64,000 nt of DNA, from positions 2,540,100 through 2,604,099 of the forward strand of contig NZ_CM001837.1 of assembly GCF_000355805.1 (NCBI RefSeq). The letters are read 5' to 3'. Origin of the DNA: Dokdonia sp. PRO95. Its GTDB lineage: Bacteria; Bacteroidota; Bacteroidia; Flavobacteriales; Flavobacteriaceae. A program made the position numbers and the translations under genes. The notes under the pieces were generated by a model. It had not been told where the DNA came from. It did not search any database and saw only the letters and a list, made by a program, of their open reading frames with translations. This document shows positions 1 through 64,000 of the stretch, piece after piece (the stretch's first letter is position 1; each line of letters starts with the position of its first letter).

Positions 1-113
1 CGCGCTATTAGCTCAGTATGGAGCTTTCTGCTATTGTTATTCTTTAAGGTATTTTGTATTTTCGTGAACCGCAAAATTGAGCGGTACTATTTAACAACCC
101 TAATACATTATAT

Positions 114-2387
114 ATGGCATTTGATATTGATATGATCAAGAAGGTTTATGCAAATATGTCTGAGCGTGTAGATGCTGCTCGTGACCTTGTAGGTAAGCCC
201 TTGACACTTTCTGAAAAGATTTTATATTCTCACCTATGGGAGGGAAAAGCTTCTAAAGCGTTTACTCGTGGAAAGGATTATGTAGATTTTGCGCCAGATC
301 GTATCGCTTGTCAAGATGCAACTGCACAGATGGCTTTATTGCAATTTATGCAAGCAGGAAAAGATAAGGTTGCAGTACCTACTACAGTGCACTGTGATCA
401 CTTGATTCAAGCAAAAGAAGGTGCTGAAAAGGATCTTAAGAACGCAAACGATGTATCTAGTGAAGTTTTTAACTTCTTAGAGTCGGTTTCAAATAAATAT
501 GGTATTGGTTTCTGGAAGCCAGGAGCAGGTATTATACACCAAGTGGTTCTTGAAAACTATGCATTTCCAGGAGGAATGATGATAGGTACAGACTCTCACA
601 CAGTAAACGCTGGAGGACTAGGAATGGTTGCAATAGGTGTAGGTGGAGCAGATGCTGTAGATGTGATGGCTGGTATGGCTTGGGAGCTTAAGTTTCCTAA
701 GTTAATAGGAGTTAGACTTACAGGAAAACTTTCTGGATGGACTGCACCAAAAGATGTAATTCTTAAAGTAGCTGAAATTCTTACTGCAAAAGGAGGAACT
801 GGAGCAATAGTAGAATACTTTGGCCCTGGAGCTACGGCAATGTCATGTACTGGTAAAGGTACTATTTGTAACATGGGAGCAGAGATAGGAGCAACAACTT
901 CTACCTTTGGTTATGACGAGTCTATGGAGCGCTATTTACGTGCTACAGATCGTGCTGATGTTGCAGATGCGGCAAATGACGTAAAAGAATACCTTACAGC
1001 AGATAAAGAAGTATATGCAAATCCTGAGCAGTATTTTGATCAGGTAATTGACATAAATCTTTCTGAGTTAGGACCATTACTTAATGGACCTTTTACTCCA
1101 GACCTTTCTACAACTGTAGGAAAGGATATGACTGAGAAAGCTACTAAAAACGAATGGCCTCTTAACGTAGAGTGGGGACTTATAGGTTCTTGTACAAACT
1201 CTTCTTATGAAGATCTTTCAAGAGCTTCATCTATTGCTCAACAAGCATTAGACAAAGGAATTAAAATGAAATCTGACCTTGGGATTAACCCAGGATCAGA
1301 ATTGGTACGTTATACTACAGAACGTGATGGAATCTTAGGAATCTTTGAAAAACTAGATGCTAAGATTTTTACAAATGCTTGTGGACCATGTATCGGTCAG
1401 TGGGCACGTTACAGTGATCCAAAAAATGCTCCTAAAAACAGTATTGTACACTCGTTCAACAGAAACTTTGCAAAGCGTGCAGATGGTAATCCTAATACAC
1501 ACGCCTTTGTAGCATCACCAGAAATTACTGCTGCAATTGCAATCTCTGGTCGTCTAGACTTTAATCCTCTTACAGATACTCTTCTTAACGAAGATGGTCA
1601 AGAGGTAATGTTTGATGAGCCTACAGGATGGGAACTTCCTCCTAAAGGTTTTGACGTACAAGATAATGGATACCTAGCACCAGTAGAAGATGGTAGTGGT
1701 GTAGAAGTTAAAGTTGCTTCAGACTCAGAACGTCTTGAGCTATTGACTCCTTTTGAGCCTATTAAAGATAGCGAGATGCAGGGGATGAAATTGCTTATTA
1801 AAGCTTTTGGAAAATGTACTACAGACCACATTTCTATGGCTGGACCATGGTTACGTTACAGAGGTCACTTAGATAACATTTCTAATAACTGTTTAATAGG
1901 TGCTGTAAACGCATTTGGTAAGAAAACAAACTTTGTTAAAAATCAACTTACAGGTGAGTATGGTGGAGTGCCAGACACACAACGTGAGTATAAAAAAGCA
2001 GGAATTAAAACTGTTGTTGTAGGAGATCACAACTATGGTGAAGGTTCTTCTCGTGAGCACGCAGCAATGGAGCCTCGCCACTTAGGTGTAGCTGCTGTGA
2101 TTGTAAAATCTTTTGCACGTATACACGAGACAAACTTGAAAAAGCAAGGTATGTTAGGTCTTACTTTCCAGAACGAGGCAGATTATGATCTTATTCAAGA
2201 GGATGATACTTTTAACTTTGTAGATATTGCTAGTTTTGCACCAGATACTCCATTAACAGTCGAGATCGTTCATGCAGATGGTAGCAAGGATACTATTAAG
2301 GTAAACCACACGTACAACGATGCTCAAATTGCTTGGTACCGTGAGGGAAGTGCTCTTAACTTAATAAAAAAGGAGAATGCTGCATAA
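114..2387 (+). CDS. acn: Aconitate hydratase (mitochondrial-type AcnA family)
   Basis: Converts citrate to isocitrate in the cytoplasmic TCA cycle. The 757-residue protein has the length and layout of the mitochondrial-type aconitase family rather than AcnB. The three [4Fe-4S] cysteines are visible: C360 in [10 protein letters not shown], and C423 and C426 in ACGPCIGQW, at nearly the same numbers as in mammalian mitochondrial aconitase. The C-terminal swivel domain has the [14 protein letters not shown] motif near residue 645. The ATG at 114 gives the expected [12 protein letters not shown] start. The gene stands alone, with a strong bidirectional hairpin 24 bp after its stop. I saw no clear promoter in the 113 bases before it. 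Confidence 0.97.
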
Positions 2388-2410
2388 GTAGTAATTCTTT
2401 TAAATTATAA

Positions 2411-2440
2411 AAAAGCTCCGCTGGTTACAGCGGAGCTTTT
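2411..2440. terminator. Bidirectional intrinsic terminator between acn and the VOC gene
   Basis: A perfect 13-bp stem (AAAAGCTCCGCTG and its complement) with a GTTA loop, followed by TGTTTTT on the plus strand and preceded by A-rich sequence on the other. It lies between two converging genes and can serve both. Confidence 0.9.
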
Positions 2441-2463
2441 TGTTTTTAAACTATGTACGAGTT

Positions 2464-2976
2464 TTATTCTGTGTAGGCACCAGAGGAATATGTTAACTCA
2501 TAACTATGAGTGTATATTTCAAATACAATTCCAAAAGGATCTTCTACGTAGCACATTTTATAAGGCTTATCTTTAGGATAATACGCTCTTATAGGCATTC
2601 TTTGCTTTCCTCCATAGGAAACAATTTTCTGAATGAGTTCTTCTATATTAGGATCTTGAACGCAAAAGTGAAATAATCCCGTGTTAAAGGGATTAAATTC
2701 TGGAGTTTTCATCTCTTTATTGGGAAATGAAAATAACTCTACTCCTATACCATCTGAAGTAGATAGGTGCGCTATCTCAAAGGTTTTCCAATCTTCGCCA
2801 AAAACATCAATACACATCTGTCCTATGGCAGTTTCTTTTTCTTTTTTGACTGTAGATGGAGGCATAATAACATACCACCCCATTACCTCTGAGTAAAACT
2901 CGACTGCCTTTTTTATATCTGGAACAGATAGTCCAATGTGAGAGAATGATTTTGGATAATTTTTTATAGTGCTCAT
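2464..2976 (-). CDS. VOC (glyoxalase/dioxygenase superfamily) protein
   Basis: A 170-residue vicinal-oxygen-chelate fold protein. It opens with FSHIGLSVPDIKKAVEFYSEVMGW, the first beta-alpha-beta module, and has a second module ending in YVEDPFGIVFEIYTHS. His13 or His14, a mid-protein His (LFHFCVQDP) and the late Glu (FEIY) are candidate metal ligands. The substrate cannot be told from sequence. It is divergent from an HxlR-type regulator across 120 bp, a common arrangement in which the regulator controls the neighbour; that link is inference. A good promoter lies just upstream. Confidence 0.85.
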   Translation of the reverse strand: MSTIKNYPKSFSHIGLSVPDIKKAVEFYSEVMGWYVIMPPSTVKKEKETAIGQMCIDVFGEDWKTFEIAHLSTSDGIGVELFSFPNKEMKTPEFNPFNTGLFHFCVQDPNIEELIQKIVSYGGKQRMPIRAYYPKDKPYKMCYVEDPFGIVFEIYTHSYELTYSSGAYTE

Positions 2977-2993
2977 AATTTTTATTTTTTTTT

Positions 2994-3024
2994 CAAAATT
3001 AAACTATATTGTTCCTGATGTCAA
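2994..3024 (-). promoter_or_regulatory. Bacteroidota-type promoter of the VOC gene
   Basis: On the minus strand TTG (plus 3022-3024) is followed after 20 nt by TAATTTTG (plus 2994-3001), matching the TTG-N19/20-TAnnTTTG sigma consensus of this phylum. The -33 element lies inside a short dyad, TATTG-N10-CAATA (about 3008-3027), a possible operator for the adjacent HxlR regulator (inference). Confidence 0.6.
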
Positions 3025-3096
3025 TAACTTACCCAAAAGTGACATAGGGTGCTAAAAGAGTAAAATAATGATTTTAAGGTGTTTAAATTTTGATAT

Positions 3097-3411
3097 ATGA
3101 GTCATAATATTGCATGTCCGCTTAATTATACAATGAATTTAATAGGTACCAAATGGAAACCTCTTGTGTTATTTCATTTATTAGAGGGCGGCTCACGTTC
3201 TGGTGTATTACAAAAGAAGGTACCAGGAATTTCTAATAAAATGTTTACACAGACTGTACGTGAACTAGAAAAAGACGGGCTTCTTACGAGAAAAGTTTTT
3301 CCAGTTGTACCTCCCAGAGTAGAATATAGCCTGACAAAGAGAGGAGCTTCCTTAGAAGCTATTTTAAGGAGTCTTGATACATGGGGAGAGAAAGATTCTC
3401 AAAATATATAG
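3097..3411 (+). CDS. HxlR-family transcriptional regulator
   Basis: A 104-residue winged-helix regulator. CPLNYTMNLIGTKWKPLVL carries the conserved HxlR N-terminal cysteine (C7), the GTKW motif and helix 1. ISNKMFTQTVRELEKDGL is the recognition-helix region, and VEYSLTKRGASLEAIL is the wing. These dimers usually answer to oxidants or electrophiles through the N-terminal Cys. It probably controls the divergent VOC gene. The 260 bp after its stop hold no gene or hairpin that I can support. Confidence 0.9.
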   Translation: MSHNIACPLNYTMNLIGTKWKPLVLFHLLEGGSRSGVLQKKVPGISNKMFTQTVRELEKDGLLTRKVFPVVPPRVEYSLTKRGASLEAILRSLDTWGEKDSQNI

Positions 3412-3671
3412 TAATAGGAATTCTGTTGATCAATTAAAATAAAGATACATTGGATAGTATTTAAACTTTTTGATAATCATATTTCAGATTTGAGAAGTTT
3501 AATATAGTAAAAGGATACTGTGGTGGATAAAAGAACTGCCGTGTTGTGGAAATGTATACTCTTAGTTTTTATGTTTGTATCTAATAGAAAGAGAGCTATG
3601 GCGGATTTACATGTATTAATTGATTTTCAAATCATTATATGCTGTACTATAAATACAAATTAGCCACTTGA

Positions 3672-6600
3672 TTAACTTATTACTTTTAAGTGTTTATTTA
3701 CCGTGTTAATGAGTTGCGTAGTAGAAATGGGTTTTGATACATAATCATCAAAACCTGCATTGAGCATTTTTTCTTTATCTCCGGACATGGCCAAGCCTGT
3801 CTGAGCGATAATAGTTATGTCTTTATTTGTTTTTCTTATTTCTTGCAACGCCTCATAACCATCCATTTCTGGCATATTTATATCCATTAACACTAAGTCA
3901 ATAGTAAAGTTTTGATTAACAATCTCAACTGCTTCTTTTCCATTTACAGCTCTTATAATTGTGCAATTATAATCAGAAAGACAGGCTTGTATGTACAGAA
4001 AGCTCAAATTGTCATCTTCGGCTATTAGGATAGTAAAGTCTCCATTGTCTAGTGTGTTCTCGTTATCCTCATTTATAATAACCTTACTAACACCCACCTT
4101 ATTATATGGGATTGTAAAGAAAAATGTTGATCCTCTTCCTGTTTCAGAATCAATCCATACCTCACCATGTAAGAGATTAACAAGACCTTTTACTATAGAC
4201 AATCCAAGTCCTACTCCAAGATTATGTATTTGCTCACGTTTACCCTGCGTGAACCTATTGAAAATGTCTTTTTGTTCTTCTTTATCTATACCAATACCAG
4301 AATCTTGCACATAAAACTGAAGATTTTTTCCTTTGAGAGTATAGCCAAATTCAATAGCACCTTCTTTGGTAAATTTTATTGCGTTTTCTAAGAGATTAGA
4401 TATAATTTGAACAAGCTTATTCTCATCTGTTTCAATAAAACTATCTACTTCTTCTAGACCTTTTTCTACTTGAAGTTTAATACTTGTATTTTCTAGTTTT
4501 ATATTATATTTTGAATAGAGATCATTAATAACAGTATTTACATTGATATGAGAATAATCAATGTTTATTGTATTTGATTCAATTTTTGAAATATCTACAA
4601 TGTTAGAAATGAAACTCAAAAGTCGGTGGCCTTCTTTTTCTATGAGTTCTAAATAGCTGTCTCTTTTTTCTTCAGATATATTCTTCTTTCTCAATAGTTC
4701 AGAGAAGCCTAAGATACCATTCATAGGAGTACGCATCTCGTGACTTAAATTAGCAAGAAAAGCCGATTTTAATCTATCACTTTCTTCGGCTTTCTCTTTT
4801 GCCTCTATAAGTTCTGTGGCTAATTCTTTTTGTTGAGTTATATCTTGATTAGTTCCAGCAAGGCTTAAGACTTTGCCATCTTTATCCATTACAGGCTGGC
4901 ATATAGCTCTCACCGTTTTTTGTGGTTGATTAGGAACACAAATCCTATACTCAATATTATATGTAATCCCTTCATTAATAGCACTATCGACGGAATTTTT
5001 TAGCATTGTCATATCATCAGGATGAACCCTATCAACGACCTTTTGATAATCAGGATATTCTTTGTCATAGTCAAACCCCCAAATATTATACATCTCTTTA
5101 GACCACTCCATCTTCATACCAGAAGATGGTTTTACTAGCCAACTGCCAATTTTGGCTAAGGATTGAGCATCACTTAATTCTTTCTCTGTTTTGTCTAATA
5201 ATAACTTAGATCTTAGTTTATCTTTTTCATTTTGTCGTTGCTCAGTAATATCAAAGAAAACGGTAACAATTTCTTTAACTTCTCCAGTTCTGTTTAGTAC
5301 CGGAAAACCATTGAGAGTAAGCCATATGATATCTTTCTCATCGCGTCCCACAAGTCCTAAAACTTGATTTTTAATAGACTCTCTTGTATCTGCAATTTTA
5401 TTTACTGGATATTCAGAAATAGGTAGGGGTGAAGCATCAAGTTTTACAAACTTCCAGCCCATATTTGTTTCGGCTTTTCCTTTAATAAATTTTTTTTCTA
5501 TACCTAGAATTTGAGAGGCTCTAGAATTACATTGCATTATGCTAGTATCCGGCGCATGAACTACAACTCCAGCTTCTAGATTATGCATTAATATGCGGAA
5601 ACGCTCTTCGTTTTCCTCGGCACGTTCTTTAGCCTGTTTTATTAAATTTCCTGTTTTATAGCGTTCTGTGATATCATGTATTACACCTACTATAAAAATG
5701 GTATTATCGTTATCTACAAATCTTGTTTTTCTTATAGAGATTCTTCTAGTATCTCCATTTTCTTTTATAAGGGTTTTTTCTGTGATATTTTCTCTACCAT
5801 CTTTTACAAGTTGCTTGTCAATATTAAGGAAATCCTTTCTCTCGACATATGAAAATCTTTCCTCAAGAGTCTTACCAATAATATCTTCTCTTTCAAAACC
5901 ATAGAGTGTGCAAAACGCATTATTTACTATGAGCAACCTACTTTGGTCATCCTTCACAAAAACGGGATCTCCTATATTATCAATAATATTATTTAGATGA
6001 TTTTTACTTTCTTCAGCTTTTACTTTAGCCGCAATGAGTTCTGCATCAATGAGTTTTTGCTCAGTAATATCTTGGCCGGTTCCTTTTAAACTAATGACAT
6101 TTCCTTGGGGACACACTTCAGGTTCACATATACACCTTATGACTTTTTGTGTTCCATCAGAAAGACATATTCTATGCTCTATATCATATGGAATTCCGCT
6201 TTTGCTAGCTTTTTTTATAGAAGAATCCCATAATTCTAAATCATCCGGGTGGATATGATCAAGTAATACTTTATATGGGGGTGTACCATGGCTTGGCTCA
6301 AATCCCCAAATATGGAACATCACTTTAGACCATTCCATTTTTCTTTCTTCTGTATCAAATATCCAGCTACCTACTTTGGCAAGTGTTTGTGCTTCATCAA
6401 GATCACTTTCTATTATTTTTCTGTCTGTTATATCTTGAGTTACCCCAAAAACCTTATCATTTATAAATTCTATGCCTAGAATACTCAAGTGTCTTATTTC
6501 ACTATTAGATTTAACAATTCTGAATTCGAATGGTTCCATAGCTTTATCGCTGAAAAGCTTTTTAATCACCCTCTTAACTTTAGGTCTATCTTCTTCAAGA

Positions 6601-7304
6601 ATCAATTCTCTTACATTATCACTAGTAGGAATAAACGTTTTTCTTTTGACACCATAAATATTGTACATCTCATCAGACCAGTAAGCTGTATCTGTACTCC
6701 ACTCCCATTCCCAACTACCTATTTTTCCCAGTTTTTGAGCCTGTTGTAATTTTAAAATGGATTCTTTCTTAGCAGATTCTACTGCTTTTAGTTCAGTAAT
6801 ATCTTGGATAGTGATAGGCACAGCTTTTTGTTCTAATAAAGTTTGAGGTATACGTATAGAAAACAAAGCTTTAAACTCATCACCCTCTAAGGTTTTGTAA
6901 TTTACCTCAGAAGTAAATGTTTTATTATTTTTCCATATTGCCGCTATAAGTCGTATAAATACTTTATTTGCTCCACGACCGAAGGTATTTTGTAGGTTGT
7001 TAAAAAATGCTTGATTATTTTCTGCTTTAAATAGTTTTAAAGTAGCCGTATTAACACTATTAATTTTTACCTTATTAATAAAAGATAATAAAGCATCTGG
7101 ATTTTTCTTTAAATATTTCTTGATATTAGAAACGCCACTATCTCTAAGCCTCTCAATTTCTTCATATATTAACGTAAAATCTTCATTCCAAATAGAAATA
7201 GTTGAGTTATCAAATAGCGTCTTGTAAACGTTGTTACTTTCAGACTTTAATCTCTCTATTTGTTTTTCTAATTCTTGATAAGTAGGCTTTTTCTCTAATT
7301 CCAT
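3672..7304 (-). CDS. Hybrid sensor histidine kinase/response regulator with about six PAS domains
   Basis: A 1210-residue cytosolic sensor: I see no signal peptide or membrane helix. After a diverged N-terminal PAS-like module (about 20-170) come PAS units starting near 185, 303, 435, 570 and 710. Three of these (185, 303, 710) are close repeats of the type AQ.LAKIGSW...MEWSK.MYNIWGF with a PAC segment. HisKA holds the phospho-acceptor His855 in SHEMRTPMNG. A HATPase follows at about 955-1070 with DSGIGI and GLGLSI boxes. A C-terminal receiver (about 1090-1207) has D1141 in LVLMDINMPEMDG and a late Lys in DDYVSKP. No separate response regulator or output gene adjoins it. The ligand is unknown. 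Confidence 0.95.
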   Translation of the reverse strand: MELEKKPTYQELEKQIERLKSESNNVYKTLFDNSTISIWNEDFTLIYEEIERLRDSGVSNIKKYLKKNPDALLSFINKVKINSVNTATLKLFKAENNQAFFNNLQNTFGRGANKVFIRLIAAIWKNNKTFTSEVNYKTLEGDEFKALFSIRIPQTLLEQKAVPITIQDITELKAVESAKKESILKLQQAQKLGKIGSWEWEWSTDTAYWSDEMYNIYGVKRKTFIPTSDNVRELILEEDRPKVKRVIKKLFSDKAMEPFEFRIVKSNSEIRHLSILGIEFINDKVFGVTQDITDRKIIESDLDEAQTLAKVGSWIFDTEERKMEWSKVMFHIWGFEPSHGTPPYKVLLDHIHPDDLELWDSSIKKASKSGIPYDIEHRICLSDGTQKVIRCICEPEVCPQGNVISLKGTGQDITEQKLIDAELIAAKVKAEESKNHLNNIIDNIGDPVFVKDDQSRLLIVNNAFCTLYGFEREDIIGKTLEERFSYVERKDFLNIDKQLVKDGRENITEKTLIKENGDTRRISIRKTRFVDNDNTIFIVGVIHDITERYKTGNLIKQAKERAEENEERFRILMHNLEAGVVVHAPDTSIMQCNSRASQILGIEKKFIKGKAETNMGWKFVKLDASPLPISEYPVNKIADTRESIKNQVLGLVGRDEKDIIWLTLNGFPVLNRTGEVKEIVTVFFDITEQRQNEKDKLRSKLLLDKTEKELSDAQSLAKIGSWLVKPSSGMKMEWSKEMYNIWGFDYDKEYPDYQKVVDRVHPDDMTMLKNSVDSAINEGITYNIEYRICVPNQPQKTVRAICQPVMDKDGKVLSLAGTNQDITQQKELATELIEAKEKAEESDRLKSAFLANLSHEMRTPMNGILGFSELLRKKNISEEKRDSYLELIEKEGHRLLSFISNIVDISKIESNTINIDYSHINVNTVINDLYSKYNIKLENTSIKLQVEKGLEEVDSFIETDENKLVQIISNLLENAIKFTKEGAIEFGYTLKGKNLQFYVQDSGIGIDKEEQKDIFNRFTQGKREQIHNLGVGLGLSIVKGLVNLLHGEVWIDSETGRGSTFFFTIPYNKVGVSKVIINEDNENTLDNGDFTILIAEDDNLSFLYIQACLSDYNCTIIRAVNGKEAVEIVNQNFTIDLVLMDINMPEMDGYEALQEIRKTNKDITIIAQTGLAMSGDKEKMLNAGFDDYVSKPISTTQLINTVNKHLKVIS

Positions 7305-7428
7305 ACGGTAATAACTTTAGCCTTTTTATCTATTATTAGGTAGCTAATAGTCTTATTATTAAGTTAATAAATAAAACTATTAAAAATAAATTATATAGCA
7401 CTTACAATATTTAAAAAGATTATGTTAT

Positions 7429-7442
7429 GCTTTCGCGAAAGC
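7429..7442. repeat. GCTTTCGCGAAAGC palindrome, intergenic copy
   Basis: An exact copy within the 370-bp gap between the divergent sensor kinase and the CHAT-like gene. Apart from this palindrome and an isolated TAATTTTG (7602-7609, a possible -7 element for the rightward gene) I see nothing else in the gap. Confidence 0.9.
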
Positions 7443-7674
7443 GTAAAAAATCCATATTAAATTCTTTGAAATTGTAGCTTTAGTTGCAATATAATGGATT
7501 ACACCACTTTAATCATCCATTAAAAAATCAATCTTTAAATGTATTGGATAACTACACAGTTTTGAGACCATTTTTAACAGTGGAGAGGGGGTATTTTGAT
7601 TTAATTTTGCAGGTAATATTACTATTCAAAAATCATCATAAACTGATTTGTAAATAGTAAATAAAGAGTTATGA

Positions 7675-8268
7675 ATGAATAGTCAAGAGCAGATAATACC
7701 CTCAATAGCAGCAGAAAAATTTATCTATTGTCTAGAGGCCGTTCCAGATGTTGATCAGGAGGTAGCCACAGAAGTGATGACAACACTTGAAGATATTGCT
7801 CTAAAACAAGGAATCGCAAGTATTTACAAGACCTGCGACACCATTGAGGGGCTAGAGGAAAGTTTAAATACGCTGGTGTATGATGACCATAATTTTAAAG
7901 ATTATGAACTCATCTACCTCATAATGCCAGGCCAAGCTAACAATATTATGCTCAATGATTATTACTATAGCATTGAAGAAATTGCCGAAATATTTGAAGG
8001 AAGAATGACAGGTAAAATCATCCATTTTTCCAATAAAAAAGCACTCGACTTAACTGACGAAGAATCGCAATATTTTCTTGACGTAACTGGTGCTCGTGCA
8101 ATCTCTGGCTATGGATCTAGCAATAATACATTATCGAGCACAGAAACGATAGATAGAGTGTTTTTTAATATGTTTCAAGAGAATGAAGATTTTAAAGAAG
8201 TGGTAGAAGAGATGTTTCAAAAACATTACAAACTCTGTAAACTACTTGATTTTAGATTGTATTATTAA
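7675..8268 (+). CDS. DUF6642/CHAT-like protein without recognisable catalytic residues
   Basis: A 197-residue soluble protein. The order of elements recalls small CHAT-fold (caspase-like) proteins of the DUF6642 type, from memory: EKFIYCLEAVP at the start, a Tyr/Leu-rich strand YELIYLIMPGQ (about 83-93), YYSIEEIAEIFEGRMTGKIIHFS, then DVTGARAISGYGS. In active relatives the first strand ends in HG and the second in GSC. Here those places read MPGQ and FSNKK, so the His-Cys dyad appears lost. No signal peptide or membrane segment. There is no operon partner. The family call is moderate; the absence of the dyad is read directly. Confidence 0.55.
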   Translation: MNSQEQIIPSIAAEKFIYCLEAVPDVDQEVATEVMTTLEDIALKQGIASIYKTCDTIEGLEESLNTLVYDDHNFKDYELIYLIMPGQANNIMLNDYYYSIEEIAEIFEGRMTGKIIHFSNKKALDLTDEESQYFLDVTGARAISGYGSSNNTLSSTETIDRVFFNMFQENEDFKEVVEEMFQKHYKLCKLLDFRLYY

Positions 8269-8299
8269 TCGTTAATTGAGGAAGAGTTTTGTGGAATAC

Positions 8300-8313
8300 G
8301 CTTTCGCGAAAGT
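8300..8313. repeat. Palindrome copy, one mismatch (GCTTTCGCGAAAGT)
   Basis: Lies 31 bp after the stop of the CHAT-like gene, between converging genes. The core TTTCGCGAAA is intact. Confidence 0.8.
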
Positions 8314-8418
8314 GTGACAATTCAACATCATTTTTTCATTAATTCAACACATTAACAAGAATAGAAGGTAGACTAGACATTATTAGAATTGACGAATTAT
8401 AACGAATGGCTGAGCGTA

Positions 8419-8886
8419 TTAAAGCAATAGCATAACGAGATTCCCTGCAGTTAATACCTGAAATACAAATAGCAAGGTGCTTAAATCTTTTTTAAAGCCA
8501 TAACTGATGCCTATAGCAAGAAGGACCAGCAGTGGCAGCACGAGCCCAGAAACTACTCTAAAAGAATAGAGGTGGCTCTTCTCTGACGTGGCTAGCTTAT
8601 ACTCATTAACTTCTTTAAAAAGCAAAGACAGCGCATAATCAATTCGGTTACCCTCCAAAGTGGTTGCAACATCTTTTGAAACCGAAAACTGACGAGTAGG
8701 AGTCACGACGCGATAGGTGTTATGGGAGTTTCCGCCAGCATTATAATATTTTTCTTTGTTTCTAGATACGGAAACCACATCTTCCGAATACCGAGTTCCA
8801 GGCAAAGCAAAATCCATAAGTACCACCAGTGATATGAGTACGGTAATGCCATATAATATGCGGTTGGTGAGTGATAGTGGATACAT
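8419..8886 (-). CDS. Hypothetical membrane protein
   Basis: A 155-residue protein I do not recognise. It has one N-terminal helix (about 7-30, ILYGITVLISLVVLMDFAL), a polar middle of about 75 residues rich in Tyr/Ser/Asn, and two closely spaced C-terminal helices (about 103-155). The polar middle is probably periplasmic. It stands alone; the next gene upstream on the same strand is 219 bp away. Confidence 0.6.
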   Translation of the reverse strand: MYPLSLTNRILYGITVLISLVVLMDFALPGTRYSEDVVSVSRNKEKYYNAGGNSHNTYRVVTPTRQFSVSKDVATTLEGNRIDYALSLLFKEVNEYKLATSEKSHLYSFRVVSGLVLPLLVLLAIGISYGFKKDLSTLLFVFQVLTAGNLVMLLL

Positions 8887-9105
8887 GATATTAATTTATA
8901 ATGTTCTGGAGATTTACATAGTTATTAGTTAGTACGTCAATCAGCAGTTTTGTTACGGTATTGAGAGTTTAACCTAAAGAAAATGAACTATTAAAACCAC
9001 ATTATTAATTTATAGTTCCAATGCTAGAATATTCTAACCAATATAATGGTAAGAGCTAAGTTTAACTTGGATTATTGTTGACTAGTTATTTTAAGGCCAT
9101 CGAAT

Positions 9106-9654
9106 TTAATCCACATACCCATTATATTCAATTAGTTTTAATCTTTTAGATTGAAATATTAATTTGAAAACTGACGTTTGTTCTAAATTTCTAATTATTA
9201 CTGTGTCATTTAGAATTTCTTGTCCAAGTGATTTTTCAAGAATATTTTTATTGGTTCCAATTTTTATAAAGTCATTCAGTTCAAATTCGGAATTCACAAT
9301 TTTAGCGTAATAAACCCATTCTTCATCTGTTGCTCTATAAGACGTGATTTTTGTTTTATCAAACGTTCGAGTTAAAATAGTATCCACTAAATTATCAACG
9401 TGTCTATTTTGTATTGGCTTTTTCTGTATCGCAAATATTTTATTACGTACAATTTTTTCTAATTTAGATTTTAAAGAAAATACCAAACTATCATTTTCAA
9501 TATAGGATACCTTAACAGGTTTATAATCTGAAGTTTGTACTTTTGTTTTTACAACTTCTTTTAATCTGCCATCATCAATTTTTCTTGATTCGTTTTGCTC
9601 ACAAGAATTTAAGGAGAATAGAATCCCAAATATTATTAATAATTGTTTAATCAT
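9106..9654 (-). CDS. Hypothetical lipoprotein
   Basis: 182 residues with a lipoprotein signal peptide (MIKQLLIIFGILFSLNSC, lipid-anchored Cys18) and then a Lys/Asp-rich mature part predicted to be mixed alpha/beta. No family recognised. It follows the next gene on the minus strand by 18 bp, so the two are probably co-transcribed. Base composition is more AT-rich than the flanking housekeeping genes. Confidence 0.65.
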   Translation of the reverse strand: MIKQLLIIFGILFSLNSCEQNESRKIDDGRLKEVVKTKVQTSDYKPVKVSYIENDSLVFSLKSKLEKIVRNKIFAIQKKPIQNRHVDNLVDTILTRTFDKTKITSYRATDEEWVYYAKIVNSEFELNDFIKIGTNKNILEKSLGQEILNDTVIIRNLEQTSVFKLIFQSKRLKLIEYNGYVD

Positions 9655-9672
9655 ATATATATAGAAATGTTC

Positions 9673-10224
9673 TTATGATGAGGGTTCACAAGCAACATAG
9701 ATGTCAAACGTATCCTTAAAGTGCAAGTCGTTATGATCTTTATCTAAAATAGAGAGCTCAGCGCTACCTGCAGCAACTGTGATATAATTGTTATTATAAT
9801 AAAAGCGTATAAATGTAAAAAGGTCTTTTTGTCCATTTACTATATTACCATTTATCATAAACTCATCTTTATCTATTCCATATTCGCACTTTACTATAGA
9901 TTGATGTATAAGCTTTCCAATGGTTTCAGTTTGTCTGGCTTCATATATTTGCCATAAGTCGGGAAAGTCTTTGAAATCACTTTCTTTAAGTCTAGAGTTA
10001 AGCTCCGACAAGGCATTCAAATCTAGTTTTATGTGATCACCATCAAAACCGCCTTCAATTTCAAGATACTTATCAAAACGCTCAAATGTTATAAATAAAA
10101 GCCATGGTAGGTGAGTGTCTCTAATTTCATTAAAATCTACTTGATACACGCTCTCAACAGTCTGCCCGATAATTTGATTTAAGAAGTGTTCTGGTGGTGA
10201 TTTCATTAGTGTAAGGTTATTCAA
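9673..10224 (-). CDS. Hypothetical cytosolic protein
   Basis: 183 residues with no signal peptide or membrane helix. It is rich in acidic and aromatic residues and in predicted strands (WLLFITFERFDKYLEIEGGFDGDHIKLDL). Met7 (MKSPPEH) is an equally good start. It lies 18 bp before the lipoprotein gene and may form a two-gene unit with it. The pairing of a soluble and a lipidated orphan is like immunity or house-cleaning pairs, but nothing in the sequence shows a function. Confidence 0.55.
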   Translation of the reverse strand: MNNLTLMKSPPEHFLNQIIGQTVESVYQVDFNEIRDTHLPWLLFITFERFDKYLEIEGGFDGDHIKLDLNALSELNSRLKESDFKDFPDLWQIYEARQTETIGKLIHQSIVKCEYGIDKDEFMINGNIVNGQKDLFTFIRFYYNNNYITVAAGSAELSILDKDHNDLHFKDTFDIYVACEPSS

Positions 10225-10435
10225 TGTTTTATAGTCAACTTTACAAGTTTAAGTATTCTGTTGGCTACCCATTTTATGACACTTTTATACTATACAAATA
10301 AATAAAATTGACCTCGAGATATATTTTTAATCTTATTTTTCTAACTTATTCGTAAAATGATTTTTTTCGGTTTTACATATGACTTTCCGCATTATTGTGG
10401 TAGTATTTAATGCAATTATGTGATTTGAGTTCACA

Positions 10436-10449
10436 TTTTTGCGAAAGCG
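10436..10449. repeat. Degenerate palindrome half-site
   Basis: ATTTTTGCGAAAGC keeps the right half (GCGAAAGC) of the dispersed palindrome. It lies 5 bp after the stop of the FMN-binding glutamate-synthase-like gene, the same position used by several intact copies. Confidence 0.4.
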
Positions 10450-10454
10450 TACTT

Positions 10455-12056
10455 TTAATAACGCACGTCTTTCATATCAATTTCGTCTGCAACTTCTGCT
10501 TTGTTATAATTACCTCCTAGATCTGGGCATGCCATGAGGGTAGCGGCTCCTTTAAAGGGTACGGCTACTTTATTGTATCCATACACATCTGCTAGGGTCT
10601 GGGTAAGGTTTTTATCTCCTAGGTTAATATCTACATCGTCCATGGTGAGCTGGCAAGGGTGCTCGTAGCCGCAGGCGCGAGTGATTTCTAGTAGTTCTTT
10701 CTTGAAATTTTTAAAGTAATAGTGTGTGCGCTCTGCTTTATCTGGAATGTCTATGCCGCGTTGTAACCACTTATTTTGAGTCGCAACACCAGAAGGGCAG
10801 GTGTTGTTATGGCACACCTTTGCTTGTATACAACCTACGGCAAGCATAGCTTCACGGGCAACATTGATACAGTCTACACCCATCGCAAAAGCCATGGCGG
10901 CCTTAGCCGGGAAGCCTAACTTTCCTGAGCCTATAAATACCACGCGCTCTGTGAGCTGGTACTCCTTAAAAATCTTATAAATATCTGAAAATCCATACAC
11001 CCAAGGTAGCGCCACATGATCTGCAAAACTTGGTGGGGCGGCACCAGTACCACCTTCACCACCATCAATGGTGATGAAATCTGGTCCTTTACCAGTAGTT
11101 GCCATTATTTTTGCTAGCTCGCGCCACGCATCCAGTTTTCCAATAGCAGCTTTAATTCCTACTGGGAGTCCTGTTTCATGAGCAATACTTTCTACAAAGT
11201 CAACCAATTCTGGTACATTAGAAAATGCTTTATGGTTAGGAGGTGAGAGTACATCTTTACCCACTTCTACACCGCGTATTTCGGCAATTTCCTTTGTGAT
11301 TTTTGATCCTGGGAGTACACCTCCTTTTCCAGGTTTTGCTCCTTGTGAGAGTTTTACTTCTATGGCGCGTACTTGTGGGTTCTCGTTTACAAGTTTTTTC
11401 ATTTTTGGCATAGAGAATCCGCCGTCTTCGGTGCGCACTCCAAAATAACCTGTTCCAAAATGAAACACCACATCACCGCCTTTTTTATGGTAAGGGGAGA
11501 GTCCGCCTTCACCAGTATTGTGATAGGCGTATGCTTTTGCACAACCTCGATTTAAAGATTCTACAGCTTTCGCCGAAAGGCTACCAAAACTCATAGCACT
11601 CACGTTAATAATAGAACTAGGTCTGTAAGGACGCGCCCTTCTACCAGCACCCATAACTTTTGCACATGCAAGGAAGTAAGGGTCTTTTGCATTGGGGTGA
11701 TTTTCTTCTACCTTATATGGCATCATGGCATTATTGATAAAGATATAATGCGACTGATTGATGTCACGGTCGGTACCAAAACCTTCGTAGTTATTTTCAT
11801 TTTTGGCAGAAGCATAAATCCACCCGCGCTCTATACGATTAAAAGGAAGTTCCTCACGGTTATTTGCCACAATATACTGGCGTAATTCTGGACCAATACT
11901 CTCTAGCATATACCTAAAATGCCCCACAACAGGGAAGTTGCGCGTGATGATATGTTTTTTGTTAAAAAATATATCTCGTATAGCGACAATAACAACTACC
12001 AAAATCAACCACATCCACCATGAGATATTACCTAAAAACTCGAGTACTCCTTCCAT
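10455..12056 (-). CDS. FMN-binding glutamate synthase-family protein, membrane-anchored
   Basis: A 533-residue protein made of the GltB-type FMN (Glu_synthase) domain without the amidotransferase or GltD parts. An N-terminal helix (about 9-30, SWWMWLILVVVIVAI) should tether it to the membrane. The FMN barrel shows SAMSFGSLS, IEVKLSQGAKPGKGG, DFITIDGGEGGTGAAP and FIGSGKLGFPAKAA. The 3Fe-4S cysteines follow the C-x5-C-x4-C pattern: C409, C415 and C420 (GCIQAKVCHNNTCPSGVATQ). Such stand-alone proteins are widespread and their reaction is not settled; glutamate synthase activity is not implied. It stands alone. Confidence 0.9.
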   Translation of the reverse strand: MEGVLEFLGNISWWMWLILVVVIVAIRDIFFNKKHIITRNFPVVGHFRYMLESIGPELRQYIVANNREELPFNRIERGWIYASAKNENNYEGFGTDRDINQSHYIFINNAMMPYKVEENHPNAKDPYFLACAKVMGAGRRARPYRPSSIINVSAMSFGSLSAKAVESLNRGCAKAYAYHNTGEGGLSPYHKKGGDVVFHFGTGYFGVRTEDGGFSMPKMKKLVNENPQVRAIEVKLSQGAKPGKGGVLPGSKITKEIAEIRGVEVGKDVLSPPNHKAFSNVPELVDFVESIAHETGLPVGIKAAIGKLDAWRELAKIMATTGKGPDFITIDGGEGGTGAAPPSFADHVALPWVYGFSDIYKIFKEYQLTERVVFIGSGKLGFPAKAAMAFAMGVDCINVAREAMLAVGCIQAKVCHNNTCPSGVATQNKWLQRGIDIPDKAERTHYYFKNFKKELLEITRACGYEHPCQLTMDDVDINLGDKNLTQTLADVYGYNKVAVPFKGAATLMACPDLGGNYNKAEVADEIDMKDVRY

Positions 12057-12162
12057 TTATTCAATTTTTGCACTAAAATACAATTTACTATCTCGTAGTC
12101 TGAAATTTTAATTCAAGTTTATTATTTACTTCTCTGGGGAGGTTTTGGTTGATGGATTATGA

Positions 12163-12923
12163 GTTACATCTCCCTGACTCCCTCTTCAAAGAGGGACACT
12201 GTTGTGGTTTTAAGTTTTTTTGCTGCGCAAAAAAGACTTCTTTAGTTCCCCTCTTGGAAGAGGGGTTAGGGGAGATGTTTTTGAGTTTGAGTAAGCACAC
12301 CTTATTAGTTACATCTCCCTGACTCCCTCTTCAAAGAGGGACACTGTTGTGGTTTAAGTTTTTTTGCTGCGCAAAAAGAACTTCTTTAGTTCCCCTCTTC
12401 CTTGCATCCGACGAGGGAGGAACGACCGAGAGAAATGCATAAGGTTAGGGGAGATGTTTTTGGGTTTGAGTAAGCACATCTTATTAGTTACATCTCCCTG
12501 ACTCCCTCTTCAAAGAGGGACACTGTTGTGTTTTTAAGTTTTTTTGCTGCGCAAAAAGAACTTCTATAGTACCCCTCTTAGAAGAGAGGCTAGGGGAGAT
12601 GTTTTTGGGTTTGAGTGAGCACATATTATTAGTTACATCTCCCTGACTCCCTCTTCAAAGAGGGACAATGTTGTGGGGTTTAAGTTTTTTTGCTTCGCAA
12701 AAAGAACTTCTATAGTTCCCCTTTTCGAAGAGGGGCTAGGGGAAAGGTTTTTGATTTTGAGTGAGCCATTTTTATGCGTTATGAGTTACATCTCCCTGAC
12801 TCCCTCTTCAAAGAGGGACACTGTTGTGTTTTTAAGTTTTTTTTGCTGCGCAAAAAGAACTGTTCAATTCCCCTCTTCGAAGAGGGGTTAGGGGAGATGT
12901 TTTTGAGTTCGAGTAAGTACATC
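12163..12923. repeat. Cluster of five mosaic inverted-repeat units (REP/MITE-like)
   Basis: Five directly repeated units, 12166-12278, 12311-12457, 12490-12602, 12635-12748 and 12788-12900, four of them 113-114 bp, joined by about 32-39 bp spacers (TTTTGAGTTTGAGTAAGCAC then ATTAGTT). Each unit is an imperfect palindrome. ACATCTCCCTGACTCCCTC at one end pairs with GAGGGGTTAGGGGAGATGT at the other. Inside are the self-pairing CTCTTCAAAGAG and a GTTTTTTTGCTGCGCAAAAA hairpin. It fills the 939-bp gap between the glutamate-synthase-like gene and the DUF3810 gene, and no protein in it looks real. There is no transposase, so it is a non-autonomous or purely structural repeat. Confidence 0.9.
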
Positions 12924-12995
12924 AAACCACCCACGCTCTCACAAATCAAATAACTTATCATAAATTTACGGAAGACTATAAAGAGAACATCTTCA

Positions 12996-14093
12996 TTGAA
13001 AAAACATAAAACCTTATTAATTATTGGCTTACTTCTCATCCCGCAGATGGTCTTGGTTCGCTATCTGGCGAGTTATCCGGAGCTGGTGGAAACCTATTAT
13101 AGCAACGGATTGTATCCTATCATTTCAAAGGCGTCTCGTTATGCTTTTGGCTGGTTGCCGTTTTCATTTGGTGATATCATGTATGCGGTGCTTATTGTGC
13201 TCGCTTTGCGCGAAATTGTACTACTCATTAAACACAAGTTTAGAGGATTTAAAACCTTTCTTCTAAAAATACTAGCCATTACTTCGATAGTGTATGGTGC
13301 TTTTAATTTGCTTTGGGGGATGAATTATAATAGGCTTCCCTTGCACGAATCTTTAGGTATCGATAATGAGTACACCACCGAAGAGCTAGTCCAACTTACA
13401 GAGAAGCTAATTACAAATAGCAATAACCTCCACAATCAACTCGCCGAGGATAAAAACAGTCGCGTGGTCTATTGTGGCAATGCAGGGAGTGAAAATGCTT
13501 GTTTGCAAGAAATTTTCAACGGAACGCTTAATGGTTACGAGACGCTTAAAACTCAGTTCCCAAAGCTTAGTTACCCACCCAAGAGTATTAAGAATTCGTT
13601 ATTGCGATACCCTCTGTCTATAATGGGATATAGTGGTTATCTCAATCCTATTACTAATGAGGCGCAAGTTAATGGAATGGTGCCGGCTCATCGCTGGCCA
13701 GTGATTTCCTCTCATGAACAGGCACATCAGCTAGGTTTTGCAAAGGAAAATGAAGCCAACTTTATTGCGGTTATGGCAACACTTAATAACGAGAGTTTAT
13801 ATTTTCAATATTCGGGAAGTATTTTTGCGTTGCGTTATGCGCTCAATGATGTGTACAGCCGTGATAAGGAATTGGGAGAAGAATTGAAAGCACGTCTTAA
13901 TCCAGGTATTTTGGTAAATTATCAAGATTCTCGTGACTTTTGGGACGACATGGATAATCCGCTAGAACCACTGTTTGATATGTTTTACAGCAATTACTTA
14001 AAGGCAAATAATCAGCCTGGTGGATTAAAAAGCTATAGTTATATGGTAGCACTCTTGGTTAACTATGATCAGCGTTTTCCAGATACATTCTGA
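12996..14093 (+). CDS. DUF3810 family membrane protein with an HExxH motif
   Basis: A 365-residue protein with about three N-terminal membrane helices (residues 6-20, about 40-70 and 85-105) and a large C-terminal part. The metallopeptidase-type motif HEQAH occurs near 237 in ISSHEQAHQLGFAKENEANF, with a downstream Glu that could be the third zinc ligand, so a membrane-associated zinc peptidase is plausible but unproven. The start is taken as TTG at 12996, which gives MKKHKTLLIIG; there is no in-frame ATG before residue 18-19. It begins 95 bp after the last mosaic repeat. Confidence 0.8.
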   Translation: MKKHKTLLIIGLLLIPQMVLVRYLASYPELVETYYSNGLYPIISKASRYAFGWLPFSFGDIMYAVLIVLALREIVLLIKHKFRGFKTFLLKILAITSIVYGAFNLLWGMNYNRLPLHESLGIDNEYTTEELVQLTEKLITNSNNLHNQLAEDKNSRVVYCGNAGSENACLQEIFNGTLNGYETLKTQFPKLSYPPKSIKNSLLRYPLSIMGYSGYLNPITNEAQVNGMVPAHRWPVISSHEQAHQLGFAKENEANFIAVMATLNNESLYFQYSGSIFALRYALNDVYSRDKELGEELKARLNPGILVNYQDSRDFWDDMDNPLEPLFDMFYSNYLKANNQPGGLKSYSYMVALLVNYDQRFPDTF

Positions 14094-14175
14094 TGTTAAA
14101 AGTCTCTTAAAAGTTTCCTAAACCTTAATAGAACGTTAACGCGGTGGCTATCTTTAGGATCTAAACTTTCAACCT

Positions 14176-17136
14176 ATGTTCTTTAAAAAATTACTTGTCT
14201 TTGGGCTAGTAAGCTGCTCATTTACGATGTATGGGCAAGATTACTTTCCAGCAAACGCTGGAGTCAAGTCCAAAAACCAAAATTACACGGTGTTCACAAA
14301 CGCCACCATCCACAAAACTCCCACAGAAACCATTAAAAATGGAACACTTGTAGTGCAAGATGGAAAAGTGGTCTCTGTAGGCAAATCTTCATCATACGCT
14401 CAAAATGCTATTGTTGTAGATCTTAATGGTAAACATGTCTATCCATCTTTTGTAGACATCTATACTAATTTTGGTATCGATAAGCCTAAGCGTGCAGGAG
14501 GATCTGGACGTGCTTCACAATATGATAACTCTCGCGAGGGAGCTTACTGGAATGACCATATCTTATCTGAGCAAGATGGCTATCAAGATTTTAAGTACGA
14601 TTCAAAAAAAGCAACCGAATATCTTGAGGCTGGTTTTGGCGTAGTTGCAACACATCAACACGATGGTATTGCACGTGGTACAGGAGCGCTTATCGCACTT
14701 AATAATGATGGAAATACTGCAAACCGCGTGATAGAAGATCGCCTTGGTCAGTATTTCTCATTTGATAAGAGTGTAACCTCACGCCAGTCATACCCATCTT
14801 CTAAAATGGGGGCAACAGCATTATTACGCCAGTTGCAGCATGATTTAGACTGGTATGAGAAAGGAAATATAGACACTAAGGATCTTTCTTTAGAGGCGCT
14901 TTCGCGAAACAAAGGGCTTCCGCAGTTTTTTGAAGGTGATGGCTTATATGATGATCTTCGTATAGATAAACTAGGTGACCAGTTTGGTATCGACTACGTA
15001 ATTATTGCCGGTGGTGATGAGTATAAACGTATCGGAGAAGTTAAGGCGATGAATCGTAAGATGATTCTCCCACTTAAATTTCCAGATGCCTACGATATGG
15101 AAAATCCATACGCTGCCGAATATGTAGCGCTTTCTGATATGAAACATTGGAATCAAGCACCTACAAACCCTAAAGCATTACAAGATGCAGGAGTAACATT
15201 TGCACTTACTACATTCTCACATAAATCTCCCAAAGATTTTAAAGGCCATTTGATGAAAGCAATCAAATATGGTCTTTCTAAGCAAAGAGCCTTAGAAGCA
15301 CTTACTACAATTCCAGCAACAATGATTGGAAAGAGCGGTGAGCTTGGAGTACTTAAATCAGGTGCGTGGGCAAACTTCATGATTACTTCTGGAGAGGTTT
15401 TTGAAAAAGACACAGAGCTTTATGAGCACTGGATTCAAGGTAACAAAACGGTAATCAAGGATATGAACACAGTTAATATTGACGGTGTTTATACAATGAA
15501 TATTAGTGGAGCTACTTATGAGCTAGAGATTAAAAACGCGTTAGAAAAAGCAAAAGCATCTCTTAAAAAGGGAACAGAAGATGTAAAAAGTGAATTTTCT
15601 TATAAGGATGAATGGGTAACAGTAACGTTCCCTCAAAGCGAAGGAAAATTTGTACGTCTTGTAGCAAGAGCATCTGCAGATGGTCTAAGCGGCAAAGCAA
15701 TTCTTGCAGATGGTTCTGAGAAAAACTTTACTTCTACTAAGAAAGCACTAGCTAAGAGTGGTGATAAAGACGATAAGAAAGAAGAGGATAAACCTCTTAC
15801 GGTAATGCCACTTACCTTTCCTAATATGGCTTTTGGTTTTGAGACAAGACCAACACAGCAAGATATCCTAATCACCAATGCCACTGTGTGGACAAATGAA
15901 GCAGAAGGTATTCTTGAAAACACTGATCTCTTAATAAAAGATGGGAAAATCAGCGCAGTTGGTAAAAACCTTTCTGCTCGCGGAGCTATGGTTGTAGATG
16001 GTACTGGTAAGCATGTTACTTCTGGTATTATAGATGAGCACTCTCACATTGCTGCATTTGCAATCAACGAGTCTGGTCACAACTCTACGGCAGAGGTTCG
16101 CATGAGTGATGTAGTGAACCCAGACGATTCTGATATTTATCGCAATCTTGCTGGTGGAGTTACAGCTATTCAATTATTACACGGATCTGCAAATCCTATT
16201 GGAGGACAGAGTGCAGTAATGAAATTAAAGTGGGGAGCGCCTATCGATGAGATGGTAATTGCAAATAAGAAATTTATCAAATTTGCTTTGGGTGAAAACG
16301 TAAAGCAAGCAAACTGGAATAGCTTCTCAAGATTCCCACAAACGAGAATGGGAGTAGAGCAAGTATTTGTGGACTACTTTACAAGAGCAAAAGAATACGA
16401 AGCAAAGAAAAAGAGCGGTCAGCCATATCGTATGGATGAGGAGATGGAAACTATTGTAGACATCCTTAATATGGATCGTTTAATTTCTTGTCACTCTTAT
16501 GTACAAAGTGAAATAAATATGACCATGAAAGTTGCAGAGCAGTTTGGCTTCCATATCAATACGTTCACACATATACTTGAAGGTTATAAAGTTGCAGATA
16601 AAATGGCCGAACACGGTGTAGGAGGATCAACATTCTCAGACTGGTGGGCTTACAAATATGAGGTGAATGATGCTATTCCTTATAATGCAGCAATCATGCA
16701 TAGAGCAGGAGTAACCGTTGCTATCAACTCTGATGATGGTGAGATGTCAAGACGTCTTAATCAAGAAGCTGCAAAAATTCATAAGTACGGTGGTATTTCT
16801 GAAGAGGATGCATGGAAAATGGTAACTCTTAATCCAGCAAAACTATTACACATGGATGATCGCGCAGGTAGTTTGAAGCCTGGTAAAGATGGAGATGTTG
16901 TGATATGGACAGATCATCCTCTTAGTATTAAAGCGAGAGCAGAGAAAACGATTATTGAAGGAAAAGTATTTTTCGATATGAAAAAAGACGAAGAACTTCG
17001 TAAAACAGTGCAACGTGAGAAAGCACAACTTACTGCAATGATGCTTGCAGAAAAGAATAAAGGCTTACAAACGCAACCTGCCAAAAAGAAAGAAAAACAA
17101 CGTATGCATTGTGATACAGAACAAACACTTTACTAA
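14176..17136 (+). CDS. Secreted tandem amidohydrolase (986 aa), N-terminal half degenerate
   Basis: A signal peptide (about 1-20, ending SCSFTMYGQ) precedes two amidohydrolase-superfamily halves. The C-terminal half (about 560-960) is intact: the metal-binding HxH is in GIIDEHSHIA, followed by CHSY, NTFTHILEG and the late Asp in INSDDGE, so it is probably a metal-dependent imidazolonepropionase/dipeptidase-like hydrolase. In the N-terminal half the same place reads VYPSFVDIYTNFG with no HxH, though the C-terminal part of the fold (TTIPATMIGKSGELGVLKSG) is kept. One base separates it from a second amidohydrolase gene, so they form an operon. A near-copy of the dispersed palindrome (14898-14911) encodes ALSRN. 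Confidence 0.88.
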   Translation: MFFKKLLVFGLVSCSFTMYGQDYFPANAGVKSKNQNYTVFTNATIHKTPTETIKNGTLVVQDGKVVSVGKSSSYAQNAIVVDLNGKHVYPSFVDIYTNFGIDKPKRAGGSGRASQYDNSREGAYWNDHILSEQDGYQDFKYDSKKATEYLEAGFGVVATHQHDGIARGTGALIALNNDGNTANRVIEDRLGQYFSFDKSVTSRQSYPSSKMGATALLRQLQHDLDWYEKGNIDTKDLSLEALSRNKGLPQFFEGDGLYDDLRIDKLGDQFGIDYVIIAGGDEYKRIGEVKAMNRKMILPLKFPDAYDMENPYAAEYVALSDMKHWNQAPTNPKALQDAGVTFALTTFSHKSPKDFKGHLMKAIKYGLSKQRALEALTTIPATMIGKSGELGVLKSGAWANFMITSGEVFEKDTELYEHWIQGNKTVIKDMNTVNIDGVYTMNISGATYELEIKNALEKAKASLKKGTEDVKSEFSYKDEWVTVTFPQSEGKFVRLVARASADGLSGKAILADGSEKNFTSTKKALAKSGDKDDKKEEDKPLTVMPLTFPNMAFGFETRPTQQDILITNATVWTNEAEGILENTDLLIKDGKISAVGKNLSARGAMVVDGTGKHVTSGIIDEHSHIAAFAINESGHNSTAEVRMSDVVNPDDSDIYRNLAGGVTAIQLLHGSANPIGGQSAVMKLKWGAPIDEMVIANKKFIKFALGENVKQANWNSFSRFPQTRMGVEQVFVDYFTRAKEYEAKKKSGQPYRMDEEMETIVDILNMDRLISCHSYVQSEINMTMKVAEQFGFHINTFTHILEGYKVADKMAEHGVGGSTFSDWWAYKYEVNDAIPYNAAIMHRAGVTVAINSDDGEMSRRLNQEAAKIHKYGGISEEDAWKMVTLNPAKLLHMDDRAGSLKPGKDGDVVIWTDHPLSIKARAEKTIIEGKVFFDMKKDEELRKTVQREKAQLTAMMLAEKNKGLQTQPAKKKEKQRMHCDTEQTLY

Positions 17137-17137
17137 G

Positions 17138-18427
17138 ATGAAAACACTACAACAAATAATAGTAGCCGTTGTTTTCCTTTTAGGAGCAACTGCAAGCGCA
17201 CAGCAAACACCTGCAGCAGCACAAACTGCCGCATATACCATTACGGGAGCAACTGCTCACGTAGGTAACGGAACCGTAGTAGAAAATGCCACTATCGTTT
17301 TTGAAAACGGTAAAATAAGCATGATTCAAAGCGGAGGAACAGCCACTAAAGGCGAAGTCATTAATGCTACTGGAAAGCATGTGTATCCTGGTTTTATAGC
17401 TACAAACACCACATTAGGTCTTGTAGAAGCAGCAGCCGTGAGACAATCTAATGATGATGATGAGATAGGAGAATTAATTCCTCATGTGCGTGGTATTATC
17501 GCTTACAATGCAGAATCTAAAGTAGTAGAGAGCATGAGACCAAATGGCGTACTTATGGCGCAAATTCGCCCCGTGGGAGGCACCATCTCTGGATCTTCTT
17601 CTCTCGTACAACTTGATGCTTGGAACTGGGAAGATGCTGCTTACAAAACAGACGAAGGTATCTTTATGGAATGGCCTCGCACGATGCGCCGTGGACGCTG
17701 GTGGTTAGGTGAGGAGCCAGGTTATAAACCAAACAAAAATTATAGTAAAGATGTAAATGAAATCAAAACCTTTTTCAAAAACTCACGAGCTTATGGAAAA
17801 GGGAACACCTCAAAAAACCTTCCTTTTGAAGCGATGCGTGGTGTTTTTGATGGAACTCAAAATGTATATGTCTCTGCAAATGATCAGAAGCAAATACTTG
17901 ATGTGATTGCTTTTGCAAAGGAGATGAATCTCAAAAATGTAGTTCTTGTGGGAGGATACCAGTCTTACAAAGTAACAGCAGAACTTGTAGCTGCAAATAT
18001 GCCAGTAATTTTACAACGTGTACAAGAACTACCTTCTATGGAGGATCATGATTATGACTTACCATATAAGTTACCTAAGCTTCTTACAGACGCTGGTGTT
18101 ACAGTTGCGTTAGGATATGATTCAGAGTATTGGCAAGTACGTAATCTTCCCTTTTATGCGGGACAGGTTACTCAATTTGGTATGAGTGATGAAGATGCAC
18201 TTAAAATGATTACAATGAATCCTGCAAAAATTATGGGAGTTTCAAATAATGTTGGGACACTTGAAGTAGGAAAAGATGCAACCCTTTTCATAAGCGAAGG
18301 AAATGCACTAGACATGAGAGGAAATATCCTTTCGAGAGCATTTATCCAAGGACGTGATATAAGTTTAGAGTCTCACCAGACCAAGCTTGCAAAGCGTTAT
18401 GCAGAGAAGTACGGACAGAAGGAGTAA
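17138..18427 (+). CDS. Secreted amidohydrolase-family protein lacking the HxH motif
   Basis: The true start is ATG at 17138, one base after the preceding stop; it gives a clean signal peptide (MKTLQQIIVAVVFLLGATASA) and 429 residues. The fold ends (TGKHVYPGFIA; KMITMNPAKIMGVSNNVGTLEVGKDATLF) are amidohydrolase. However, the first-strand HxH metal site is replaced by IATNTTLGL and I see no His pair elsewhere. It is therefore similar to the degenerate N-terminal half of its neighbour, and the two may form a complex in which one half is catalytic. That pairing is inference. Upstream in-frame codons to 17045 overlap the previous gene and are not needed. Confidence 0.85.
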   Translation: MKTLQQIIVAVVFLLGATASAQQTPAAAQTAAYTITGATAHVGNGTVVENATIVFENGKISMIQSGGTATKGEVINATGKHVYPGFIATNTTLGLVEAAAVRQSNDDDEIGELIPHVRGIIAYNAESKVVESMRPNGVLMAQIRPVGGTISGSSSLVQLDAWNWEDAAYKTDEGIFMEWPRTMRRGRWWLGEEPGYKPNKNYSKDVNEIKTFFKNSRAYGKGNTSKNLPFEAMRGVFDGTQNVYVSANDQKQILDVIAFAKEMNLKNVVLVGGYQSYKVTAELVAANMPVILQRVQELPSMEDHDYDLPYKLPKLLTDAGVTVALGYDSEYWQVRNLPFYAGQVTQFGMSDEDALKMITMNPAKIMGVSNNVGTLEVGKDATLFISEGNALDMRGNILSRAFIQGRDISLESHQTKLAKRYAEKYGQKE

Positions 18428-18454
18428 TCCTTAATCTTAGTTATATTAATTAGT

Positions 18455-18480
18455 AAAGCCCGAGCAATTGCTCGGGCTTT
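18455..18480. terminator. Bidirectional terminator between the amidohydrolase operon and thrB
   Basis: A 26-nt perfect palindrome from AAAGCCCGAGC to GCTCGGGCTTT, with TGTTTG after it. It lies between converging transcription units. Confidence 0.88.
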
Positions 18481-18503
18481 TGTTTGTAGTAAATTAGTAA
18501 CGG

Positions 18504-19475
18504 CTATTTAATCACTTGACAACCTCCACCAGAAATTCGGCTAGAGTAGCTGTCTACTTGAAGTCCATTACGTTCATAAAGTGCGGTACTTTCAGATAGG
18601 TATTTATCTATGTCCGCTTTCGCGAAAGCGAGACAAAACATACTAGGTCCGCTGCCAGAAATACCAAAGGCTATGCATCCATTCTGTTGAGAAATAGCTT
18701 TAATCTCATCAAAATGCGGAATCAATTGCTTGCGATGTGGCTCTACGAGTACATCTTTAATACTTTCCTTAAATAATTCCTTATCCCATTCATAGAGCGA
18801 GGCAACAAAGCCTGCCAGATGTTGCGATTGTGCAATGGCATCCTTGAGAGGCACGTGCGTGGGTAAAATCTCTCTTGCTTCTTTAGTTTTTATGGTAATA
18901 TGCGGGTGTAAAATCCCAACGTAAACTGTATCCATGGGAGGTAAGGCAATTACCTTAAATGGGTTGTAGCCAGTAACGAGCGTGGTACCTCCATAAATGC
19001 AAGGTGCCACATTATCTGCATGCTCATTACCACTTGCCAGTGCTTCGCCTTTCATGGCGTAGCGCGTGAGTTCAAGATTAGATAATGGCTTTTCTAAAAA
19101 CTGATTGATACCATACACAGCCCCTGCTGCGCTTGCACTGCTGCTGCCTATTCCAGAACCGGAGCGTATTTTTTTATGAATCTCTATTTCAACTCCAAAA
19201 TCTGCATTAATACCTTCTAGCATGGCATTACCCGCGACACCGGCTACATTTTTGTGAGCTTCCATAGGGAGCGTATCACCTGTGATTTCTGTAATCGTTA
19301 CTCCGCGACCTTCGGTTTTTCTAAAAACCATTTCATCACCTATACCTTCGAGTGCAAAGCCTAGCGAATCAAAACCGCAGTTTACATTTGCCACTGTAGC
19401 GGGACAAAATACGCGTATCGCCGTAGGATTAGCAAGGCTTTGTACCGTGGCTTTTTTATTTATTTCTTGAGACAT
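18504..19475 (-). CDS. thrB: Homoserine kinase
   Basis: Phosphorylates homoserine for threonine synthesis. A 323-residue GHMP kinase: FCPATVANVNCGFDSLGFAL near the start, the phosphate-binding RSGSGIGSSSASAAG (about 106-120), and the GHMP C-terminal GISGSGPSMFCLA. It follows thrA by only 7 bp, so it is translated from the same message. thrC does not follow; the next gene converges from the other side. An exact palindrome copy (18616-18629) is read in frame as AFAKAD, just after the GHMP C-terminal motif. Confidence 0.97.
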   Translation of the reverse strand: MSQEINKKATVQSLANPTAIRVFCPATVANVNCGFDSLGFALEGIGDEMVFRKTEGRGVTITEITGDTLPMEAHKNVAGVAGNAMLEGINADFGVEIEIHKKIRSGSGIGSSSASAAGAVYGINQFLEKPLSNLELTRYAMKGEALASGNEHADNVAPCIYGGTTLVTGYNPFKVIALPPMDTVYVGILHPHITIKTKEAREILPTHVPLKDAIAQSQHLAGFVASLYEWDKELFKESIKDVLVEPHRKQLIPHFDEIKAISQQNGCIAFGISGSGPSMFCLAFAKADIDKYLSESTALYERNGLQVDSYSSRISGGGCQVIK

Positions 19476-19482
19476 ATAATTA

Positions 19483-21918
19483 TTATCTAAGTCTTATGAT
19501 ATCGCTGAAGAGTCCGCTGGCAGTAACATCTCCTCCTGCACCTGCACCTTTTACAATTAGCGGCTGCTCTGGGTAGCGTGCCGTGTAAAATAAAACAATA
19601 TTGTCAGACCCTTCAAGGTTGTAAAACGGACTGTCTGCACCTACAGACTGTAAGCCTACACTTGCTTTGCCATTATCCAACTGTGCTACATATTTAAGGC
19701 GTTTTCCTGCTGCTGTAGCATCGGCAACTAGTTTTTCAAAGTGTGCTGCATCTTCTTTAAGTGTTTCAAAGAAGTGAGGAACGTCTGTGCTTTCTAGATT
19801 GTTTTTGGTTAAAAAAGGTGAGTTTACAATATCTTCTAGCTCTAATTCAAGTCCGCTTTCTCTTGCGAGTATAAGAATTTTACGTGCCACATCTACACCA
19901 CTTAAATCAATACGAGGATCTGGCTCTGTGTAGCCTTCTTCTTTGGCTTGTTGTACTACATCATAAAAGCTATCACCGCTTTTAAAGTTATTAAAAACAA
20001 AGTTGAGACTACCAGAAAGTACCGCTTGTACTTTAGTAATACTATCACCAGACGCGATAAGGTTCTGTAAAGTGTCTATTATAGGTAAACCAGCACCTAC
20101 GTTGGTTTCAAACTTAAATGGAGCATTATATTTTCTGCTTAATCGTTTAAGGTTTGCATAGTATTCTTGTTTTCCAGCGGCAGCAATTTTATTACATGCA
20201 ACCACTGCGATGCTATTTCTCAAGTATTCTTCATATGCCATTGCTACGGGTTCATTTGCCGTAATATCTACAAATACTGAGTTGCGCTGGTTGAGAGCGA
20301 TTACGTTTTCGCGAAAGCGAACAATATCTGCCTTCTCACCTTGTGCAAGCGCTTCTTCCCAATTATCTAAATCAATAGCTTGTTCTGAGACGAGCATCTT
20401 GCGACTGTTTGAAAGTCCTAGAACTCTTATATTAAGGTTGAGATGGTCTTTCAGATATTTTTTCTGACTATTAATTTGATCAAGGAGTTTTGCTCCCACA
20501 TTTCCTACACCAGTAATGAAGAGATTAATTTGCTTTCTGTTTCCTTCAAAGAAAACTTCATGCAGGCTGTTAAGCGCTTTTTTTACATCCTTCTCGGCAA
20601 TTACTGCAGAGATATTTTTCTCACTCGCTCCTTGTGCAATGGCCCGTATATTCACGTTGTTTTTACCAAGTGTGGAGAACATTTTACCAGAAATCCCTTG
20701 ATGACTTTTCATAGATTCTCCTACGAGTGCAATAATGGCAAGAGAAGTCTCGACAATCACCGGATCAATCTTACGTAGTGATAGCTCGTAAGCAAACTCT
20801 GTTTCTATTGCTGTTTTTGCACGCAAGGCATCAGCCTCCATCACACCGATACAGATGCTATGTTCGCTAGAAGCCTGTGTAATAAGGATCACATTTATTT
20901 GCTGTAAAGAGAGTACTTCAAAAAGGCGTTTTGAAATTCCAGAAATTCCCACCATTCCTGCGCCTTCCAGAGTGAGTAGTGCAACATCACTTATATGAGA
21001 GATTCCCTTAATAGGGTTTCCATTGCTTCCTTCTTGCTGTCCTATGCGAGTTCCAGCTTCATCTGGAGCCATCGTATTTTTGATATAAATAGGAATGTTT
21101 TTACTAAGCGCAGGCACGATAGTAGGAGGGTAGAGCACCTTTGCTCCAAAATGCGATAACTCCATCGCCTCGTGATATGATATGTCACGTATAGGTTTTG
21201 CCTGTTTTACAAGCTTCGGGTTTGCAGAGAACATCCCACTCACATCTGTCCATATTTCAAGTTGGTCGACTTCCAGCGCAGCTGCAATTATAGCCGCAGT
21301 AAAATCTGAGCCACCACGACCTAGTGTACTTGTTTCTCCCGTAGCAGTACTCGCAATAAATCCTCCTAGAATGGTGATGTTTTGTGACGCTTTCGCGAAA
21401 AATTCCTTGATATTTTCATTAGTGCGATCATACAATACACTGGCTTTGGTATGATTACCATCGGTAATGATAAGTTGTCTACTATCTTTTAATGTGGCTT
21501 CAATCCCTTTATGGTTGAAGGCTGCTGTTATGATACGGCTGCTGGTAAGCTCTCCAAAAGCAGCGAGTTTGTCTAGTGTTTTAGGTGAAAGCTCGTTGAT
21601 TAAAAAAATACCCTTGAGTAAGTCGTCTAAGTGCGACATAAGTGCACTTATATCTGCCATTACTATAGCATCACCTTCGGTAAGTGCTTTTGCAAAAGCC
21701 GTGTGTTTTTGGTGTATTTCTAAAAATACATCCTTATAAGTTTCGTCTTTTTGAGCAGCAAGCGTTCCGGCCTTTAGTAATAAATCTGTAATTCCACCCA
21801 CTGCCGAAACAACAACAGCTACTGGATGTGAAGCTGCTTGATGGTTTACAATAGCGATTACTTTTTCTATGTTTTTAACACTCCCCACAGAAGTGCCTCC
21901 AAATTTTAATATGCGCAT
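19483..21918 (-). CDS. thrA: Bifunctional aspartokinase / homoserine dehydrogenase
   Basis: Catalyses the first and third steps of threonine synthesis. The aspartokinase domain occupies about 1-290 (MRILKFGGTSVGS; GRGGSDFTAAIIA). Two ACT regulatory segments lie at about 310-450 (LEGAGMVGISGI; VGESMKSHQGISGK), and the homoserine dehydrogenase domain runs from about 460 (FITGVGNVGAKLLDQ). I choose ATG at 21918 because homologues begin at the KFGGTS strand; an ATG three codons upstream (21927) is also possible. Two palindrome copies lie inside it: 20305-20318 (RFREN) and 21389-21402 (FFAKAS). Expression is probably set by the leader peptide upstream. Confidence 0.97.
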   Translation of the reverse strand: MRILKFGGTSVGSVKNIEKVIAIVNHQAASHPVAVVVSAVGGITDLLLKAGTLAAQKDETYKDVFLEIHQKHTAFAKALTEGDAIVMADISALMSHLDDLLKGIFLINELSPKTLDKLAAFGELTSSRIITAAFNHKGIEATLKDSRQLIITDGNHTKASVLYDRTNENIKEFFAKASQNITILGGFIASTATGETSTLGRGGSDFTAAIIAAALEVDQLEIWTDVSGMFSANPKLVKQAKPIRDISYHEAMELSHFGAKVLYPPTIVPALSKNIPIYIKNTMAPDEAGTRIGQQEGSNGNPIKGISHISDVALLTLEGAGMVGISGISKRLFEVLSLQQINVILITQASSEHSICIGVMEADALRAKTAIETEFAYELSLRKIDPVIVETSLAIIALVGESMKSHQGISGKMFSTLGKNNVNIRAIAQGASEKNISAVIAEKDVKKALNSLHEVFFEGNRKQINLFITGVGNVGAKLLDQINSQKKYLKDHLNLNIRVLGLSNSRKMLVSEQAIDLDNWEEALAQGEKADIVRFRENVIALNQRNSVFVDITANEPVAMAYEEYLRNSIAVVACNKIAAAGKQEYYANLKRLSRKYNAPFKFETNVGAGLPIIDTLQNLIASGDSITKVQAVLSGSLNFVFNNFKSGDSFYDVVQQAKEEGYTEPDPRIDLSGVDVARKILILARESGLELELEDIVNSPFLTKNNLESTDVPHFFETLKEDAAHFEKLVADATAAGKRLKYVAQLDNGKASVGLQSVGADSPFYNLEGSDNIVLFYTARYPEQPLIVKGAGAGGDVTASGLFSDIIRLR

Positions 21919-21932
21919 AGTATGCAATTTTA

Positions 21933-21954
21933 CATTTTCGCAAAAGCGAAAATG
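21933..21954 (-). promoter_or_regulatory. Hairpin just before thrA
   Basis: CATTTTCGC-TTTT-GCGAAAATG: a perfect 9-bp stem with a 4-nt loop, ending 6 to 15 nt before the thrA start codon. It has no U-run behind it, so it is a poor classical terminator. It could block the thrA start region or act with the leader peptide. It also looks like a stretched version of the dispersed TTTCGCGAAA palindrome. Confidence 0.5.
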
Positions 21955-21994
21955 GTATGAATAAACTAATTAATTTGTGTGTGTGGAAGAGATC

Positions 21995-22008
21995 CTTGCT
22001 CGCGCAAG
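21995..22008 (-). promoter_or_regulatory. Small hairpin in the thr leader
   Basis: CTTGC-GCGA-GCAAG, a 5-bp stem with a stable GNRA tetraloop, 23 nt after the leader-peptide stop codon. A candidate element of the thr leader fold. Confidence 0.4.
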
Positions 22009-22031
22009 TAATAGATAGGTGATATGTACGA

Positions 22032-22109
22032 CTATAACCCCAACGGGGTAATTGTACCAATAGTAATAGTGGTAGTCAAGAAAATCGAAGTGTATTGTGT
22101 TGTTCTCAT
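22032..22109 (-). CDS. Threonine operon leader peptide (thrL-like)
   Basis: A 25-codon reading frame from ATG (22109) to TAG (22032-22034), 113 nt before thrA. It holds nine Thr and four Ile codons, with the run TTTITI (residues 12-17) in the middle. That is the design of the enterobacterial thr leader, in which ribosome stalling at Thr/Ile codons senses charged tRNAs. Its last codons form an ACCCC-GTT-GGGGT hairpin. A well-matched promoter places transcription start about 10 nt before the ATG, as is usual for attenuators. I cannot find a classical U-tailed attenuator after it, so the exact mechanism is open. Confidence 0.75.
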   Translation of the reverse strand: MRTTQYTSIFLTTTITIGTITPLGL

Positions 22110-22125
22110 CTTGTTTCTGATATGT

Positions 22126-22155
22126 TAAATGTAGTACATTTACCTAAGGAGGCAA
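22126..22155 (-). promoter_or_regulatory. Promoter of the thr leader-thrA-thrB operon
   Basis: Minus-strand TTG (plus 22153-22155), 19-nt spacer, TACATTTA (plus 22126-22133), which is 7 of 8 to TAnnTTTG when the two free positions are counted. Predicted transcription start near 22120. Confidence 0.6.
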
Positions 22156-22310
22156 GAAGAAGCTCTTAGTTTTAAGGATATGACAATTCTTGACGTACTT
22201 CTAGCACGATACTGATAATGTGATAATTTGAAGTTTACTTTCGTGAATATTTAATGAATTTTAAAACATTTTTCTTCATAAAGATGGAGAAACTACCTAA
22301 TTATAGCTAA

Positions 22311-23861
22311 ATGAAAATATACAGCGCCAAACAAATTTACGAAGCAGATAAAGCAACCATTGAAAAGGAAGGGATTCCATCTTATAATCTCATGGAACGC
22401 GCCGGTGGTTACGTTTATGAGTGGATGAACCAGCGTTTACAAGGGCAGCCTGTGCCTATAAAAGTATTTTGTGGTATCGGTAACAATGGTGGTGACGCCT
22501 TAGTGATAGCAAGGTTACTTCTTAAAAATGGCTATAATGTAGACACGTATATTGTACACTGTAATGACAAGCGTTCTCCAGACTTTTTAAAAGCCTATGA
22601 TGCTCTAAAGAGCGAAGTAAAAAAATGGCCAGAAATTATTAAAGGAGTAGAAAACTTCCCAGAGATAAGTCCGCAAGATATTGTGGTAGATGGAATCTTT
22701 GGGATAGGGCTTAACAGATGTCCAGATGATTGGGTAAAAGCACTTTTTGTAAAAATAAATGAGTCTAGGGCTTACACACTTTCTATCGATATCCCGTCTG
22801 GGATGTACACAGATAGAGGCGCAGATAAAGATGATGTAATTGTACATGCTACGTTTGTGCTCAGTTTTATGTCACCAAAACTTGCTTTCTTTTTACCAGA
22901 AACAGGCAAGTATATAAATATGTGGGATACTATTGATATAGGTCTAGATCCAGAATTTCTCGCAAAAACTCCTACTGATGTTACGCTAATTTCAAAACCG
23001 GAAATTCAGCAGATGTACAAAGGGAGGTCGCAGTATTCTCACAAGGGAATGTACGGCCATAGCTTAATTATAGGAGGAAGTTTTGGAAAAATGGGTGCTG
23101 TGCAACTTGCTAGTAAAGCTGCTCTTAGAGCGGGTAGTGGTCTTGTGACGGCTTATGTACCGCAAATAGGCGTTCCTATATTACAAACGGCGCTTCCAGA
23201 AGTAATGGTAGAGACCGATAATTATAATGGAAAAGTGTTTGAAGAAATTGATTTTCAAACCGAAGCAAATGCGATTGCAATAGGCCCAGGAATGGGAACC
23301 GATGAGAAAACGGTAAGAGCAATGGAGTCGTTCTTAAAGAAGCAAAAACAACCACTAGTGATAGATGCAGATGCGATTAATATCATTTCAAAACGACCAT
23401 CACTTATGGAGCAAGTACCTCCATTATCTATTTTTACGCCACATCCAGGTGAGCTTGAGCGTTTAATAGGCAAGTGGGATGACGACTTTGATAAGCTAGA
23501 GAAAACAGCAAAATTTGCAAAAAATCATAATGTTATTATCGTAATTAAAGGTGCTCATACGATTACCGTTTATGATATGAATTTATATATAAACACTACT
23601 GGTAACCCTGGATTGTCTACAGCAGGAACAGGAGATGTGCTTACAGGAGTTATCACTGGGCATATAGCACAAGGATATCATCCTATGGAGGCCGCTATGA
23701 TGGGAGTATACTTTCACGGTCTTGCAGCAGATGTTGCTGTAAATCAATACGGTATAGAAGGACTTATAGCAGGTGATGTAACAGAGTTTTTAGGAAGAGC
23801 AGTAATGAGCCTCTTTGAAAAACCAGAGCAAGAAGGAGCACAGGCACCACCACAACAGTAG
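22311..23861 (+). CDS. nnr: Bifunctional NAD(P)H-hydrate epimerase / dehydratase
   Basis: Repairs hydrated NAD(P)H. Of its 516 residues, the N-terminal YjeF_N epimerase domain (about 1-215) has FCGIGNNGGDALVIARLL and VDGIFGIGLNR. The C-terminal ribokinase-like dehydratase domain (about 235-505) has GSFGKMGAVQLASKAALRAGSG, AIGPGMGTDEKT, FTPHPGELERL and AGTGDVLTG with the catalytic D442. The fusion is the normal bacterial form. It is divergent from the thr operon and alone. Confidence 0.97.
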   Translation: MKIYSAKQIYEADKATIEKEGIPSYNLMERAGGYVYEWMNQRLQGQPVPIKVFCGIGNNGGDALVIARLLLKNGYNVDTYIVHCNDKRSPDFLKAYDALKSEVKKWPEIIKGVENFPEISPQDIVVDGIFGIGLNRCPDDWVKALFVKINESRAYTLSIDIPSGMYTDRGADKDDVIVHATFVLSFMSPKLAFFLPETGKYINMWDTIDIGLDPEFLAKTPTDVTLISKPEIQQMYKGRSQYSHKGMYGHSLIIGGSFGKMGAVQLASKAALRAGSGLVTAYVPQIGVPILQTALPEVMVETDNYNGKVFEEIDFQTEANAIAIGPGMGTDEKTVRAMESFLKKQKQPLVIDADAINIISKRPSLMEQVPPLSIFTPHPGELERLIGKWDDDFDKLEKTAKFAKNHNVIIVIKGAHTITVYDMNLYINTTGNPGLSTAGTGDVLTGVITGHIAQGYHPMEAAMMGVYFHGLAADVAVNQYGIEGLIAGDVTEFLGRAVMSLFEKPEQEGAQAPPQQ

Positions 23862-23881
23862 GACATACATCATAAAATAAT

Positions 23882-23913
23882 AAAAGGGATAGCGCACTAG
23901 CGCTATCCCTTTT
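23882..23913. terminator. Bidirectional terminator after nnr
   Basis: A perfect 14-bp stem, AAAAGGGATAGCGC and its complement, with an ACTA loop and T-rich flank. It also serves the converging lipoprotein gene. Confidence 0.9.
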
Positions 23914-23939
23914 ATTATTAAAAGTATACTTACTTTACA

Positions 23940-24500
23940 TTACTCAACAGTAACAGGAAAAGTAACTTGAATATCAGTTTCACCACCAGCATCACTTAAC
24001 GTTCCATCGTTAGGCTTAGTAGGCTCGTGACGTAGGGTAACTGTAAGTGTACCTGTACCAGCAGTTGCTCCGGTAGTAAGTGTCACTACAGTACCAAGTG
24101 GGTTATTATCACTATCAAAGTTACCGTATGCAATCGCTGCATCTACTCCTGCACTTGGAGTATAAAATACTTGGTGCTCATCTGCCTCTTCTTCTACCTC
24201 TTCGGTAATATCTTCTGCTGGGCTTTCTGTTTCGTTAAGAAACTCTACAGTACCATTATAAACAGTGCTTACATCTAAGTTGCCAGAGACTGTAATTGTA
24301 GGTGCGTTAGGACCATCTCCATCAAGATCTTGTGATGTAAGAACGATCGTTTCTGCGCCAGACTGTAGTGTGAGATTTAAGGTTGTTATTACCTCTTCTT
24401 CATTGATTATTTCTGGAATGTCTGCATCGTCATCACTAGAACAAGCTGCAAGGCTAATGGCAGTAAGGGCGATAAGTGTGTAATTTCTAAAGTTTTTCAT
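23940..24500 (-). CDS. Acidic lipoprotein downstream of a TonB receptor
   Basis: 186 residues with a lipobox (SLAACSSDDD, Cys20). The mature part contains LDGDG and the acidic ITEEVEEEADEHQVFY segment (about 100-115), followed by a beta-rich domain. NCBI often labels relatives 'type 1 periplasmic binding fold superfamily' (from memory), a name with little functional content. It is the last gene of a minus-strand group, 37 bp after the TonB receptor gene. The Glu/Asp/His-rich stretch would suit metal binding at the outer membrane (inference). Confidence 0.7.
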   Translation of the reverse strand: MKNFRNYTLIALTAISLAACSSDDDADIPEIINEEEVITTLNLTLQSGAETIVLTSQDLDGDGPNAPTITVSGNLDVSTVYNGTVEFLNETESPAEDITEEVEEEADEHQVFYTPSAGVDAAIAYGNFDSDNNPLGTVVTLTTGATAGTGTLTVTLRHEPTKPNDGTLSDAGGETDIQVTFPVTVE

Positions 24501-24517
24501 TGTTTGTGTGTTGTTAC

Positions 24518-24531
24518 GCTTTCGCGAAAGC
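24518..24531. repeat. GCTTTCGCGAAAGC palindrome, intergenic copy
   Basis: An exact copy lying 6 bp after the stop of the TonB receptor gene and 17 bp before the lipoprotein gene in the same operon. Confidence 0.9.
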
Positions 24532-24537
24532 GTGATT

Positions 24538-26934
24538 TTAATAATTAATTTTAAGTTGTAATAAAAAATTTCTACCTAGATCGTCTGCAAAATAGCGCTG
24601 GCGATTTAAGTACTCCCTGTAAGAGGTGTCAAATAGATTGTTTACCATAAGACCTACGTTAAGATTGCTCTTATCATTTATTACAAAATCAATAGAGCTT
24701 CTAAAGTTGAGAAGATGATACGCATCGGGAGGTGTGCTTATATCTACTAACTCTGTTGTGTTAGTCTCAGGTAGAAAAACGTCAAAGTTTGTGTCAGGAA
24801 ACTCATTTTGACGAAATACATAGTTACTCTCAAGTGACAGCTTCAAGTTATTTACAGACGGCATTGTATACGTAACACTGTTACGCGTACTCGCCGAAGG
24901 CACATTAATTAAAGCTCTGTCAAAGGTTACATCCTTTCCTTTTACTAGTGAAAACTGATTAGAAAATTCAAAACGATCTGTTACTTGAACGTTGTTATCT
25001 ATGTCAAAACCTAACAGTCTAGCTTGTGTCTGTCTATACTCCCATACAGGAAAACTACCTCTTAAGGTCTGCTGTACGCCTGTAGGCTCTATAAGGATAA
25101 AATCCTCTATAAAGTTTGCAAACGGAGCAATAGTAAAACTCCAAGTGTCTGTAGATCTTGTAAAATTTAATGAAATTTTATTTGCGACTTCTTGATTAAA
25201 ACTTAGGTCACCTAGCTCTAGACGGGCAGCACTCTGGTGTAATCCATCAGAAAATAATTCTGATACATTAGGCGAGCGTGATGCTAGTGCATAGTTTAAG
25301 GAAACCGTAGTCGCATCATTTACCTCATAAGAGGCTCCTGCTGTTGCTGAGAAATTATGATACTCAAATTCTGGTTTTACAAATATTTGATTTTCAAATT
25401 CTTCAACAACAAACTGAGCAAAGTTTACATCATATTCCCTGGCTTCCCAGAGGCTAGTGATGTAAAACTTCTTTGCATTGATGCGGTTGTAATCATATCT
25501 TGCTCCTGCTTCTATAGTCCACATTCCAAAGTCTTTAGAACCTAACGCATAGATACCAAAGTCATAACCTTGGTAATCTGGTATTAGTCTCCTCACTCCG
25601 GTAACGGGGTCAGGAAAGTGATCTTGGTACCTTCCAGAAATACCCACCTTTGCGGTAATGGTATTATCTGCCGTGTAGTCAAAATCTATTTTCCCTCCTA
25701 TAGTTTCAAGTTGTAAATCAATAGATGGTCTTAAGTCATCGCTATCGCGACGTATGTCAAACTCTAGTCTGTTATTGCGCTGGTAATCTACCTGAGCACT
25801 TAACTTCCCAAAGTTATCAAAGCGATAAAATGACTTTAGTTTTGCAATCTGATGTTTTACTTCCTGTCTAGGGGCATTAATATCATACGTAAATGGCTCC
25901 ACTACAAAGGGCTCTTGGCTGTTTATAGCAACCGAGAGATCTGCAGCATTACCTACGTGCGATGAGCGTAAAATACCAGATTCTTTGTCAAAAATCGAGT
26001 AGCTAGCCTCTACACCGTAACGATATTTATTAACTCCTATACGTACAGAAAGGTCTCTCTCATACAGAGCTGTGTTACTTAGTACATAATCTGGCGCTTC
26101 AAAATCCCCAAATCGTTTCAAAGTTCCATTTATGCCTCCATACCAGCCGTTATTATATGATTTTATTAAAGAAGTAGTCAGAGAACCTCCACGACCATTG
26201 GTCGCTCCGGTTATAATTGTTCTTCCAAAAAGGGTATCCTTTACAGGTACCTGCTCTGGCTCTATGATAATGGTGCCTCCTATAGCATCACCACCATATT
26301 GCAATCCTGCTGCTCCTTTAATAACTGTGACTTCACCAGCCGCATTTACATCTATATTAGGAGCATGTTCTACACCCCATTCTTGATCTTGCAAGCGCGT
26401 GCCTTCTGTAATAAGTACTACTCTACTAGAGTGTAGTCCCTGTATCACAGGCTTTACAACAGAGTTACCCGTGTTTAATGAGGTAACACCACTTAGATTT
26501 TTAAGCGCATCACCTAGTGATGCTGCGCTGTTATTTTCTAAGATGTTGTGGTCTACCACACTCTCTGTCGCTGTACGGCTTTTACTTTTATGAGCGTGTG
26601 CAACAACCTCTACATCGCCTAGAGACTCTAGGTGATGCTCCATATTAATAGTGCGAGTTGTATTACCGCTTACAGTTACTTTTACAAGTTGTGTCTCACA
26701 CGCAGGATGAGATACCTGTAGTGTATACTGGTCCTCACAAAGATCTGTAATCACATATTTTCCTTGGGCATCTGTTCTCACAGATCGCTCAGAACCTACT
26801 ATAATAATGGTTGCTCCTTCAAGCACTTCATTATCGTGTAAATCTATAATGTATCCAGATAAAGTGTACGAGCACTCTTGTGCTGTAACTGTAATGCTCA
26901 GCAAGGCAATGCTAAGCCATAAATAAAATTTCAT
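24538..26934 (-). CDS. TonB-dependent outer-membrane receptor
   Basis: 798 residues. Signal peptide (about 1-18), a carboxypeptidase-regulatory-like domain (about 20-95, SGYIIDLHDNEVLEGATI), a linker AHAHKSKSRTATES, a plug domain (about 120-220, GDALKNLSGVTSLNTGNSVV...IKGAAGLQYGGDAIGGTI), then a 22-strand-type barrel ending in FLLQLKINY. The His/Lys linker, the acidic lipoprotein after it and the His-rich small protein before it suggest a metal such as zinc or copper, as for ZnuD-like receptors. The substrate is not shown by the sequence. Confidence 0.9.
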   Translation of the reverse strand: MKFYLWLSIALLSITVTAQECSYTLSGYIIDLHDNEVLEGATIIIVGSERSVRTDAQGKYVITDLCEDQYTLQVSHPACETQLVKVTVSGNTTRTINMEHHLESLGDVEVVAHAHKSKSRTATESVVDHNILENNSAASLGDALKNLSGVTSLNTGNSVVKPVIQGLHSSRVVLITEGTRLQDQEWGVEHAPNIDVNAAGEVTVIKGAAGLQYGGDAIGGTIIIEPEQVPVKDTLFGRTIITGATNGRGGSLTTSLIKSYNNGWYGGINGTLKRFGDFEAPDYVLSNTALYERDLSVRIGVNKYRYGVEASYSIFDKESGILRSSHVGNAADLSVAINSQEPFVVEPFTYDINAPRQEVKHQIAKLKSFYRFDNFGKLSAQVDYQRNNRLEFDIRRDSDDLRPSIDLQLETIGGKIDFDYTADNTITAKVGISGRYQDHFPDPVTGVRRLIPDYQGYDFGIYALGSKDFGMWTIEAGARYDYNRINAKKFYITSLWEAREYDVNFAQFVVEEFENQIFVKPEFEYHNFSATAGASYEVNDATTVSLNYALASRSPNVSELFSDGLHQSAARLELGDLSFNQEVANKISLNFTRSTDTWSFTIAPFANFIEDFILIEPTGVQQTLRGSFPVWEYRQTQARLLGFDIDNNVQVTDRFEFSNQFSLVKGKDVTFDRALINVPSASTRNSVTYTMPSVNNLKLSLESNYVFRQNEFPDTNFDVFLPETNTTELVDISTPPDAYHLLNFRSSIDFVINDKSNLNVGLMVNNLFDTSYREYLNRQRYFADDLGRNFLLQLKINY

Positions 26935-26972
26935 AAAATTTGTTTTGCTAATTATTGAATGTTATTCAATGC

Positions 26973-27305
26973 TTAACAAAACGGTGGTCCGCGGTCTGAG
27001 GAACTTAGGACAATGTTTTTGTAAAATGCTTTAGGTAAAACATCTACTTCCTTTAAGTTGGGTAATGTGATTGTTTTATACGCTTTCGCGAAAGCGTAAA
27101 CCCCTACTTTAACAATATGAAGATCTCCTAAATCACAATCAAGGTTCTTCTCGTGTACGTGAGTTTTATTACCAAATGAACAGGTGTCGTAATGTGTATG
27201 ATTTTCTGTACTATGAATGAAAGAAACAATTGCAGGCAGCATAAATGCAAACATTACTAGTAATGCAGCTGCGCGATAAAAAGTATGTAATTTATGTTCT
27301 TTCAA
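26973..27305 (-). CDS. Small His/Cys-rich exported protein
   Basis: 110 residues with a hydrophobic N-terminal segment (about 10-31) that is a signal anchor or signal peptide. After it comes HSTENHTHYDTC, then KTHVHEKNLDCD and LHI, with six or more His and two Cys in about 35 residues, a likely metal-binding stretch. It ends in SDRGPPFC, an ending I recall from small flavobacterial proteins next to TonB receptors. It sits 38 bp before the TonB receptor. An exact palindrome copy (27082-27095) encodes YAFAKAY. Confidence 0.65.
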   Translation of the reverse strand: MKEHKLHTFYRAAALLVMFAFMLPAIVSFIHSTENHTHYDTCSFGNKTHVHEKNLDCDLGDLHIVKVGVYAFAKAYKTITLPNLKEVDVLPKAFYKNIVLSSSDRGPPFC

Positions 27306-27308
27306 AAT

Positions 27309-27818
27309 CTACTTTGAGAATATAAAGCCTAATCCCATTCTTGAAACCATTTTTGTAGCAAAAGCCTTAAAGAATGTATACTGACCAAATAACCAACCAA
27401 ATATCACTAAAAGCACTTGATAAATAGGAAAAATTAACAAGATTCTAACAGGCCAATAGATCCATCCGCTAGTGACATCTTTTCCTAAGCCTATCAAATC
27501 CATTAACGGATTTGATAACCGGCCTGCTGTTGAGCCAGTTACAGCAAAAGCTAGAAAAATTGCAATAAGTTCCCAGCGATATGTTACTCCCCATCTAGAA
27601 TAGAGTTTTTTAAATAGCCAAAGCGTTATCCAAACAATAAGGAAAGCAATGGGCAGACTGAGTAAAATAGTTGCTACGGGTACAGAAGTGTCATATGCCG
27701 GCACATAAATAGCTCGAGCAATTAAATATGCCGAAAAAAGAGCAGCTATCAAACCGAGAATAATATGTATAAATTGCCAGTTTTGAGTGATTTCCCAGCG
27801 TTTTTTAAAGTCTTTCAT
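27309..27818 (-). CDS. DUF6787-like membrane protein
   Basis: 169 residues with about four membrane helices (about 15-37, 45-70, 80-100, 125-150). The motifs KKRWEITQNWQFIHI at the start and YWPVRILLIFPIYQVLLVIFGWLFGQ near the end match what I remember of the DUF6787 family, whose function is unknown. It is spaced 3 bp from the His-rich gene and 18 bp from the preceding lipoprotein gene, which supports a single transcript. Confidence 0.65.
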   Translation of the reverse strand: MKDFKKRWEITQNWQFIHIILGLIAALFSAYLIARAIYVPAYDTSVPVATILLSLPIAFLIVWITLWLFKKLYSRWGVTYRWELIAIFLAFAVTGSTAGRLSNPLMDLIGLGKDVTSGWIYWPVRILLIFPIYQVLLVIFGWLFGQYTFFKAFATKMVSRMGLGFIFSK

Positions 27819-27836
27819 AACGCTGCAAAAATACGA

Positions 27837-28244
27837 TTATCGTAGTTTCTGATTGTTGCGTTCTTGAAAAAATTCGAACCAATTATATAATAGATAATTA
27901 ACTTCATACCCATAATCGGTATTTGAATTATAATCTATGCGCTGGATATATAGATTGGGGTCGTACTGTGTTAGGTTATTTACTCTATTATTATATTCAG
28001 TAACATAAAATCTATTTTTGTTTTCTAAGAAAAACTGACCATAAAACCCTCTAGGACGTTGTGTAACGAGCCATGTATTAAAACCAGGTTCAATGATAAT
28101 AATTTCATATTCGAGACTGTCATTTGCAATTCGTATTGTATCTGATGCATTATCTGCAGTATTGCCTATATCTTTTGTTCCACTTGTGGTTGCACAACCT
28201 ATTATGGTTGCGGTAAGAATTGCTAAGTAAATTATCTTTTTCAT
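27837..28244 (-). CDS. DUF6146-like lipoprotein
   Basis: 135 residues with a lipobox (ATIIGCATT, Cys17). The mature domain has EPGFNTWLVTQRPRGFYGQFFLENKN and ends in IDYNSNTDYGYEVNYLLYNWF, which I recognise as the DUF6146 pattern common in Flavobacteriia. Function unknown. It is the first gene of the five-gene minus-strand group that includes the TonB receptor. Confidence 0.7.
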   Translation of the reverse strand: MKKIIYLAILTATIIGCATTSGTKDIGNTADNASDTIRIANDSLEYEIIIIEPGFNTWLVTQRPRGFYGQFFLENKNRFYVTEYNNRVNNLTQYDPNLYIQRIDYNSNTDYGYEVNYLLYNWFEFFQERNNQKLR

Positions 28245-28390
28245 ATTCTTAAAGTTAAGGGTTTTACCTTGGATAGATATCTATTTTATCGAAGTGTTAA
28301 CTATAATCGGTATGCATTATAAACTTACAGAGAAGAAATTTTTATTTAAACCTATAATGAGCAAGTGATACCTCTCACTGAGTAAACAAA

Positions 28391-28419
28391 AAAAAGAGTG
28401 CCTAAAAGGCACTCTTTTT
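28391..28419 (-). terminator. Terminator of the DUF937 gene
   Basis: A 12-bp stem (AAAAAGAGTGCC and its complement) with a TAAAA loop and A/T tails on both sides. Confidence 0.88.
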
Positions 28420-28442
28420 ATAGGAATATATGGTTCAATAAA

Positions 28443-29078
28443 TTATTTTCCAAAGAGTCCTCCTAGAAGTCCACCTATACCACCTTTTGCTTTATTGCTT
28501 CCTAGTACCATTCCGGCTACGTCATCTAAGATGCTTCCGTCGCCGTCAGAATCAAGTAATGTTGTAATAAGACTTTGGTTTTCTTGAGGTTGTCCTCCTA
28601 GCATGCTTCCTAAGAGCGCATTCATACCGCTTCCGTCACTTACGTTATTTTGCTGTGTTTGTTTTCCTAACACACCCATAAGTACTGGCGCAGCAACTTT
28701 AAGTATTTGTGCTATAGATCCAGCATCCATACCTGTTTTGCTACTTAATGCATTTTCTACTTGTGGCTGGTTACCACCTAGTAAGTGTCCTAAAATTCCA
28801 GCACCATCATTTACTACTTCGTCACTAGGTCCTCCGTTACCCATAAGATCTCCTAGTTGATCAAGAATACCACCACTATGTTTTCCACTTAAAGCTCCCA
28901 TTAATCCAGCAGCACCTTCTGGAGTTTGTACATTTTTTTTCATTGCACCCATAAGTACTGGCAAAGCCATACTTAATACGTTTGCAGTATCTCCTTCAGA
29001 TTGTCCAGCTTTTGCGCTAGCTCCTTGGATGAGCGTTTTTCCTATTGGTCCATTAAGTAGATCTAGTAATCCTGACAT
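28443..29078 (-). CDS. DUF937 domain protein
   Basis: 211 residues, Gly/Leu/Met-rich, composed of repeated helical DUF937 segments (LLNGPIGKTLIQGASAKAG; ALPVLMGAMKKN; LGHLLGGNQPQVENALSSKTG; AAPVLMGVLGKQ) and a glycine-rich tail (GGIGGLLGGLFGK). An EF-hand-like DSDGDGSILDDV lies at about 178-189. No signal peptide. Related to YidB-type proteins of unknown role. Transcribed alone between two terminators. Confidence 0.85.
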   Translation of the reverse strand: MSGLLDLLNGPIGKTLIQGASAKAGQSEGDTANVLSMALPVLMGAMKKNVQTPEGAAGLMGALSGKHSGGILDQLGDLMGNGGPSDEVVNDGAGILGHLLGGNQPQVENALSSKTGMDAGSIAQILKVAAPVLMGVLGKQTQQNNVSDGSGMNALLGSMLGGQPQENQSLITTLLDSDGDGSILDDVAGMVLGSNKAKGGIGGLLGGLFGK

Positions 29079-29150
29079 ATTATTTTTAGTTTAAATTGTG
29101 AGATTTCAATTTACGAATTAATATAACTGGTTTTACAAACAAGTATAAAA

Positions 29151-29172
29151 AAAACACCCAAGAGGGTGTTTT
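29151..29172 (-). terminator. Terminator of serC-serA
   Basis: A 9-bp stem (AAAACACCC/GGGTGTTTT) with a 4-nt loop. On the minus strand it is followed by a run of eight T residues. It ends the serCA transcript before the DUF937 gene. Confidence 0.8.
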
Positions 29173-29237
29173 GATTAATAATGTCGATAAAAAGCAAATT
29201 ATGATAAGTTAGAAATCAAATGTTTGATCTCGCTGCA

Positions 29238-30188
29238 TTATTTTAAAATGCTCATAATCTGGTCTGCTAGCTCTGTACCTATGCGATCTTGAGCACCACC
29301 AGTTGCCGCACCTATGTGTGGCGTAAGGCTTACCTTAGGATTCATAAGTACTTGTACCGCTGGAGTAGGTTCGTTCTCAAAAACATCTAAACCTGCAAAT
29401 GATAATTTACCACTGTCTAAAGCTGCAATAAGAGCTACTTCATCAATAACTCCACCACGAGCTGCATTTACAATTGCTGCACCATCTTTCATAAGTTCAA
29501 ACTCTGGCTTACCTATTACATAGTCTTTTTGTGCAGGAACGTGAAGAGTAACAAAATCTGCAGATTTTAGCACATCTTCCTTTGAAGAAGATTTTATTGT
29601 AAATGAAACCGACTGTCCATCAAAGAAAGGAACTTCAACAGTAGCCTCTTCTGTAAATGGGTCGTGAAAGATTACTTTCATCCCTACACCTAAAGCAATT
29701 TTTGCAGTTTCTTGACCTATACGTCCAAAACCGATAACACCAAGTGTTTTACCACGTAGCTCGGTTCCTTTCGCGTAAGCTTTCTTTAAACCTTTAAATT
29801 TTGTATCACCATCTAGAGGCATATTTCTGTTTGAGTCAAACAGAAAACGTACACCGTTGTAAAGGTGAGCAAAAACAAGCTCTGCAACAGATGCCGAAGA
29901 TGCTGCTGGTGTATTAATCACGTGAAGACCTTTATCACGTGCATATTGTACATCAATGTTATCCATACCTACACCACCACGGCCTATAACTTTTATAGAT
30001 GGGCAAGCGTCTATTAATTCCTTGCGCACTGTAGTTGCACTACGGACAAGTATAACATCTATTTCATTTGTGTTAATATAGTTCTCAAGTTGATCTTGGG
30101 CTACGTTTGTGGTAATTACTTCAAAGCCTCCAGCGGTAAGCGCGTCAACTCCTGTTTGTGATATTCCGTCGTTTGCTAATACTTTCAT
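29238..30188 (-). CDS. serA: D-3-phosphoglycerate dehydrogenase
   Basis: First step of serine synthesis. The short 316-residue form has no ACT or ASB regulatory domain. The Rossmann motif is GKTLGVIGFGRIGQETA (about 145-161). The NAD and substrate residues are in INTPAASSASVAE and NAARGGVIDE, and the catalytic His is in LTPHIGAATGGAQ. It lies 29 bp after serC. A weak variant of the palindrome (CTTTCGCGTAAGC) occurs near 29768 and is not counted as a copy. Confidence 0.95.
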   Translation of the reverse strand: MKVLANDGISQTGVDALTAGGFEVITTNVAQDQLENYINTNEIDVILVRSATTVRKELIDACPSIKVIGRGGVGMDNIDVQYARDKGLHVINTPAASSASVAELVFAHLYNGVRFLFDSNRNMPLDGDTKFKGLKKAYAKGTELRGKTLGVIGFGRIGQETAKIALGVGMKVIFHDPFTEEATVEVPFFDGQSVSFTIKSSSKEDVLKSADFVTLHVPAQKDYVIGKPEFELMKDGAAIVNAARGGVIDEVALIAALDSGKLSFAGLDVFENEPTPAVQVLMNPKVSLTPHIGAATGGAQDRIGTELADQIMSILK

Positions 30189-30217
30189 AGTATATAGTGT
30201 TGTATGCGTTTTTTTAA

Positions 30218-31282
30218 TTATGCTTTTCTTTCTAGCTCGCTCATTACGTCTACTAGTACACCTACACTGTCCATAGAGAGGGCATTATACATAGATGCTC
30301 TGTAGCCTCCTACACTTCTGTGTCCATTAAGACCGTTTATACCGGCTTCCTTCCACATGGCGTCAAAGGCATCTTTAAGATCTCCATCTGTTAGTGAGAA
30401 TGTAGCGTTCATTGTAGATCTATCTTCTTTGGCAGCAAATCCTTTAAATAATGGGTTAAGCTCAATCTCACTATAAAGCAGTGTTGCTTTTTTATTATTG
30501 ATTTCTTCAATCGCTTTTACACCACCTAGATTTTTAAGCCATCTCATTGTAAGCATAGATACATATACTGCATAGACTGCAGGTGTGTTAAACATACTTC
30601 CTTTACTTATATGCGTTTCATAATTGAGCATAGAAGGTATTTGACGTGTCACTTTACCTAAGATGTCTTCACGTATTACTACTAGTGTAGTACCTGCTGG
30701 CCCCATATTTTTTTGAGCACCTGCGTAGATAAGATCAAATTGTCCAAAATCAATCTCTCTAGAGAAGATGTCACTACTCATATCACATATAAGAGGACAG
30801 TCTACTTCAGGAAAATCCTTTATCTGTGTCCCGAAAATGGTATTGTTACTGGTAAGATGCAAATAATCTAGTCCTTCTGGAATTGAGTATCCTTTAGGGA
30901 TGTAATTAAAGTTTGCCTCTTTACTTGATGCAACCTCTACAATCTCTCCAAAAAGCTTAGCTTCCTTTATTGCTTTATCACTCCAAGTTCCAGTATTTAT
31001 ATAACCAGCCTTAGATTGCAATAAGTTATATGCAGTCATTAAGAATTGTGTGCTTGCACCTCCTTGTAAAAAGAGCGCTTTATACCCTTTACCTTCTAGC
31101 CCTAGTAGCTCTAAAGCCAGTTGTCTAGCCTCATCCATTACATCTACAAAGTCTTTGCTTCTGTGAGAAATCTCCAGTATGGATAAACCAGATTCGTTAA
31201 AGTCTAGTATAGCTTGTGATGCTTCTTTAAAAACATCTTGAGGTAAAATACAAGGTCCTGCGCTAAAGTTGTGCTTCTTCAT
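30218..31282 (-). CDS. serC: Phosphoserine aminotransferase
   Basis: Second step of serine synthesis, 354 residues. It starts with the typical KKHNFSAGPCILP, and has GGAST at the cofactor site and the PLP lysine K191 in YAGAQKNMGPAG. The C-terminal GHRSVGGYRASMYNAL binds substrate. It forms an operon with serA. The upstream acyl-CoA reductase is 83 bp away on the same strand. Confidence 0.97.
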   Translation of the reverse strand: MKKHNFSAGPCILPQDVFKEASQAILDFNESGLSILEISHRSKDFVDVMDEARQLALELLGLEGKGYKALFLQGGASTQFLMTAYNLLQSKAGYINTGTWSDKAIKEAKLFGEIVEVASSKEANFNYIPKGYSIPEGLDYLHLTSNNTIFGTQIKDFPEVDCPLICDMSSDIFSREIDFGQFDLIYAGAQKNMGPAGTTLVVIREDILGKVTRQIPSMLNYETHISKGSMFNTPAVYAVYVSMLTMRWLKNLGGVKAIEEINNKKATLLYSEIELNPLFKGFAAKEDRSTMNATFSLTDGDLKDAFDAMWKEAGINGLNGHRSVGGYRASMYNALSMDSVGVLVDVMSELERKA

Positions 31283-31365
31283 GGTGTGCGTTTTTATGCG
31301 TTTTGTGCATTACAAAGATGCCCAAATCGTTAGAAAAACCCACAGATAAATCGATAAAATATTGG

Positions 31366-32457
31366 CTATAACGTTGTCAAAAATGTAATAGTATCAACCC
31401 CATCAGCATAATCACAAAGCTCAGGTTTTTGAGTTTTTCCGATAGGAGTAAGCTCCTTCACTTTTCCTTCAAGTGCAATATTTCCTACTACACATTGTAT
31501 ACGATCTTTATCTTTTTCAAGCTTTTCAACTAGGCTTTCTATCGATTCGTATTTTTCATAAAATAACGTAGCAATAGGTGAGCCGTAGTTCTCATCTTCT
31601 TTAAGCATTAAGAAACCATTCTCTAACAGCTCAAAAAGGCTCATCAAATACACGGCTTTATTGTAGTCATAATTATTTGCATACTTTGCACCGTTCATGA
31701 TGTCACTCCAGTGATAGATAGCCTTAAAAAAGGCGTCAAAATTATAATCAATAGGAACATAGAGTTTGGATACATTGCGGCATCCTAAACCGTAATATCT
31801 AAAAATATCTTCTCCTAATGCGATAAGCTCGTCTTCTGTTTCATTACCGGTGAGTATGGCAACAGAATTTCTGTTTTTACGAATAATATTAGGCTTTTTA
31901 CCAAAGTAATATTCAAAATATCTCGCGGTATTGTCGCTGCCAGTTGCGATAACGGCGTCGTGCGCTGGTAATTTATCTTCGGTGAAGCTTATGGTTTCTT
32001 TAAAAGCAGGCTCTGCATATTCTAGATATTTTGCAAGAAAGGGGAGAAGATGCCTATCATTAGAAGATTGTTTACCTACAAATTTATGTCCGGCAATTAA
32101 TACGCACATAAAGTCATGGAAACCTACTAATGGAATATTCCCAGCCATAATTACGGCAACGGTTTGTTGTGGTTGCGCTTTCGCGAAAGCGTTATCATAC
32201 CCACTAAGCCACTCGGTAAGTTTTTCTTGAGTAAGGGATTCTGCCCATCCTTCAAGTGCAAAAAGTATATTTTCTTTAGTAAACCAACCGTTGTTTTCAC
32301 TAGCTAGTTTAAACTGATGCTGCATTCCGTCAAAGAAAAGGTCATTATGTAATACTCCCTCTTTCCTTGTAATTGAGTCACGTGTAAACTGACTTAAAAA
32401 TTTTCCTAGCTCAATAAAAGCGTTAATTCGTAGTTGAAGCGTCATAGGTTTTGGCAA
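31366..32457 (-). CDS. Acyl-CoA reductase (LuxC-like)
   Basis: 363 residues with features of the LuxC/acyl-CoA reductase branch of the aldehyde dehydrogenase superfamily: [20 protein letters not shown] (about 100-120), [19 protein letters not shown] and the probable nucleophile Cys in [15 protein letters not shown] (about 232). The true substrate is unknown. It is divergent from a ferredoxin gene and precedes serC-serA, a neighbourhood I recall as conserved in Bacteroidota. An exact palindrome (32177-32190) encodes NAFAKAQ. Confidence 0.85.
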
Positions 32458-32481
32458 ATCGGTGTCTAGGCGTTATTTTTG
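32450..32481 (+). promoter_or_regulatory. Promoter of the ferredoxin gene
   Basis: TTTG (32450-32453), 20-nt spacer, TATTTTTG (32474-32481), 25 nt before the ATG. It overlaps the start of the divergent acyl-CoA reductase gene. Confidence 0.55.
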
Positions 32482-32506
32482 TGCAAAGTTACCCAAAAAG
32501 AAAACT

Positions 32507-32860
32507 ATGGCAATTATCATAACAGACGAATGTATAAACTGTGGAGCTTGCGAGCCTGAGTGTCCTAACACTGCCATTTATGAAGGTGCAGACGACTGGC
32601 GCTATGCAGATGGAACAGATCTAGATGGAACTGTTGTACTTCCTAACGGAAAAGAGGTAGATGCAAACGAGGCGCAAGAGCCTGTGAGTGATGAGATTTA
32701 CTACATCATTCCAGATAAATGTACTGAGTGTAAAGGTTTTCATGATGAACCTCAATGTGCGGCAGTATGTCCGGTAGATTGCTGTGTTCCAGATGATGAC
32801 CATGTAGAAACAGACGAAGTATTACTAGCTAAACAATCTTTTATGCATAAAGATGCGTAA
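32507..32860 (+). CDS. fdx: 4Fe-4S dicluster ferredoxin
   Basis: 117 residues from ATG 32507 ([20 protein letters not shown]), the usual start of this family. A longer frame back to 32462 runs through the promoter and is rejected. The first cluster motif is CxxCxxCxxxCP (from C9). The second set is [22 protein letters not shown], with an 8-residue insertion between its second and third Cys, as in the Chromatium/Allochromatium-type 2[4Fe-4S] ferredoxins. A 30-residue insert separates the clusters. Partner enzymes are not evident, though the divergent acyl-CoA reductase is a natural suspect. Confidence 0.93.
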
Positions 32861-32880
32861 CAAGATTTATAAGTATAGAT

Positions 32881-32913
32881 AAAAAAAGTCACTCATAACG
32901 AGTGACTTTTTTT
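32881..32913. terminator. Bidirectional terminator after fdx
   Basis: A perfect 14-bp stem (AAAAAAAGTCACTC and its complement) with an ATAAC loop, between converging genes. Confidence 0.9.
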
Positions 32914-32980
32914 ATATAATACTCTGACCTTAAATCAGTTTTACTAAAACTATGTTGTTTTAAGATAAATGATGGAGCTA

Positions 32981-33304
32981 TTAAAGCTTTAAATATGCGG
33001 CATATTGTTCTTTAGTCAGAAACGTTTGCATGTTACCGTCTTTACGTTTGGCAAGTTTTGCAAGCTCTTCTTTCTTATCTGCAGCACTAAGACCTCCGGC
33101 TCTAAGTCTATCTTCTGTAGATTTAAAAGCTTTTATAGTCTTAGAAATATTTGCTACTTGCTCTGGACTAAGATTGAGTTTCTGTGTAAGCATATCAATC
33201 TCACTCACTTTTTCTGTATTTACAGTATTTACGCTAGGGCTTTGCGCTTGAACATTTGACATTCCAACAAAGGCAAAAAGGACTACTGCGATAATTACTT
33301 TCAT
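32981..33304 (-). CDS. Small secreted helical protein
   Basis: 107 residues with a signal peptide (MKVIIAVVLFAFVGMSNVQA). The mature part is alpha-helical and charged: LTQKLNLSPEQVANISKTI and FLTKEQYAAYLKL. The 'L.L..EQ...I' spacing recalls Spy/CpxP-like periplasmic chaperones and the small flavobacterial 'DUF4890' type, but I cannot assign a family. It follows arsC-like 33322-33669 by 17 bp and may be its operon partner. Confidence 0.6.
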   Translation of the reverse strand: MKVIIAVVLFAFVGMSNVQAQSPSVNTVNTEKVSEIDMLTQKLNLSPEQVANISKTIKAFKSTEDRLRAGGLSAADKKEELAKLAKRKDGNMQTFLTKEQYAAYLKL

Positions 33305-33321
33305 ATTATTTATTTTAAAAA

Positions 33322-33669
33322 TTATAAGCTCAAGAGCTTTTCTATATTTTCTAGAGGTCGTCCAATAACGGCCTTTTTTTTGAGAACTACAATGGGACGT
33401 TCTATTAATTTAGGATGTTGAGACATTGCAGCTATAATTTCTAGATCACTAAGTTCTTTTCCTCTATAATTTTCTTTCCAGATAGCTTCGCCTTTTCTTA
33501 CTAGTTGCATAGGTGTAATATCAAGCATTTTGATAATGGCAGTAAGCTCTTTTTCTGATAGAGGATTGTCTAGGTATTTTATAACCTCAAATTCTTTTCC
33601 AGATTCTTCTAGCAATGCTAGACCTTGTCTACTTTTTGTACAACGAGGATTGTGATATATTTTAATCAT
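33322..33669 (-). CDS. arsC: Arsenate reductase (glutaredoxin-type) family protein
   Basis: 115 residues with the ArsC thioredoxin-like fold. MIKIYHNPRCTKSRQGLALL places the catalytic Cys at C10. The family motifs IKYLDNPLSEKEL, the RKGE loop and RPIVV..KKAVIGRP with the arsenate-binding Arg follow. True arsenate reduction is not certain: no ars regulator or efflux pump is nearby and many relatives have other roles. It lies 7 bp after the HAD gene. Confidence 0.88.
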   Translation of the reverse strand: MIKIYHNPRCTKSRQGLALLEESGKEFEVIKYLDNPLSEKELTAIIKMLDITPMQLVRKGEAIWKENYRGKELSDLEIIAAMSQHPKLIERPIVVLKKKAVIGRPLENIEKLLSL

Positions 33670-33676
33670 TATATAA

Positions 33677-34309
33677 TTATTGTAAAGTTACGTGTACACC
33701 TAGTGTTCTAAGTTGTACAGCTAGTGTTTGTGCATTTTTAAAATGAATTCCGGCTATGCCAGAGAGCTTACAGCCCTCAACATTGTTAAGACTGTCATCT
33801 ATAAAAACAGCCTCTGCTGGATTAATATTATACCTGTCTAGCATAAGGTCGTAAATTTCTTTAAAAGGTTTGCGTGTACCCTCATCACCAGAGACTAGAA
33901 TTCCTTCAAACCACTGCAGCCAATGAAACTTTTCGAGCGCAACAGGAAAGGTTTCTCCGCTCCAGTTTGTTAATGCTAGCACTCTATAATCTGGATTATC
34001 TAATAGTTCTTTTAATATTTTGAGCGTGTCTAGATGTGTAAAACCGAGCATCTCCTCCCAGCGACCGTAATACATTTTTATGAGCTCTTCATATTCTGGA
34101 AACATCGCGATGCGCTCTTGGGTTGCTTTTTTTAATGGATAGCCTGCATCTTGATTTACATTCCAATCCCAAGCACAAACGTGTTCTAAAAACCAGTCCA
34201 TTTTCTCTCGATCGCCTCTAAATTCTTTGAGATATACATACTCGGGGCTCCAGTCTATGAGAACGCCTCCTAAGTCAAATATGACGGTAGTGATTTTTGA
34301 ATTTTCCAT
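33677..34309 (-). CDS. HAD-superfamily hydrolase (HAD-IA)
   Basis: 210 residues. Motif I is VIFDLGGVLIDW with nucleophile D12, motif II LALTNWSGET, motif III about K150 in RKPFKEIYDLM, and motif IV EAVFIDDSLNNVEG. This type (YihX-like) dephosphorylates small sugar phosphates, but the substrate cannot be told. It lies 4 bp after the DJ-1-like lipoprotein gene, so they form a tight operon with the ArsC-family gene. Confidence 0.92.
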   Translation of the reverse strand: MENSKITTVIFDLGGVLIDWSPEYVYLKEFRGDREKMDWFLEHVCAWDWNVNQDAGYPLKKATQERIAMFPEYEELIKMYYGRWEEMLGFTHLDTLKILKELLDNPDYRVLALTNWSGETFPVALEKFHWLQWFEGILVSGDEGTRKPFKEIYDLMLDRYNINPAEAVFIDDSLNNVEGCKLSGIAGIHFKNAQTLAVQLRTLGVHVTLQ

Positions 34310-34313
34310 ATTA

Positions 34314-35069
34314 TTACTTTGTTATGAGGTGCGGTACATCATCTAGTTTCCAGTCTATCACTAACCCTCCAGCTAGCGATCTTGCAATTTCTGCCCCGTA
34401 AAGAAGTTCGGTGAGATAGAGAGCGGCTTCAAAACTTTTAGCACCTCCGGCAGAGGTGATATACTTCCCATCGTGGACAAATAATACACCTTTTCTAATA
34501 TCAAGATTAGGAAACGTCTCGCGCATCTTATCGATGTCACTCGGGAAGGTCGTTGAGACACTGTTGTCTAGTAAACCTGCCTTTGCTAGTACAAAAGCAC
34601 CATCGCAATGTGAGGTTACATACATAGCTTCTTTATCTACTTGTTTTACAAAGTTAATGAGTGCTTCATCCTCCAGATCTGTATCTAGGTGATGCTCTGC
34701 ACTTGGTACAACTAGTATATCTATTTTAGGTAGGTCTTTGTTAGTATAGTCAAAGTCTGGTAGGAGATACATCCCCTCAAAGGTACGCACGGGTTGTAGG
34801 GTATTTGCTACTGTAAAAACATTCATCGCTTTTATATTCTCTCTGTAAATAGTATGCTGAAAAATGTCAAAAGGTGCCGTAAGCTCTGTGTTAAAAGTGC
34901 CATCCATAATTAAGAAGGCTACATTGTAGCGCGTTGAGTCTAGTACTGGTTTTGCTTTCGCGAAAGCGTTATCAACCTCATTAGTAACAGCGGGCTGTTC
35001 TATAGTTTTAGGTTCTGTATTGCAACCTATTAATATAAGCGTTGTAAGTAGTAGTATATAGTATTTCAT
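34314..35069 (-). CDS. DJ-1/PfpI-type lipoprotein
   Basis: 251 residues. Lipobox LTTLILIGCNTEP (Cys16) and then a class I glutamine-amidotransferase-like/DJ-1 domain (about 45-245) with the nucleophile-elbow Cys155 in VTSHCDGAFVLAKAGLLD and VPSAEHH at the acidic strand. Usually such domains serve as the N-terminal half of AraC-type regulators; here it is exported and lipid-anchored, which is unusual for the fold. An exact palindrome copy (34954-34967) encodes NAFAKAK in the linker between lipobox and domain. Confidence 0.85.
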   Translation of the reverse strand: MKYYILLLTTLILIGCNTEPKTIEQPAVTNEVDNAFAKAKPVLDSTRYNVAFLIMDGTFNTELTAPFDIFQHTIYRENIKAMNVFTVANTLQPVRTFEGMYLLPDFDYTNKDLPKIDILVVPSAEHHLDTDLEDEALINFVKQVDKEAMYVTSHCDGAFVLAKAGLLDNSVSTTFPSDIDKMRETFPNLDIRKGVLFVHDGKYITSAGGAKSFEAALYLTELLYGAEIARSLAGGLVIDWKLDDVPHLITK

Positions 35070-35103
35070 TAGGTTCTCTTTTTAATGATAAAGATACGAG
35101 TTC

Positions 35104-36312
35104 TCATAGGGTTTCTTTGGCAAGCATTCTCTTTACAATGTAAAGTAGGAGCCAGGCAATAAGTGTGAGCCCTATTAAAAATATCCAAGTGGTCTGAAAG
35201 CCGTAATATGCAGTAATTTGCATCCCGCTATTGTGACCAAAAATATGAGCTACAGAAAATGACATACTGTAAACACCCATATATGCTCCTTGTCTCCCTA
35301 GCTTAGATCTGTCTAACGCAAATTTGTTGCTAAAAGGGAAGGAAATCATCTCTCCAAAGGTTGCGATTACCATACCTATCACAACAACACCTACCCAAGT
35401 CTCCCACAGCAGTAATAGAAAACTTGCGCCCGTCATAAGCAAACCTACAATGGTGCTTTGCACATTAGTAAGTTCTTTTTTTTCCATCCAGGCTATGAGT
35501 GGCATTTCAAACACAACAATGAGTGCGCCATTAAGCGCTAGTATGAGACCTATGGCGTCTTCATCAAGTTTATAGGCATCCTTGTAATAAAGCGGTACAG
35601 TAGAAAAATATTGTACAAATATGATCCCAAAAAGCGCAAGTGCTATTAAGAATAATACATAAGGCGTATCTTTAAGAGGTTTTACTGGATTCTGAACAAC
35701 TACTTCTTTATCTAACTCTTTAGTCTTTTTAGGGTTGAGTTCTTGCATCATAAGTACACCCGCAAGCAAGCAGGTGATGCCGTCTACATAAAACAATGTC
35801 TTATAACCAGCGAGTGCTATAAGAAAACCACCTATAGCTGGTCCCACAGAAAACCCTAGATTAATTGCGAGCCTAATGAGTGTTAATGACCGCGTTTTAT
35901 TTTCTGGTTTTGAGTAGGCGCTTAATGCTACAAAAAAAGCAGGTCGTCCCATATCTGCTACAGCAATAAGAACAAAGAATGAAATACACATCATCCAGAA
36001 ACTCTCTACGTGCATTACCCATAAAAAGTTAATACCAGTGAGTAACAGGCTTAATAAGATGACTTTATAATACCCTATTACATCACTTAGTTTACCGCCT
36101 ATCCAAGCACCAGCAAAAGAACCTAGACCGTACGAAGTCATTATCCAGGCGACGTCTTGTAGGCTAAAGTGTAAACTCTTATTGAGGTAAATAGACAAGA
36201 ACGGGATAACCATCGCCCCAGATCTATTAATGAGCGTGATGAGTGATAACCACCAGATCTCTCTTGATAGGCCATCAAAGGTTTTGAGGTAATTGCGTAG
36301 CAGTGTTTTCAT
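35104..36312 (-). CDS. MFS transporter
   Basis: 402 residues, about 12 membrane helices. The first-loop motif GAWIGGKLSDVIGYYKVI fits the major facilitator pattern, and IRLAINLGFSVGPAIGGF is the helix-5 motif C of drug/H+ antiporters. It is therefore probably an efflux pump of the drug-resistance kind, with unknown substrate. 34 bp separate it from the lipoprotein gene after it. Confidence 0.9.
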   Translation of the reverse strand: MKTLLRNYLKTFDGLSREIWWLSLITLINRSGAMVIPFLSIYLNKSLHFSLQDVAWIMTSYGLGSFAGAWIGGKLSDVIGYYKVILLSLLLTGINFLWVMHVESFWMMCISFFVLIAVADMGRPAFFVALSAYSKPENKTRSLTLIRLAINLGFSVGPAIGGFLIALAGYKTLFYVDGITCLLAGVLMMQELNPKKTKELDKEVVVQNPVKPLKDTPYVLFLIALALFGIIFVQYFSTVPLYYKDAYKLDEDAIGLILALNGALIVVFEMPLIAWMEKKELTNVQSTIVGLLMTGASFLLLLWETWVGVVVIGMVIATFGEMISFPFSNKFALDRSKLGRQGAYMGVYSMSFSVAHIFGHNSGMQITAYYGFQTTWIFLIGLTLIAWLLLYIVKRMLAKETL

Positions 36313-36358
36313 ACAGTTGGTTGGTTAGCTTGTTAAGACCTACGCTTGCCCATAAATA

Positions 36359-36390
36359 TAAAGAGTCCAGCGTGGTGGCCGGACTCTTTA
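36359..36390 (-). terminator. Likely terminator downstream of the 36553-36813 gene
   Basis: A 10-bp stem (TAAAGAGTCC/GGACTCTTTA) with a 12-nt GC-rich loop. On the minus strand TATTTA follows, a weak U-tail. Lies between the MFS gene and the small membrane-protein gene. Confidence 0.5.
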
Positions 36391-36523
36391 ATATCGTTAC
36401 TTCTTATAATCATATAGTGACAACATATCAAGTCTGGCGCAGCAGTGTGCACGAGGTATGTTTATATGTTGTGACTAAATTCATAATGTGATGTAAAGTT
36501 ATAAAAATAATTGAGTTGAGTAC

Positions 36524-36537
36524 GCTTTCGCGAAAGC
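36524..36537. repeat. GCTTTCGCGAAAGC palindrome, intergenic copy
   Basis: An exact copy 15 bp after the stop of the small membrane-protein gene (36553-36813). Confidence 0.9.
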
Positions 36538-36552
36538 GTAATACGTTTCTAT

Positions 36553-36813
36553 TTATAATGTCTCTTCTCTCTTTATTAATTCTGCCTTGATTGCTTTTTT
36601 AGACATAAACTGCATAGGCAATGTTGCCGAACAGCATAAGCCTACCGTTAGGGTTGCTATAAATGTGGCATTATCGTCCTTTGTGAGCATACCATAAATA
36701 GATATACCTATAAGAAATGATAAGATGATGAGTAGAGCAACAATGAGCACCTTAATCATATTTAAGTTAGAGAGCAGTTGTGCCGTTGTCTTTGTTGAAT
36801 AATCTATTTTCAT
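36553..36813 (-). CDS. Small membrane protein
   Basis: 86 residues with two membrane helices (about 21-43, IKVLIVALLIILSFLIGISI, and 50-70) and charged ends (YSTKTTAQLLSNLNMIK; KKAIKAELIKREETL). The pattern resembles 'redox-active disulfide protein 2'-type flavobacterial proteins, but I cannot confirm the family. It lies 30 bp after the M14 peptidase gene in the same orientation. Confidence 0.6.
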   Translation of the reverse strand: MKIDYSTKTTAQLLSNLNMIKVLIVALLIILSFLIGISIYGMLTKDDNATFIATLTVGLCCSATLPMQFMSKKAIKAELIKREETL

Positions 36814-36843
36814 TATCTGAAATTGAGTTTTTTTAAATAAATA

Positions 36844-39363
36844 TTACATCTCGCTCCCGAAGAAGATAGCATTCATAAGCAGTTTGTTTGTTCCATACCA
36901 GAAGGCTCTAAAGTTTGTGTTATCTGTAAATAAGATAACCTCACCACGACCCGCACTCTGATGTACAAAGGGTCTTGTCTCTGGGATAGCTTTAAGATTA
37001 ATCTTAGAGATGTAACCAGCTTGTAATGGTGACTTAGTATACTGTATAGGGTTCTTGTAGCTTGTAGAGTCTGCTTTTATAAATAGCGTAGTGTTTCTAA
37101 AAAGAGATACTTTATCACCCGTATATCCAAAGTTAATAGGGTGTGAGCGATCTTGCTTTGCTTCAAAAATTGCACCTCCTATTACTTGTGCTCCTGTAAA
37201 ATCTCTACGTTGCTCAAAGCTCACGTTTTTTGCAGGATTTTTAGTTTTTACAAAATCTATGTCTAGCATCTTATTTCTTTCAAACCAGTTTGCTACGTTT
37301 TTATAACCTATAAGAGTTCCTCCAGATCGGACCCACTGTTTTATCTTATCTGTGTTGCCTTTATTTATAGCATTACCCCATAAATTAGGTAAGATAATAT
37401 CTGTGTATCTAGACAAGTCTGCGCGACCTAAATCTTTAGTATCAATTTTTGTGATACGCATATTGTAACGTGTGTCAAATAGGTGCCACATCTCTCCCGC
37501 ATCATAAGGGTTGATACCTTCACCTACTATCATTGCCACGCGAGCAGGCTCTAATGCTCTAAACTGGTTACTACCAAGATCTATACCTTCTGTGAGGCCA
37601 GTACTTACTGCCTTGATGGTTACGTTTGCATCTTGTGCCACTTCGTTTATAAAACTCGCTAGTTCTTGCCTATTAAGCGATTGATTTTGCACAGGTATCA
37701 TAATGGTACCATAGTCATAAGAGATACCTTCTACGCTAAATTTTTGCATACCCACCTTTGCTCTTATACCTTTATTGAGTATGGTGTTGAGCGCCTTAGG
37801 AGTGTAGTAATCGTGCCACTCCATAAGGTATGCATAGGTACTAGTACCTACAGCTGGGGTAGGTTTTCTTTTTAAATCTTGTATCTCGTTTCCAGCTTTG
37901 CTCAAAGATGCATTTTCTGTAAAATCTACACCAAAAGAGAGTGGGAAAGACCAAGCACTTATATCATAAAACAAACTATCTTGAAAGGTGGTACGCTTTT
38001 CAAACATCGCTTTTATGAGGCGGCTCTGTCTTTGGTTTTTTGGGACGATGTAGCTCATTCCTTTTTTAAAGTTTGCTCCATCTTGCGAGAAGTCTTGTGC
38101 CACCTCGTGCACTTTTATTTTATGTCTTTTAAGTACCTCTGCTAGGTGATATGCGCTACCTGCATCTTTCTCACTACCAAAGGCATATGCGCCATTTCCT
38201 TTTTCGCCTCGAGCGTTCTTAAAAAAGTCACGTTGATAGTCTAGTAATTGCTTGCGCATACCTTGTGCAGCCTCAAGGGTAGATAATATAGCTGTAAACT
38301 GGTTACGTATCGTAAACGGAAACTCAAGTAAACCGTTTTCTGTTTCTTGAGCGTGGCCACGGCTACTTCCTTGCTCAAAGAGAATACCTATACCACCATT
38401 TATGTCTGGAAAGGTAGATCCTTTACCGTAGTAAAAATCATCAAAACTCTCTTCTGTATAGTAAAAGCTGCCTATTTTATCTAGTGCTGCTGCGTGGTAG
38501 TTTCCTATTTGCTTTGTGAGTTCTTGGTTAAGCGCAGGTGTGAGTGGGTGTGTACGAGATTGTATACCTGGCTGAAAGAAAAAGCTACTGTTAGATCCCA
38601 TCTCGTGATGGTCTGTAAGAATGTTAGGATACCAGCTATGAAATGTCTTAATACGCGCTCTTGACTCTGGTAGTTGTACTGGAAGCCAGTCTCTATTCAT
38701 ATCAAACCAGTAGTGGTTAGTACGACCACCTGGCCAGACCTCGTCATACTCGCGGTCTTGAGGGTCTGCATTTACGTTTATACTCTTATTTGTATTTGCC
38801 CAGTAAGCAAAACGCTGTAAACCATCTGGATTAAATGATGGGTCAAAAAGTATAATGGTATTATCTAGTAGTGCATCTATTTTAGGTCCTTGAGCGGCAG
38901 CGAGATAGTATGCAGCTATAAGCCCTGCATTTGCGCCAGAAGGTTCATTACCGTGTATAGACATCCCCTGGTATACTACAATAGGCATACTGCTTGTGCT
39001 CAAGCTAGCACTGCCATCTTCTACCAGTTTTACGTGTTCTTTACGTATGTTTTCAATATTGGAGTGGTTATTAGGTGAGGTGACCGTTAGTAATAAAATA
39101 GGCCTTCCCTCAAAGGTATTCCCTCGACTTTCTATAGTCATACGGTCACTTGCTGCTGCAAGCGTGCGCATATATTCTGATAACTTGTCGTGACTCACGT
39201 GCCACTCTCCAGGTGTGTAGCCTAAAACACTTTCTGGTGTAGGGATATTTGGATTGTAAGTGACATCTGTAGGTAAATAGTAATCCATATCTACCTTTCC
39301 GCTTTGTGCGAGTGTAGGTATGCTACTTAATAGTAGGGTAGTAAGTACGAGTAATAAGCGCAT
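36844..39363 (-). CDS. Secreted M14-family zinc carboxypeptidase
   Basis: 839 residues. A signal peptide (about 1-19, ending STLAQ) is followed by the M14 catalytic domain (about 45-370). The zinc ligands H137 and E140 are in SIHGNEPSGANAG, the substrate residues in FNPDGLQRF and FDMNRDWLPVQ, and the third zinc His in LTDHHEMGSNSSFFF. The C-terminal 400 residues include a glutamine-amidotransferase-like fold (MIVGEGINPYDAGEMWHLFD and WVRSGGTLIGYKNVANW), as in many Bacteroidota M14 proteins. It probably degrades peptides in the periplasm or outside. Confidence 0.93.
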   Translation of the reverse strand: MRLLLVLTTLLLSSIPTLAQSGKVDMDYYLPTDVTYNPNIPTPESVLGYTPGEWHVSHDKLSEYMRTLAAASDRMTIESRGNTFEGRPILLLTVTSPNNHSNIENIRKEHVKLVEDGSASLSTSSMPIVVYQGMSIHGNEPSGANAGLIAAYYLAAAQGPKIDALLDNTIILFDPSFNPDGLQRFAYWANTNKSINVNADPQDREYDEVWPGGRTNHYWFDMNRDWLPVQLPESRARIKTFHSWYPNILTDHHEMGSNSSFFFQPGIQSRTHPLTPALNQELTKQIGNYHAAALDKIGSFYYTEESFDDFYYGKGSTFPDINGGIGILFEQGSSRGHAQETENGLLEFPFTIRNQFTAILSTLEAAQGMRKQLLDYQRDFFKNARGEKGNGAYAFGSEKDAGSAYHLAEVLKRHKIKVHEVAQDFSQDGANFKKGMSYIVPKNQRQSRLIKAMFEKRTTFQDSLFYDISAWSFPLSFGVDFTENASLSKAGNEIQDLKRKPTPAVGTSTYAYLMEWHDYYTPKALNTILNKGIRAKVGMQKFSVEGISYDYGTIMIPVQNQSLNRQELASFINEVAQDANVTIKAVSTGLTEGIDLGSNQFRALEPARVAMIVGEGINPYDAGEMWHLFDTRYNMRITKIDTKDLGRADLSRYTDIILPNLWGNAINKGNTDKIKQWVRSGGTLIGYKNVANWFERNKMLDIDFVKTKNPAKNVSFEQRRDFTGAQVIGGAIFEAKQDRSHPINFGYTGDKVSLFRNTTLFIKADSTSYKNPIQYTKSPLQAGYISKINLKAIPETRPFVHQSAGRGEVILFTDNTNFRAFWYGTNKLLMNAIFFGSEM

Positions 39364-39474
39364 TCTATAAGCTATTTTTTGAGTGTTAGACTCTAAAAAT
39401 AAGCAAAAGAAGTAACGCCTGCACGTAACAATTGTTAACTAAAATATGGAGTTGTATTAGATATGAACACAAGA

Positions 39475-40218
39475 CTAGCGTTCTAGTTTATCTAGATAGC
39501 CACAAGCAGCACCGATAATGCCAGCGTGATTCTTAGTTTTTGCTGCAACAATAGGAATATCTGTGGTAAGATATCTTTCAAACTCTGCCATATGCTTACT
39601 TATACCACCGCCTATTATGTAATGGTTAGGTGTACATATTAACTCTACATTTTTGAGAAAGAAATTAAAGCGCTCTGCCCACTCTTTAAAAGTGAGTTTT
39701 TCTTCCTTTCTTACAGAGTTTGCTGCATACTTTTCAATAGGTTTTTTCTTATATGGAATACGACCAAATTCAAAATTTGGGATGAGTTTACCGTTATAGC
39801 AAAGTCCAGAGCCTATACCTGTGCCTACTGTAATCACAGCAACCAGGCCTTTTAAATCTTTTCCCGCTCCGTATCTAACTTCGGCGAGACTTGCGGCATC
39901 TGCATCGTTAATAACAGAGCAAGGTAAACCAGTTTTTTTAGAAAAAAGTTCATCTATCTGCACACCCATCCAGCTCTTGTGCATATTACCATATGCCATT
40001 GCTTTACCATCTACGATAACGGTAGGAAAGCCTATTCCTATAGGTCCTGTCCAGTTAAAGTGATCTACGAGTTGCTGTACACAATCTGCTACAGCCTTAG
40101 GTTTTGCAGGGCGCGGGGTTTCTATTCTAAAACGTTCACCTATGTACTCTTCTGTTTCCAGATCTACAGGGACACCTTTTATTCCCGTTCCGCCTATGTC
40201 GATACCTAATATCTTCAT
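39475..40218 (-). CDS. ppgK: Polyphosphate glucokinase
   Basis: Phosphorylates glucose using polyphosphate (or ATP). The 247-residue ROK-family protein shows MKILGIDIGGTGIKGVPVDL for phosphate binding, GIGFPTVIVDGKA, INDADAASLAE with the catalytic Asp, and VITVGTGIGSGLCYNG. Family length is about 250. The zinc-finger Cys of other ROK proteins is absent, as is normal for ppgK. Transcribed alone or after the AI-2E family gene; the two are 104 bp apart. Confidence 0.93.
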   Translation of the reverse strand: MKILGIDIGGTGIKGVPVDLETEEYIGERFRIETPRPAKPKAVADCVQQLVDHFNWTGPIGIGFPTVIVDGKAMAYGNMHKSWMGVQIDELFSKKTGLPCSVINDADAASLAEVRYGAGKDLKGLVAVITVGTGIGSGLCYNGKLIPNFEFGRIPYKKKPIEKYAANSVRKEEKLTFKEWAERFNFFLKNVELICTPNHYIIGGGISKHMAEFERYLTTDIPIVAAKTKNHAGIIGAACGYLDKLER

Positions 40219-40286
40219 CTATGATGGTTTTTGTGTGGCGAAAGATAGGAATTTTTGAATAATATAGAAGTAGGGTGGGTGAGTCC

Positions 40287-40300
40287 GCTTTCGCGAAAGC
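40287..40300. repeat. GCTTTCGCGAAAGC palindrome, intergenic copy
   Basis: An exact copy 22 bp after the stop of the AI-2E family transporter gene, before ppgK. Confidence 0.9.
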
Positions 40301-40322
40301 GTAACCTTATAGATTTAGTTAC

Positions 40323-41360
40323 TTAGAGTACTTCTTCTTGTTCTGATGGTTTTTCTTTACCATATTCTTGTTTGTAAATTTTTACAATAAGTAGAAAAAT
40401 ACTCACTACAATAGGTCCAAAAATGAGACCTATAAATCCAAATAAAGGCACACCTACGATAACTCCTATAATGGTAATAAGTGGGTGAACGTCTGCCAGT
40501 CGCTTTTGAATCACGAGTCTAAAAAGATTATCTGTAGAGCCCACTACGACCGTACCATAGATAATCATCACGATGGCTTGCCAGATGTCACCAGCAGCGT
40601 ATAGAATGATGCAAACAGGTACGATACCTAAGGCGGTACCTACAAATGGTATCATAGACCCAACGGTGACAATTGCAAACCAGAAAAAGGGATCTTCTAC
40701 GCCAAGTATTAAAAAGCCTATAAGTGCCACAAGTCCCTGTAGTAATGCTACTAGTGGTATACCTATGGCATTTGACTTTACAAGCTCCTGACTATCTTTA
40801 CCTATGAGTTTTAAGTTTTTCTCACTGAGGGGTATATACTCTAGCATAGACTCTCTAAAAGTCCTTCTATTAGTAAGCATATAGTACAGCATAAAATACA
40901 TAAGACCTATGGCGATAAATACATTAAAGGTCCCACCGGCTAGCCCTTGAAGGTTACTACTTATCCAGTCTGTTACAGAACTAGTGTCTATGGAGCTTGC
41001 GATATCGAGACCAAAGCGAGACTCTATATCTGCCATTTCTGATTTTACAATGTTTATGACTTTGCCACTATTTTCTACCGCTTTACTAATTTTTGAGGTG
41101 AGCATTAATACAAGTCCAGCAATAGGTACTAGTATTACAAGAAATGAGCCTGCCATAAGAACGCAAGCGGAAACGCTAGAGTTCCATTTTCTTTTTTTTA
41201 CTAGATATTCTTGCCACTTACGTAATAAAACAAAGAGTGTAATCGCACCTAGTATACCTGATAGATAGGTTGCCATCTCTTTAAATATTAACCACCCAAA
41301 TAGGATGATTAAAAAGATGATAAAGAACTGACGTAAAAGGTTAGGTTTGAGTGTTTGCAT
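40323..41360 (-). CDS. AI-2E family (PerM/TqsA-like) membrane transporter
   Basis: 345 residues with about eight membrane helices. The family signatures are GTFNVFIAIGLMYFMLYYML and VALLQGLVALIGFLILGVEDPFFWFAIVTVGSMIPFVGTALG, plus GVIVGVPLFGFIGLIFGPIVVSIF at the end. Known members export quorum signals or act as Na+/H+ antiporters; the substrate here is unknown. It starts 3 bp after the VOC gene's stop. Confidence 0.9.
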   Translation of the reverse strand: MQTLKPNLLRQFFIIFLIILFGWLIFKEMATYLSGILGAITLFVLLRKWQEYLVKKRKWNSSVSACVLMAGSFLVILVPIAGLVLMLTSKISKAVENSGKVINIVKSEMADIESRFGLDIASSIDTSSVTDWISSNLQGLAGGTFNVFIAIGLMYFMLYYMLTNRRTFRESMLEYIPLSEKNLKLIGKDSQELVKSNAIGIPLVALLQGLVALIGFLILGVEDPFFWFAIVTVGSMIPFVGTALGIVPVCIILYAAGDIWQAIVMIIYGTVVVGSTDNLFRLVIQKRLADVHPLITIIGVIVGVPLFGFIGLIFGPIVVSIFLLIVKIYKQEYGKEKPSEQEEVL

Positions 41361-41363
41361 ATA

Positions 41364-41780
41364 TTATTTGGCAAATATTTGAGAGTCGTTTCTAAAAGCT
41401 TTAAACTCAAGGGCGTTACCACAAGGATCATAGAAGAACATTGTAGTTTGCTCGCCAGTTAGACCTTTAAAACGCACATAAGGTTCTATTACAAAATCTA
41501 CGTGTGGTGCTATTTTTTCGGCAAATGCTTCAAAATCTTCCCAAGCGAGTACAACTCCAAAATGAGGCACAGGTACCGCTTTACCATCTACTTCATTATG
41601 CACTTCATCTACAGTAGATTTTTCCTTGTAATGAATCACTAGCTGGTGTCCAAAAAAATTAAAATCTACCCAGTGGTCACTGCTGCGGCCTTCAGGTAGA
41701 TTTAAAATATCTCTATAAAAAACTCTTGCTTTCTCAACGTCATCTACGGGAATAGCAAGATGAAATGGTCGTACTGTCAT
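41364..41780 (-). CDS. VOC-family protein
   Basis: 138 residues with two beta-alpha-beta-beta-beta modules: RPFHLAIPVDDVEKARVFYRDIL and VPHFGVVLAWEDFEAFAEKI. Candidate metal ligands are His7, His75-type (PHFGVV) and the late Glu in GNALEFKAFR. This is a glyoxalase-like protein of unknown substrate, unlike the 2464-2976 VOC protein in detail. It probably shares a transcript with the AI-2E family gene. Confidence 0.87.
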   Translation of the reverse strand: MTVRPFHLAIPVDDVEKARVFYRDILNLPEGRSSDHWVDFNFFGHQLVIHYKEKSTVDEVHNEVDGKAVPVPHFGVVLAWEDFEAFAEKIAPHVDFVIEPYVRFKGLTGEQTTMFFYDPCGNALEFKAFRNDSQIFAK

Positions 41781-41826
41781 AATCGATGTTTTGAAGTACT
41801 AATTTACACCATTTTTTTTAGGTTAT

Positions 41827-42024
41827 TTATTTATCAGATGCAATTGCATCTGTATCTTTTCTATGTTTAAGTAATGAGATGCCCGCAAAGAAAAATATTA
41901 CACCTAGTATTGTAAATGCCCACGGACTCATACCAGTACTTAAACTTCCAAAGATTCCCATAACTCCGAGCACTAGCATAATAGCTCCTGCAACAAGCGC
42001 TATTACTCCTATAATCTTAATCAT
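41827..42024 (-). CDS. Small two-helix membrane protein
   Basis: 65 residues: two membrane helices (about 4-25, IIGVIALVAGAIMLVLGVMGIF; 35-54, AFTILGVIFFFAGISLL) and a charged tail HRKDTDAIASDK. It resembles small DUF3185-type proteins; no function is known. Transcribed with or just before the VOC gene (46 bp). Confidence 0.65.
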   Translation of the reverse strand: MIKIIGVIALVAGAIMLVLGVMGIFGSLSTGMSPWAFTILGVIFFFAGISLLKHRKDTDAIASDK

Positions 42025-42199
42025 AACTTAATTGTTTTTATTATTTGGAGTATAAAAGTAATTGATTGGCGGAGTGAAGCTTTGCTACTTAACACCACAT
42101 TACCACTGTTTTAATAGGAGTTTATGAATGTGAGTTATATTTTGGCAGTCTTTAAGAAAAGCAGTTTTCATTTTGTGGGGTAGTAGCGGCACTTTTGTA

Positions 42200-42207
42200 T
42201 AAATTTG
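42200..42207 (+). promoter_or_regulatory. Possible -7 element of hisF
   Basis: TAAATTTG, a full match to TAnnTTTG, 32 nt before the GTG start of hisF. The nearest TTTTG is 24 nt upstream of it, too far for the usual spacing, so only half of the promoter is convincing. Confidence 0.35.
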
Positions 42208-42239
42208 CATCCTTAAAACTAATCTTTTATACGCGCCAC

Positions 42240-42995
42240 GTGATTACAAAAAGAATTATCCCTTGTCTCGATATTAAAAATGGTAGAACCGTAAAAGGAA
42301 CTAACTTTGTAAACTTGCGTGATGCTGGAGATCCAGTGGAGCTGGCAAAGCTATACTCTAATACAGGAGCAGATGAGCTAGTTTTTTTAGATATATCTGC
42401 AACAGAAGAGCGTCGTAAGACCCTTGCAGATCTAGTATTGAGAGTTGCTTCACAAGTAAACATACCATTTACAGTAGGCGGAGGAATATCTTCTGTAGAA
42501 GATGTAGATATCTTATTACAAAATGGTGCAGATAAAGTTTCTATAAACTCTAGTGCTGTAAAAAGACCAGAACTCATAAATGAGCTTGTAGCAAAATTTG
42601 GCTCACAATGTATTGTTGTCGCTATAGATGCAAAGTATATAGAAGGAGAGTGGATTGTACATTTAGTGGGAGGAAAAGTACCTACAGAGCATAATCTCTT
42701 TGACTGGGCAAAAGAAGTAGAAGAGCGTGGTGCTGGTGAGATCCTTTTTACCTCTATGGACAATGATGGTACAAAAGATGGTTTTGCAAACGAGGCGCTA
42801 GCTAGACTTTCTGAAAGTCTAAATATCCCAATAATTGCAAGTGGAGGAGCTGGAAATATGCAACACTTTGCAGATGCTTTTACAGAGGGTAAGGCAGATG
42901 CAGCTCTTGCAGCAAGTGTTTTTCACTTTAAGGAAATAGAAATAACAGATTTAAAACAAGAGTTAACCTCGCAAGGTATTGCGATGAGATCATAA
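42240..42995 (+). CDS. hisF: Imidazole glycerol phosphate synthase, cyclase subunit
   Basis: Forms IGP and AICAR in histidine synthesis. I take GTG at 42240 as start, giving [16 protein letters not shown], the invariant beginning with catalytic Asp11, and a usual length of 251 residues; the 15 codons before it are not coding. The second catalytic Asp is in LVAIDAKY-type [11 protein letters not shown], and phosphate loops are [10 protein letters not shown] and ASGGAGN. Its amidotransferase partner HisH is not in the window. hisIE follows after 22 bp. Confidence 0.96.
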
Positions 42996-43017
42996 CACTC
43001 GTTCATAATAAAAAGTA

Positions 43018-43617
43018 ATGGAAATAGATTTTAAAAAATACGAGAATGGTCTCGTGCCAGCAATTATTCAGGATTCAAGAACTAAGAATGTCTTGATGCT
43101 AGGTTTTATGAATAATGAGGCTTACGAGAAAACAATTGCTACAAATAAAGTGACCTTCTTTAGTCGCTCAAAGCAACGACTATGGACAAAGGGAGAAGAG
43201 ACTAAAAACTATTTGCATCTAGATACTATTGCGGTAGATTGTGATAATGATACTTTGCTAGTACAAGTGACTCCTCAAGGGCCTACTTGTCATAAAGGGA
43301 CAGATACCTGCTGGGGTAATAGTAACAAAACAAACTTTGGCTTTTTATCACATCTAGAAGAAGTCATAGAAGATCGCTGGAATACTAAAGATACTGCAGA
43401 CTCTTATGTTGCGTCACTCTTTAGAAGTGGGATTAATAAAGTAGCTCAAAAAGTAGGAGAAGAGGCTGTAGAGGTGGTTATTGAAGCAAAAGATGATAAC
43501 GATCATCTATTCCTTAATGAAAGCGCAGATCTATTATTTCACTATATGGTTTTATTACAGGCAAAAGGGTTTCACCTGCGTGATATAGAAAAAACACTTA
43601 TGTCAAGACATAAGTAA
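43018..43617 (+). CDS. hisIE: Phosphoribosyl-AMP cyclohydrolase / phosphoribosyl-ATP pyrophosphatase
   Basis: Fused 199-residue enzyme for steps 2 and 3 of histidine synthesis. The HisI part (about 1-105) has MLGFMNNEAYEKT, FFSRSKQRLWTKGE and the zinc cysteine run VDCDNDTLL..GPTCHKGTDTCW. The HisE part (about 115-199) has SYVASLFRSGINKVAQKVGEEAVEVVIEAK. The genes hisGDCBHA that usually precede hisF-hisI are not upstream here, where an unrelated minus-strand gene lies. Confidence 0.97.
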   Translation: MEIDFKKYENGLVPAIIQDSRTKNVLMLGFMNNEAYEKTIATNKVTFFSRSKQRLWTKGEETKNYLHLDTIAVDCDNDTLLVQVTPQGPTCHKGTDTCWGNSNKTNFGFLSHLEEVIEDRWNTKDTADSYVASLFRSGINKVAQKVGEEAVEVVIEAKDDNDHLFLNESADLLFHYMVLLQAKGFHLRDIEKTLMSRHK

Positions 43618-43624
43618 AAATCAA

Positions 43625-43657
43625 TGGAGAAGTAGTACTATCAAGACTACTTCTCCA
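43625..43657. terminator. Hairpin between hisIE and the S41 peptidase gene
   Basis: A perfect 12-bp stem (TGGAGAAGTAGT and its complement) with a 9-nt loop. The T-tract is on the minus side (TTGATTTTTA), so it is the better terminator for the peptidase gene. Confidence 0.65.
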
Positions 43658-43681
43658 GTTGACCAGCTATCACACTCTTTG

Positions 43682-44923
43682 CTAGTTGATGTTCTTTATT
43701 ATCTCTAAAGTCTGAGTAACCCAATCCTCGTCAAAGCTTAATTTGATATCTGGGATGATACCTACATATTCATAATTTAGATATTTATGAAAATTCATAT
43801 CTGTAGGATAAATTGCAAACTGGCCAGATGGTGTTTCTATTAGTTTGCCATAATTAGAGCCATAAGCAAGGGCTCCATACGTGCGCTGGCCTAGATGTTT
43901 TGCATTTTTTAACCCCTTTAGTTTGAGAGTAAATTGCTCACCATTACTCGCGCACCAGAAATTTGTAATGACATACACATTCATTTTATTCTTTTTAAAA
44001 ATTTTGTAAAATGGATCGGAGTACTTAGAGTTTCCTCCAGAATTATCACGTAGATCTACAATAATATTTTTTGCAGTAAACTTATCTTTAGCTTCCTCAT
44101 AAAACTTTTTAAAAGCCTTTACATTATTGCTGCTATTTGAAAAAGACCCCATATACACATACTGAATATCTGGTGTAAGTTGTTTGAAATCCCAAGGAGA
44201 TTGATTCACACTCATTTGTGAAATATAGTTACTAGCTTCTTTCTTAAGATGCCATAAACTTCCATTAAAATGTAGCAATCCTCTTACAAATCTTAATTTA
44301 CCACCAATGATATCACTGGTAAGAACATCATACATATTTTCTCCGTTAGGAATAATTTTATAAGCAATCTGTCCAGGCGCCCAGATTTTGTTATCTGAAG
44401 TAAGTACAATACCTTCGTATGTGCTGCCTGTTTTTACAATGCCTATAGTTATGCCATCCTTTTTCTTGTAAATGCCCTCTATGTTCTCAAAAGACTTCTC
44501 AGATAATTTCTCTATGAGCTTTTCAACGCTGATGTTACTTTTAGGATGATTCTTAAATAGTTCGCTTTCGCGAAAACGTTCTAATTCATCACCTTGTTCC
44601 ATTATCTCGGAGGTAATTACAGGCTTCATGTGACGTATGTGTGCATGTTTATCCTTTACAACAGATAGCAGTTCATTGAGCTTAGAAAAGCAATCTGTCA
44701 CACTCATTTGTGAAGTAACTTCTTGCTCTAATTGATTTAAGGTAGTTGTGTACTCTGAGAGTTTGTCTCCTTTCATTTGTTTCTTAAAAGAAGTCATTTC
44801 TTTTATTTGTTCATTAACAAAAGAGAGTTCCTCTACACAATTGCATGTTTGGGTAGATTGCGCTTTCGCGAAAGCGGAAAAAACAAAAACAATAGCTACT
44901 AAAAGTGTGATACGTCTTTTCAT
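43682..44923 (-). CDS. S41-family (C-terminal processing-type) peptidase
   Basis: 413 residues, signal peptide about 1-22 (MKRRITLLVAIVFVFSAFAKA). The S41 protease fold starts near 235 with YVYMGSFSNSSNNVKAF; IIVDLRDNSGGNSKYSDPF is the conserved RxNxGG core and NFWCASNGEQFTLKLK holds the likely nucleophile Ser. No PDZ domain is recognisable in the N-terminal half. An exact palindrome copy (44862-44875) encodes SAFAKAQ precisely at the signal-peptidase site; a near-copy (44564-44577) encodes RFRES. Confidence 0.87.
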   Translation of the reverse strand: MKRRITLLVAIVFVFSAFAKAQSTQTCNCVEELSFVNEQIKEMTSFKKQMKGDKLSEYTTTLNQLEQEVTSQMSVTDCFSKLNELLSVVKDKHAHIRHMKPVITSEIMEQGDELERFRESELFKNHPKSNISVEKLIEKLSEKSFENIEGIYKKKDGITIGIVKTGSTYEGIVLTSDNKIWAPGQIAYKIIPNGENMYDVLTSDIIGGKLRFVRGLLHFNGSLWHLKKEASNYISQMSVNQSPWDFKQLTPDIQYVYMGSFSNSSNNVKAFKKFYEEAKDKFTAKNIIVDLRDNSGGNSKYSDPFYKIFKKNKMNVYVITNFWCASNGEQFTLKLKGLKNAKHLGQRTYGALAYGSNYGKLIETPSGQFAIYPTDMNFHKYLNYEYVGIIPDIKLSFDEDWVTQTLEIIKNIN

Positions 44924-45025
44924 AGTACATGATTTTAAAAGTGAATTGCAAATTATCTATGAAACAAATCTAAAATCACTAAATCAGAAAGACCAGTAAA
45001 TACAAGGTTTTGGGATGAGATGCCT

Positions 45026-45874
45026 TTAATTTGTGGTAAAATTTAAGGTCTCTTTTGTGATACTCGTATATGTTTTTGATACAGGTATAAAAATCTCATG
45101 CGAAAGGATTAGACCTAACTTACCAGCATCTGTTTTGTATGATAAGAAATGCATCGGGTTTATCAAATACGATCGATGCGTTCTCATCATAGTAGGTAAT
45201 GATTTTTCTAAGTGAGATAACCGAGCTCTAATTAATTGCTTTTTGTAGGTTCCATTATCTTGAAAATGAATTTCTACATAATTATCTGATGCCTCTAGAG
45301 CTATTAAATCTGATAGCAACAACCTTATTCCTTCGTAGTTTCCATCACCTTTAATTTCTATTTTTTGTTCTTCTATCTGTTTGTTTTTATATTTTCCAAA
45401 ACCAAAACGTCCTATCAATACGATAGGAAATATTGTAAGAACTGCTGGAAGAAAAATAGAAGTTAGATAGTAATAGAGAGAGTATGGATTAGGTTCGCCA
45501 CGCACTACGACATACAGATAAAAACTACGCATTACTAAAAATGACCAAACTATAAACACAAGAAAAAAGCTTATCTCATGTACAAATAGCCATCTTTCTT
45601 TATTGTTTTTGAATAAGTAATATTGAATTGGAAGAATGCTCACATAGCATAGTGCACCTAGAAGTCCATAAAGAGCTAAAATAAATAAACGTTCATTATC
45701 ATATAGCTCAGAAACGTCAAGTGGCTCTGTAAAATAAAGAAATGTAAATATCCATAAAGCCATACCTATGGCTATAATAAGTTGATGCTTTATGGAAGGA
45801 TCAAAAGGGTATTCTTTTTTCAATATCAATAGCTTAAGTTTAGAAATTTCAAAAAATAGAAATGCAACTATCAT
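45026..45874 (-). CDS. LytTR-domain transcriptional regulator with membrane helices
   Basis: 282 residues. About four membrane helices occupy the N-terminal half (about 30-50, 63-85, 100-118, 132-155) and a LytTR DNA-binding domain the C-terminal part (about 185-275: DLIALEASDNYVEIHFQDNG; LSHLEKSLPTMMRTHRSYLINP). No receiver domain or kinase. Membrane-tethered LytTR proteins without receivers are common in Bacteroidota; the signal and target are unknown. It is transcribed toward the S41 gene, about 100 bp away. Confidence 0.88.
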   Translation of the reverse strand: MIVAFLFFEISKLKLLILKKEYPFDPSIKHQLIIAIGMALWIFTFLYFTEPLDVSELYDNERLFILALYGLLGALCYVSILPIQYYLFKNNKERWLFVHEISFFLVFIVWSFLVMRSFYLYVVVRGEPNPYSLYYYLTSIFLPAVLTIFPIVLIGRFGFGKYKNKQIEEQKIEIKGDGNYEGIRLLLSDLIALEASDNYVEIHFQDNGTYKKQLIRARLSHLEKSLPTMMRTHRSYLINPMHFLSYKTDAGKLGLILSHEIFIPVSKTYTSITKETLNFTTN

Positions 45875-45952
45875 TCAGCAGTTATACAATTTTTAAAGGC
45901 AATATGCATTAATCACATTGCAATAGCTCTTTAAACTTAAGTATTAGTGTTT

Positions 45953-46756
45953 TTACCACCAAACCACAAAACATTTTTCTAAAATTCCATCTGTTTTTCT
46001 AACCCATATCATAGGAGCTCTTCTATCGCGATGCTTCTCGTTTATTTGATCAAGGGCAATTTCGTGCTTTTCAAATGGTCTCTCTAAATGCGGCTCATGA
46101 AGCCACTCGCTTTTTAATGTGATGTAAAAAGATAGCTCCTTAAAATGAGATTTATTAAAATCATCTAGTCTTATCCAATACCCGACTATACAGTCCTTAT
46201 TAAGTGGTTCTATGGAAGGCGATTGCTGTGCATAGGGTTTAAAAAGTTGAGCTAAAAAATAGGTTTGTTGCTCTAACGTTTCAGGATTGATACCTAATGT
46301 TGATAGGGTAGTGCGTCCTTCCGGAGTAAATATAAGAGGTAGTTGCTGGTCTCTTGTTTTTTCCATTTTGGCGTAAAACATATCTTTTCTATTAGGACCT
46401 ATAAGTCTGTGCGTGGGCACTTCTATTGTAGGATCTATTAGATAAAATTTATAAGTAAGCTCGATGTGTATTTTTATGCTTTCGCGAAAGCGATCTGAAA
46501 CTATAAAATCTAGTTCACCTAGTGTAATCTTGTCTTTTTTAATCTGAATATTATGTGCTAGAATAGTGTAGCGCTCTGAGTGATCAAGAAGTTGTTTAAA
46601 AATATGTTCTATTTGATGTCCTAACCTAAGCCTAGCAGCAATGGGTTGTGAGACAAAATTTGACAGATCAATAGTAGGCATTTCAAATTGGGTAAGTCCA
46701 AATTGCGATTTTGTCCAAAGAGGAAGCGTAGCCAGAAAACCTTTGATATGTTTCAT
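45953..46756 (-). CDS. DUF1853 family protein
   Basis: 267 residues. The DUF1853 core is visible: RLGHQIEHIFKQLLDHSERY, TLGELDFIVSD (acidic pair), IHIELTYKFYLID, LIGPNRKDMFYAKMEKTRDQQLPLIF. The GELDF..hhE..hKFY pattern recalls PD-(D/E)XK-type nuclease folds, which I infer and cannot prove; family function is unknown. An exact palindrome copy (46478-46491) encodes RFRES between the two conserved blocks. Confidence 0.85.
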   Translation of the reverse strand: MKHIKGFLATLPLWTKSQFGLTQFEMPTIDLSNFVSQPIAARLRLGHQIEHIFKQLLDHSERYTILAHNIQIKKDKITLGELDFIVSDRFRESIKIHIELTYKFYLIDPTIEVPTHRLIGPNRKDMFYAKMEKTRDQQLPLIFTPEGRTTLSTLGINPETLEQQTYFLAQLFKPYAQQSPSIEPLNKDCIVGYWIRLDDFNKSHFKELSFYITLKSEWLHEPHLERPFEKHEIALDQINEKHRDRRAPMIWVRKTDGILEKCFVVWW

Positions 46757-46793
46757 AAGTTAAAAATACAGATTATGCATCCATAACAAACAA

Positions 46794-46826
46794 AAAGAGC
46801 TAGCGCATTAATTGGGGTAGCTCTTT
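46794..46826 (-). terminator. Terminator of the 46846-47280 gene
   Basis: A 9-bp stem (AAAGAGCTA/TAGCTCTTT) with a 15-nt loop, followed on the minus strand by TTTTTGTTTGTT. Confidence 0.75.
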
Positions 46827-46845
46827 AAATGAAGTGATTTGAGAC

Positions 46846-47280
46846 TTACTTGAGCCACCCTTTTGATGCGCTATAACGACTCCACCAGTATTCAAAAATC
46901 GCAAGTACAATAATGACAAGCGGAAAAATTAGGCCTTCTCCAACGCCAAAAAGTTCCATGGCATCAGCAAATCCTATATTGTAAACTGTGTGTATAATTA
47001 TTGCAATAAGTGATATTGCATATACTTTTAGAGCACTTGTTTTACGAGTAATTAAGAGTATAGCGGCTACTAGACCGCCTATAGTTGAGATACCATATAA
47101 TACTTTTGACCAAATGGGTGTTGCGTTAATGGCGTTCATTTGTTCTTCATTATAAGTGCCAGCAAGAGTATCTGTAAAGAAGGTGTCTACTATAAAAGCA
47201 CTTGCTCCCATAAGATTCCATAGGAGTAGTACAATGGCAATAATCCAAAATAGTGTAGAAGGTTTTTGTGAGGTTGTCAT
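46846..47280 (-). CDS. Hypothetical four-helix membrane protein
   Basis: 144 residues, four predicted helices (about 10-30, 56-77, 83-105, 115-133) with a periplasmic loop after helix 1 (DTFFTDTLAGTYNEEQMNAI) and a basic C-terminus YSASKGWLK. It resembles flavobacterial proteins wrongly labelled sugar transporters. No function can be assigned. Transcribed alone. Confidence 0.6.
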   Translation of the reverse strand: MTTSQKPSTLFWIIAIVLLLWNLMGASAFIVDTFFTDTLAGTYNEEQMNAINATPIWSKVLYGISTIGGLVAAILLITRKTSALKVYAISLIAIIIHTVYNIGFADAMELFGVGEGLIFPLVIIVLAIFEYWWSRYSASKGWLK

Positions 47281-47370
47281 AGAGATTGGTTTTGAGATAT
47301 TTGTGTTTTAATTTACAATTATTTTTTAATTATCAAACTTTAATTGATGTAAGGCAATTACTTTTGAAGA

Positions 47371-48150
47371 ATGTTTGACAAGCGCTTTTATTACCTTCTT
47401 AAGATTCAATATTTAGGATTTCGTTATCATGGCTGGCAGAAACAGCCAGATGTTCTCACTGTAGAGCGTATGATGGAACGTACTTTTTCATACGTATTAG
47501 ACCGTAAAAACTTCAAACTTCTAGCATCTGGTAGAACAGATGCAAAGGTCTCTGCAAATGTTGCATATGTTGAGTTATTTTTAAACGACAGTCCGCTCCC
47601 TGAGGAGGGATTTCTCACACTTCTTAATGATAATTTACCTCAAGATATAAGATGCCTTGAGATAACTCAAGTAGATAAAAAATTTAATGTAATGGATGCT
47701 CCTTTATCTAAAGAGTACGTCTATCTCTTTTCTTACGGAGAAAAGAATCATCCATTTGCTGCACCATATATGATTAATATCGCGGGTTCTTTAGATATTA
47801 ATTTAATGCAAGAGGCTGCTAGATTATTTGAAGGTGAACATGATTTTAGATCTTATGCTTATAAGCCCAATCCGGAGACTAAGACGATAGGTACTATATC
47901 TTCTTCTGTAATAGAGCCAAACGAACTATACACAGCAAATTTCTTTCCTAAGGAGAGCTTTGCCTTTCGCGTAAGCGGTAAAGGTTTTAAAAGGCATCAA
48001 ATAAGATTAATGATGGGGATGCTGTTTGATATAGGCGAGGGCAAAGCAGATTTAGATTTTTTCAAGAAAACCTTGGACGCTGGCAATGACATTAAATTGA
48101 CTAGAATTGCTCAAGCCAGCGGTTTGATGCTTCAAAATGTTCAGATTTAA
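47371..48150 (+). CDS. truA: tRNA pseudouridine synthase A
   Basis: Makes pseudouridine at tRNA positions 38-40. 259 residues with the catalytic D57 in LLASGRTDAKVSANVA, GFRYHGWQ at the start, HDFRSYAYKPN (the 'HDF' motif) and RVSGKGFKRHQIRLM in the C-terminal lobe. A TACTTTTG lies 4 bp before the ATG, so it may have a very short 5' leader. Confidence 0.95.
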   Translation: MFDKRFYYLLKIQYLGFRYHGWQKQPDVLTVERMMERTFSYVLDRKNFKLLASGRTDAKVSANVAYVELFLNDSPLPEEGFLTLLNDNLPQDIRCLEITQVDKKFNVMDAPLSKEYVYLFSYGEKNHPFAAPYMINIAGSLDINLMQEAARLFEGEHDFRSYAYKPNPETKTIGTISSSVIEPNELYTANFFPKESFAFRVSGKGFKRHQIRLMMGMLFDIGEGKADLDFFKKTLDAGNDIKLTRIAQASGLMLQNVQI

Positions 48151-48291
48151 CAATCTTAACAAAAGATCCTTCACATTAATAAAGGTTTAACCACAACACT
48201 ATTTTTCTTATCATCTCATTAACGAAGCTAGCTCAGGCCTCCTAGTATCTTTGTATCATAATTAATTGTATAACCAAAAGATAGAAAGATT

Positions 48292-48840
48292 ATGAATAAG
48301 AGAGTAGCAATATTAGCAACAGACGGATTTGAAGAAAGTGAGTTAAAATCACCTATGGAGGCTATGAAAGCCGAAGGATTCACCGTAGATATTATAAGTG
48401 AGAAATCTGGAACTATAAAAGGATGGGCAGATGGAAACTGGTCTAATTCTTACGATGTAACAGATACGTTAGATAATGTAAGTGCAAAGGATTATAATGC
48501 ATTAATGTTACCAGGAGGAGTAATTAATCCTGATAAGTTAAGACGTAATGATGATGCGCTCATTTTTATAAGAGACTTTTTTAAACAAAGTAAGCCAGTA
48601 GCAGCAATATGCCACGCACCGCAATTGCTAATTGAGGCAGATGTAGTAAAAGGAAGAACGATGACGTCGTTTAACAGTATAAAAACAGACTTGCAAAATG
48701 CAGGAGCACTATGGGTAGATAAAGAAGTCGTAGTAGATGAGGCCTTAGTAACAAGTAGAAATCCAGATGATTTACCAGCATTTAATGATAAATTAATTGA
48801 AGAAATCAAAGAAGGAAAGCATGATTTACAACATGCATAA
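48292..48840 (+). CDS. DJ-1/PfpI-family protein (YhbO/PfpI-like)
   Basis: 182 residues, the cytosolic type. It has the nucleophile Cys107 in AAICHAPQLLIEA and the acidic residue in GFEESELKSPMEA near the start. The active-site His is that following Cys. The family includes deglycase/protease-like stress proteins (PfpI, YhbO); the exact activity is debated. It stands alone with its own terminator. Confidence 0.92.
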   Translation: MNKRVAILATDGFEESELKSPMEAMKAEGFTVDIISEKSGTIKGWADGNWSNSYDVTDTLDNVSAKDYNALMLPGGVINPDKLRRNDDALIFIRDFFKQSKPVAAICHAPQLLIEADVVKGRTMTSFNSIKTDLQNAGALWVDKEVVVDEALVTSRNPDDLPAFNDKLIEEIKEGKHDLQHA

Positions 48841-48863
48841 TTTAATCTAATATAGATAATTTT

Positions 48864-48894
48864 AAAAACCATCATTTTATTGTGATGGTTTTTT
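48864..48894 (+). terminator. Terminator after the PfpI-like gene
   Basis: An 11-bp stem (AAAAACCATCA/TGATGGTTTTT) with an 8-nt loop, followed by T. Confidence 0.8.
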
Positions 48895-48988
48895 AATGCA
48901 ATTATTTTAGACAATTTACTCTTTCCTTAATACAGTATTGCAACTCTATAAATTGATGGCTAATTTAGTAACTCAGCAAAATGAACAT

Positions 48989-49672
48989 ATGACTTCTTCG
49001 ATACCTAAATCTACTTTATCTTTTCTTGAATCATTACGTGAGAATAATTCGCGTGAGTGGATGACAGAGCATAAGAAAGAGTACCAAGCTAGTGAGAAAG
49101 CCTTAAAGCAGGTTTATGCATCTATAGTGAATGGACTTAATGAAACTGACGAAATTGAAAAACTCAAAGTGTTTCGTATCAATAGGGATGTAAGGTTTAG
49201 TAATGATAAAACACCTTACAACGTGCATCGCTCAGCAAGCTTTAGTAGGGCTGGAGCACACCGTCGTGGTGGGTATTATCTGAGAATTGAGCCCGGTAAT
49301 AAATCTGCAATAGCAGGCGGCTTTTTTAATCCAGAACCAGCAGATTTAAAGCGCATACGCACAGAATTTCATCTAGATGCTAGTGAGATACGTGAGATAC
49401 TCTCAGATATCGCTTTCGCGAAAGCGTTTGGTGGCTCATTTGAGACACGGAATGCGGTTAAGACAGCACCTAGGGGCTTTGACGTAAATGATCCCAATAT
49501 TGATCTCATAAGACTTAAAAACTTTGTAGTTAGGAAGAATTTTACAGACAAAGAAATCACCTCTCCAGATTTTACGAAGATTGCTTTAAATCACTTCAGA
49601 CTACTGCGACCTTTTTTTGATTATATGAGTGATGTATTGACAACTGATCTCAACGGGGAGTCATTACTTTAG
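48989..49672 (+). CDS. DUF2461 domain protein
   Basis: 227 residues from ATG 48989 (MTSSIPKST). ATG 48956 would add 11 residues; the family usually starts right before FLxxLxxNNxRxW, so I use the shorter. Core motifs are SFLESLRENNSREWMTEHKKEY, LKVFRINRDVRFSNDKTPYNVHRSASF, RRGGYYLRIEPGNKSAIAGGFF and the C-terminal FTDKEITSPDF. Function unknown. An exact palindrome copy (49412-49425) encodes IAFAKAF. Confidence 0.88.
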   Translation: MTSSIPKSTLSFLESLRENNSREWMTEHKKEYQASEKALKQVYASIVNGLNETDEIEKLKVFRINRDVRFSNDKTPYNVHRSASFSRAGAHRRGGYYLRIEPGNKSAIAGGFFNPEPADLKRIRTEFHLDASEIREILSDIAFAKAFGGSFETRNAVKTAPRGFDVNDPNIDLIRLKNFVVRKNFTDKEITSPDFTKIALNHFRLLRPFFDYMSDVLTTDLNGESLL

Positions 49673-49674
49673 AT

Positions 49675-49833
49675 TTATTTCTGTTTATTCTTATTTTTGA
49701 CTCTTCTTCTATTTACGAAGTAGACTATAATTAATAGAATAGGTAAAATTATAAAAATAAAAAGCTCAATAGGCGATGAGGGATCTATTGGGCTATTATT
49801 TTGTGGTTTTGGCACATCAGTTGGTATTTGCAT
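49675..49833 (-). CDS. Small single-helix membrane protein (52 aa)
   Basis: ATG 49833 to TAA 49675-49677 encodes 52 residues: a polar, Pro-rich N-terminus (MQIPTDVPKPQNNSPID), one membrane helix (about 24-40, LFIFIILPILLIIVYFV) and a basic tail (RRRVKNKNKQK). The organisation matches small flavobacterial proteins sometimes mislabelled adenylosuccinate synthetase. It starts 2 bp after the end of the 139-aa gene upstream on the minus strand, and it converges with DUF2461, 2 bp away. Confidence 0.65.
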   Translation of the reverse strand: MQIPTDVPKPQNNSPIDPSSPIELFIFIILPILLIIVYFVNRRRVKNKNKQK

Positions 49834-49835
49834 AA

Positions 49836-50255
49836 TTATATGGTATCTGCTATTTCTTTAGGTTTATCAAAGAGTTGCACTTGACTAATAAGACGCTCCC
49901 TTATTAAGTTTGCAATACGCTTATTGTAGGCAGACGAGTCGCTATTATATTGCATATACTCATCTACAGTAAAGTGACCTACAATCATACCTCTTACACT
50001 ATTGCGGAATTTCATATCCTTATTGACCGCATTTTCAATATAAGATAGTCGTTTTTCTAGACTTAAATTATGAAAGACATTCTTCCTCTTTACTATGTAT
50101 GACTTAAAAACTTCGATTAGCAGCGGATTTTGAAGTTTTACAATGGGTCTAAGCGTAGCGTTCTGAAAACGCTCTTCATCACTCATGTGGTCATGTACTC
50201 TTGCCTTAGGTATTTCCGGTCTGATCCTTTTAATATCGTTTGGTCTATCATTCAT
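49836..50255 (-). CDS. Hypothetical protein, flavobacterial orphan
   Basis: 139 residues, soluble, rich in basic and Asn residues, mostly helical: RPIVKLQNPLLIEVFKSYIVKRKNVFHNLS and FTVDEYMQYNSDSSAYNKRIANLIRERL. Similar proteins carry the name 'glyoxalase' in databases without any VOC motif (from memory); I see none here. Probably co-transcribed with the 52-aa membrane protein. Confidence 0.65.
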   Translation of the reverse strand: MNDRPNDIKRIRPEIPKARVHDHMSDEERFQNATLRPIVKLQNPLLIEVFKSYIVKRKNVFHNLSLEKRLSYIENAVNKDMKFRNSVRGMIVGHFTVDEYMQYNSDSSAYNKRIANLIRERLISQVQLFDKPKEIADTI

Positions 50256-50342
50256 AACGCTTTGTTTTATCTAAAGTTAAGGAATGATAGGTGGGGTAGC
50301 AATTGTTATCTTATAACTTCTCAACATATTATTAACGAGCAA

Positions 50343-50364
50343 AGCCCCCGATAAATCGGAGGCT
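50343..50364 (-). terminator. Terminator of the OmpA-like gene
   Basis: An imperfect 9-bp stem (GCCTCCGAT/ATCGGGGGC on the minus strand), followed by TTTGCT. 31 bp after the stop. Confidence 0.6.
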
Positions 50365-50394
50365 CTGCAATTAACACTTAAAGTAATCTTTCGA

Positions 50395-51690
50395 CTAGTT
50401 AAGTTTAAAAGTAACTCTACGTACTAACTGACGAGCAGGAGCAGAATTTTTATCTACTGATGCATCTTCACCGTTTCCAGTTGCAGTAAGACGGCTAGCA
50501 GAAATACCTGCAGCTACCATAATATCTTTTACTTTTTGAGCTCTTCTTTCAGAAAGACCTTGGTTAGATCCAGTGTTTCCAATCTCATCAGCATATCCAA
50601 CTAATTGAGCAGATACATTTGAATTTTCATTCATGTACTTGATAAGGTAGTTAATAGACTCTAAGCTGTAAGTTTCTGGCTTAGTGCTATTAAATTGGAA
50701 GTATACGTTTACATATCCATCGTCGATAAGTTTTCTTATTACATCACCACCACTTTTGATTACTGGCTGTGTTGTGTTCATTTCACCTTTCTTAGCATAA
50801 CGTGCATCTAAAGAAGATTCTAATTCATCAGGAACTCCGTTTGTGTTCTTGTCTACAGCAATACCTTTAGTATTTACAGCAACACCAGAAACAGTATTTG
50901 GCTCACGATCTAAGTAATCAGCAACACCATCTTGATCAGTATCGATAAGATCTGTTTCTACTTTAGTAAGACGGTTTTGTAAGTCTGTAAGCTCTTCTTT
51001 TGTAGTATTTGCACTAGAATAGAAATCTGCATGCTTCTCTGCTTTACCTAAGTAAATGTTAATACCAGCAGTAGCGTTTACATAAAAACCATCAAATCCC
51101 TTAGTTCCTCCAGCTTGAACACCATCAAATGTTAAGTCTTGACGTACATTACCTACTGCAGTAAAATCAGCAACAAGTGCGATTCTGTTTGAAAGCTTAA
51201 CCTGTGGAGTTACACCAACCATGAAGCTTAACATTTGGTCTGCATCACCGAAATCTCTTTCAACAGCAGGAGCATCAGTTGTTAGTGCAGAATATCCCAT
51301 ACCACCATGTACAAGTACATTGAAAGTATCTGTCCATTCTCTGAAACCAAGAATGTTACCAGCATTTACAACACCTTCTAAAGAGAAGTTGTAAAGCGCA
51401 GTATCAAATTCGCGGCTTTCATCATCATTCTTAAAGCTGTTGTAAGCAACACCTCCTTTAAGTCCAAACTTTTCATTGAACATGTATCTCGCACCACCAG
51501 TAACAGTGTAAAGAGATGGAGTGTTAGAGAAAGCTCCAGAAGACAATGGTCTTACAGGTTTGTTTACACCACCAGTAAGCTCTACAGACCACTTATTAAA
51601 GTCGTTTGTAGGAGTATCAAGTGTTTCTTGTGCATTTGATGCTAATTGCATTCCAACAAGGGCAACTATAGCAAGTGAAATTTTTTTCAT
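50395..51690 (-). CDS. OmpA-family outer-membrane protein
   Basis: 431 residues from ATG 51690 (MKKISLAIVALVGMQLASNAQE), a clean signal peptide; the nine codons before it are 5' leader. An N-terminal 8-stranded barrel (about 25-220), a thrombospondin type-3/calcium-type DTDQDGVADYLDREPNT and DKNTNGVPD repeat (about 245-290), and a C-terminal OmpA peptidoglycan-binding domain (about 320-430; FQFNSTKPETYSLESINYL, LVGYADEIGNTGSNQGLSERRAQ). Likely an abundant structural porin. It has a near-consensus promoter. Confidence 0.94.
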   Translation of the reverse strand: MKKISLAIVALVGMQLASNAQETLDTPTNDFNKWSVELTGGVNKPVRPLSSGAFSNTPSLYTVTGGARYMFNEKFGLKGGVAYNSFKNDDESREFDTALYNFSLEGVVNAGNILGFREWTDTFNVLVHGGMGYSALTTDAPAVERDFGDADQMLSFMVGVTPQVKLSNRIALVADFTAVGNVRQDLTFDGVQAGGTKGFDGFYVNATAGINIYLGKAEKHADFYSSANTTKEELTDLQNRLTKVETDLIDTDQDGVADYLDREPNTVSGVAVNTKGIAVDKNTNGVPDELESSLDARYAKKGEMNTTQPVIKSGGDVIRKLIDDGYVNVYFQFNSTKPETYSLESINYLIKYMNENSNVSAQLVGYADEIGNTGSNQGLSERRAQKVKDIMVAAGISASRLTATGNGEDASVDKNSAPARQLVRRVTFKLN

Positions 51691-51721
51691 AATAAAGTAT
51701 TTGTTTGAAATATTCAAGCTG

Positions 51722-51751
51722 CAAAAATAGGAATATTTATAACCTAGTCAA
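51722..51751 (-). promoter_or_regulatory. Promoter of the OmpA-like gene
   Basis: Minus-strand TTG (plus 51749-51751), 19-nt spacer and TATTTTTG (plus 51722-51729), matching the Bacteroidota consensus in both boxes. About 32 nt from the -7 end to the ATG. The strongest promoter-like site of the window, fitting a highly expressed porin. Confidence 0.7.
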
Positions 51752-51965
51752 GGGATTTGGCAATTATTAACTGCTTATTATCACAAACTTAACACAAAGT
51801 ATATATTTGGCTCATTGTGATAAAATAATCCGCTTTTTTTTGCATTATTTGTAATGAAACCCATAATTATTGATAGAGACTAAATTTAATTTTGATTTTT
51901 GTTAATTATTATTAAATATCTGAGCTATGTCGGCTCATAAAAATATTTTTGTAAAAAAAAGAATT

Positions 51966-52562
51966 ATGAAAAAAGCAAATACCGAATTTGAAATACTTCC
52001 CATTTTAGCAAGTAGATGGAGTCCAAGGGTTTTTACTAATGACAAGATAAGCGAAGAAGAATTGCGCACAATGTTTGAGGCTGGTAGATGGGCTGCGAGT
52101 TCTAATAATTTACAACCTTGGTTAATTATTTGGGGTATTAAAGGAAGTCCTGCTTTTGACCGTATTTTTAATTGTCTTGATGAGTTTAATCAATCTTGGG
52201 CAAATAATGCTCAAGCATTATTTTTAGGAGGTTATAAAAAAACTAACGATGACGGTAAAGAGAGTTTTCATGCTTTACATGATTTAGGACTTTTTATGGG
52301 TAATGTTTCTGCGCAAGCCGAACATATGGGTATTGCATTACATCAAATGGCTGGTGTGGATTACAAAAAAGCAATGTCTGAATTTAATGTGCCAGATGAT
52401 TATCATATTGCAACTGGTATTGCTGTAGGATATTATGGAGGGGATATTGAAAAACTTCCAGAAGATTTACAAGGAGAGGAGACAAAAACGCGTTCTAGAA
52501 AAAACCAGAAGTCTTTCACTTTTAATGGAAACTTTAATGAAGATACTTTTAAAGGAGAATAA
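51966..52562 (+). CDS. Nitroreductase-family protein
   Basis: 198 residues from ATG 51966 (MKKANTEFEILPIL), chosen because the conserved part starts there; a longer frame begins at 51927. FMN-binding motifs: SRWSPRVFTNDKISEEEL, FEAGRWAASSNNLQPW (RWAASxxNxQPW) and the C-terminal DYHIATGIAVGYYGG. Probably an NAD(P)H-dependent flavin oxidoreductase of unknown substrate. Followed by a strong terminator. Confidence 0.93.
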   Translation: MKKANTEFEILPILASRWSPRVFTNDKISEEELRTMFEAGRWAASSNNLQPWLIIWGIKGSPAFDRIFNCLDEFNQSWANNAQALFLGGYKKTNDDGKESFHALHDLGLFMGNVSAQAEHMGIALHQMAGVDYKKAMSEFNVPDDYHIATGIAVGYYGGDIEKLPEDLQGEETKTRSRKNQKSFTFNGNFNEDTFKGE

Positions 52563-52585
52563 TTTTCAAAATTGTTCCTATAACT

Positions 52586-52619
52586 AAAAGAGCCACATAT
52601 TTTAATATGTGGCTCTTTT
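52586..52619. terminator. Bidirectional terminator after the nitroreductase gene
   Basis: A 15-bp stem (AAAAGAGCCACATAT and its complement) with a TTTA loop and a T-run, between converging genes. Confidence 0.9.
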
Positions 52620-52638
52620 TTATTTACTGCAAACTCAA

Positions 52639-53103
52639 TTAATCAACTTGATGTTCGTTATCAGTATTTGAAGAAATCTCAGGGCTTTCGCCTAAATTGT
52701 GTTTTTCAAGACCAGCAGAGTCTACTTCAATAAATTGCATTGCCTGTGATGGTGTTGTAATCTGCTTTGCTCTTGTTCCTTGTATGAGTATAGGGTTTTG
52801 TATCGCATTTGGATTATTCTGTATAAATTTAATCCAGTGATCATCACTCATAGTTGCATCTTTTACAAAATTATCAACCTCAGGATGATCTTTAGAAACG
52901 AGTTCATTTATACTCACTCCTAGTAAATCTGCCACTTCACTCCACTGCGTTCCCGTAAGTCCTGCATCTGAGATGTTGATTAAATTTAATTTTGCATCGC
53001 TACTTTTTGCATAACCAAGCGTCTGTTTTGCAATACTTGATTCAGAAGAGTAGATTACTATTAATTCGTTATTGTCTGTTGCTAGTGTCATATCAGTTGG
53101 CAT
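52639..53103 (-). CDS. ArsC-like thioredoxin-fold protein without the catalytic cysteine
   Basis: 154 residues. ELIVIYSSESSIAKQTLGYAKSSDAKLNLINIS has the strand-loop-helix of ArsC/Spx proteins, but the Cys of 'NP.C..SR' is replaced by Ser and there is no Cys in the protein. The rest follows ArsC order: VADLLGVSINELVSKDHP, W..FIQNNPNAIQNPILIQGTRAKQI. The polar tail (EISSNTDNEHQVD) is disordered. It is the last gene of a minus-strand unit, 11 bp after hpf and 94 bp away from mscS. A structural or partner-binding role seems more likely than reduction. Confidence 0.75.
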   Translation of the reverse strand: MPTDMTLATDNNELIVIYSSESSIAKQTLGYAKSSDAKLNLINISDAGLTGTQWSEVADLLGVSINELVSKDHPEVDNFVKDATMSDDHWIKFIQNNPNAIQNPILIQGTRAKQITTPSQAMQFIEVDSAGLEKHNLGESPEISSNTDNEHQVD

Positions 53104-53114
53104 AGTGATTTATA

Positions 53115-53420
53115 TTAGTGGTGAGACTGCATCTTTTCTTTCTTTTTTCTGAGTTGGCGGTCTACTTCATTTATCGCTTCTTTTAACGAAGGATAAAAAT
53201 CGTCTGAGCTATGTTCGGCAAATAGCCTTGGACCAGGCATACTTATTTGTACTCCCGCTATTTTTCCAGTTTCATCACTTGAAGTGTTTTCGGTTTTGAA
53301 GAAAACATCTGCTCTGTGAGCAAATTGATATTTATCTCCTAATTTTTTTAATTCCGCTTTCGCGAAAGCTTCTAATTCTGCACTTGCAGTTACATCGTGG
53401 TATTCAAATATTACTTCCAT
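53115..53420 (-). CDS. raiA: Ribosome hibernation/translation inhibitor (HPF/RaiA, short form)
   Basis: 101 residues with the S30AE fold: MEVIFEYHDVTASAELEAFAKAELKKLGDKY, a VFFKTENT strand, VQISMPGPRLFAEHSSDDFYPSLKEAINEVDRQLRKKKEK. No C-terminal dimer domain, so the short HPF/YfiA class that binds 30S ribosomes in stress. It lies 27 bp after mscS. An exact palindrome copy (53356-53369) encodes EAFAKAE in helix 1. Confidence 0.9.
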   Translation of the reverse strand: MEVIFEYHDVTASAELEAFAKAELKKLGDKYQFAHRADVFFKTENTSSDETGKIAGVQISMPGPRLFAEHSSDDFYPSLKEAINEVDRQLRKKKEKMQSHH

Positions 53421-53447
53421 AGTATTGATTTTTATTTATGATAATTA

Positions 53448-54347
53448 TTATTTGTCAGAAAACTGACGAAGGCTAAGTGGAAATTCTTTCGCACCGCCAT
53501 AGAGTTTAATTTCTTGTATATCTGCCGGCATGTAATATCCAGCATCTTCTAATGCTTCTTTTACATTACGCACCACATTTCCTTTTGTAATTAGTGCTTG
53601 TTTTCTAAAGTCCTTAGTATCTACCCAAAAGAAAACTTTTAAGTTTACAGTACTTGTTGCAAGCTCATCTTCAATAACAAAGTTTTCATGTATATCGTCG
53701 TTAATAACGCTAGATTCTTTGGCTAATGCTTCTAGTACTGTCTCTTTTGCTCCCTCTATATTATCTTCATAAGCTATTCCAATGATAAAATCCCATCTGA
53801 AAAAGCCGTCCTCTGTGTAATTTGTGACAGGTTCGGTAAGCACATCACTATTGGGTATGTAAACATCTTTACCATCAAAGGTTTTTAACTTTGTGTACCT
53901 AAGATCGAGGGTTTTTACTTTACCGAAATTTGAACCTATTTCAACAGTATCGTCAACATCAAAGGGTCTATTAAAAGCAAGAATAATTCCTGCAATAAAA
54001 TTTTCGCCAATATCTTTAAAAGCAAATCCCAAGACAACAGCACTAGCTCCTGCTGCTGTAAGTATTCCGGCTGCTATACCTCCTAGACCTGCAGCTCTAA
54101 GTGCAAGCATTATTGCGATTATTATAAAGGTGTATCTTATGGCTGTTCCTAGAAATTTACTCATCAAAGGATCTTCTGTTCTAGCAGAAATTCTTTTTCT
54201 AGCAAATCGACCTATCCATCCAGCTATTAAAACTCCTAAAACCACGATAAGAATACCCATCGCAATCTGCGGGAGTTGATCTATAAAGTCGCTCACAGAA
54301 TTTTGAAATGCTTCTGTAATGGTTGTTTTTGTACTTTGTAAGGGCAT
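53448..54347 (-). CDS. mscS: Small-conductance mechanosensitive channel
   Basis: 299 residues. Three membrane helices (about 27-48, 68-88, 92-115) with the pore-lining TM3 signature LRAAGLGGIAAGILTAAGASAVVLGFAFKDIGENFIAG, then the MscS beta domain (GSNFGKVKTLDLRYTKLKTFDGKDVYIPNSDV) and the alpha/beta C-terminal domain. It is the first gene of a three-gene unit with raiA and the ArsC-like gene, which suggests an osmotic or growth-arrest response. Confidence 0.95.
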   Translation of the reverse strand: MPLQSTKTTITEAFQNSVSDFIDQLPQIAMGILIVVLGVLIAGWIGRFARKRISARTEDPLMSKFLGTAIRYTFIIIAIMLALRAAGLGGIAAGILTAAGASAVVLGFAFKDIGENFIAGIILAFNRPFDVDDTVEIGSNFGKVKTLDLRYTKLKTFDGKDVYIPNSDVLTEPVTNYTEDGFFRWDFIIGIAYEDNIEGAKETVLEALAKESSVINDDIHENFVIEDELATSTVNLKVFFWVDTKDFRKQALITKGNVVRNVKEALEDAGYYMPADIQEIKLYGGAKEFPLSLRQFSDK

Positions 54348-54509
54348 AGTTTTGATTGGTTACCTAAAAATACTGCTCTTAGCTGCATTTATTCTTAAAA
54401 CCTTATCAATTCACATTTTGTTAAGACCTTTTAGTCCCCACAAGTTAAAATGCTCTTAACCTTTATCCTTAAACAATCTGCACGGAGTAACTTTATAAAA
54501 AAATGACCT

Positions 54510-55865
54510 ATGAATATAGTATCTACAAATCCGTATGACGGAACAGAAATAGCCAAAATAAAAGCCCTTAACTTAAAAGAGATAGAAGATAAAATTGAAA
54601 ATGCACAACAAACCTTTCTTTCTTGGCGTAATACCACTTTTGCAGAGCGTTCGGAACATCTTAACAATGTGGCAAAGGAATTAAGAAAGAATGCTCGAGA
54701 ATATGCAGAAACAATGACTAAGGAAATGGGTAAGCCCATTACACAAGCCATTGCCGAAGTAGAAAAGTGTGCTTGGGTATGTGACTATTATGCAGAAAAT
54801 GCACCATCACAACTAGCACCTAAAGAGATAAAAACAGATGCTTCAAAAAGTTATGTGAGATACGAACCTATAGGTGTTGTACTTGCCGTAATGCCGTGGA
54901 ATTACCCATTCTGGCAAGTCTTTAGATTCATTGCTCCAGCTCTGATGGCAGGTAATATAGGTGTGTTAAAGCACGCGAGTAATGTTATGCAAAGTGCAGA
55001 AAATATTCAAAAAGTGTTTGAACGAGCAGGACTTCCTAAGGGGTGTTTTCAAAACATGGCCGTAGGCAGTGAGCGTATAGAAAATATCGTTCGAGATTCT
55101 CGTATTAAGGCAATAACACTTACTGGTAGTAAGCCAGCAGGAGCAGCGGTAGCAAGTACAGCAGCAAGCGAAATTAAAAAATCTGTCCTCGAGCTTGGAG
55201 GTAGTAATGCACTCGTAGTTTTTGACGATTGCAATTTTGAGGAGACGGTACAAACGTGTGTACAAGCGCGTTTTCAAAATACAGGGCAGAGCTGTATCGC
55301 TGGTAAAAGACTCATCATCCATGAAGGTATTAAAGACAAGTTTTTAGATGCTTTCGCGAAAGCGGTGACAGAATTAAAATCTGGTGACCCTATGGATGAA
55401 GATACCTATATTGGAGTAATGGCTCGTGAAGACCTTGCCGAAGAGTTAGAAGACCAACTAAATAAATCAATTGCCGAAGGAGCAAAAATATTAATAGGTG
55501 GGCACAGACAGAAGGCTTATTTTGAGCCAACGATAGTTACAGGAGTGACACCAGAGATGACAATATTTAAAGAAGAAACCTTTGGGCCTGTAATAGGAGT
55601 CACCGCATTTAAAACTGACGAAGAAGCGTTGAATCTAGTAAATCAATCTGATTTTGGTTTAGGCGTATCTATTTTTACAGAGAGTGAAGAACGCATGGAG
55701 ACCTTAATACCGCAGTTTGAAGATGGTGCTGTATTTGTAAATGATATGGTCAAGAGTAACCCTAACCTTCCTTTTGGAGGTACAAAAATTTCGGGATACG
55801 GTCGCGAACTCTCCATAGATGGTATTCAAGAGTTTGTAAATAAAAAGACGGTATATATTAAATAA
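54510..55865 (+). CDS. Aldehyde dehydrogenase (succinate-semialdehyde dehydrogenase-like)
   Basis: 451 residues, NAD(P)-dependent. PWNYPFWQVFRFIAPALMAGN cofactor strand, general base E228 in VLELGGSNA, nucleophile C262 in NTGQSCIAGKR, and FGGTKISGYGRELS at the C-terminus. Close to GabD/Sad proteins that oxidise succinate semialdehyde; no GABA transaminase is nearby, so the substrate is a guess. An exact palindrome (55350-55363) encodes DAFAKAV; another lies just after the stop. Confidence 0.92.
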   Translation: MNIVSTNPYDGTEIAKIKALNLKEIEDKIENAQQTFLSWRNTTFAERSEHLNNVAKELRKNAREYAETMTKEMGKPITQAIAEVEKCAWVCDYYAENAPSQLAPKEIKTDASKSYVRYEPIGVVLAVMPWNYPFWQVFRFIAPALMAGNIGVLKHASNVMQSAENIQKVFERAGLPKGCFQNMAVGSERIENIVRDSRIKAITLTGSKPAGAAVASTAASEIKKSVLELGGSNALVVFDDCNFEETVQTCVQARFQNTGQSCIAGKRLIIHEGIKDKFLDAFAKAVTELKSGDPMDEDTYIGVMAREDLAEELEDQLNKSIAEGAKILIGGHRQKAYFEPTIVTGVTPEMTIFKEETFGPVIGVTAFKTDEEALNLVNQSDFGLGVSIFTESEERMETLIPQFEDGAVFVNDMVKSNPNLPFGGTKISGYGRELSIDGIQEFVNKKTVYIK

Positions 55866-55871
55866 TAGCCC

Positions 55872-55885
55872 GCTTTCGCGAAAGC
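55872..55885. repeat. GCTTTCGCGAAAGC palindrome, intergenic copy
   Basis: An exact copy 6 bp after the stop of the aldehyde dehydrogenase gene, directly before its terminator; the next 325 bp to 56256 hold no gene. Confidence 0.9.
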
Positions 55886-55894
55886 GTAAAACAT

Positions 55895-55930
55895 AAATAG
55901 CCGATTCATAATTTTATGAATCGGCTATTT
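55895..55930 (+). terminator. Terminator of the aldehyde dehydrogenase gene
   Basis: A 17-bp perfect stem (AAATAGCCGATTCATAA and its complement) with a 2-nt apex, then TATTTTAAAT. The remaining gap up to the gluconokinase gene shows nothing else that I can support. Confidence 0.8.
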
Positions 55931-56331
55931 TATTTTAAATAATGTACAATGAATTGTATAGATACATGAACGTTTTAAAGGTTTTATGGATGAGTTTATA
56001 TATTTCTTGGTTTTAAAGTTGACAAAAGGAATCTAAATGGATTATATAAATAAGAGAGTTTAGCAAGGTGTGCTTTAACGGTGAAACACACGCTACTCAA
56101 CTTATGGGATTTTTTTAAAAAGATAGATTTATAGTCGAAATGAAACGAAGTGGATAATTTAACTTTATCTCATTCAAGAGCTCTTTATCATCAGTAATCT
56201 TATATTAGCTAAACTTATGATACTTTTAAAGTAACACAATCAATACAAGAGATGCTGTGTTCATTATAACACTTCTAAGGAATGATGTTCGTCCTTTATT
56301 ACATGGACGATCGAGTAAATACCGTATGTTA

Positions 56332-56832
56332 ATGAAGAATGTATACATAGTTATGGGCGTTTCCGGTTGCGGAAAAAGCACCATTGGTAAGATGTTATCT
56401 AAGCAATTACGAGTTCCTTTTTATGATGCAGATGATTTTCATCCCCAAGTTAATGTAGATAAAATGGCATCTGGCATACCCTTACAAGATGAGGATAGAT
56501 GGCCGTGGCTCGACAGTCTGGCTGGAGAGATACAGCAGTGGTCAAGTGATCAAGGAGCGGTTCTTGCTTGCTCAGCACTCAAGGAGATTTATAGGGAACG
56601 CCTATTTTCTCAATCTGCTTTTGAAAAAGCAAAACAAAACTTTATCTATCTTGATGCAAACTTTGAAGCACTGAGTAAACGGCTTGCTTCTAGGAAGAAT
56701 CATTTTTTTAACCCTTCGTTATTACAGTCTCAGTTTGATACACTAGAAGTACCACAATATGGTATTCATGTGGCAGCTACTTTAGCAAAAGAAGACATCA
56801 TAAAAAGAATACAACAAATTATAGAACAATAG
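56332..56832 (+). CDS. gntK: Gluconokinase
   Basis: Phosphorylates gluconate to 6-phosphogluconate. 166 residues from ATG 56332 (MKNVYIVMGVSGCGKSTIGKML); ATG 56326 adds two residues. P-loop GVSGCGKST (about 9-17), DADDFHPQVNVDKMASGIPLQDEDRWPWL is the substrate-binding region, and ACSALKEIYRERL the LID/arginine part. 4 bp from gntP, so an operon. Confidence 0.95.
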   Translation: MKNVYIVMGVSGCGKSTIGKMLSKQLRVPFYDADDFHPQVNVDKMASGIPLQDEDRWPWLDSLAGEIQQWSSDQGAVLACSALKEIYRERLFSQSAFEKAKQNFIYLDANFEALSKRLASRKNHFFNPSLLQSQFDTLEVPQYGIHVAATLAKEDIIKRIQQIIEQ

Positions 56833-56836
56833 GTTT

Positions 56837-58183
56837 ATGGATTATCAACTACTACTAGCAGTAATTGCTGGGATTTCGGTCTTACTTCTTTTAATCCTTA
56901 GGCTCAAAATTCAGGCGTTTCTAGCATTGCTTATTACTTGTATTGTAGTGGGTGTAATTGCTGGCATGGAGCCGAAATCTATTCTCGATTCTGTAAAGAA
57001 CGGAATGGGGGGAACCTTAGGTTTTGTAGCCACGGTAGTTGGGCTCGGAGCTTTATTTGGCGCTATTTTAGAACGATCAGGTGGAGCACAGCGACTAGCA
57101 GAATCCCTACTTAAGAAATTTGGAATAGATAAATCTCCTTGGGCAATAATGCTCACGGGATTTTTTGTCGCTATTCCCGTATTTTTTGATGTAGCATTTA
57201 TCATTTTAATACCTATCGTTTACGCATTACAGAAGAAAACGGGAAAGTCGCTACTTCTATATGCTATCCCGCTGCTTGCGGGACTAGCAATCACGCATAC
57301 CTTTATACCACCCACACCAGGACCTATTGCTGTAGCCGAAATTTTAGGAGCCGATCTTGGCTATGTTATAATATTTGGATTTTTAGCTGGTTTACCTGCG
57401 GCTGTTATTGCTGGGCCATTACTTGCACGGTATTTATCAAAAAGGATGGACATCACATCTCCAGAAGATATGGTAACCGAAATGGAAGTACCAGCAAATG
57501 CACCAAGTGCCGGAACTATTCTGTTAATAATCGCGATTCCTATTTTCTTAATCGTGTGTAATACCGTACTTAACAGTCCGCTATTTGAGGAAGGAGCTTT
57601 ACCTAGTTGGCTCATTTTTGGAGCAGATTTACTTGGTCATCCATTTGTAGCGCTTATCATTGCAAATGTAGTTGCTTGGTACTTCTTAGGGATTAGAAAA
57701 GGATTTACTAAGGATGAGCTTCTTGATATTTCTACAAAATCTCTCTATCCAGCAGGAGTTATTATTTTACTAACAGGTGCTGGTGGAGCTTTTAAACAAA
57801 TATTAATAGATACCGGTGCAGGCACAATGATTGCCGAAAGTTTAAGTGGCGACTTCTTTCCTCCTGTGGTTTTTGGTTTTCTAGTTGCAGCTATTGTAAG
57901 AGTGTTACAAGGTAGCGCAACGGTTGCTATGATTACAGCTGCTGGAATAACAGCTCCGTTGTTAGGACTAACGGAAACTAGCGCGCCACAGCTAGCAGTG
58001 CTTGTGATTGCAATAGCATCAGGAGCAAGTATATTTTCTCATGTAAATGACAGTGGCTTCTGGCTTGTAAAGCAATACCTAGGTCTCACAGAGAAAGAAA
58101 CATTTAAGTCATGGACAGTCATGACCTCCCTTATCGCAATTGTAGGACTTATTGTCTCTACAATACTTTGGTTTATAGTATAG
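56837..58183 (+). CDS. gntP: Gluconate:H+ symporter (GntP family)
   Basis: 448 residues, 12-14 membrane helices. Family motifs: GGTLGFVATVVGLGALFGAILERSGGAQRLA, TFIPPTPGPIAVAEILGADLG, VRVLQGSATVAMITAAG and SHVNDSGFWLVKQYLG. It pairs with gntK for uptake and phosphorylation of gluconate or a related sugar acid. No regulator is adjacent. Confidence 0.95.
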   Translation: MDYQLLLAVIAGISVLLLLILRLKIQAFLALLITCIVVGVIAGMEPKSILDSVKNGMGGTLGFVATVVGLGALFGAILERSGGAQRLAESLLKKFGIDKSPWAIMLTGFFVAIPVFFDVAFIILIPIVYALQKKTGKSLLLYAIPLLAGLAITHTFIPPTPGPIAVAEILGADLGYVIIFGFLAGLPAAVIAGPLLARYLSKRMDITSPEDMVTEMEVPANAPSAGTILLIIAIPIFLIVCNTVLNSPLFEEGALPSWLIFGADLLGHPFVALIIANVVAWYFLGIRKGFTKDELLDISTKSLYPAGVIILLTGAGGAFKQILIDTGAGTMIAESLSGDFFPPVVFGFLVAAIVRVLQGSATVAMITAAGITAPLLGLTETSAPQLAVLVIAIASGASIFSHVNDSGFWLVKQYLGLTEKETFKSWTVMTSLIAIVGLIVSTILWFIV

Positions 58184-58208
58184 TTGAGATTTTCCTGATA
58201 CATCAAAA

Positions 58209-58239
58209 AAAAGGGATAAGCACAATGCTTATCCCTTTT
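58209..58239. terminator. Bidirectional terminator between gntP and purB
   Basis: A perfect 14-bp stem (AAAAGGGATAAGCA and its complement) with a CAA loop and A/T tails. Confidence 0.92.
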
Positions 58240-58252
58240 GTAATTTTATAAC

Positions 58253-58266
58253 ACTTTCGCGAAAGC
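58253..58266. repeat. Palindrome copy, one mismatch (ACTTTCGCGAAAGC)
   Basis: Lies 6 bp after the stop of purB, next to the bidirectional terminator. Confidence 0.8.
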
Positions 58267-58272
58267 GAACTA

Positions 58273-59616
58273 CTATATTCCCGTATAATTTTGAGGAGTA
58301 ATTGCTTTTAATTCTTTCTTAATTGCCGCGCTTACCTCAAGTGTATCTACAAACTCAGCCATAGACTTCTTTGTAATCTTACTATTTACCCTCGTAAGTG
58401 CTTTGAGCGCTTCGTAAGGATTAGGATATCCTTCTCTTCTTAAAATAGTCTGGATAGCCTCAGCTACTACAGCCCAGTTATTTTCTAAGTCGGCAGCGAT
58501 TTTTTCTTCGTTTATTAATAGTTTGTTCAATCCTTTTACGGTAGAACGTAATCCTATTAATGTATGTCCTAATGGAACACCTATGTTTCTTAATACTGTA
58601 CTATCCGTAAGATCTCTTTGTAGTCTTGAGATAGGTAGCTTTGCAGAAAGGTGCTCAAAAATAGCGTTTGCAATACCTAAGTTTCCTTCACTGTTTTCAA
58701 AGTCAATTGGGTTCACTTTATGTGGCATTGCACTAGAACCTACTTCTCCAGCTTTAATTTTCTGCTTGAAGTAATCCATAGACACATAGGTCCAGAAATC
58801 ACGATCAAGATCAATTAAAATGGTATTAATACGTTTAAGTCCATCAAATAATGCCGCCATGTGATCATAGTGCTCTATTTGTGTAGTAGGGAAGGAGTGG
58901 TGCATTTTAAGCGTGTCATGTACAAATGATTTACCAAATGCTCTCCAGTCTATAGATGGGTATGCTACTTTATGTGCGTTGAAGTTTCCTGTAGCACCAC
59001 CAAATTTTGCAGCACTAGGAATATCATTTAATAGATTAAGTTGCTCCTCTATACGAACCACAAAAACCTCAATCTCTTTTCCTAGTCGAGTAGGAGAAGC
59101 TGGTTGTCCATGTGTACGAGCTAGTAAAGGAACGTTTGCCCACTCATCTACAAGTTGTTTAAGGTGATCTACAACCTCCAATAGTTCTGGAATATATACT
59201 TGATTCATCGCGTCTTTAAGAGACATCGGGATCGCAGTATTATTAATATCTTGAGACGTTAATCCAAAGTGGATAAACTCTTTATATGATGCAAGATCGA
59301 GTGCGTCAAATTTTTCTTTGATAAAGTATTCTACCGCTTTTACATCGTGGTTTGTTACTTTCTCAATGTCTTTTATTGCCTGCGCATCTTCTGTAGTGAA
59401 GTCTTGGTAAATTTCGCGCAAAGCGGTAAAAACACTTTTATCTACATCCTCAAGTTGTGGGAGTGGTAACTCACATAGAGCGATAAAATATTCTACTTCT
59501 ACTTTTACTCTGTATTTGATAAGTGCGGCTTCAGAAAAGAAAGGAGCTAAAGTTTCTGTTTTTGAAGCATAACGACCATCAATAGGTGAGATGGCTTGAA
59601 GTGGTGACAACGACAT
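58273..59616 (-). CDS. purB: Adenylosuccinate lyase
   Basis: Purine synthesis: splits SAICAR and adenylosuccinate. 447 residues. SPIDGRYASKTETL at the start, NHDVKAVEYFIKEK, TSQDINNTAI, RTHGQPASPTRLGKE, and the fumarase-superfamily signature GSSAMPHKVNPIDFEN with the flexible Ser loop. It follows the E. coli-type (longer) PurB. It is upstream of nothing on its own strand. Confidence 0.97.
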   Translation of the reverse strand: MSLSPLQAISPIDGRYASKTETLAPFFSEAALIKYRVKVEVEYFIALCELPLPQLEDVDKSVFTALREIYQDFTTEDAQAIKDIEKVTNHDVKAVEYFIKEKFDALDLASYKEFIHFGLTSQDINNTAIPMSLKDAMNQVYIPELLEVVDHLKQLVDEWANVPLLARTHGQPASPTRLGKEIEVFVVRIEEQLNLLNDIPSAAKFGGATGNFNAHKVAYPSIDWRAFGKSFVHDTLKMHHSFPTTQIEHYDHMAALFDGLKRINTILIDLDRDFWTYVSMDYFKQKIKAGEVGSSAMPHKVNPIDFENSEGNLGIANAIFEHLSAKLPISRLQRDLTDSTVLRNIGVPLGHTLIGLRSTVKGLNKLLINEEKIAADLENNWAVVAEAIQTILRREGYPNPYEALKALTRVNSKITKKSMAEFVDTLEVSAAIKKELKAITPQNYTGI

Positions 59617-59639
59617 TTGTTGTGATTTTAGTTAAGGGA

Positions 59640-59647
59640 CAAATATA
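59640..59647 (-). promoter_or_regulatory. -7 element of purB
   Basis: TATATTTG on the minus strand, a full match to TAnnTTTG, 23 nt before the purB ATG. The -33 TTG box is not convincing. Confidence 0.4.
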
Positions 59648-59693
59648 TATAGAAGACTTCGTCTATCCGAATTCTAATGCAAAAATCGACAGA

Positions 59694-61034
59694 TTATAAT
59701 AGGCCTCTTGCTTTAATTTCTAGATATTTATTAATAGTACTTACCGTGAGATCATCTGGCTTGGTTAATATGGTTTGAATACCGTATTGTTCAAGTCGTG
59801 CAACCATTACTTTTTTATCAAGATCTGCTTTTTGGGCAATCGTTTTATGATACACCTCTGGAAGTGTTTCGGCAGGTGTTGCAATAAGCTGATCGAGTTC
59901 CGTGTTTTGGAAAAAGATAACTACCAAGACATGTTTTCGCGAAAGCGCTTTTAAATAAGGCAACTGTCTTTCAAGCGCAGTTAGGTGCTCAAAATTTGTA
60001 TACAATAGTAGTAAGCTGCGCTGTGTGATTTTACGTTTTACTTGGTTGTATAACGCACCATAATCACTGTCTAAAAACTTAGTGTCAATATTGTAAAGCA
60101 CCTCTAGAATAGTCTGCAGGTGCGTTTTCTTACTACTCGCAGGAAGGTGATTTTTAATAGTCTCTGCAAAGGTGAGCATGCCCACTTTGTCTTTTTTCTT
60201 TAGAGCAATATTTGAAAATGCAAGCGTACTGTTAATCGCATAATCTAATAGCGTCAGGCCTTTAAAAGGCATCTTCATCACGCGGCTAGCATCTATGAGC
60301 GCATATACAGGTTGCGACTTCTCGTCTTGAAACTGATTTACCATAAGGCTCGCACGCTTTGCCGTTGCTTTCCAGTTAATAGTACGTGCATCATCACCAG
60401 GGACGTAGTCTTTAATTTGCTCAAACTCCATCGTGTGTCCCAGGCGGCGTATTTTTTTCATGCCGTGCATAGTAAGTCTATTATCTAGGGCAAGAAATGC
60501 ATACTTTTTCATCTGGATAAAAGATGGGTACACCTTTACCATCTGATCTTTTTCAAAGCGGTAGCGACGTTTTACAAGTTTGAGCTTTGTGCTCACGTAC
60601 ACATTGAGATGCCCAAAGGTGTACTCACCACGCTCTGTAGGACGCAAAGAATATACAAATGACCTTGTTTCTCGTGCTGGTATCTCAATTACTTTACTAA
60701 AATCACGTTTTTGAAACTGCTCTGGTATTTCGTCTATAATATCAAGCGTAACTGCAAATGGGTATTTATTCTCAAGAACTACAGGAAGCTCGTTTGCATC
60801 ACTGTTTGAGAATTTTTCTGGAAGCTCTCTTACACCTCTAATTTTTCCGCTTGCGCGAAAAAGAACTAATGCATCCACAAAAAATGCGAGTACCAGTACT
60901 AGTAGTAAGATATTAGTAATTCCAAAAAGGCTATTAAACCAATAGGAAATTAAATAAAGCACACCTATAAATGCCAGCGCATAGAATAAACGCTGGTGAA
61001 CAAAAAAACCTTTTATAAATTTTATAATAGCCAC
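59694..61034 (-). CDS. DUF58 domain protein (vWA-like)
   Basis: 446 residues. Two N-terminal membrane helices (about 15-55), a beta-rich region and the DUF58 block (about 190-350: RRLGHTMEFEQIKDYVPGDDARTINWKATAKR, then ALIDASRVM, the MIDAS-like DxSxxM). Such proteins work with MoxR ATPases as vWA partners. 2 bp separate it from the moxR gene. A near-palindrome (59933-59946) encodes LSRK. Confidence 0.92.
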   Translation of the reverse strand: MAIIKFIKGFFVHQRLFYALAFIGVLYLISYWFNSLFGITNILLLVLVLAFFVDALVLFRASGKIRGVRELPEKFSNSDANELPVVLENKYPFAVTLDIIDEIPEQFQKRDFSKVIEIPARETRSFVYSLRPTERGEYTFGHLNVYVSTKLKLVKRRYRFEKDQMVKVYPSFIQMKKYAFLALDNRLTMHGMKKIRRLGHTMEFEQIKDYVPGDDARTINWKATAKRASLMVNQFQDEKSQPVYALIDASRVMKMPFKGLTLLDYAINSTLAFSNIALKKKDKVGMLTFAETIKNHLPASSKKTHLQTILEVLYNIDTKFLDSDYGALYNQVKRKITQRSLLLLYTNFEHLTALERQLPYLKALSRKHVLVVIFFQNTELDQLIATPAETLPEVYHKTIAQKADLDKKVMVARLEQYGIQTILTKPDDLTVSTINKYLEIKARGLL

Positions 61035-61036
61035 TC

Positions 61037-62104
61037 TTAACGTGGTATTTCTACAGATTGAACAATCATGTCGATGACTTGCTCTGTGGTCATTCCTTCC
61101 ATTTCACGCTCTGGAGCGAGTATAAGGCGGTGACGCATTACTGGTATAACCGCACGTTTTACATCTTCTGGAATTACAAAATCTCTACCTGCAATGGCAG
61201 CAAATGCTTTTGAAGCATTCATAATTGCTAGTGAGGCACGAGGAGATCCTCCAAGGTATAAATGTGGGTGCGTTCTAGATTTTACAACAATCTCTGCAAC
61301 GTAGTTTAAAATTTTCTCTTCTATAAGTACTTCTTGCGTTTGCTTTCTAAAATCTGCTAGTTTTACAGGATTAAGTACGGCCTCAATACCTTTTTGTGGG
61401 GCACCACCTTTACGGTCATGATGGTTCTGCAGTATAGCAACTTCTTGTTCTAGCGTAGGGTAATCTACTTTGATTTTAAATAGAAAACGGTCTAGTTGTG
61501 CCTCTGGTAGTGCATATGTACCTTCTTGCTCTACTGGGTTTTGAGTTGCTAGCACCATAAAAGGAGGTTCCATAGTATACTTTGTACCATCTATAGTAAT
61601 CTGGCGCTCTTCCATAGATTCAAAAAGTGCAGCTTGTGTTTTAGCTGGTGCACGGTTAATCTCATCTATAAGAACAATGTTTGAAAATATAGGACCTTTC
61701 TTGAATTCGAATTCGCTAGTTTTCATATTGAGAATCGAAGTTCCTAATACGTCACTTGGCATCAAGTCTGGTGTAAACTGTATACGTCCAAACTGTGTAT
61801 CAAGAGTTTTTGCAAATAACTTTGCAGTTACTGTCTTTGCGATACCAGGAACTCCCTCGATGAGTACGTGACCGTCAGAAAGTAAAGCCACAATGAGGAG
61901 CTCTATAAATTCGTGTTGCCCAATTATAATTTTACCAAGCTCTGCCCGTATTGCTTCGGCGGCATTGCGCAGTTCTTCTAATGGAATCCTGTTAGTAAAC
62001 GCGATTCCTTCATCTGTTTGATTTACATCTTGCGATGGAGTTGGAGTAGCATTAGTGGTTCCATCTGTTGTATTTTCTGGATCTTGTGGTGTGATATCGT
62101 CCAT
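61037..62104 (-). CDS. MoxR-family AAA+ ATPase
   Basis: 355 residues. Walker A GVPGIAKTVTAK (about 80-92), Walker B VLIDEINRAPAKTQ, sensor 1 VLATQNPVEQEGTYALPEAQLDRFLFK and the C-terminal lid. Low-complexity Thr/Pro/Asp N-tail (about 1-35). The MoxR proteins act as chaperones with vWA-domain partners, here the DUF58 protein 2 bp after it. Its start codon overlaps the stop of the DUF4350 gene by one base. Confidence 0.94.
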   Translation of the reverse strand: MDDITPQDPENTTDGTTNATPTPSQDVNQTDEGIAFTNRIPLEELRNAAEAIRAELGKIIIGQHEFIELLIVALLSDGHVLIEGVPGIAKTVTAKLFAKTLDTQFGRIQFTPDLMPSDVLGTSILNMKTSEFEFKKGPIFSNIVLIDEINRAPAKTQAALFESMEERQITIDGTKYTMEPPFMVLATQNPVEQEGTYALPEAQLDRFLFKIKVDYPTLEQEVAILQNHHDRKGGAPQKGIEAVLNPVKLADFRKQTQEVLIEEKILNYVAEIVVKSRTHPHLYLGGSPRASLAIMNASKAFAAIAGRDFVIPEDVKRAVIPVMRHRLILAPEREMEGMTTEQVIDMIVQSVEIPR

Positions 62105-63321
62105 TATTTTTGATTTTTAAATGCTTCTATGCGTTTATTAAGTTCTAATAATTCTTCCTGACTTATAATTTGCTTAGCTCTTAAAGCCACCATATAATTA
62201 ATCAATGATTTAGTCTGTTCTAGTGTATTGTCACTTTTAGATGCTAGCTTATTGATAAAACCTTCATTAATCACATTTGTATCAAGCGCATAATTACTGC
62301 GTATGAACTCTAGAAAATGACTTATTTGATGGCTCACGATGCTCTTGTGATCTTTCTTATCAAGATACATTCCCGCAATGGTCTTTGTAAATGTGAGTGT
62401 CTGGTTAGGTAGCGGTTTTATAATAGGGATGGCTCGCTGCTTGCGCCTTCCTTCAAAAACCACCCATAAAAAAGCACCTATAAGTAGGATGTAATATGCC
62501 CACTTCAAATATCTATTTTGAAAGAATATATACAACGGACTTGTATAAATAGTTTTACCATTCTTATAGTGATTATCCCAGTAGAGCACATCATCTTGAT
62601 CTAGATACGAGAGTACATTTTTTGTGTATGTATAATTATCCTCTCTTAGTATAAAATAGTTAGTAAACGTCTCAGGCATAAGATGGATGACAATCTCACC
62701 TTTGCCAAAATCTTGTTTAACAAAATTTATTCTAGGTTCTGCTACAGTTATGGTGTCTTTATTAACCATAAGGCCAAATTCTCCTAAGGCAACCGTATTT
62801 GTGGTATCTACCTCTTCAAAAAAGCCAGCGGTAGTCTCAACGTCATGATAATATGGAGTTTCTCTACGTAAGCTTGGGTTTACAAGATTTACAAGTGGCT
62901 TGCGCTCAAAATTATCATAATCATAATAGAGATCAGTTTCTAGAGACAAGGTATCTAGTATAGTCTCTCCAATGCCTCTCGCTGCAATAAATAGCGTGTT
63001 ACCCTCACTTACCCATGATAAAAGTTTGAGTGATTCATCTTCACTAAAAAGGATGTAATCATTTACAAACAAATATGTACCATGCGCATCCGTACTATCT
63101 GACATAAATTCATAAGGAGGTATGCGCACTTCCTTAAATTTATCCTCTTGCCAGTTATTTTCTAGTAGGTCATGTAACACATACGTTCCGTAAGGGATTT
63201 TATCTGTCTTTGTATAACTAGGATACCAGTTTATATCTTCCTTAGTACTTGACTCCATATAAATAACGAGTGCAAGAGCAAGTAGCAGCACACCAGCAAT
63301 TACTTTAAACTTATTGCTCAT
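62104..63321 (-). CDS. DUF4350 family membrane protein
   Basis: 405 residues. One N-terminal helix (about 6-22, VIAGVLLLALALVIYM), a large periplasmic domain with GATase-like strands (LLSWVSEGNTLFIAARGIGE) and a second helix (about 272-290, WAYYILLIGAFLWVVFEGRR) followed by a charged cytosolic tail. It is found in bat/aerotolerance-like operons with MoxR and DUF4129 proteins. It overlaps the neighbours by 1 and 4 bases. Confidence 0.88.
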   Translation of the reverse strand: MSNKFKVIAGVLLLALALVIYMESSTKEDINWYPSYTKTDKIPYGTYVLHDLLENNWQEDKFKEVRIPPYEFMSDSTDAHGTYLFVNDYILFSEDESLKLLSWVSEGNTLFIAARGIGETILDTLSLETDLYYDYDNFERKPLVNLVNPSLRRETPYYHDVETTAGFFEEVDTTNTVALGEFGLMVNKDTITVAEPRINFVKQDFGKGEIVIHLMPETFTNYFILREDNYTYTKNVLSYLDQDDVLYWDNHYKNGKTIYTSPLYIFFQNRYLKWAYYILLIGAFLWVVFEGRRKQRAIPIIKPLPNQTLTFTKTIAGMYLDKKDHKSIVSHQISHFLEFIRSNYALDTNVINEGFINKLASKSDNTLEQTKSLINYMVALRAKQIISQEELLELNKRIEAFKNQK

Positions 63322-64000
63322 AGCTGATTATTTATTTGGGTGAAAGAGGTTTTTGCTTTCGCGAAAGCGGTCTCATCGACCTCAAAATTTCCATACCAGA
63401 TATAGTCGTAAATATCTGTCACTTTTCTGAACTGGCTTCTTAAACTAAGGTCTTCTATTTCAGACAAATAGTCATGATTTGTCTTTTGTACTTGCCAGTC
63501 TATAAGATCTTGTTCACTCATTTTCTGAAGTATACGTAGATAATAAAAACGCACAGCTAGTCTATAATTACCAGCAGCAATTGCCTGCTCAATGAGTTGG
63601 TCTAAATCTTGTCGCTGTATCAGTTCTTCATCATCTGATAGTAAGGTCTCAGGAGCTTTTATTTTTTCCATTAATAAGGAACCGCTATCTATTTTCATAA
63701 ATAGCCATACAAAGAACACTAGTAAAGCTACGATGAGTATGTAGGGTAGTAGCTCTACTATAACTGCCCAAAAACCCGTAGCCTCGTTGCCACCAGTGAG
63801 CCAGCGTATGAACGCGTTATATAGATCGTTAATTTTTCTTTTAAAACGTGACCACCAAGTATCTTCTGGAGTCGCTTCTTTATAATTGAACTCATCGTCT
63901 TGTTTATATTTATCAAGACTATTTTCAGAGATGGGTAGCGGTGTTAGTTTTTCGTTGTCATAAGTGACAATACCACGAGGATCGTGATAGGTGTTTTCGG
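63318..64000 (-). CDS. DUF4129-like membrane protein (partial, runs off right edge)
   Basis: 227 codons are visible and the frame is still open at 64000, so the N-terminus is outside. The visible part has a region with RGIVTYDNEKLTPLPISEN and EDTWWSRFKRKINDLYNAF, one membrane helix (about WAVIVELLPYILIVALLVFF, coded near 63705-63770) and the C-terminal DUF4129 domain with DLDQLIEQAIAAGNYRLAVRFYYLRIL. A GTG at 63717-63719 lies within the helix and is not the start. An exact palindrome (63355-63368) encodes TAFAKAK near the C-terminus. It overlaps DUF4350 by 4 bases. Confidence 0.85.
   Translation of the reverse strand, partial: ENTYHDPRGIVTYDNEKLTPLPISENSLDKYKQDDEFNYKEATPEDTWWSRFKRKINDLYNAFIRWLTGGNEATGFWAVIVELLPYILIVALLVFFVWLFMKIDSGSLLMEKIKAPETLLSDDEELIQRQDLDQLIEQAIAAGNYRLAVRFYYLRILQKMSEQDLIDWQVQKTNHDYLSEIEDLSLRSQFRKVTDIYDYIWYGNFEVDETAFAKAKTSFTQINNQL

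Follow-up and report, generated by a model that had tools for sequence, protein, structure and literature searches.

A highly iterated palindrome conserved site by site in Dokdonia, possibly a signal of self DNA

Results

The palindrome in the window and in the genome

The window, a 64,000-nucleotide stretch of the Dokdonia sp. PRO95 chromosome, carries a palindromic 14-mer, GCTTTCGCGAAAGC, in 15 exact copies and in seven copies with one or two mismatches (Table 1). All lie where the sequence-only reading of this DNA had placed them, and the core TTTCGCGAAA is intact in 22/22. A scan of the window finds 25 places within two mismatches of GCTTTCGCGAAAGC, compared to a mean of 0.11 and a maximum of 2 in dinucleotide shuffles (0/100 reach 25); in three of the 25 (starts 21686, 29767 and 47963) the core is broken. 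The 3.3 Mb genome contains 794 exact copies (~240 per Mb, one per ~4 kb) and none of a reversed control pattern, so the excess over chance claimed for the window stands and is not local to it. The earlier reading was also right that many exact copies reach 16 nt (9/15 do). The first 7.4 kb is indeed free of copies, but this is nothing unusual: gaps among the genome's first 100 sites average 4.3 kb, and some measure 10–15 kb. An established name for the palindrome, which that reading could not supply, was not found in the open-access literature searched either.

Table 1. Palindrome sites in the window and their state in compared genomes (G-numbers denote the genomes compared with the window)
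Site	Position	Context	State in compared genomes
Exact	7429..7442	intergenic	exact in G303, G301; other three relatives unaligned
One-arm, GCTTTCGCGAAAGT	8300..8313	intergenic	core kept in G303, G301
One-arm, GCTTTCGCGAAACA	14898..14911	inside ORF 14176-17136	core kept in G303, G301, G304; broken in G313, G299
Exact	18616..18629	inside ORF 18504-19475	exact in 4/4 aligned relatives
One-arm, GTTTTCGCGAAAGC	20305..20318	inside ORF 19483-21927	core kept in 4/4 aligned relatives; full palindrome in G299
One-arm, GCTTTCGCGAAAAA	21389..21402	inside ORF 19483-21927	kept in G303, G301; absent in G313, G299
Exact	24518..24531	37-bp gap between 24500 and 24538	exact in 5/5 relatives, including G304 (75% overall identity)
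Exact	27082..27095	between ORF end 26934 and ORF start 27309; overlapped by doubtful 110-aa ORF	exact in 4/5 relatives; core kept in the fifth
Exact	32177..32190	inside ORF 31366-32457	exact in 4/4 ungapped alignments; G304 gapped
Exact	34954..34967	inside ORF 34314-35069	exact in 4/4 relatives
Exact	36524..36537	intergenic	exact in 3/4 relatives; one core mismatch in G301
Exact	40287..40300	intergenic	exact in 4/4 relatives
One-arm, GCTTTCGCGAAAAC	44564..44577	inside ORF 43682-44923	kept in G303, G301
Exact	44862..44875	inside ORF 43682-44923 (S41 peptidase domain protein, Pfam)	exact in 3/3 relatives
Exact	46478..46491	inside ORF 45953-46756	G313 and G303 exact, G301 one-armed; G314 has a site at roughly this position (65%-identity block)
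Exact	49412..49425	inside ORF 48938-49672	exact in 3/3 relatives; common to G190, another genus
Exact	53356..53369	between ORFs 52639-53103 and 53448-54347; overlapped by doubtful 101-aa ORF	exact in 3/3 relatives
Exact	55350..55363	inside ORF 54510-55865	exact in 3/3 relatives
Exact	55872..55885	6 nt past stop of ORF 54510-55865	G313 exact, G303 one-armed, G301 mismatched in the core; likewise shortly past apparent stop in Nonlabens-type G242
One-arm, ACTTTCGCGAAAGC	58253..58266	intergenic	full palindrome in G313, G303, G301
One-arm, GTTTTCGCGAAAGC	59933..59946	inside ORF 59694-61034	core kept in 3/3; full palindrome in G313 and, at the same place, in G314
Exact	63355..63368	inside ORF 63318-63719	exact in G303, G301; same sequence context in G314 and G190 (another genus)

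The palindrome often spans 16–22 bp, and its intergenic consensus is close to the 22-bp palindrome TTACGCTTTCGCGAAAGCGTAA. Beyond it, C-poor, T/G-rich flanks extend to ~19 bp on each 5' side. Over 212 Dokdonia sites pooled, the left and right flanks display the same base preference and do not covary (z at most 1.7). The 257 core sites counted comprise 208 with both arms and 49 with one arm only. The whole palindrome is the conserved unit.

The gaps between sites are more regular than chance, with a coefficient of variation (CV) of 0.67 (0.99 expected) and 2/99 gaps shorter than 1 kb (20.5 expected) in this genome, and a CV of 0.74 with 4/99 such gaps (22.8 expected) in a second genome; that is, sites avoid one another below ~1 kb. 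Intergenic positions account for 98/214 sites and ORFs for 116/214, although 86% of the DNA is coding, so the palindrome is enriched between genes, where it lies less than 50 nt from a stop codon in 26/36 distances listed. In 21 sampled stretches its density is 1–8 per 20 kb; these display no regional trend and no sign of the origin or terminus bias that the earlier reading had considered worth a check.

Conservation and change of the sites

Among 50 aligned exact sites, 46 are identical in four relatives with an overall identity of ~85%, against a background of 24–29% for all aligned 14-mers; in a fifth, more distant genome the exact site is kept in 1/2. Codons inside sites are identical in 103/104 cases (those codons at other places would predict 61), and the 14-bp palindrome has 94–100% identity compared to 76–91% in the adjoining 5–19 bp. 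Conservation at orthologous positions so far above background, as found in this comparison with close genomes, supports the 'active selection' (or an equivalent drive) proposed from the window. One-mismatch variants number 54 against 399 exact copies (a ratio of 0.14), with 40 of the mismatches at outer positions and 14 in the core. The divergent surroundings (permissive positions) expected of an uptake sequence give a mixed picture: up to 60 bp from sites, ORFs of the relative G313 have an identity of 0.74–0.80 versus 0.86 farther off, ORFs of G303 and G301 have no such drop, and in G313 intergenic DNA identity is higher near sites.

Sites arise and vanish by point change. Of 11 comparisons (six distinct window positions) in which a relative has a site and the window does not, eight involve no change of length, and none of the 11 contains an insertion of a 14–22 bp unit (24 further, unalignable sites of the relatives are left out). 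This speaks against the spread of a self-copying short repeat, another role suggested by the sequence-only reading.

Occurrence in genomes, islands and phages

GCTTTCGCGAAAGC is present in 18/18 genomes of the genus Dokdonia (369–905 copies each), in two Nonlabens-type genomes (578 and 664 copies) and in one genome of a third genus (408 copies). The remaining surveyed genomes have 0–19 copies, often clustered in apparently transferred islands and sometimes scattered. In motif-rich chromosomes few sites have a core mismatch (14 versus 399 exact), whereas such mismatches are common among the island pieces from motif-poor hosts (23 versus 84, p=1e-8), so upkeep of the palindrome looks host-dependent. 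The islands are seen only in motif-poor hosts; their stay in motif-rich ones is presumed. Of the 19 viral contigs examined, 15 carry 2–7 copies; some are copies of one phage, and one has an integrase. Two complete Nonlabens phages have zero copies.

Candidate readers

Near-perfect upkeep of ~800 copies suggests that some protein reads the palindrome everywhere, and this reading perhaps serves recognition of the cell's own DNA. Each of 10 motif-rich genomes contains a single PF02195 match, i.e. there is no extra ParB paralogue in these. The 5mC methylase family PF00145 is present in 4/10 motif-rich genomes and in 9/14 others. It therefore displays no link with the palindrome in the genomes tested, which, for 5mC enzymes, leaves the methyltransferase-site role proposed earlier without support. 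The pilus/type II ATPase PF00437 scores over the cut-off in 3/10 motif-rich genomes and is missing in 7/10, including this one, which rules out a pilus route of the Neisseria or Haemophilus type as a general one.

Discussion

We tentatively favour the reading of the palindrome as a self-DNA uptake or recombination signal; uptake was among the roles first proposed and survives the analysis. The double-stranded site would be read by a host protein specific for its sequence and probably acting as a symmetric dimer, and DNA fragments bearing the site would be taken up or recombined preferentially, an intact site overwriting a mutated one in a molecular drive. Long-resident DNA in such hosts (phages, islands) would gain the site; in other hosts, transferred copies would decay. 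Such a drive would leave each of ~800 individually dispensable sites intact, with many of them between genes, and a second site nearby would add nothing. Direct selection predicts many of the patterns that drive does.

The uptake sequences of Neisseriaceae and Pasteurellaceae (DUS/USS) are reported to have similar features: hundreds to thousands of copies, better conservation than their surroundings, intergenic enrichment and even spacing (PMC2397512, PMC1939737). The neisserial DUS has 97% identity versus 85%, lies outside genes in 58–66% of cases and is spaced near the conversion-fragment size, and two very close motifs are no better than one (PMC2397512). DUS 10-mers have 562–818 one-mismatch variants versus 1,888–2,245 exact copies (0.25–0.43; PMC2397512), compared to which the GCTTTCGCGAAAGC sites, at 0.14, are more pristine. 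Unlike known uptake sequences, described as non-palindromic (PMC1939737), the site here is a perfect 14-mer palindrome with both arms in 208/257 core sites. An uptake bias has been demonstrated for DUS/USS; for the palindrome it is a prediction. Known uptake sequences are 9–12 nt long, and the neisserial DUS is read by a pilus protein; the absence of PF00437 sets 7/10 motif-rich genomes apart from the type IV pilus-type machine of Neisseria and Haemophilus. By analogy with other flavobacteria, different uptake routes are possible. A transposon screen for competence in Riemerella anatipestifer is reported to have identified ComEC, DprA, ComF and RecA together with proteins unrelated to known machinery (PMC8459023). 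Riemerella columbina is described as preferring its own DNA and as competent where Flavobacterium johnsoniae is non-competent (PMC7965970). The available parts of the open-access literature searched give no sign of competence in Dokdonia.

The main rival is a chromosome-organising site, a candidate role that likewise survives and that we consider only somewhat less probable. Here a dimeric nucleoid or condensin-associated protein on each palindrome (~1 per 4 kb) would hold or pace the chromosome, and phages and islands would adopt the site since they are packed in the same nucleoid. The perfect symmetry and the flank preferences, equal on both sides without covariation and reaching ~19 bp, are what two identical subunits, each reading one half, would produce, and the even, trendless spacing fits as well. 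Dimers also read the matS, SlmA, Noc and parS sites, which are palindromes of comparable length; TTTC...GAAA half-sites are common to parS and Noc. Those sites, however, occur in tens of copies with a regional bias, the MatP, SlmA and Noc systems having an origin or terminus trend, in contrast to ~800 copies, no regional trend in the samples and one ParB here. Furthermore, with 800 redundant sites the loss of one is expected to have almost no effect on fitness, but few core mismatches are seen. No such protein was found.

A two-way Chi-like recombination hotspot, at which a RecBCD/AddAB-type enzyme would be regulated from either side, is improbable. The palindrome would make the site orientation-free, and the G/T-rich 5' flank would be a RecA loading stretch. 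E. coli Chi has ~1,008 copies, one per 4.6 kb, a density close to that found here. Base composition is skewed beside both kinds of site, here as the T/G-rich, C-poor sequence 5' of the palindrome on both strands, and half-sites are somewhat enriched outside it (GCGAAAGCG, a 9-mer, 12 versus 2.5 expected; GCGAAAGC, 24 versus 15.4). However, at 12–24 these half-sites are far outnumbered by the 257 core sites of that DNA. Known Chi sites are short, asymmetric, polar and read as single strands; for a Chi, a half-site on one strand would suffice. The two Nonlabens phages lack the site, though a self mark would be of greatest benefit to phages of this kind.

More improbable still is a by-product of a methylase and a repair system, as in Elhai's model for cyanobacterial HIP1. 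HIP1 and the alternate HIPs (GCGATCGC) are, like the site described here, perfect palindromes of very high copy number genome-wide; HIP1 is reported to be nearly absent in some relatives, as is the palindrome, and to have its one-mismatch variants gathered at outer positions (PMC4390886), which matches the 40 outer and 14 core variants above. The inner palindromes CGCG, TCGCGA and TTCGCGAA could be methylase targets. Unlike HIPs (8–10 nt, 1,000–2,000 per Mb; PMC4390886), the palindrome is 14–22 bp long at ~240 per Mb. Its hosts belong to the Bacteroidota. A HIP would come with a methylase for part of its sequence in each genome that has it; here the 5mC family PF00145 displays no such link in the genomes tested. 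TTCGCGAA has no excess outside the motif (6 versus 9.8 expected) and TCGCGA reaches only 166 versus 104 (both strands), which makes the long site the unit that is kept.

A self-copying, REP-like repeat or a transcription-terminator hairpin is very improbable: REP/BIME repeats are also short palindromes in hundreds of copies, and the proximity of intergenic sites to stop codons would suit a terminator, but REPs are extragenic and mobilised by copying whereas 116/214 sites lie in ORFs, gains and losses are in-place substitutions with no unit insertion where alignable, which contradicts copying, and the lack of flank covariation together with 49/257 one-armed core sites gives no sign of hairpin selection, which means that pairing between the arms is not the feature conserved.

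Ever since HIP1, highly iterated palindromes have lacked an explanation, and the one described here is longer and sharper. It is possible, if somewhat less than evenly probable, that an undescribed host protein recognises, at ~800 evenly spaced chromosomal sites, a palindrome as long as 22 bp and imposes this address, directly or by drive, on long-term resident DNA including phages and islands. Bacteroidota would then possess a genome-wide system for marking self DNA or for pacing the chromosome, unlike HIP1 or DUS in form. Among the surveyed genomes, the palindrome is confined to three genera of marine flavobacteria that have motif-poor relatives; its reader protein can therefore be fished for directly, and selection, drive and methylation can be told apart by experiment. 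The motif may also serve as a fingerprint of transfer: where copies cluster in a motif-poor genome, a motif-rich host is the suggested source of that DNA. To our knowledge, two bacterial groups with DNA-uptake signals are known so far; if the palindrome is a true uptake signal, these flavobacteria would be the third, probably without a type IV pilus.

Abundance and anatomy of the palindrome

All 22 sites that the sequence-only reading had reported for the window are found where it placed them, each with an intact TTTCGCGAAA core, and the excess it had suspected is borne out both locally (25 places with at most two mismatches in the window against a mean of 0.11 in shuffled DNA) and genome-wide (794 exact copies in the 3,305,093 bases of the single contig, with none of a reversed control pattern). 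In 863.6 kb of this genome, the outer GC arms are present on both sides of 208 of the 257 core sites and on one side of 49; no core site lacks both. The consensus of the intergenic sites is TTAC-GCTTTCGCGAAAGC-GTAA, beyond which the 5′ flank of each strand is C-poor and T/G-rich out to about −19. Most Dokdonia and Nonlabens samples, G304 of the window's genus not among them, accept C at −8, and phage and island copies follow a broadly similar flank trend, which is weaker in G190, the motif-rich genome of a third genus. Left and right flanks show no covariation beyond composition in 212 pooled Dokdonia sites, which argues for two equal readers and against a hairpin as the feature that is kept. 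A Chi-like half-site was dropped because the half-site signal is weak.

Two other elements of the window are listed in the table. A complete site is present in a Nonlabens-type genome near the second copy of the variant CCTTTCGCGTAAGC; the alignment there is weak and orthology is doubtful. An imperfect inverted repeat between two convergent ORFs matches its own reverse strand in the window and in two relatives, and is perhaps a terminator hairpin.

The 14-mer occurs in no open-access paper searched, subscription journals lying outside this coverage, and no open-access paper containing the 10-mer has a title on such a repeat. As judged by listings, the open-access literature yielded nothing on Dokdonia or Nonlabens palindromes, natural transformation in Dokdonia or flavobacterial uptake sequences.

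Conservation and spacing of the sites

Exact sites aligned in four relatives are identical in 46 of 50 cases, compared to 24–29% of all aligned 14-mers; this count excludes the distant G304, in which one of two is kept. Of 104 codons within coding copies, 103 are unchanged, where 61 would be expected from the same codons elsewhere. Identity is 94–100% across the 14-bp site and 76–91% in the adjoining 5–19 bp. No unit insertion was seen at gained or lost sites in 11 alignable comparisons (24 sites of relatives are unalignable).

The sites also repel each other at short range. Over the first 100 sites of the genome, the coefficient of variation (CV) of the gaps is 0.67 (0.99 expected) and two of 99 gaps are shorter than 1 kb (20.5 expected); in G299, of the same genus, the CV is 0.74, with four of 99 such gaps (22.8 expected). 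Across 21 sampled stretches, density ranges from 1 to 8 sites per 20 kb and follows neither position nor GC skew. With ORFs defined as a simple longest-ORF set, 98 of 214 sites lie between genes, in spite of a coding fraction of 86%. At 72 of 116 ORF sites the encoded peptide is A-F-A-K-A, several times at an apparent signal-peptide end.

Distribution among genomes

All 18 genomes of the window's genus carry 369–905 copies. In a family survey of 299 genomes, five have 408–857 copies, three have 16–19 and the others 0–9, and in a phylum survey of 395 genomes none but the window's own exceeds six. In a set of 80 named loci around aconitase, only three from Dokdonia and two from Nonlabens contain exact copies. 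Comparable palindromes in other genera were sought in 80 named loci and rejected, a GC-containing core of this kind being limited to Dokdonia and Nonlabens; an AT-rich 10-mer palindrome recurs three times in each of four loci (L207, L217, L235 and L242). The GC content of motif-rich samples spans 35 to 46%, and site abundance is therefore not explained by base composition.

In an aconitase tree, which represents one protein, has several weak forks and does not recover the window's genus as one group, G206 does not differ from Dokdonia sinensis, nor G010 from an uncultured Nonlabens; G190 is placed apart, near Leeuwenhoekiella and Zunongwangia. Marinirhabdus and Patiriisocius stand beside the main Dokdonia branch and are not motif-rich. 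When compared to 20 kb of the window, three of five sites are orthologous in G314 (same genus), one of ten in the Nonlabens-type G242 and two of seven in G190. Given this tree placement and the few sites orthologous across genera, the site system is either ancient and frequently lost, or has been transferred among lineages.

Features and loci referred to in the text
Feature	Location	Details
High-count genomes, family survey	own genome; G206; G242; G010; G190	794; 857; 664; 578; 408 copies
Sites orthologous in G314	window 59933, 63355, 46478	
Site orthologous in G242	window 55872	
Sites orthologous in G190	window 63355, 49412	
Variant CCTTTCGCGTAAGC	window 29767, 47963	two copies
Imperfect inverted repeat	window ~23876-23919	~44 bp
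Mobile island	G076:C3 ~31-116 kb (L364-L369)	~85 kb, borders approximate
Pair of copies 933 bp apart	L277 (G078), L278 (G215), L281 (G087), L282 (G101)	efflux-operon gene
Pilus/type II secretion-like loci	L403 (G304), L404 (G314), L405 (G242)	3/10 motif-rich genomes, 0/14 others

Sites on phages and islands

Fifteen of 19 viral contigs examined carry 2–7 exact copies, some of these contigs being copies of one phage. One motif-bearing contig, which encodes portal, terminase, head, sheath and baseplate proteins, represents a tailed phage, and an integrase is shown in a single contig. Between related phage contigs, four of six aligned sites are kept at 68–72% identity (at most 2% of 14-mers) and four of four at 88% (background 53%). 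L081, L392, L105, L063 and their kin are related phage contigs, one with the integrase, that carry the motif at conserved positions. Two Nonlabens phages known in full, P12024S and P12024L, lack the site in 35.7 kb each, where 6–7 would be expected at 17–20 per 100 kb, their own host genome not being among the samples. Named phages and plasmids gave chance matches in unrelated hosts only, with a 30-base query that is insensitive to bare 14-mers.

All 16 copies in G076 lie inside 78 kb, and 18 of 19 in G287 and 16 of 17 in G051 lie on two contigs each. G144 has nine copies spread over six contigs, and in the phylum survey, which like the family survey gives the first places per genome, several genomes (e.g. 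G338, G476, G526) have 1–4 scattered copies; no island explains these, and they speak against an island reading for every low-count genome. A parS-like origin cluster was rejected, because copies in several low-count relatives cluster in RND efflux islands and not at the origin; four parS-like patterns have no match in 464 kb of the window's genome. The island of G076, a marine flavobacterium that is motif-poor, encodes a large serine recombinase, a Zot-like ATPase, a Strawberry-notch helicase, an N6 methylase, MksE and RND metal efflux; a JetD-like match next to MksE scores below the cut-off. Two copies exactly 933 bp apart in a 405-residue efflux-operon gene recur in several motif-poor genera; the motif may mark gene transfer out of motif-rich hosts.

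In related efflux operons (nine pieces from seven other genomes, three further pieces having no aligned site), 20 of 33 aligned sites are kept at 72–77% identity, compared to 1–5% of all 14-mers, a count that includes protein constraint inside efflux genes. Sites of the G051 island are kept in 11 of 14 cases at 87–88% identity (background 23–24%). In the pair G076/G287, four of five are kept at 92% identity (background 40%) and nine of 11 at 98%, the latter no better than the background of 84%. Core mismatches and exact copies stand at 23:84 in island pieces of motif-poor hosts versus 14:399 in motif-rich chromosomes (Fisher p=1e-8, which is optimistic because related genomes and related islands are pooled; G190 is left out). 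The islands themselves may maintain their sites, but a reader encoded by the element was dropped in view of the near-background retention in G076/G287 and the frequent core mismatches. The same two observations lead us to infer that the islands, seen in motif-poor hosts only, acquired their sites in motif-rich hosts and that the sites would then decay.

Candidate readers and mechanism

The data point to a host factor that recognises the long site as duplex DNA. Because redundant sites are kept so cleanly, with repulsion below 1 kb, we tentatively regard uptake or recombination drive, in which an intact site overwrites a mutated one, as their best account. The DNA uptake sequences of Neisseria share much of this signature (PMC2397512). 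Close behind stands a chromosome-organising site, possible if rather unlikely, for which the symmetry of the site speaks, since it argues for a dimeric DNA-binding protein; no extra ParB was found in ten motif-rich genomes. An origin like that of HIP1, the highly iterated palindrome of cyanobacteria, is improbable. HIP1, like the present site, varies mostly at outer positions, which, together with the integrase in one phage contig only and islands unseen in motif-rich hosts, slightly raises the odds of such an origin and lowers those of drive. A link to a 5mC methylase found no support in ten motif-rich genomes and 14 others.

When the island proteins were compared with 1.70 Mb of sequence, drawn mainly from motif hosts but including one phage record, a few matches emerged, weak or RND-type, and no convincing shared reader. 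A pilus/type II ATPase scores above the cut-off in three of ten motif-rich genomes and none of 14 others, and not in the window's own genome, which rules out pilus-based uptake as a general route. The loci, as annotated in G304 and G242, comprise ATPase, secretin and prepilin peptidase genes, with a T2SSF protein in G242. In G304, the pilin adjoining the ATPase scores 27.1 bits against a ComP_DUS cut-off of 27.3; it is a lead, though the window's genome lacks the ATPase. Transposon screening in Riemerella is described in PMC8459023 as yielding competence genes that include several unrelated to known machinery, and F. johnsoniae, according to PMC7965970, showed no competence when treated in the same way as R. 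columbina.
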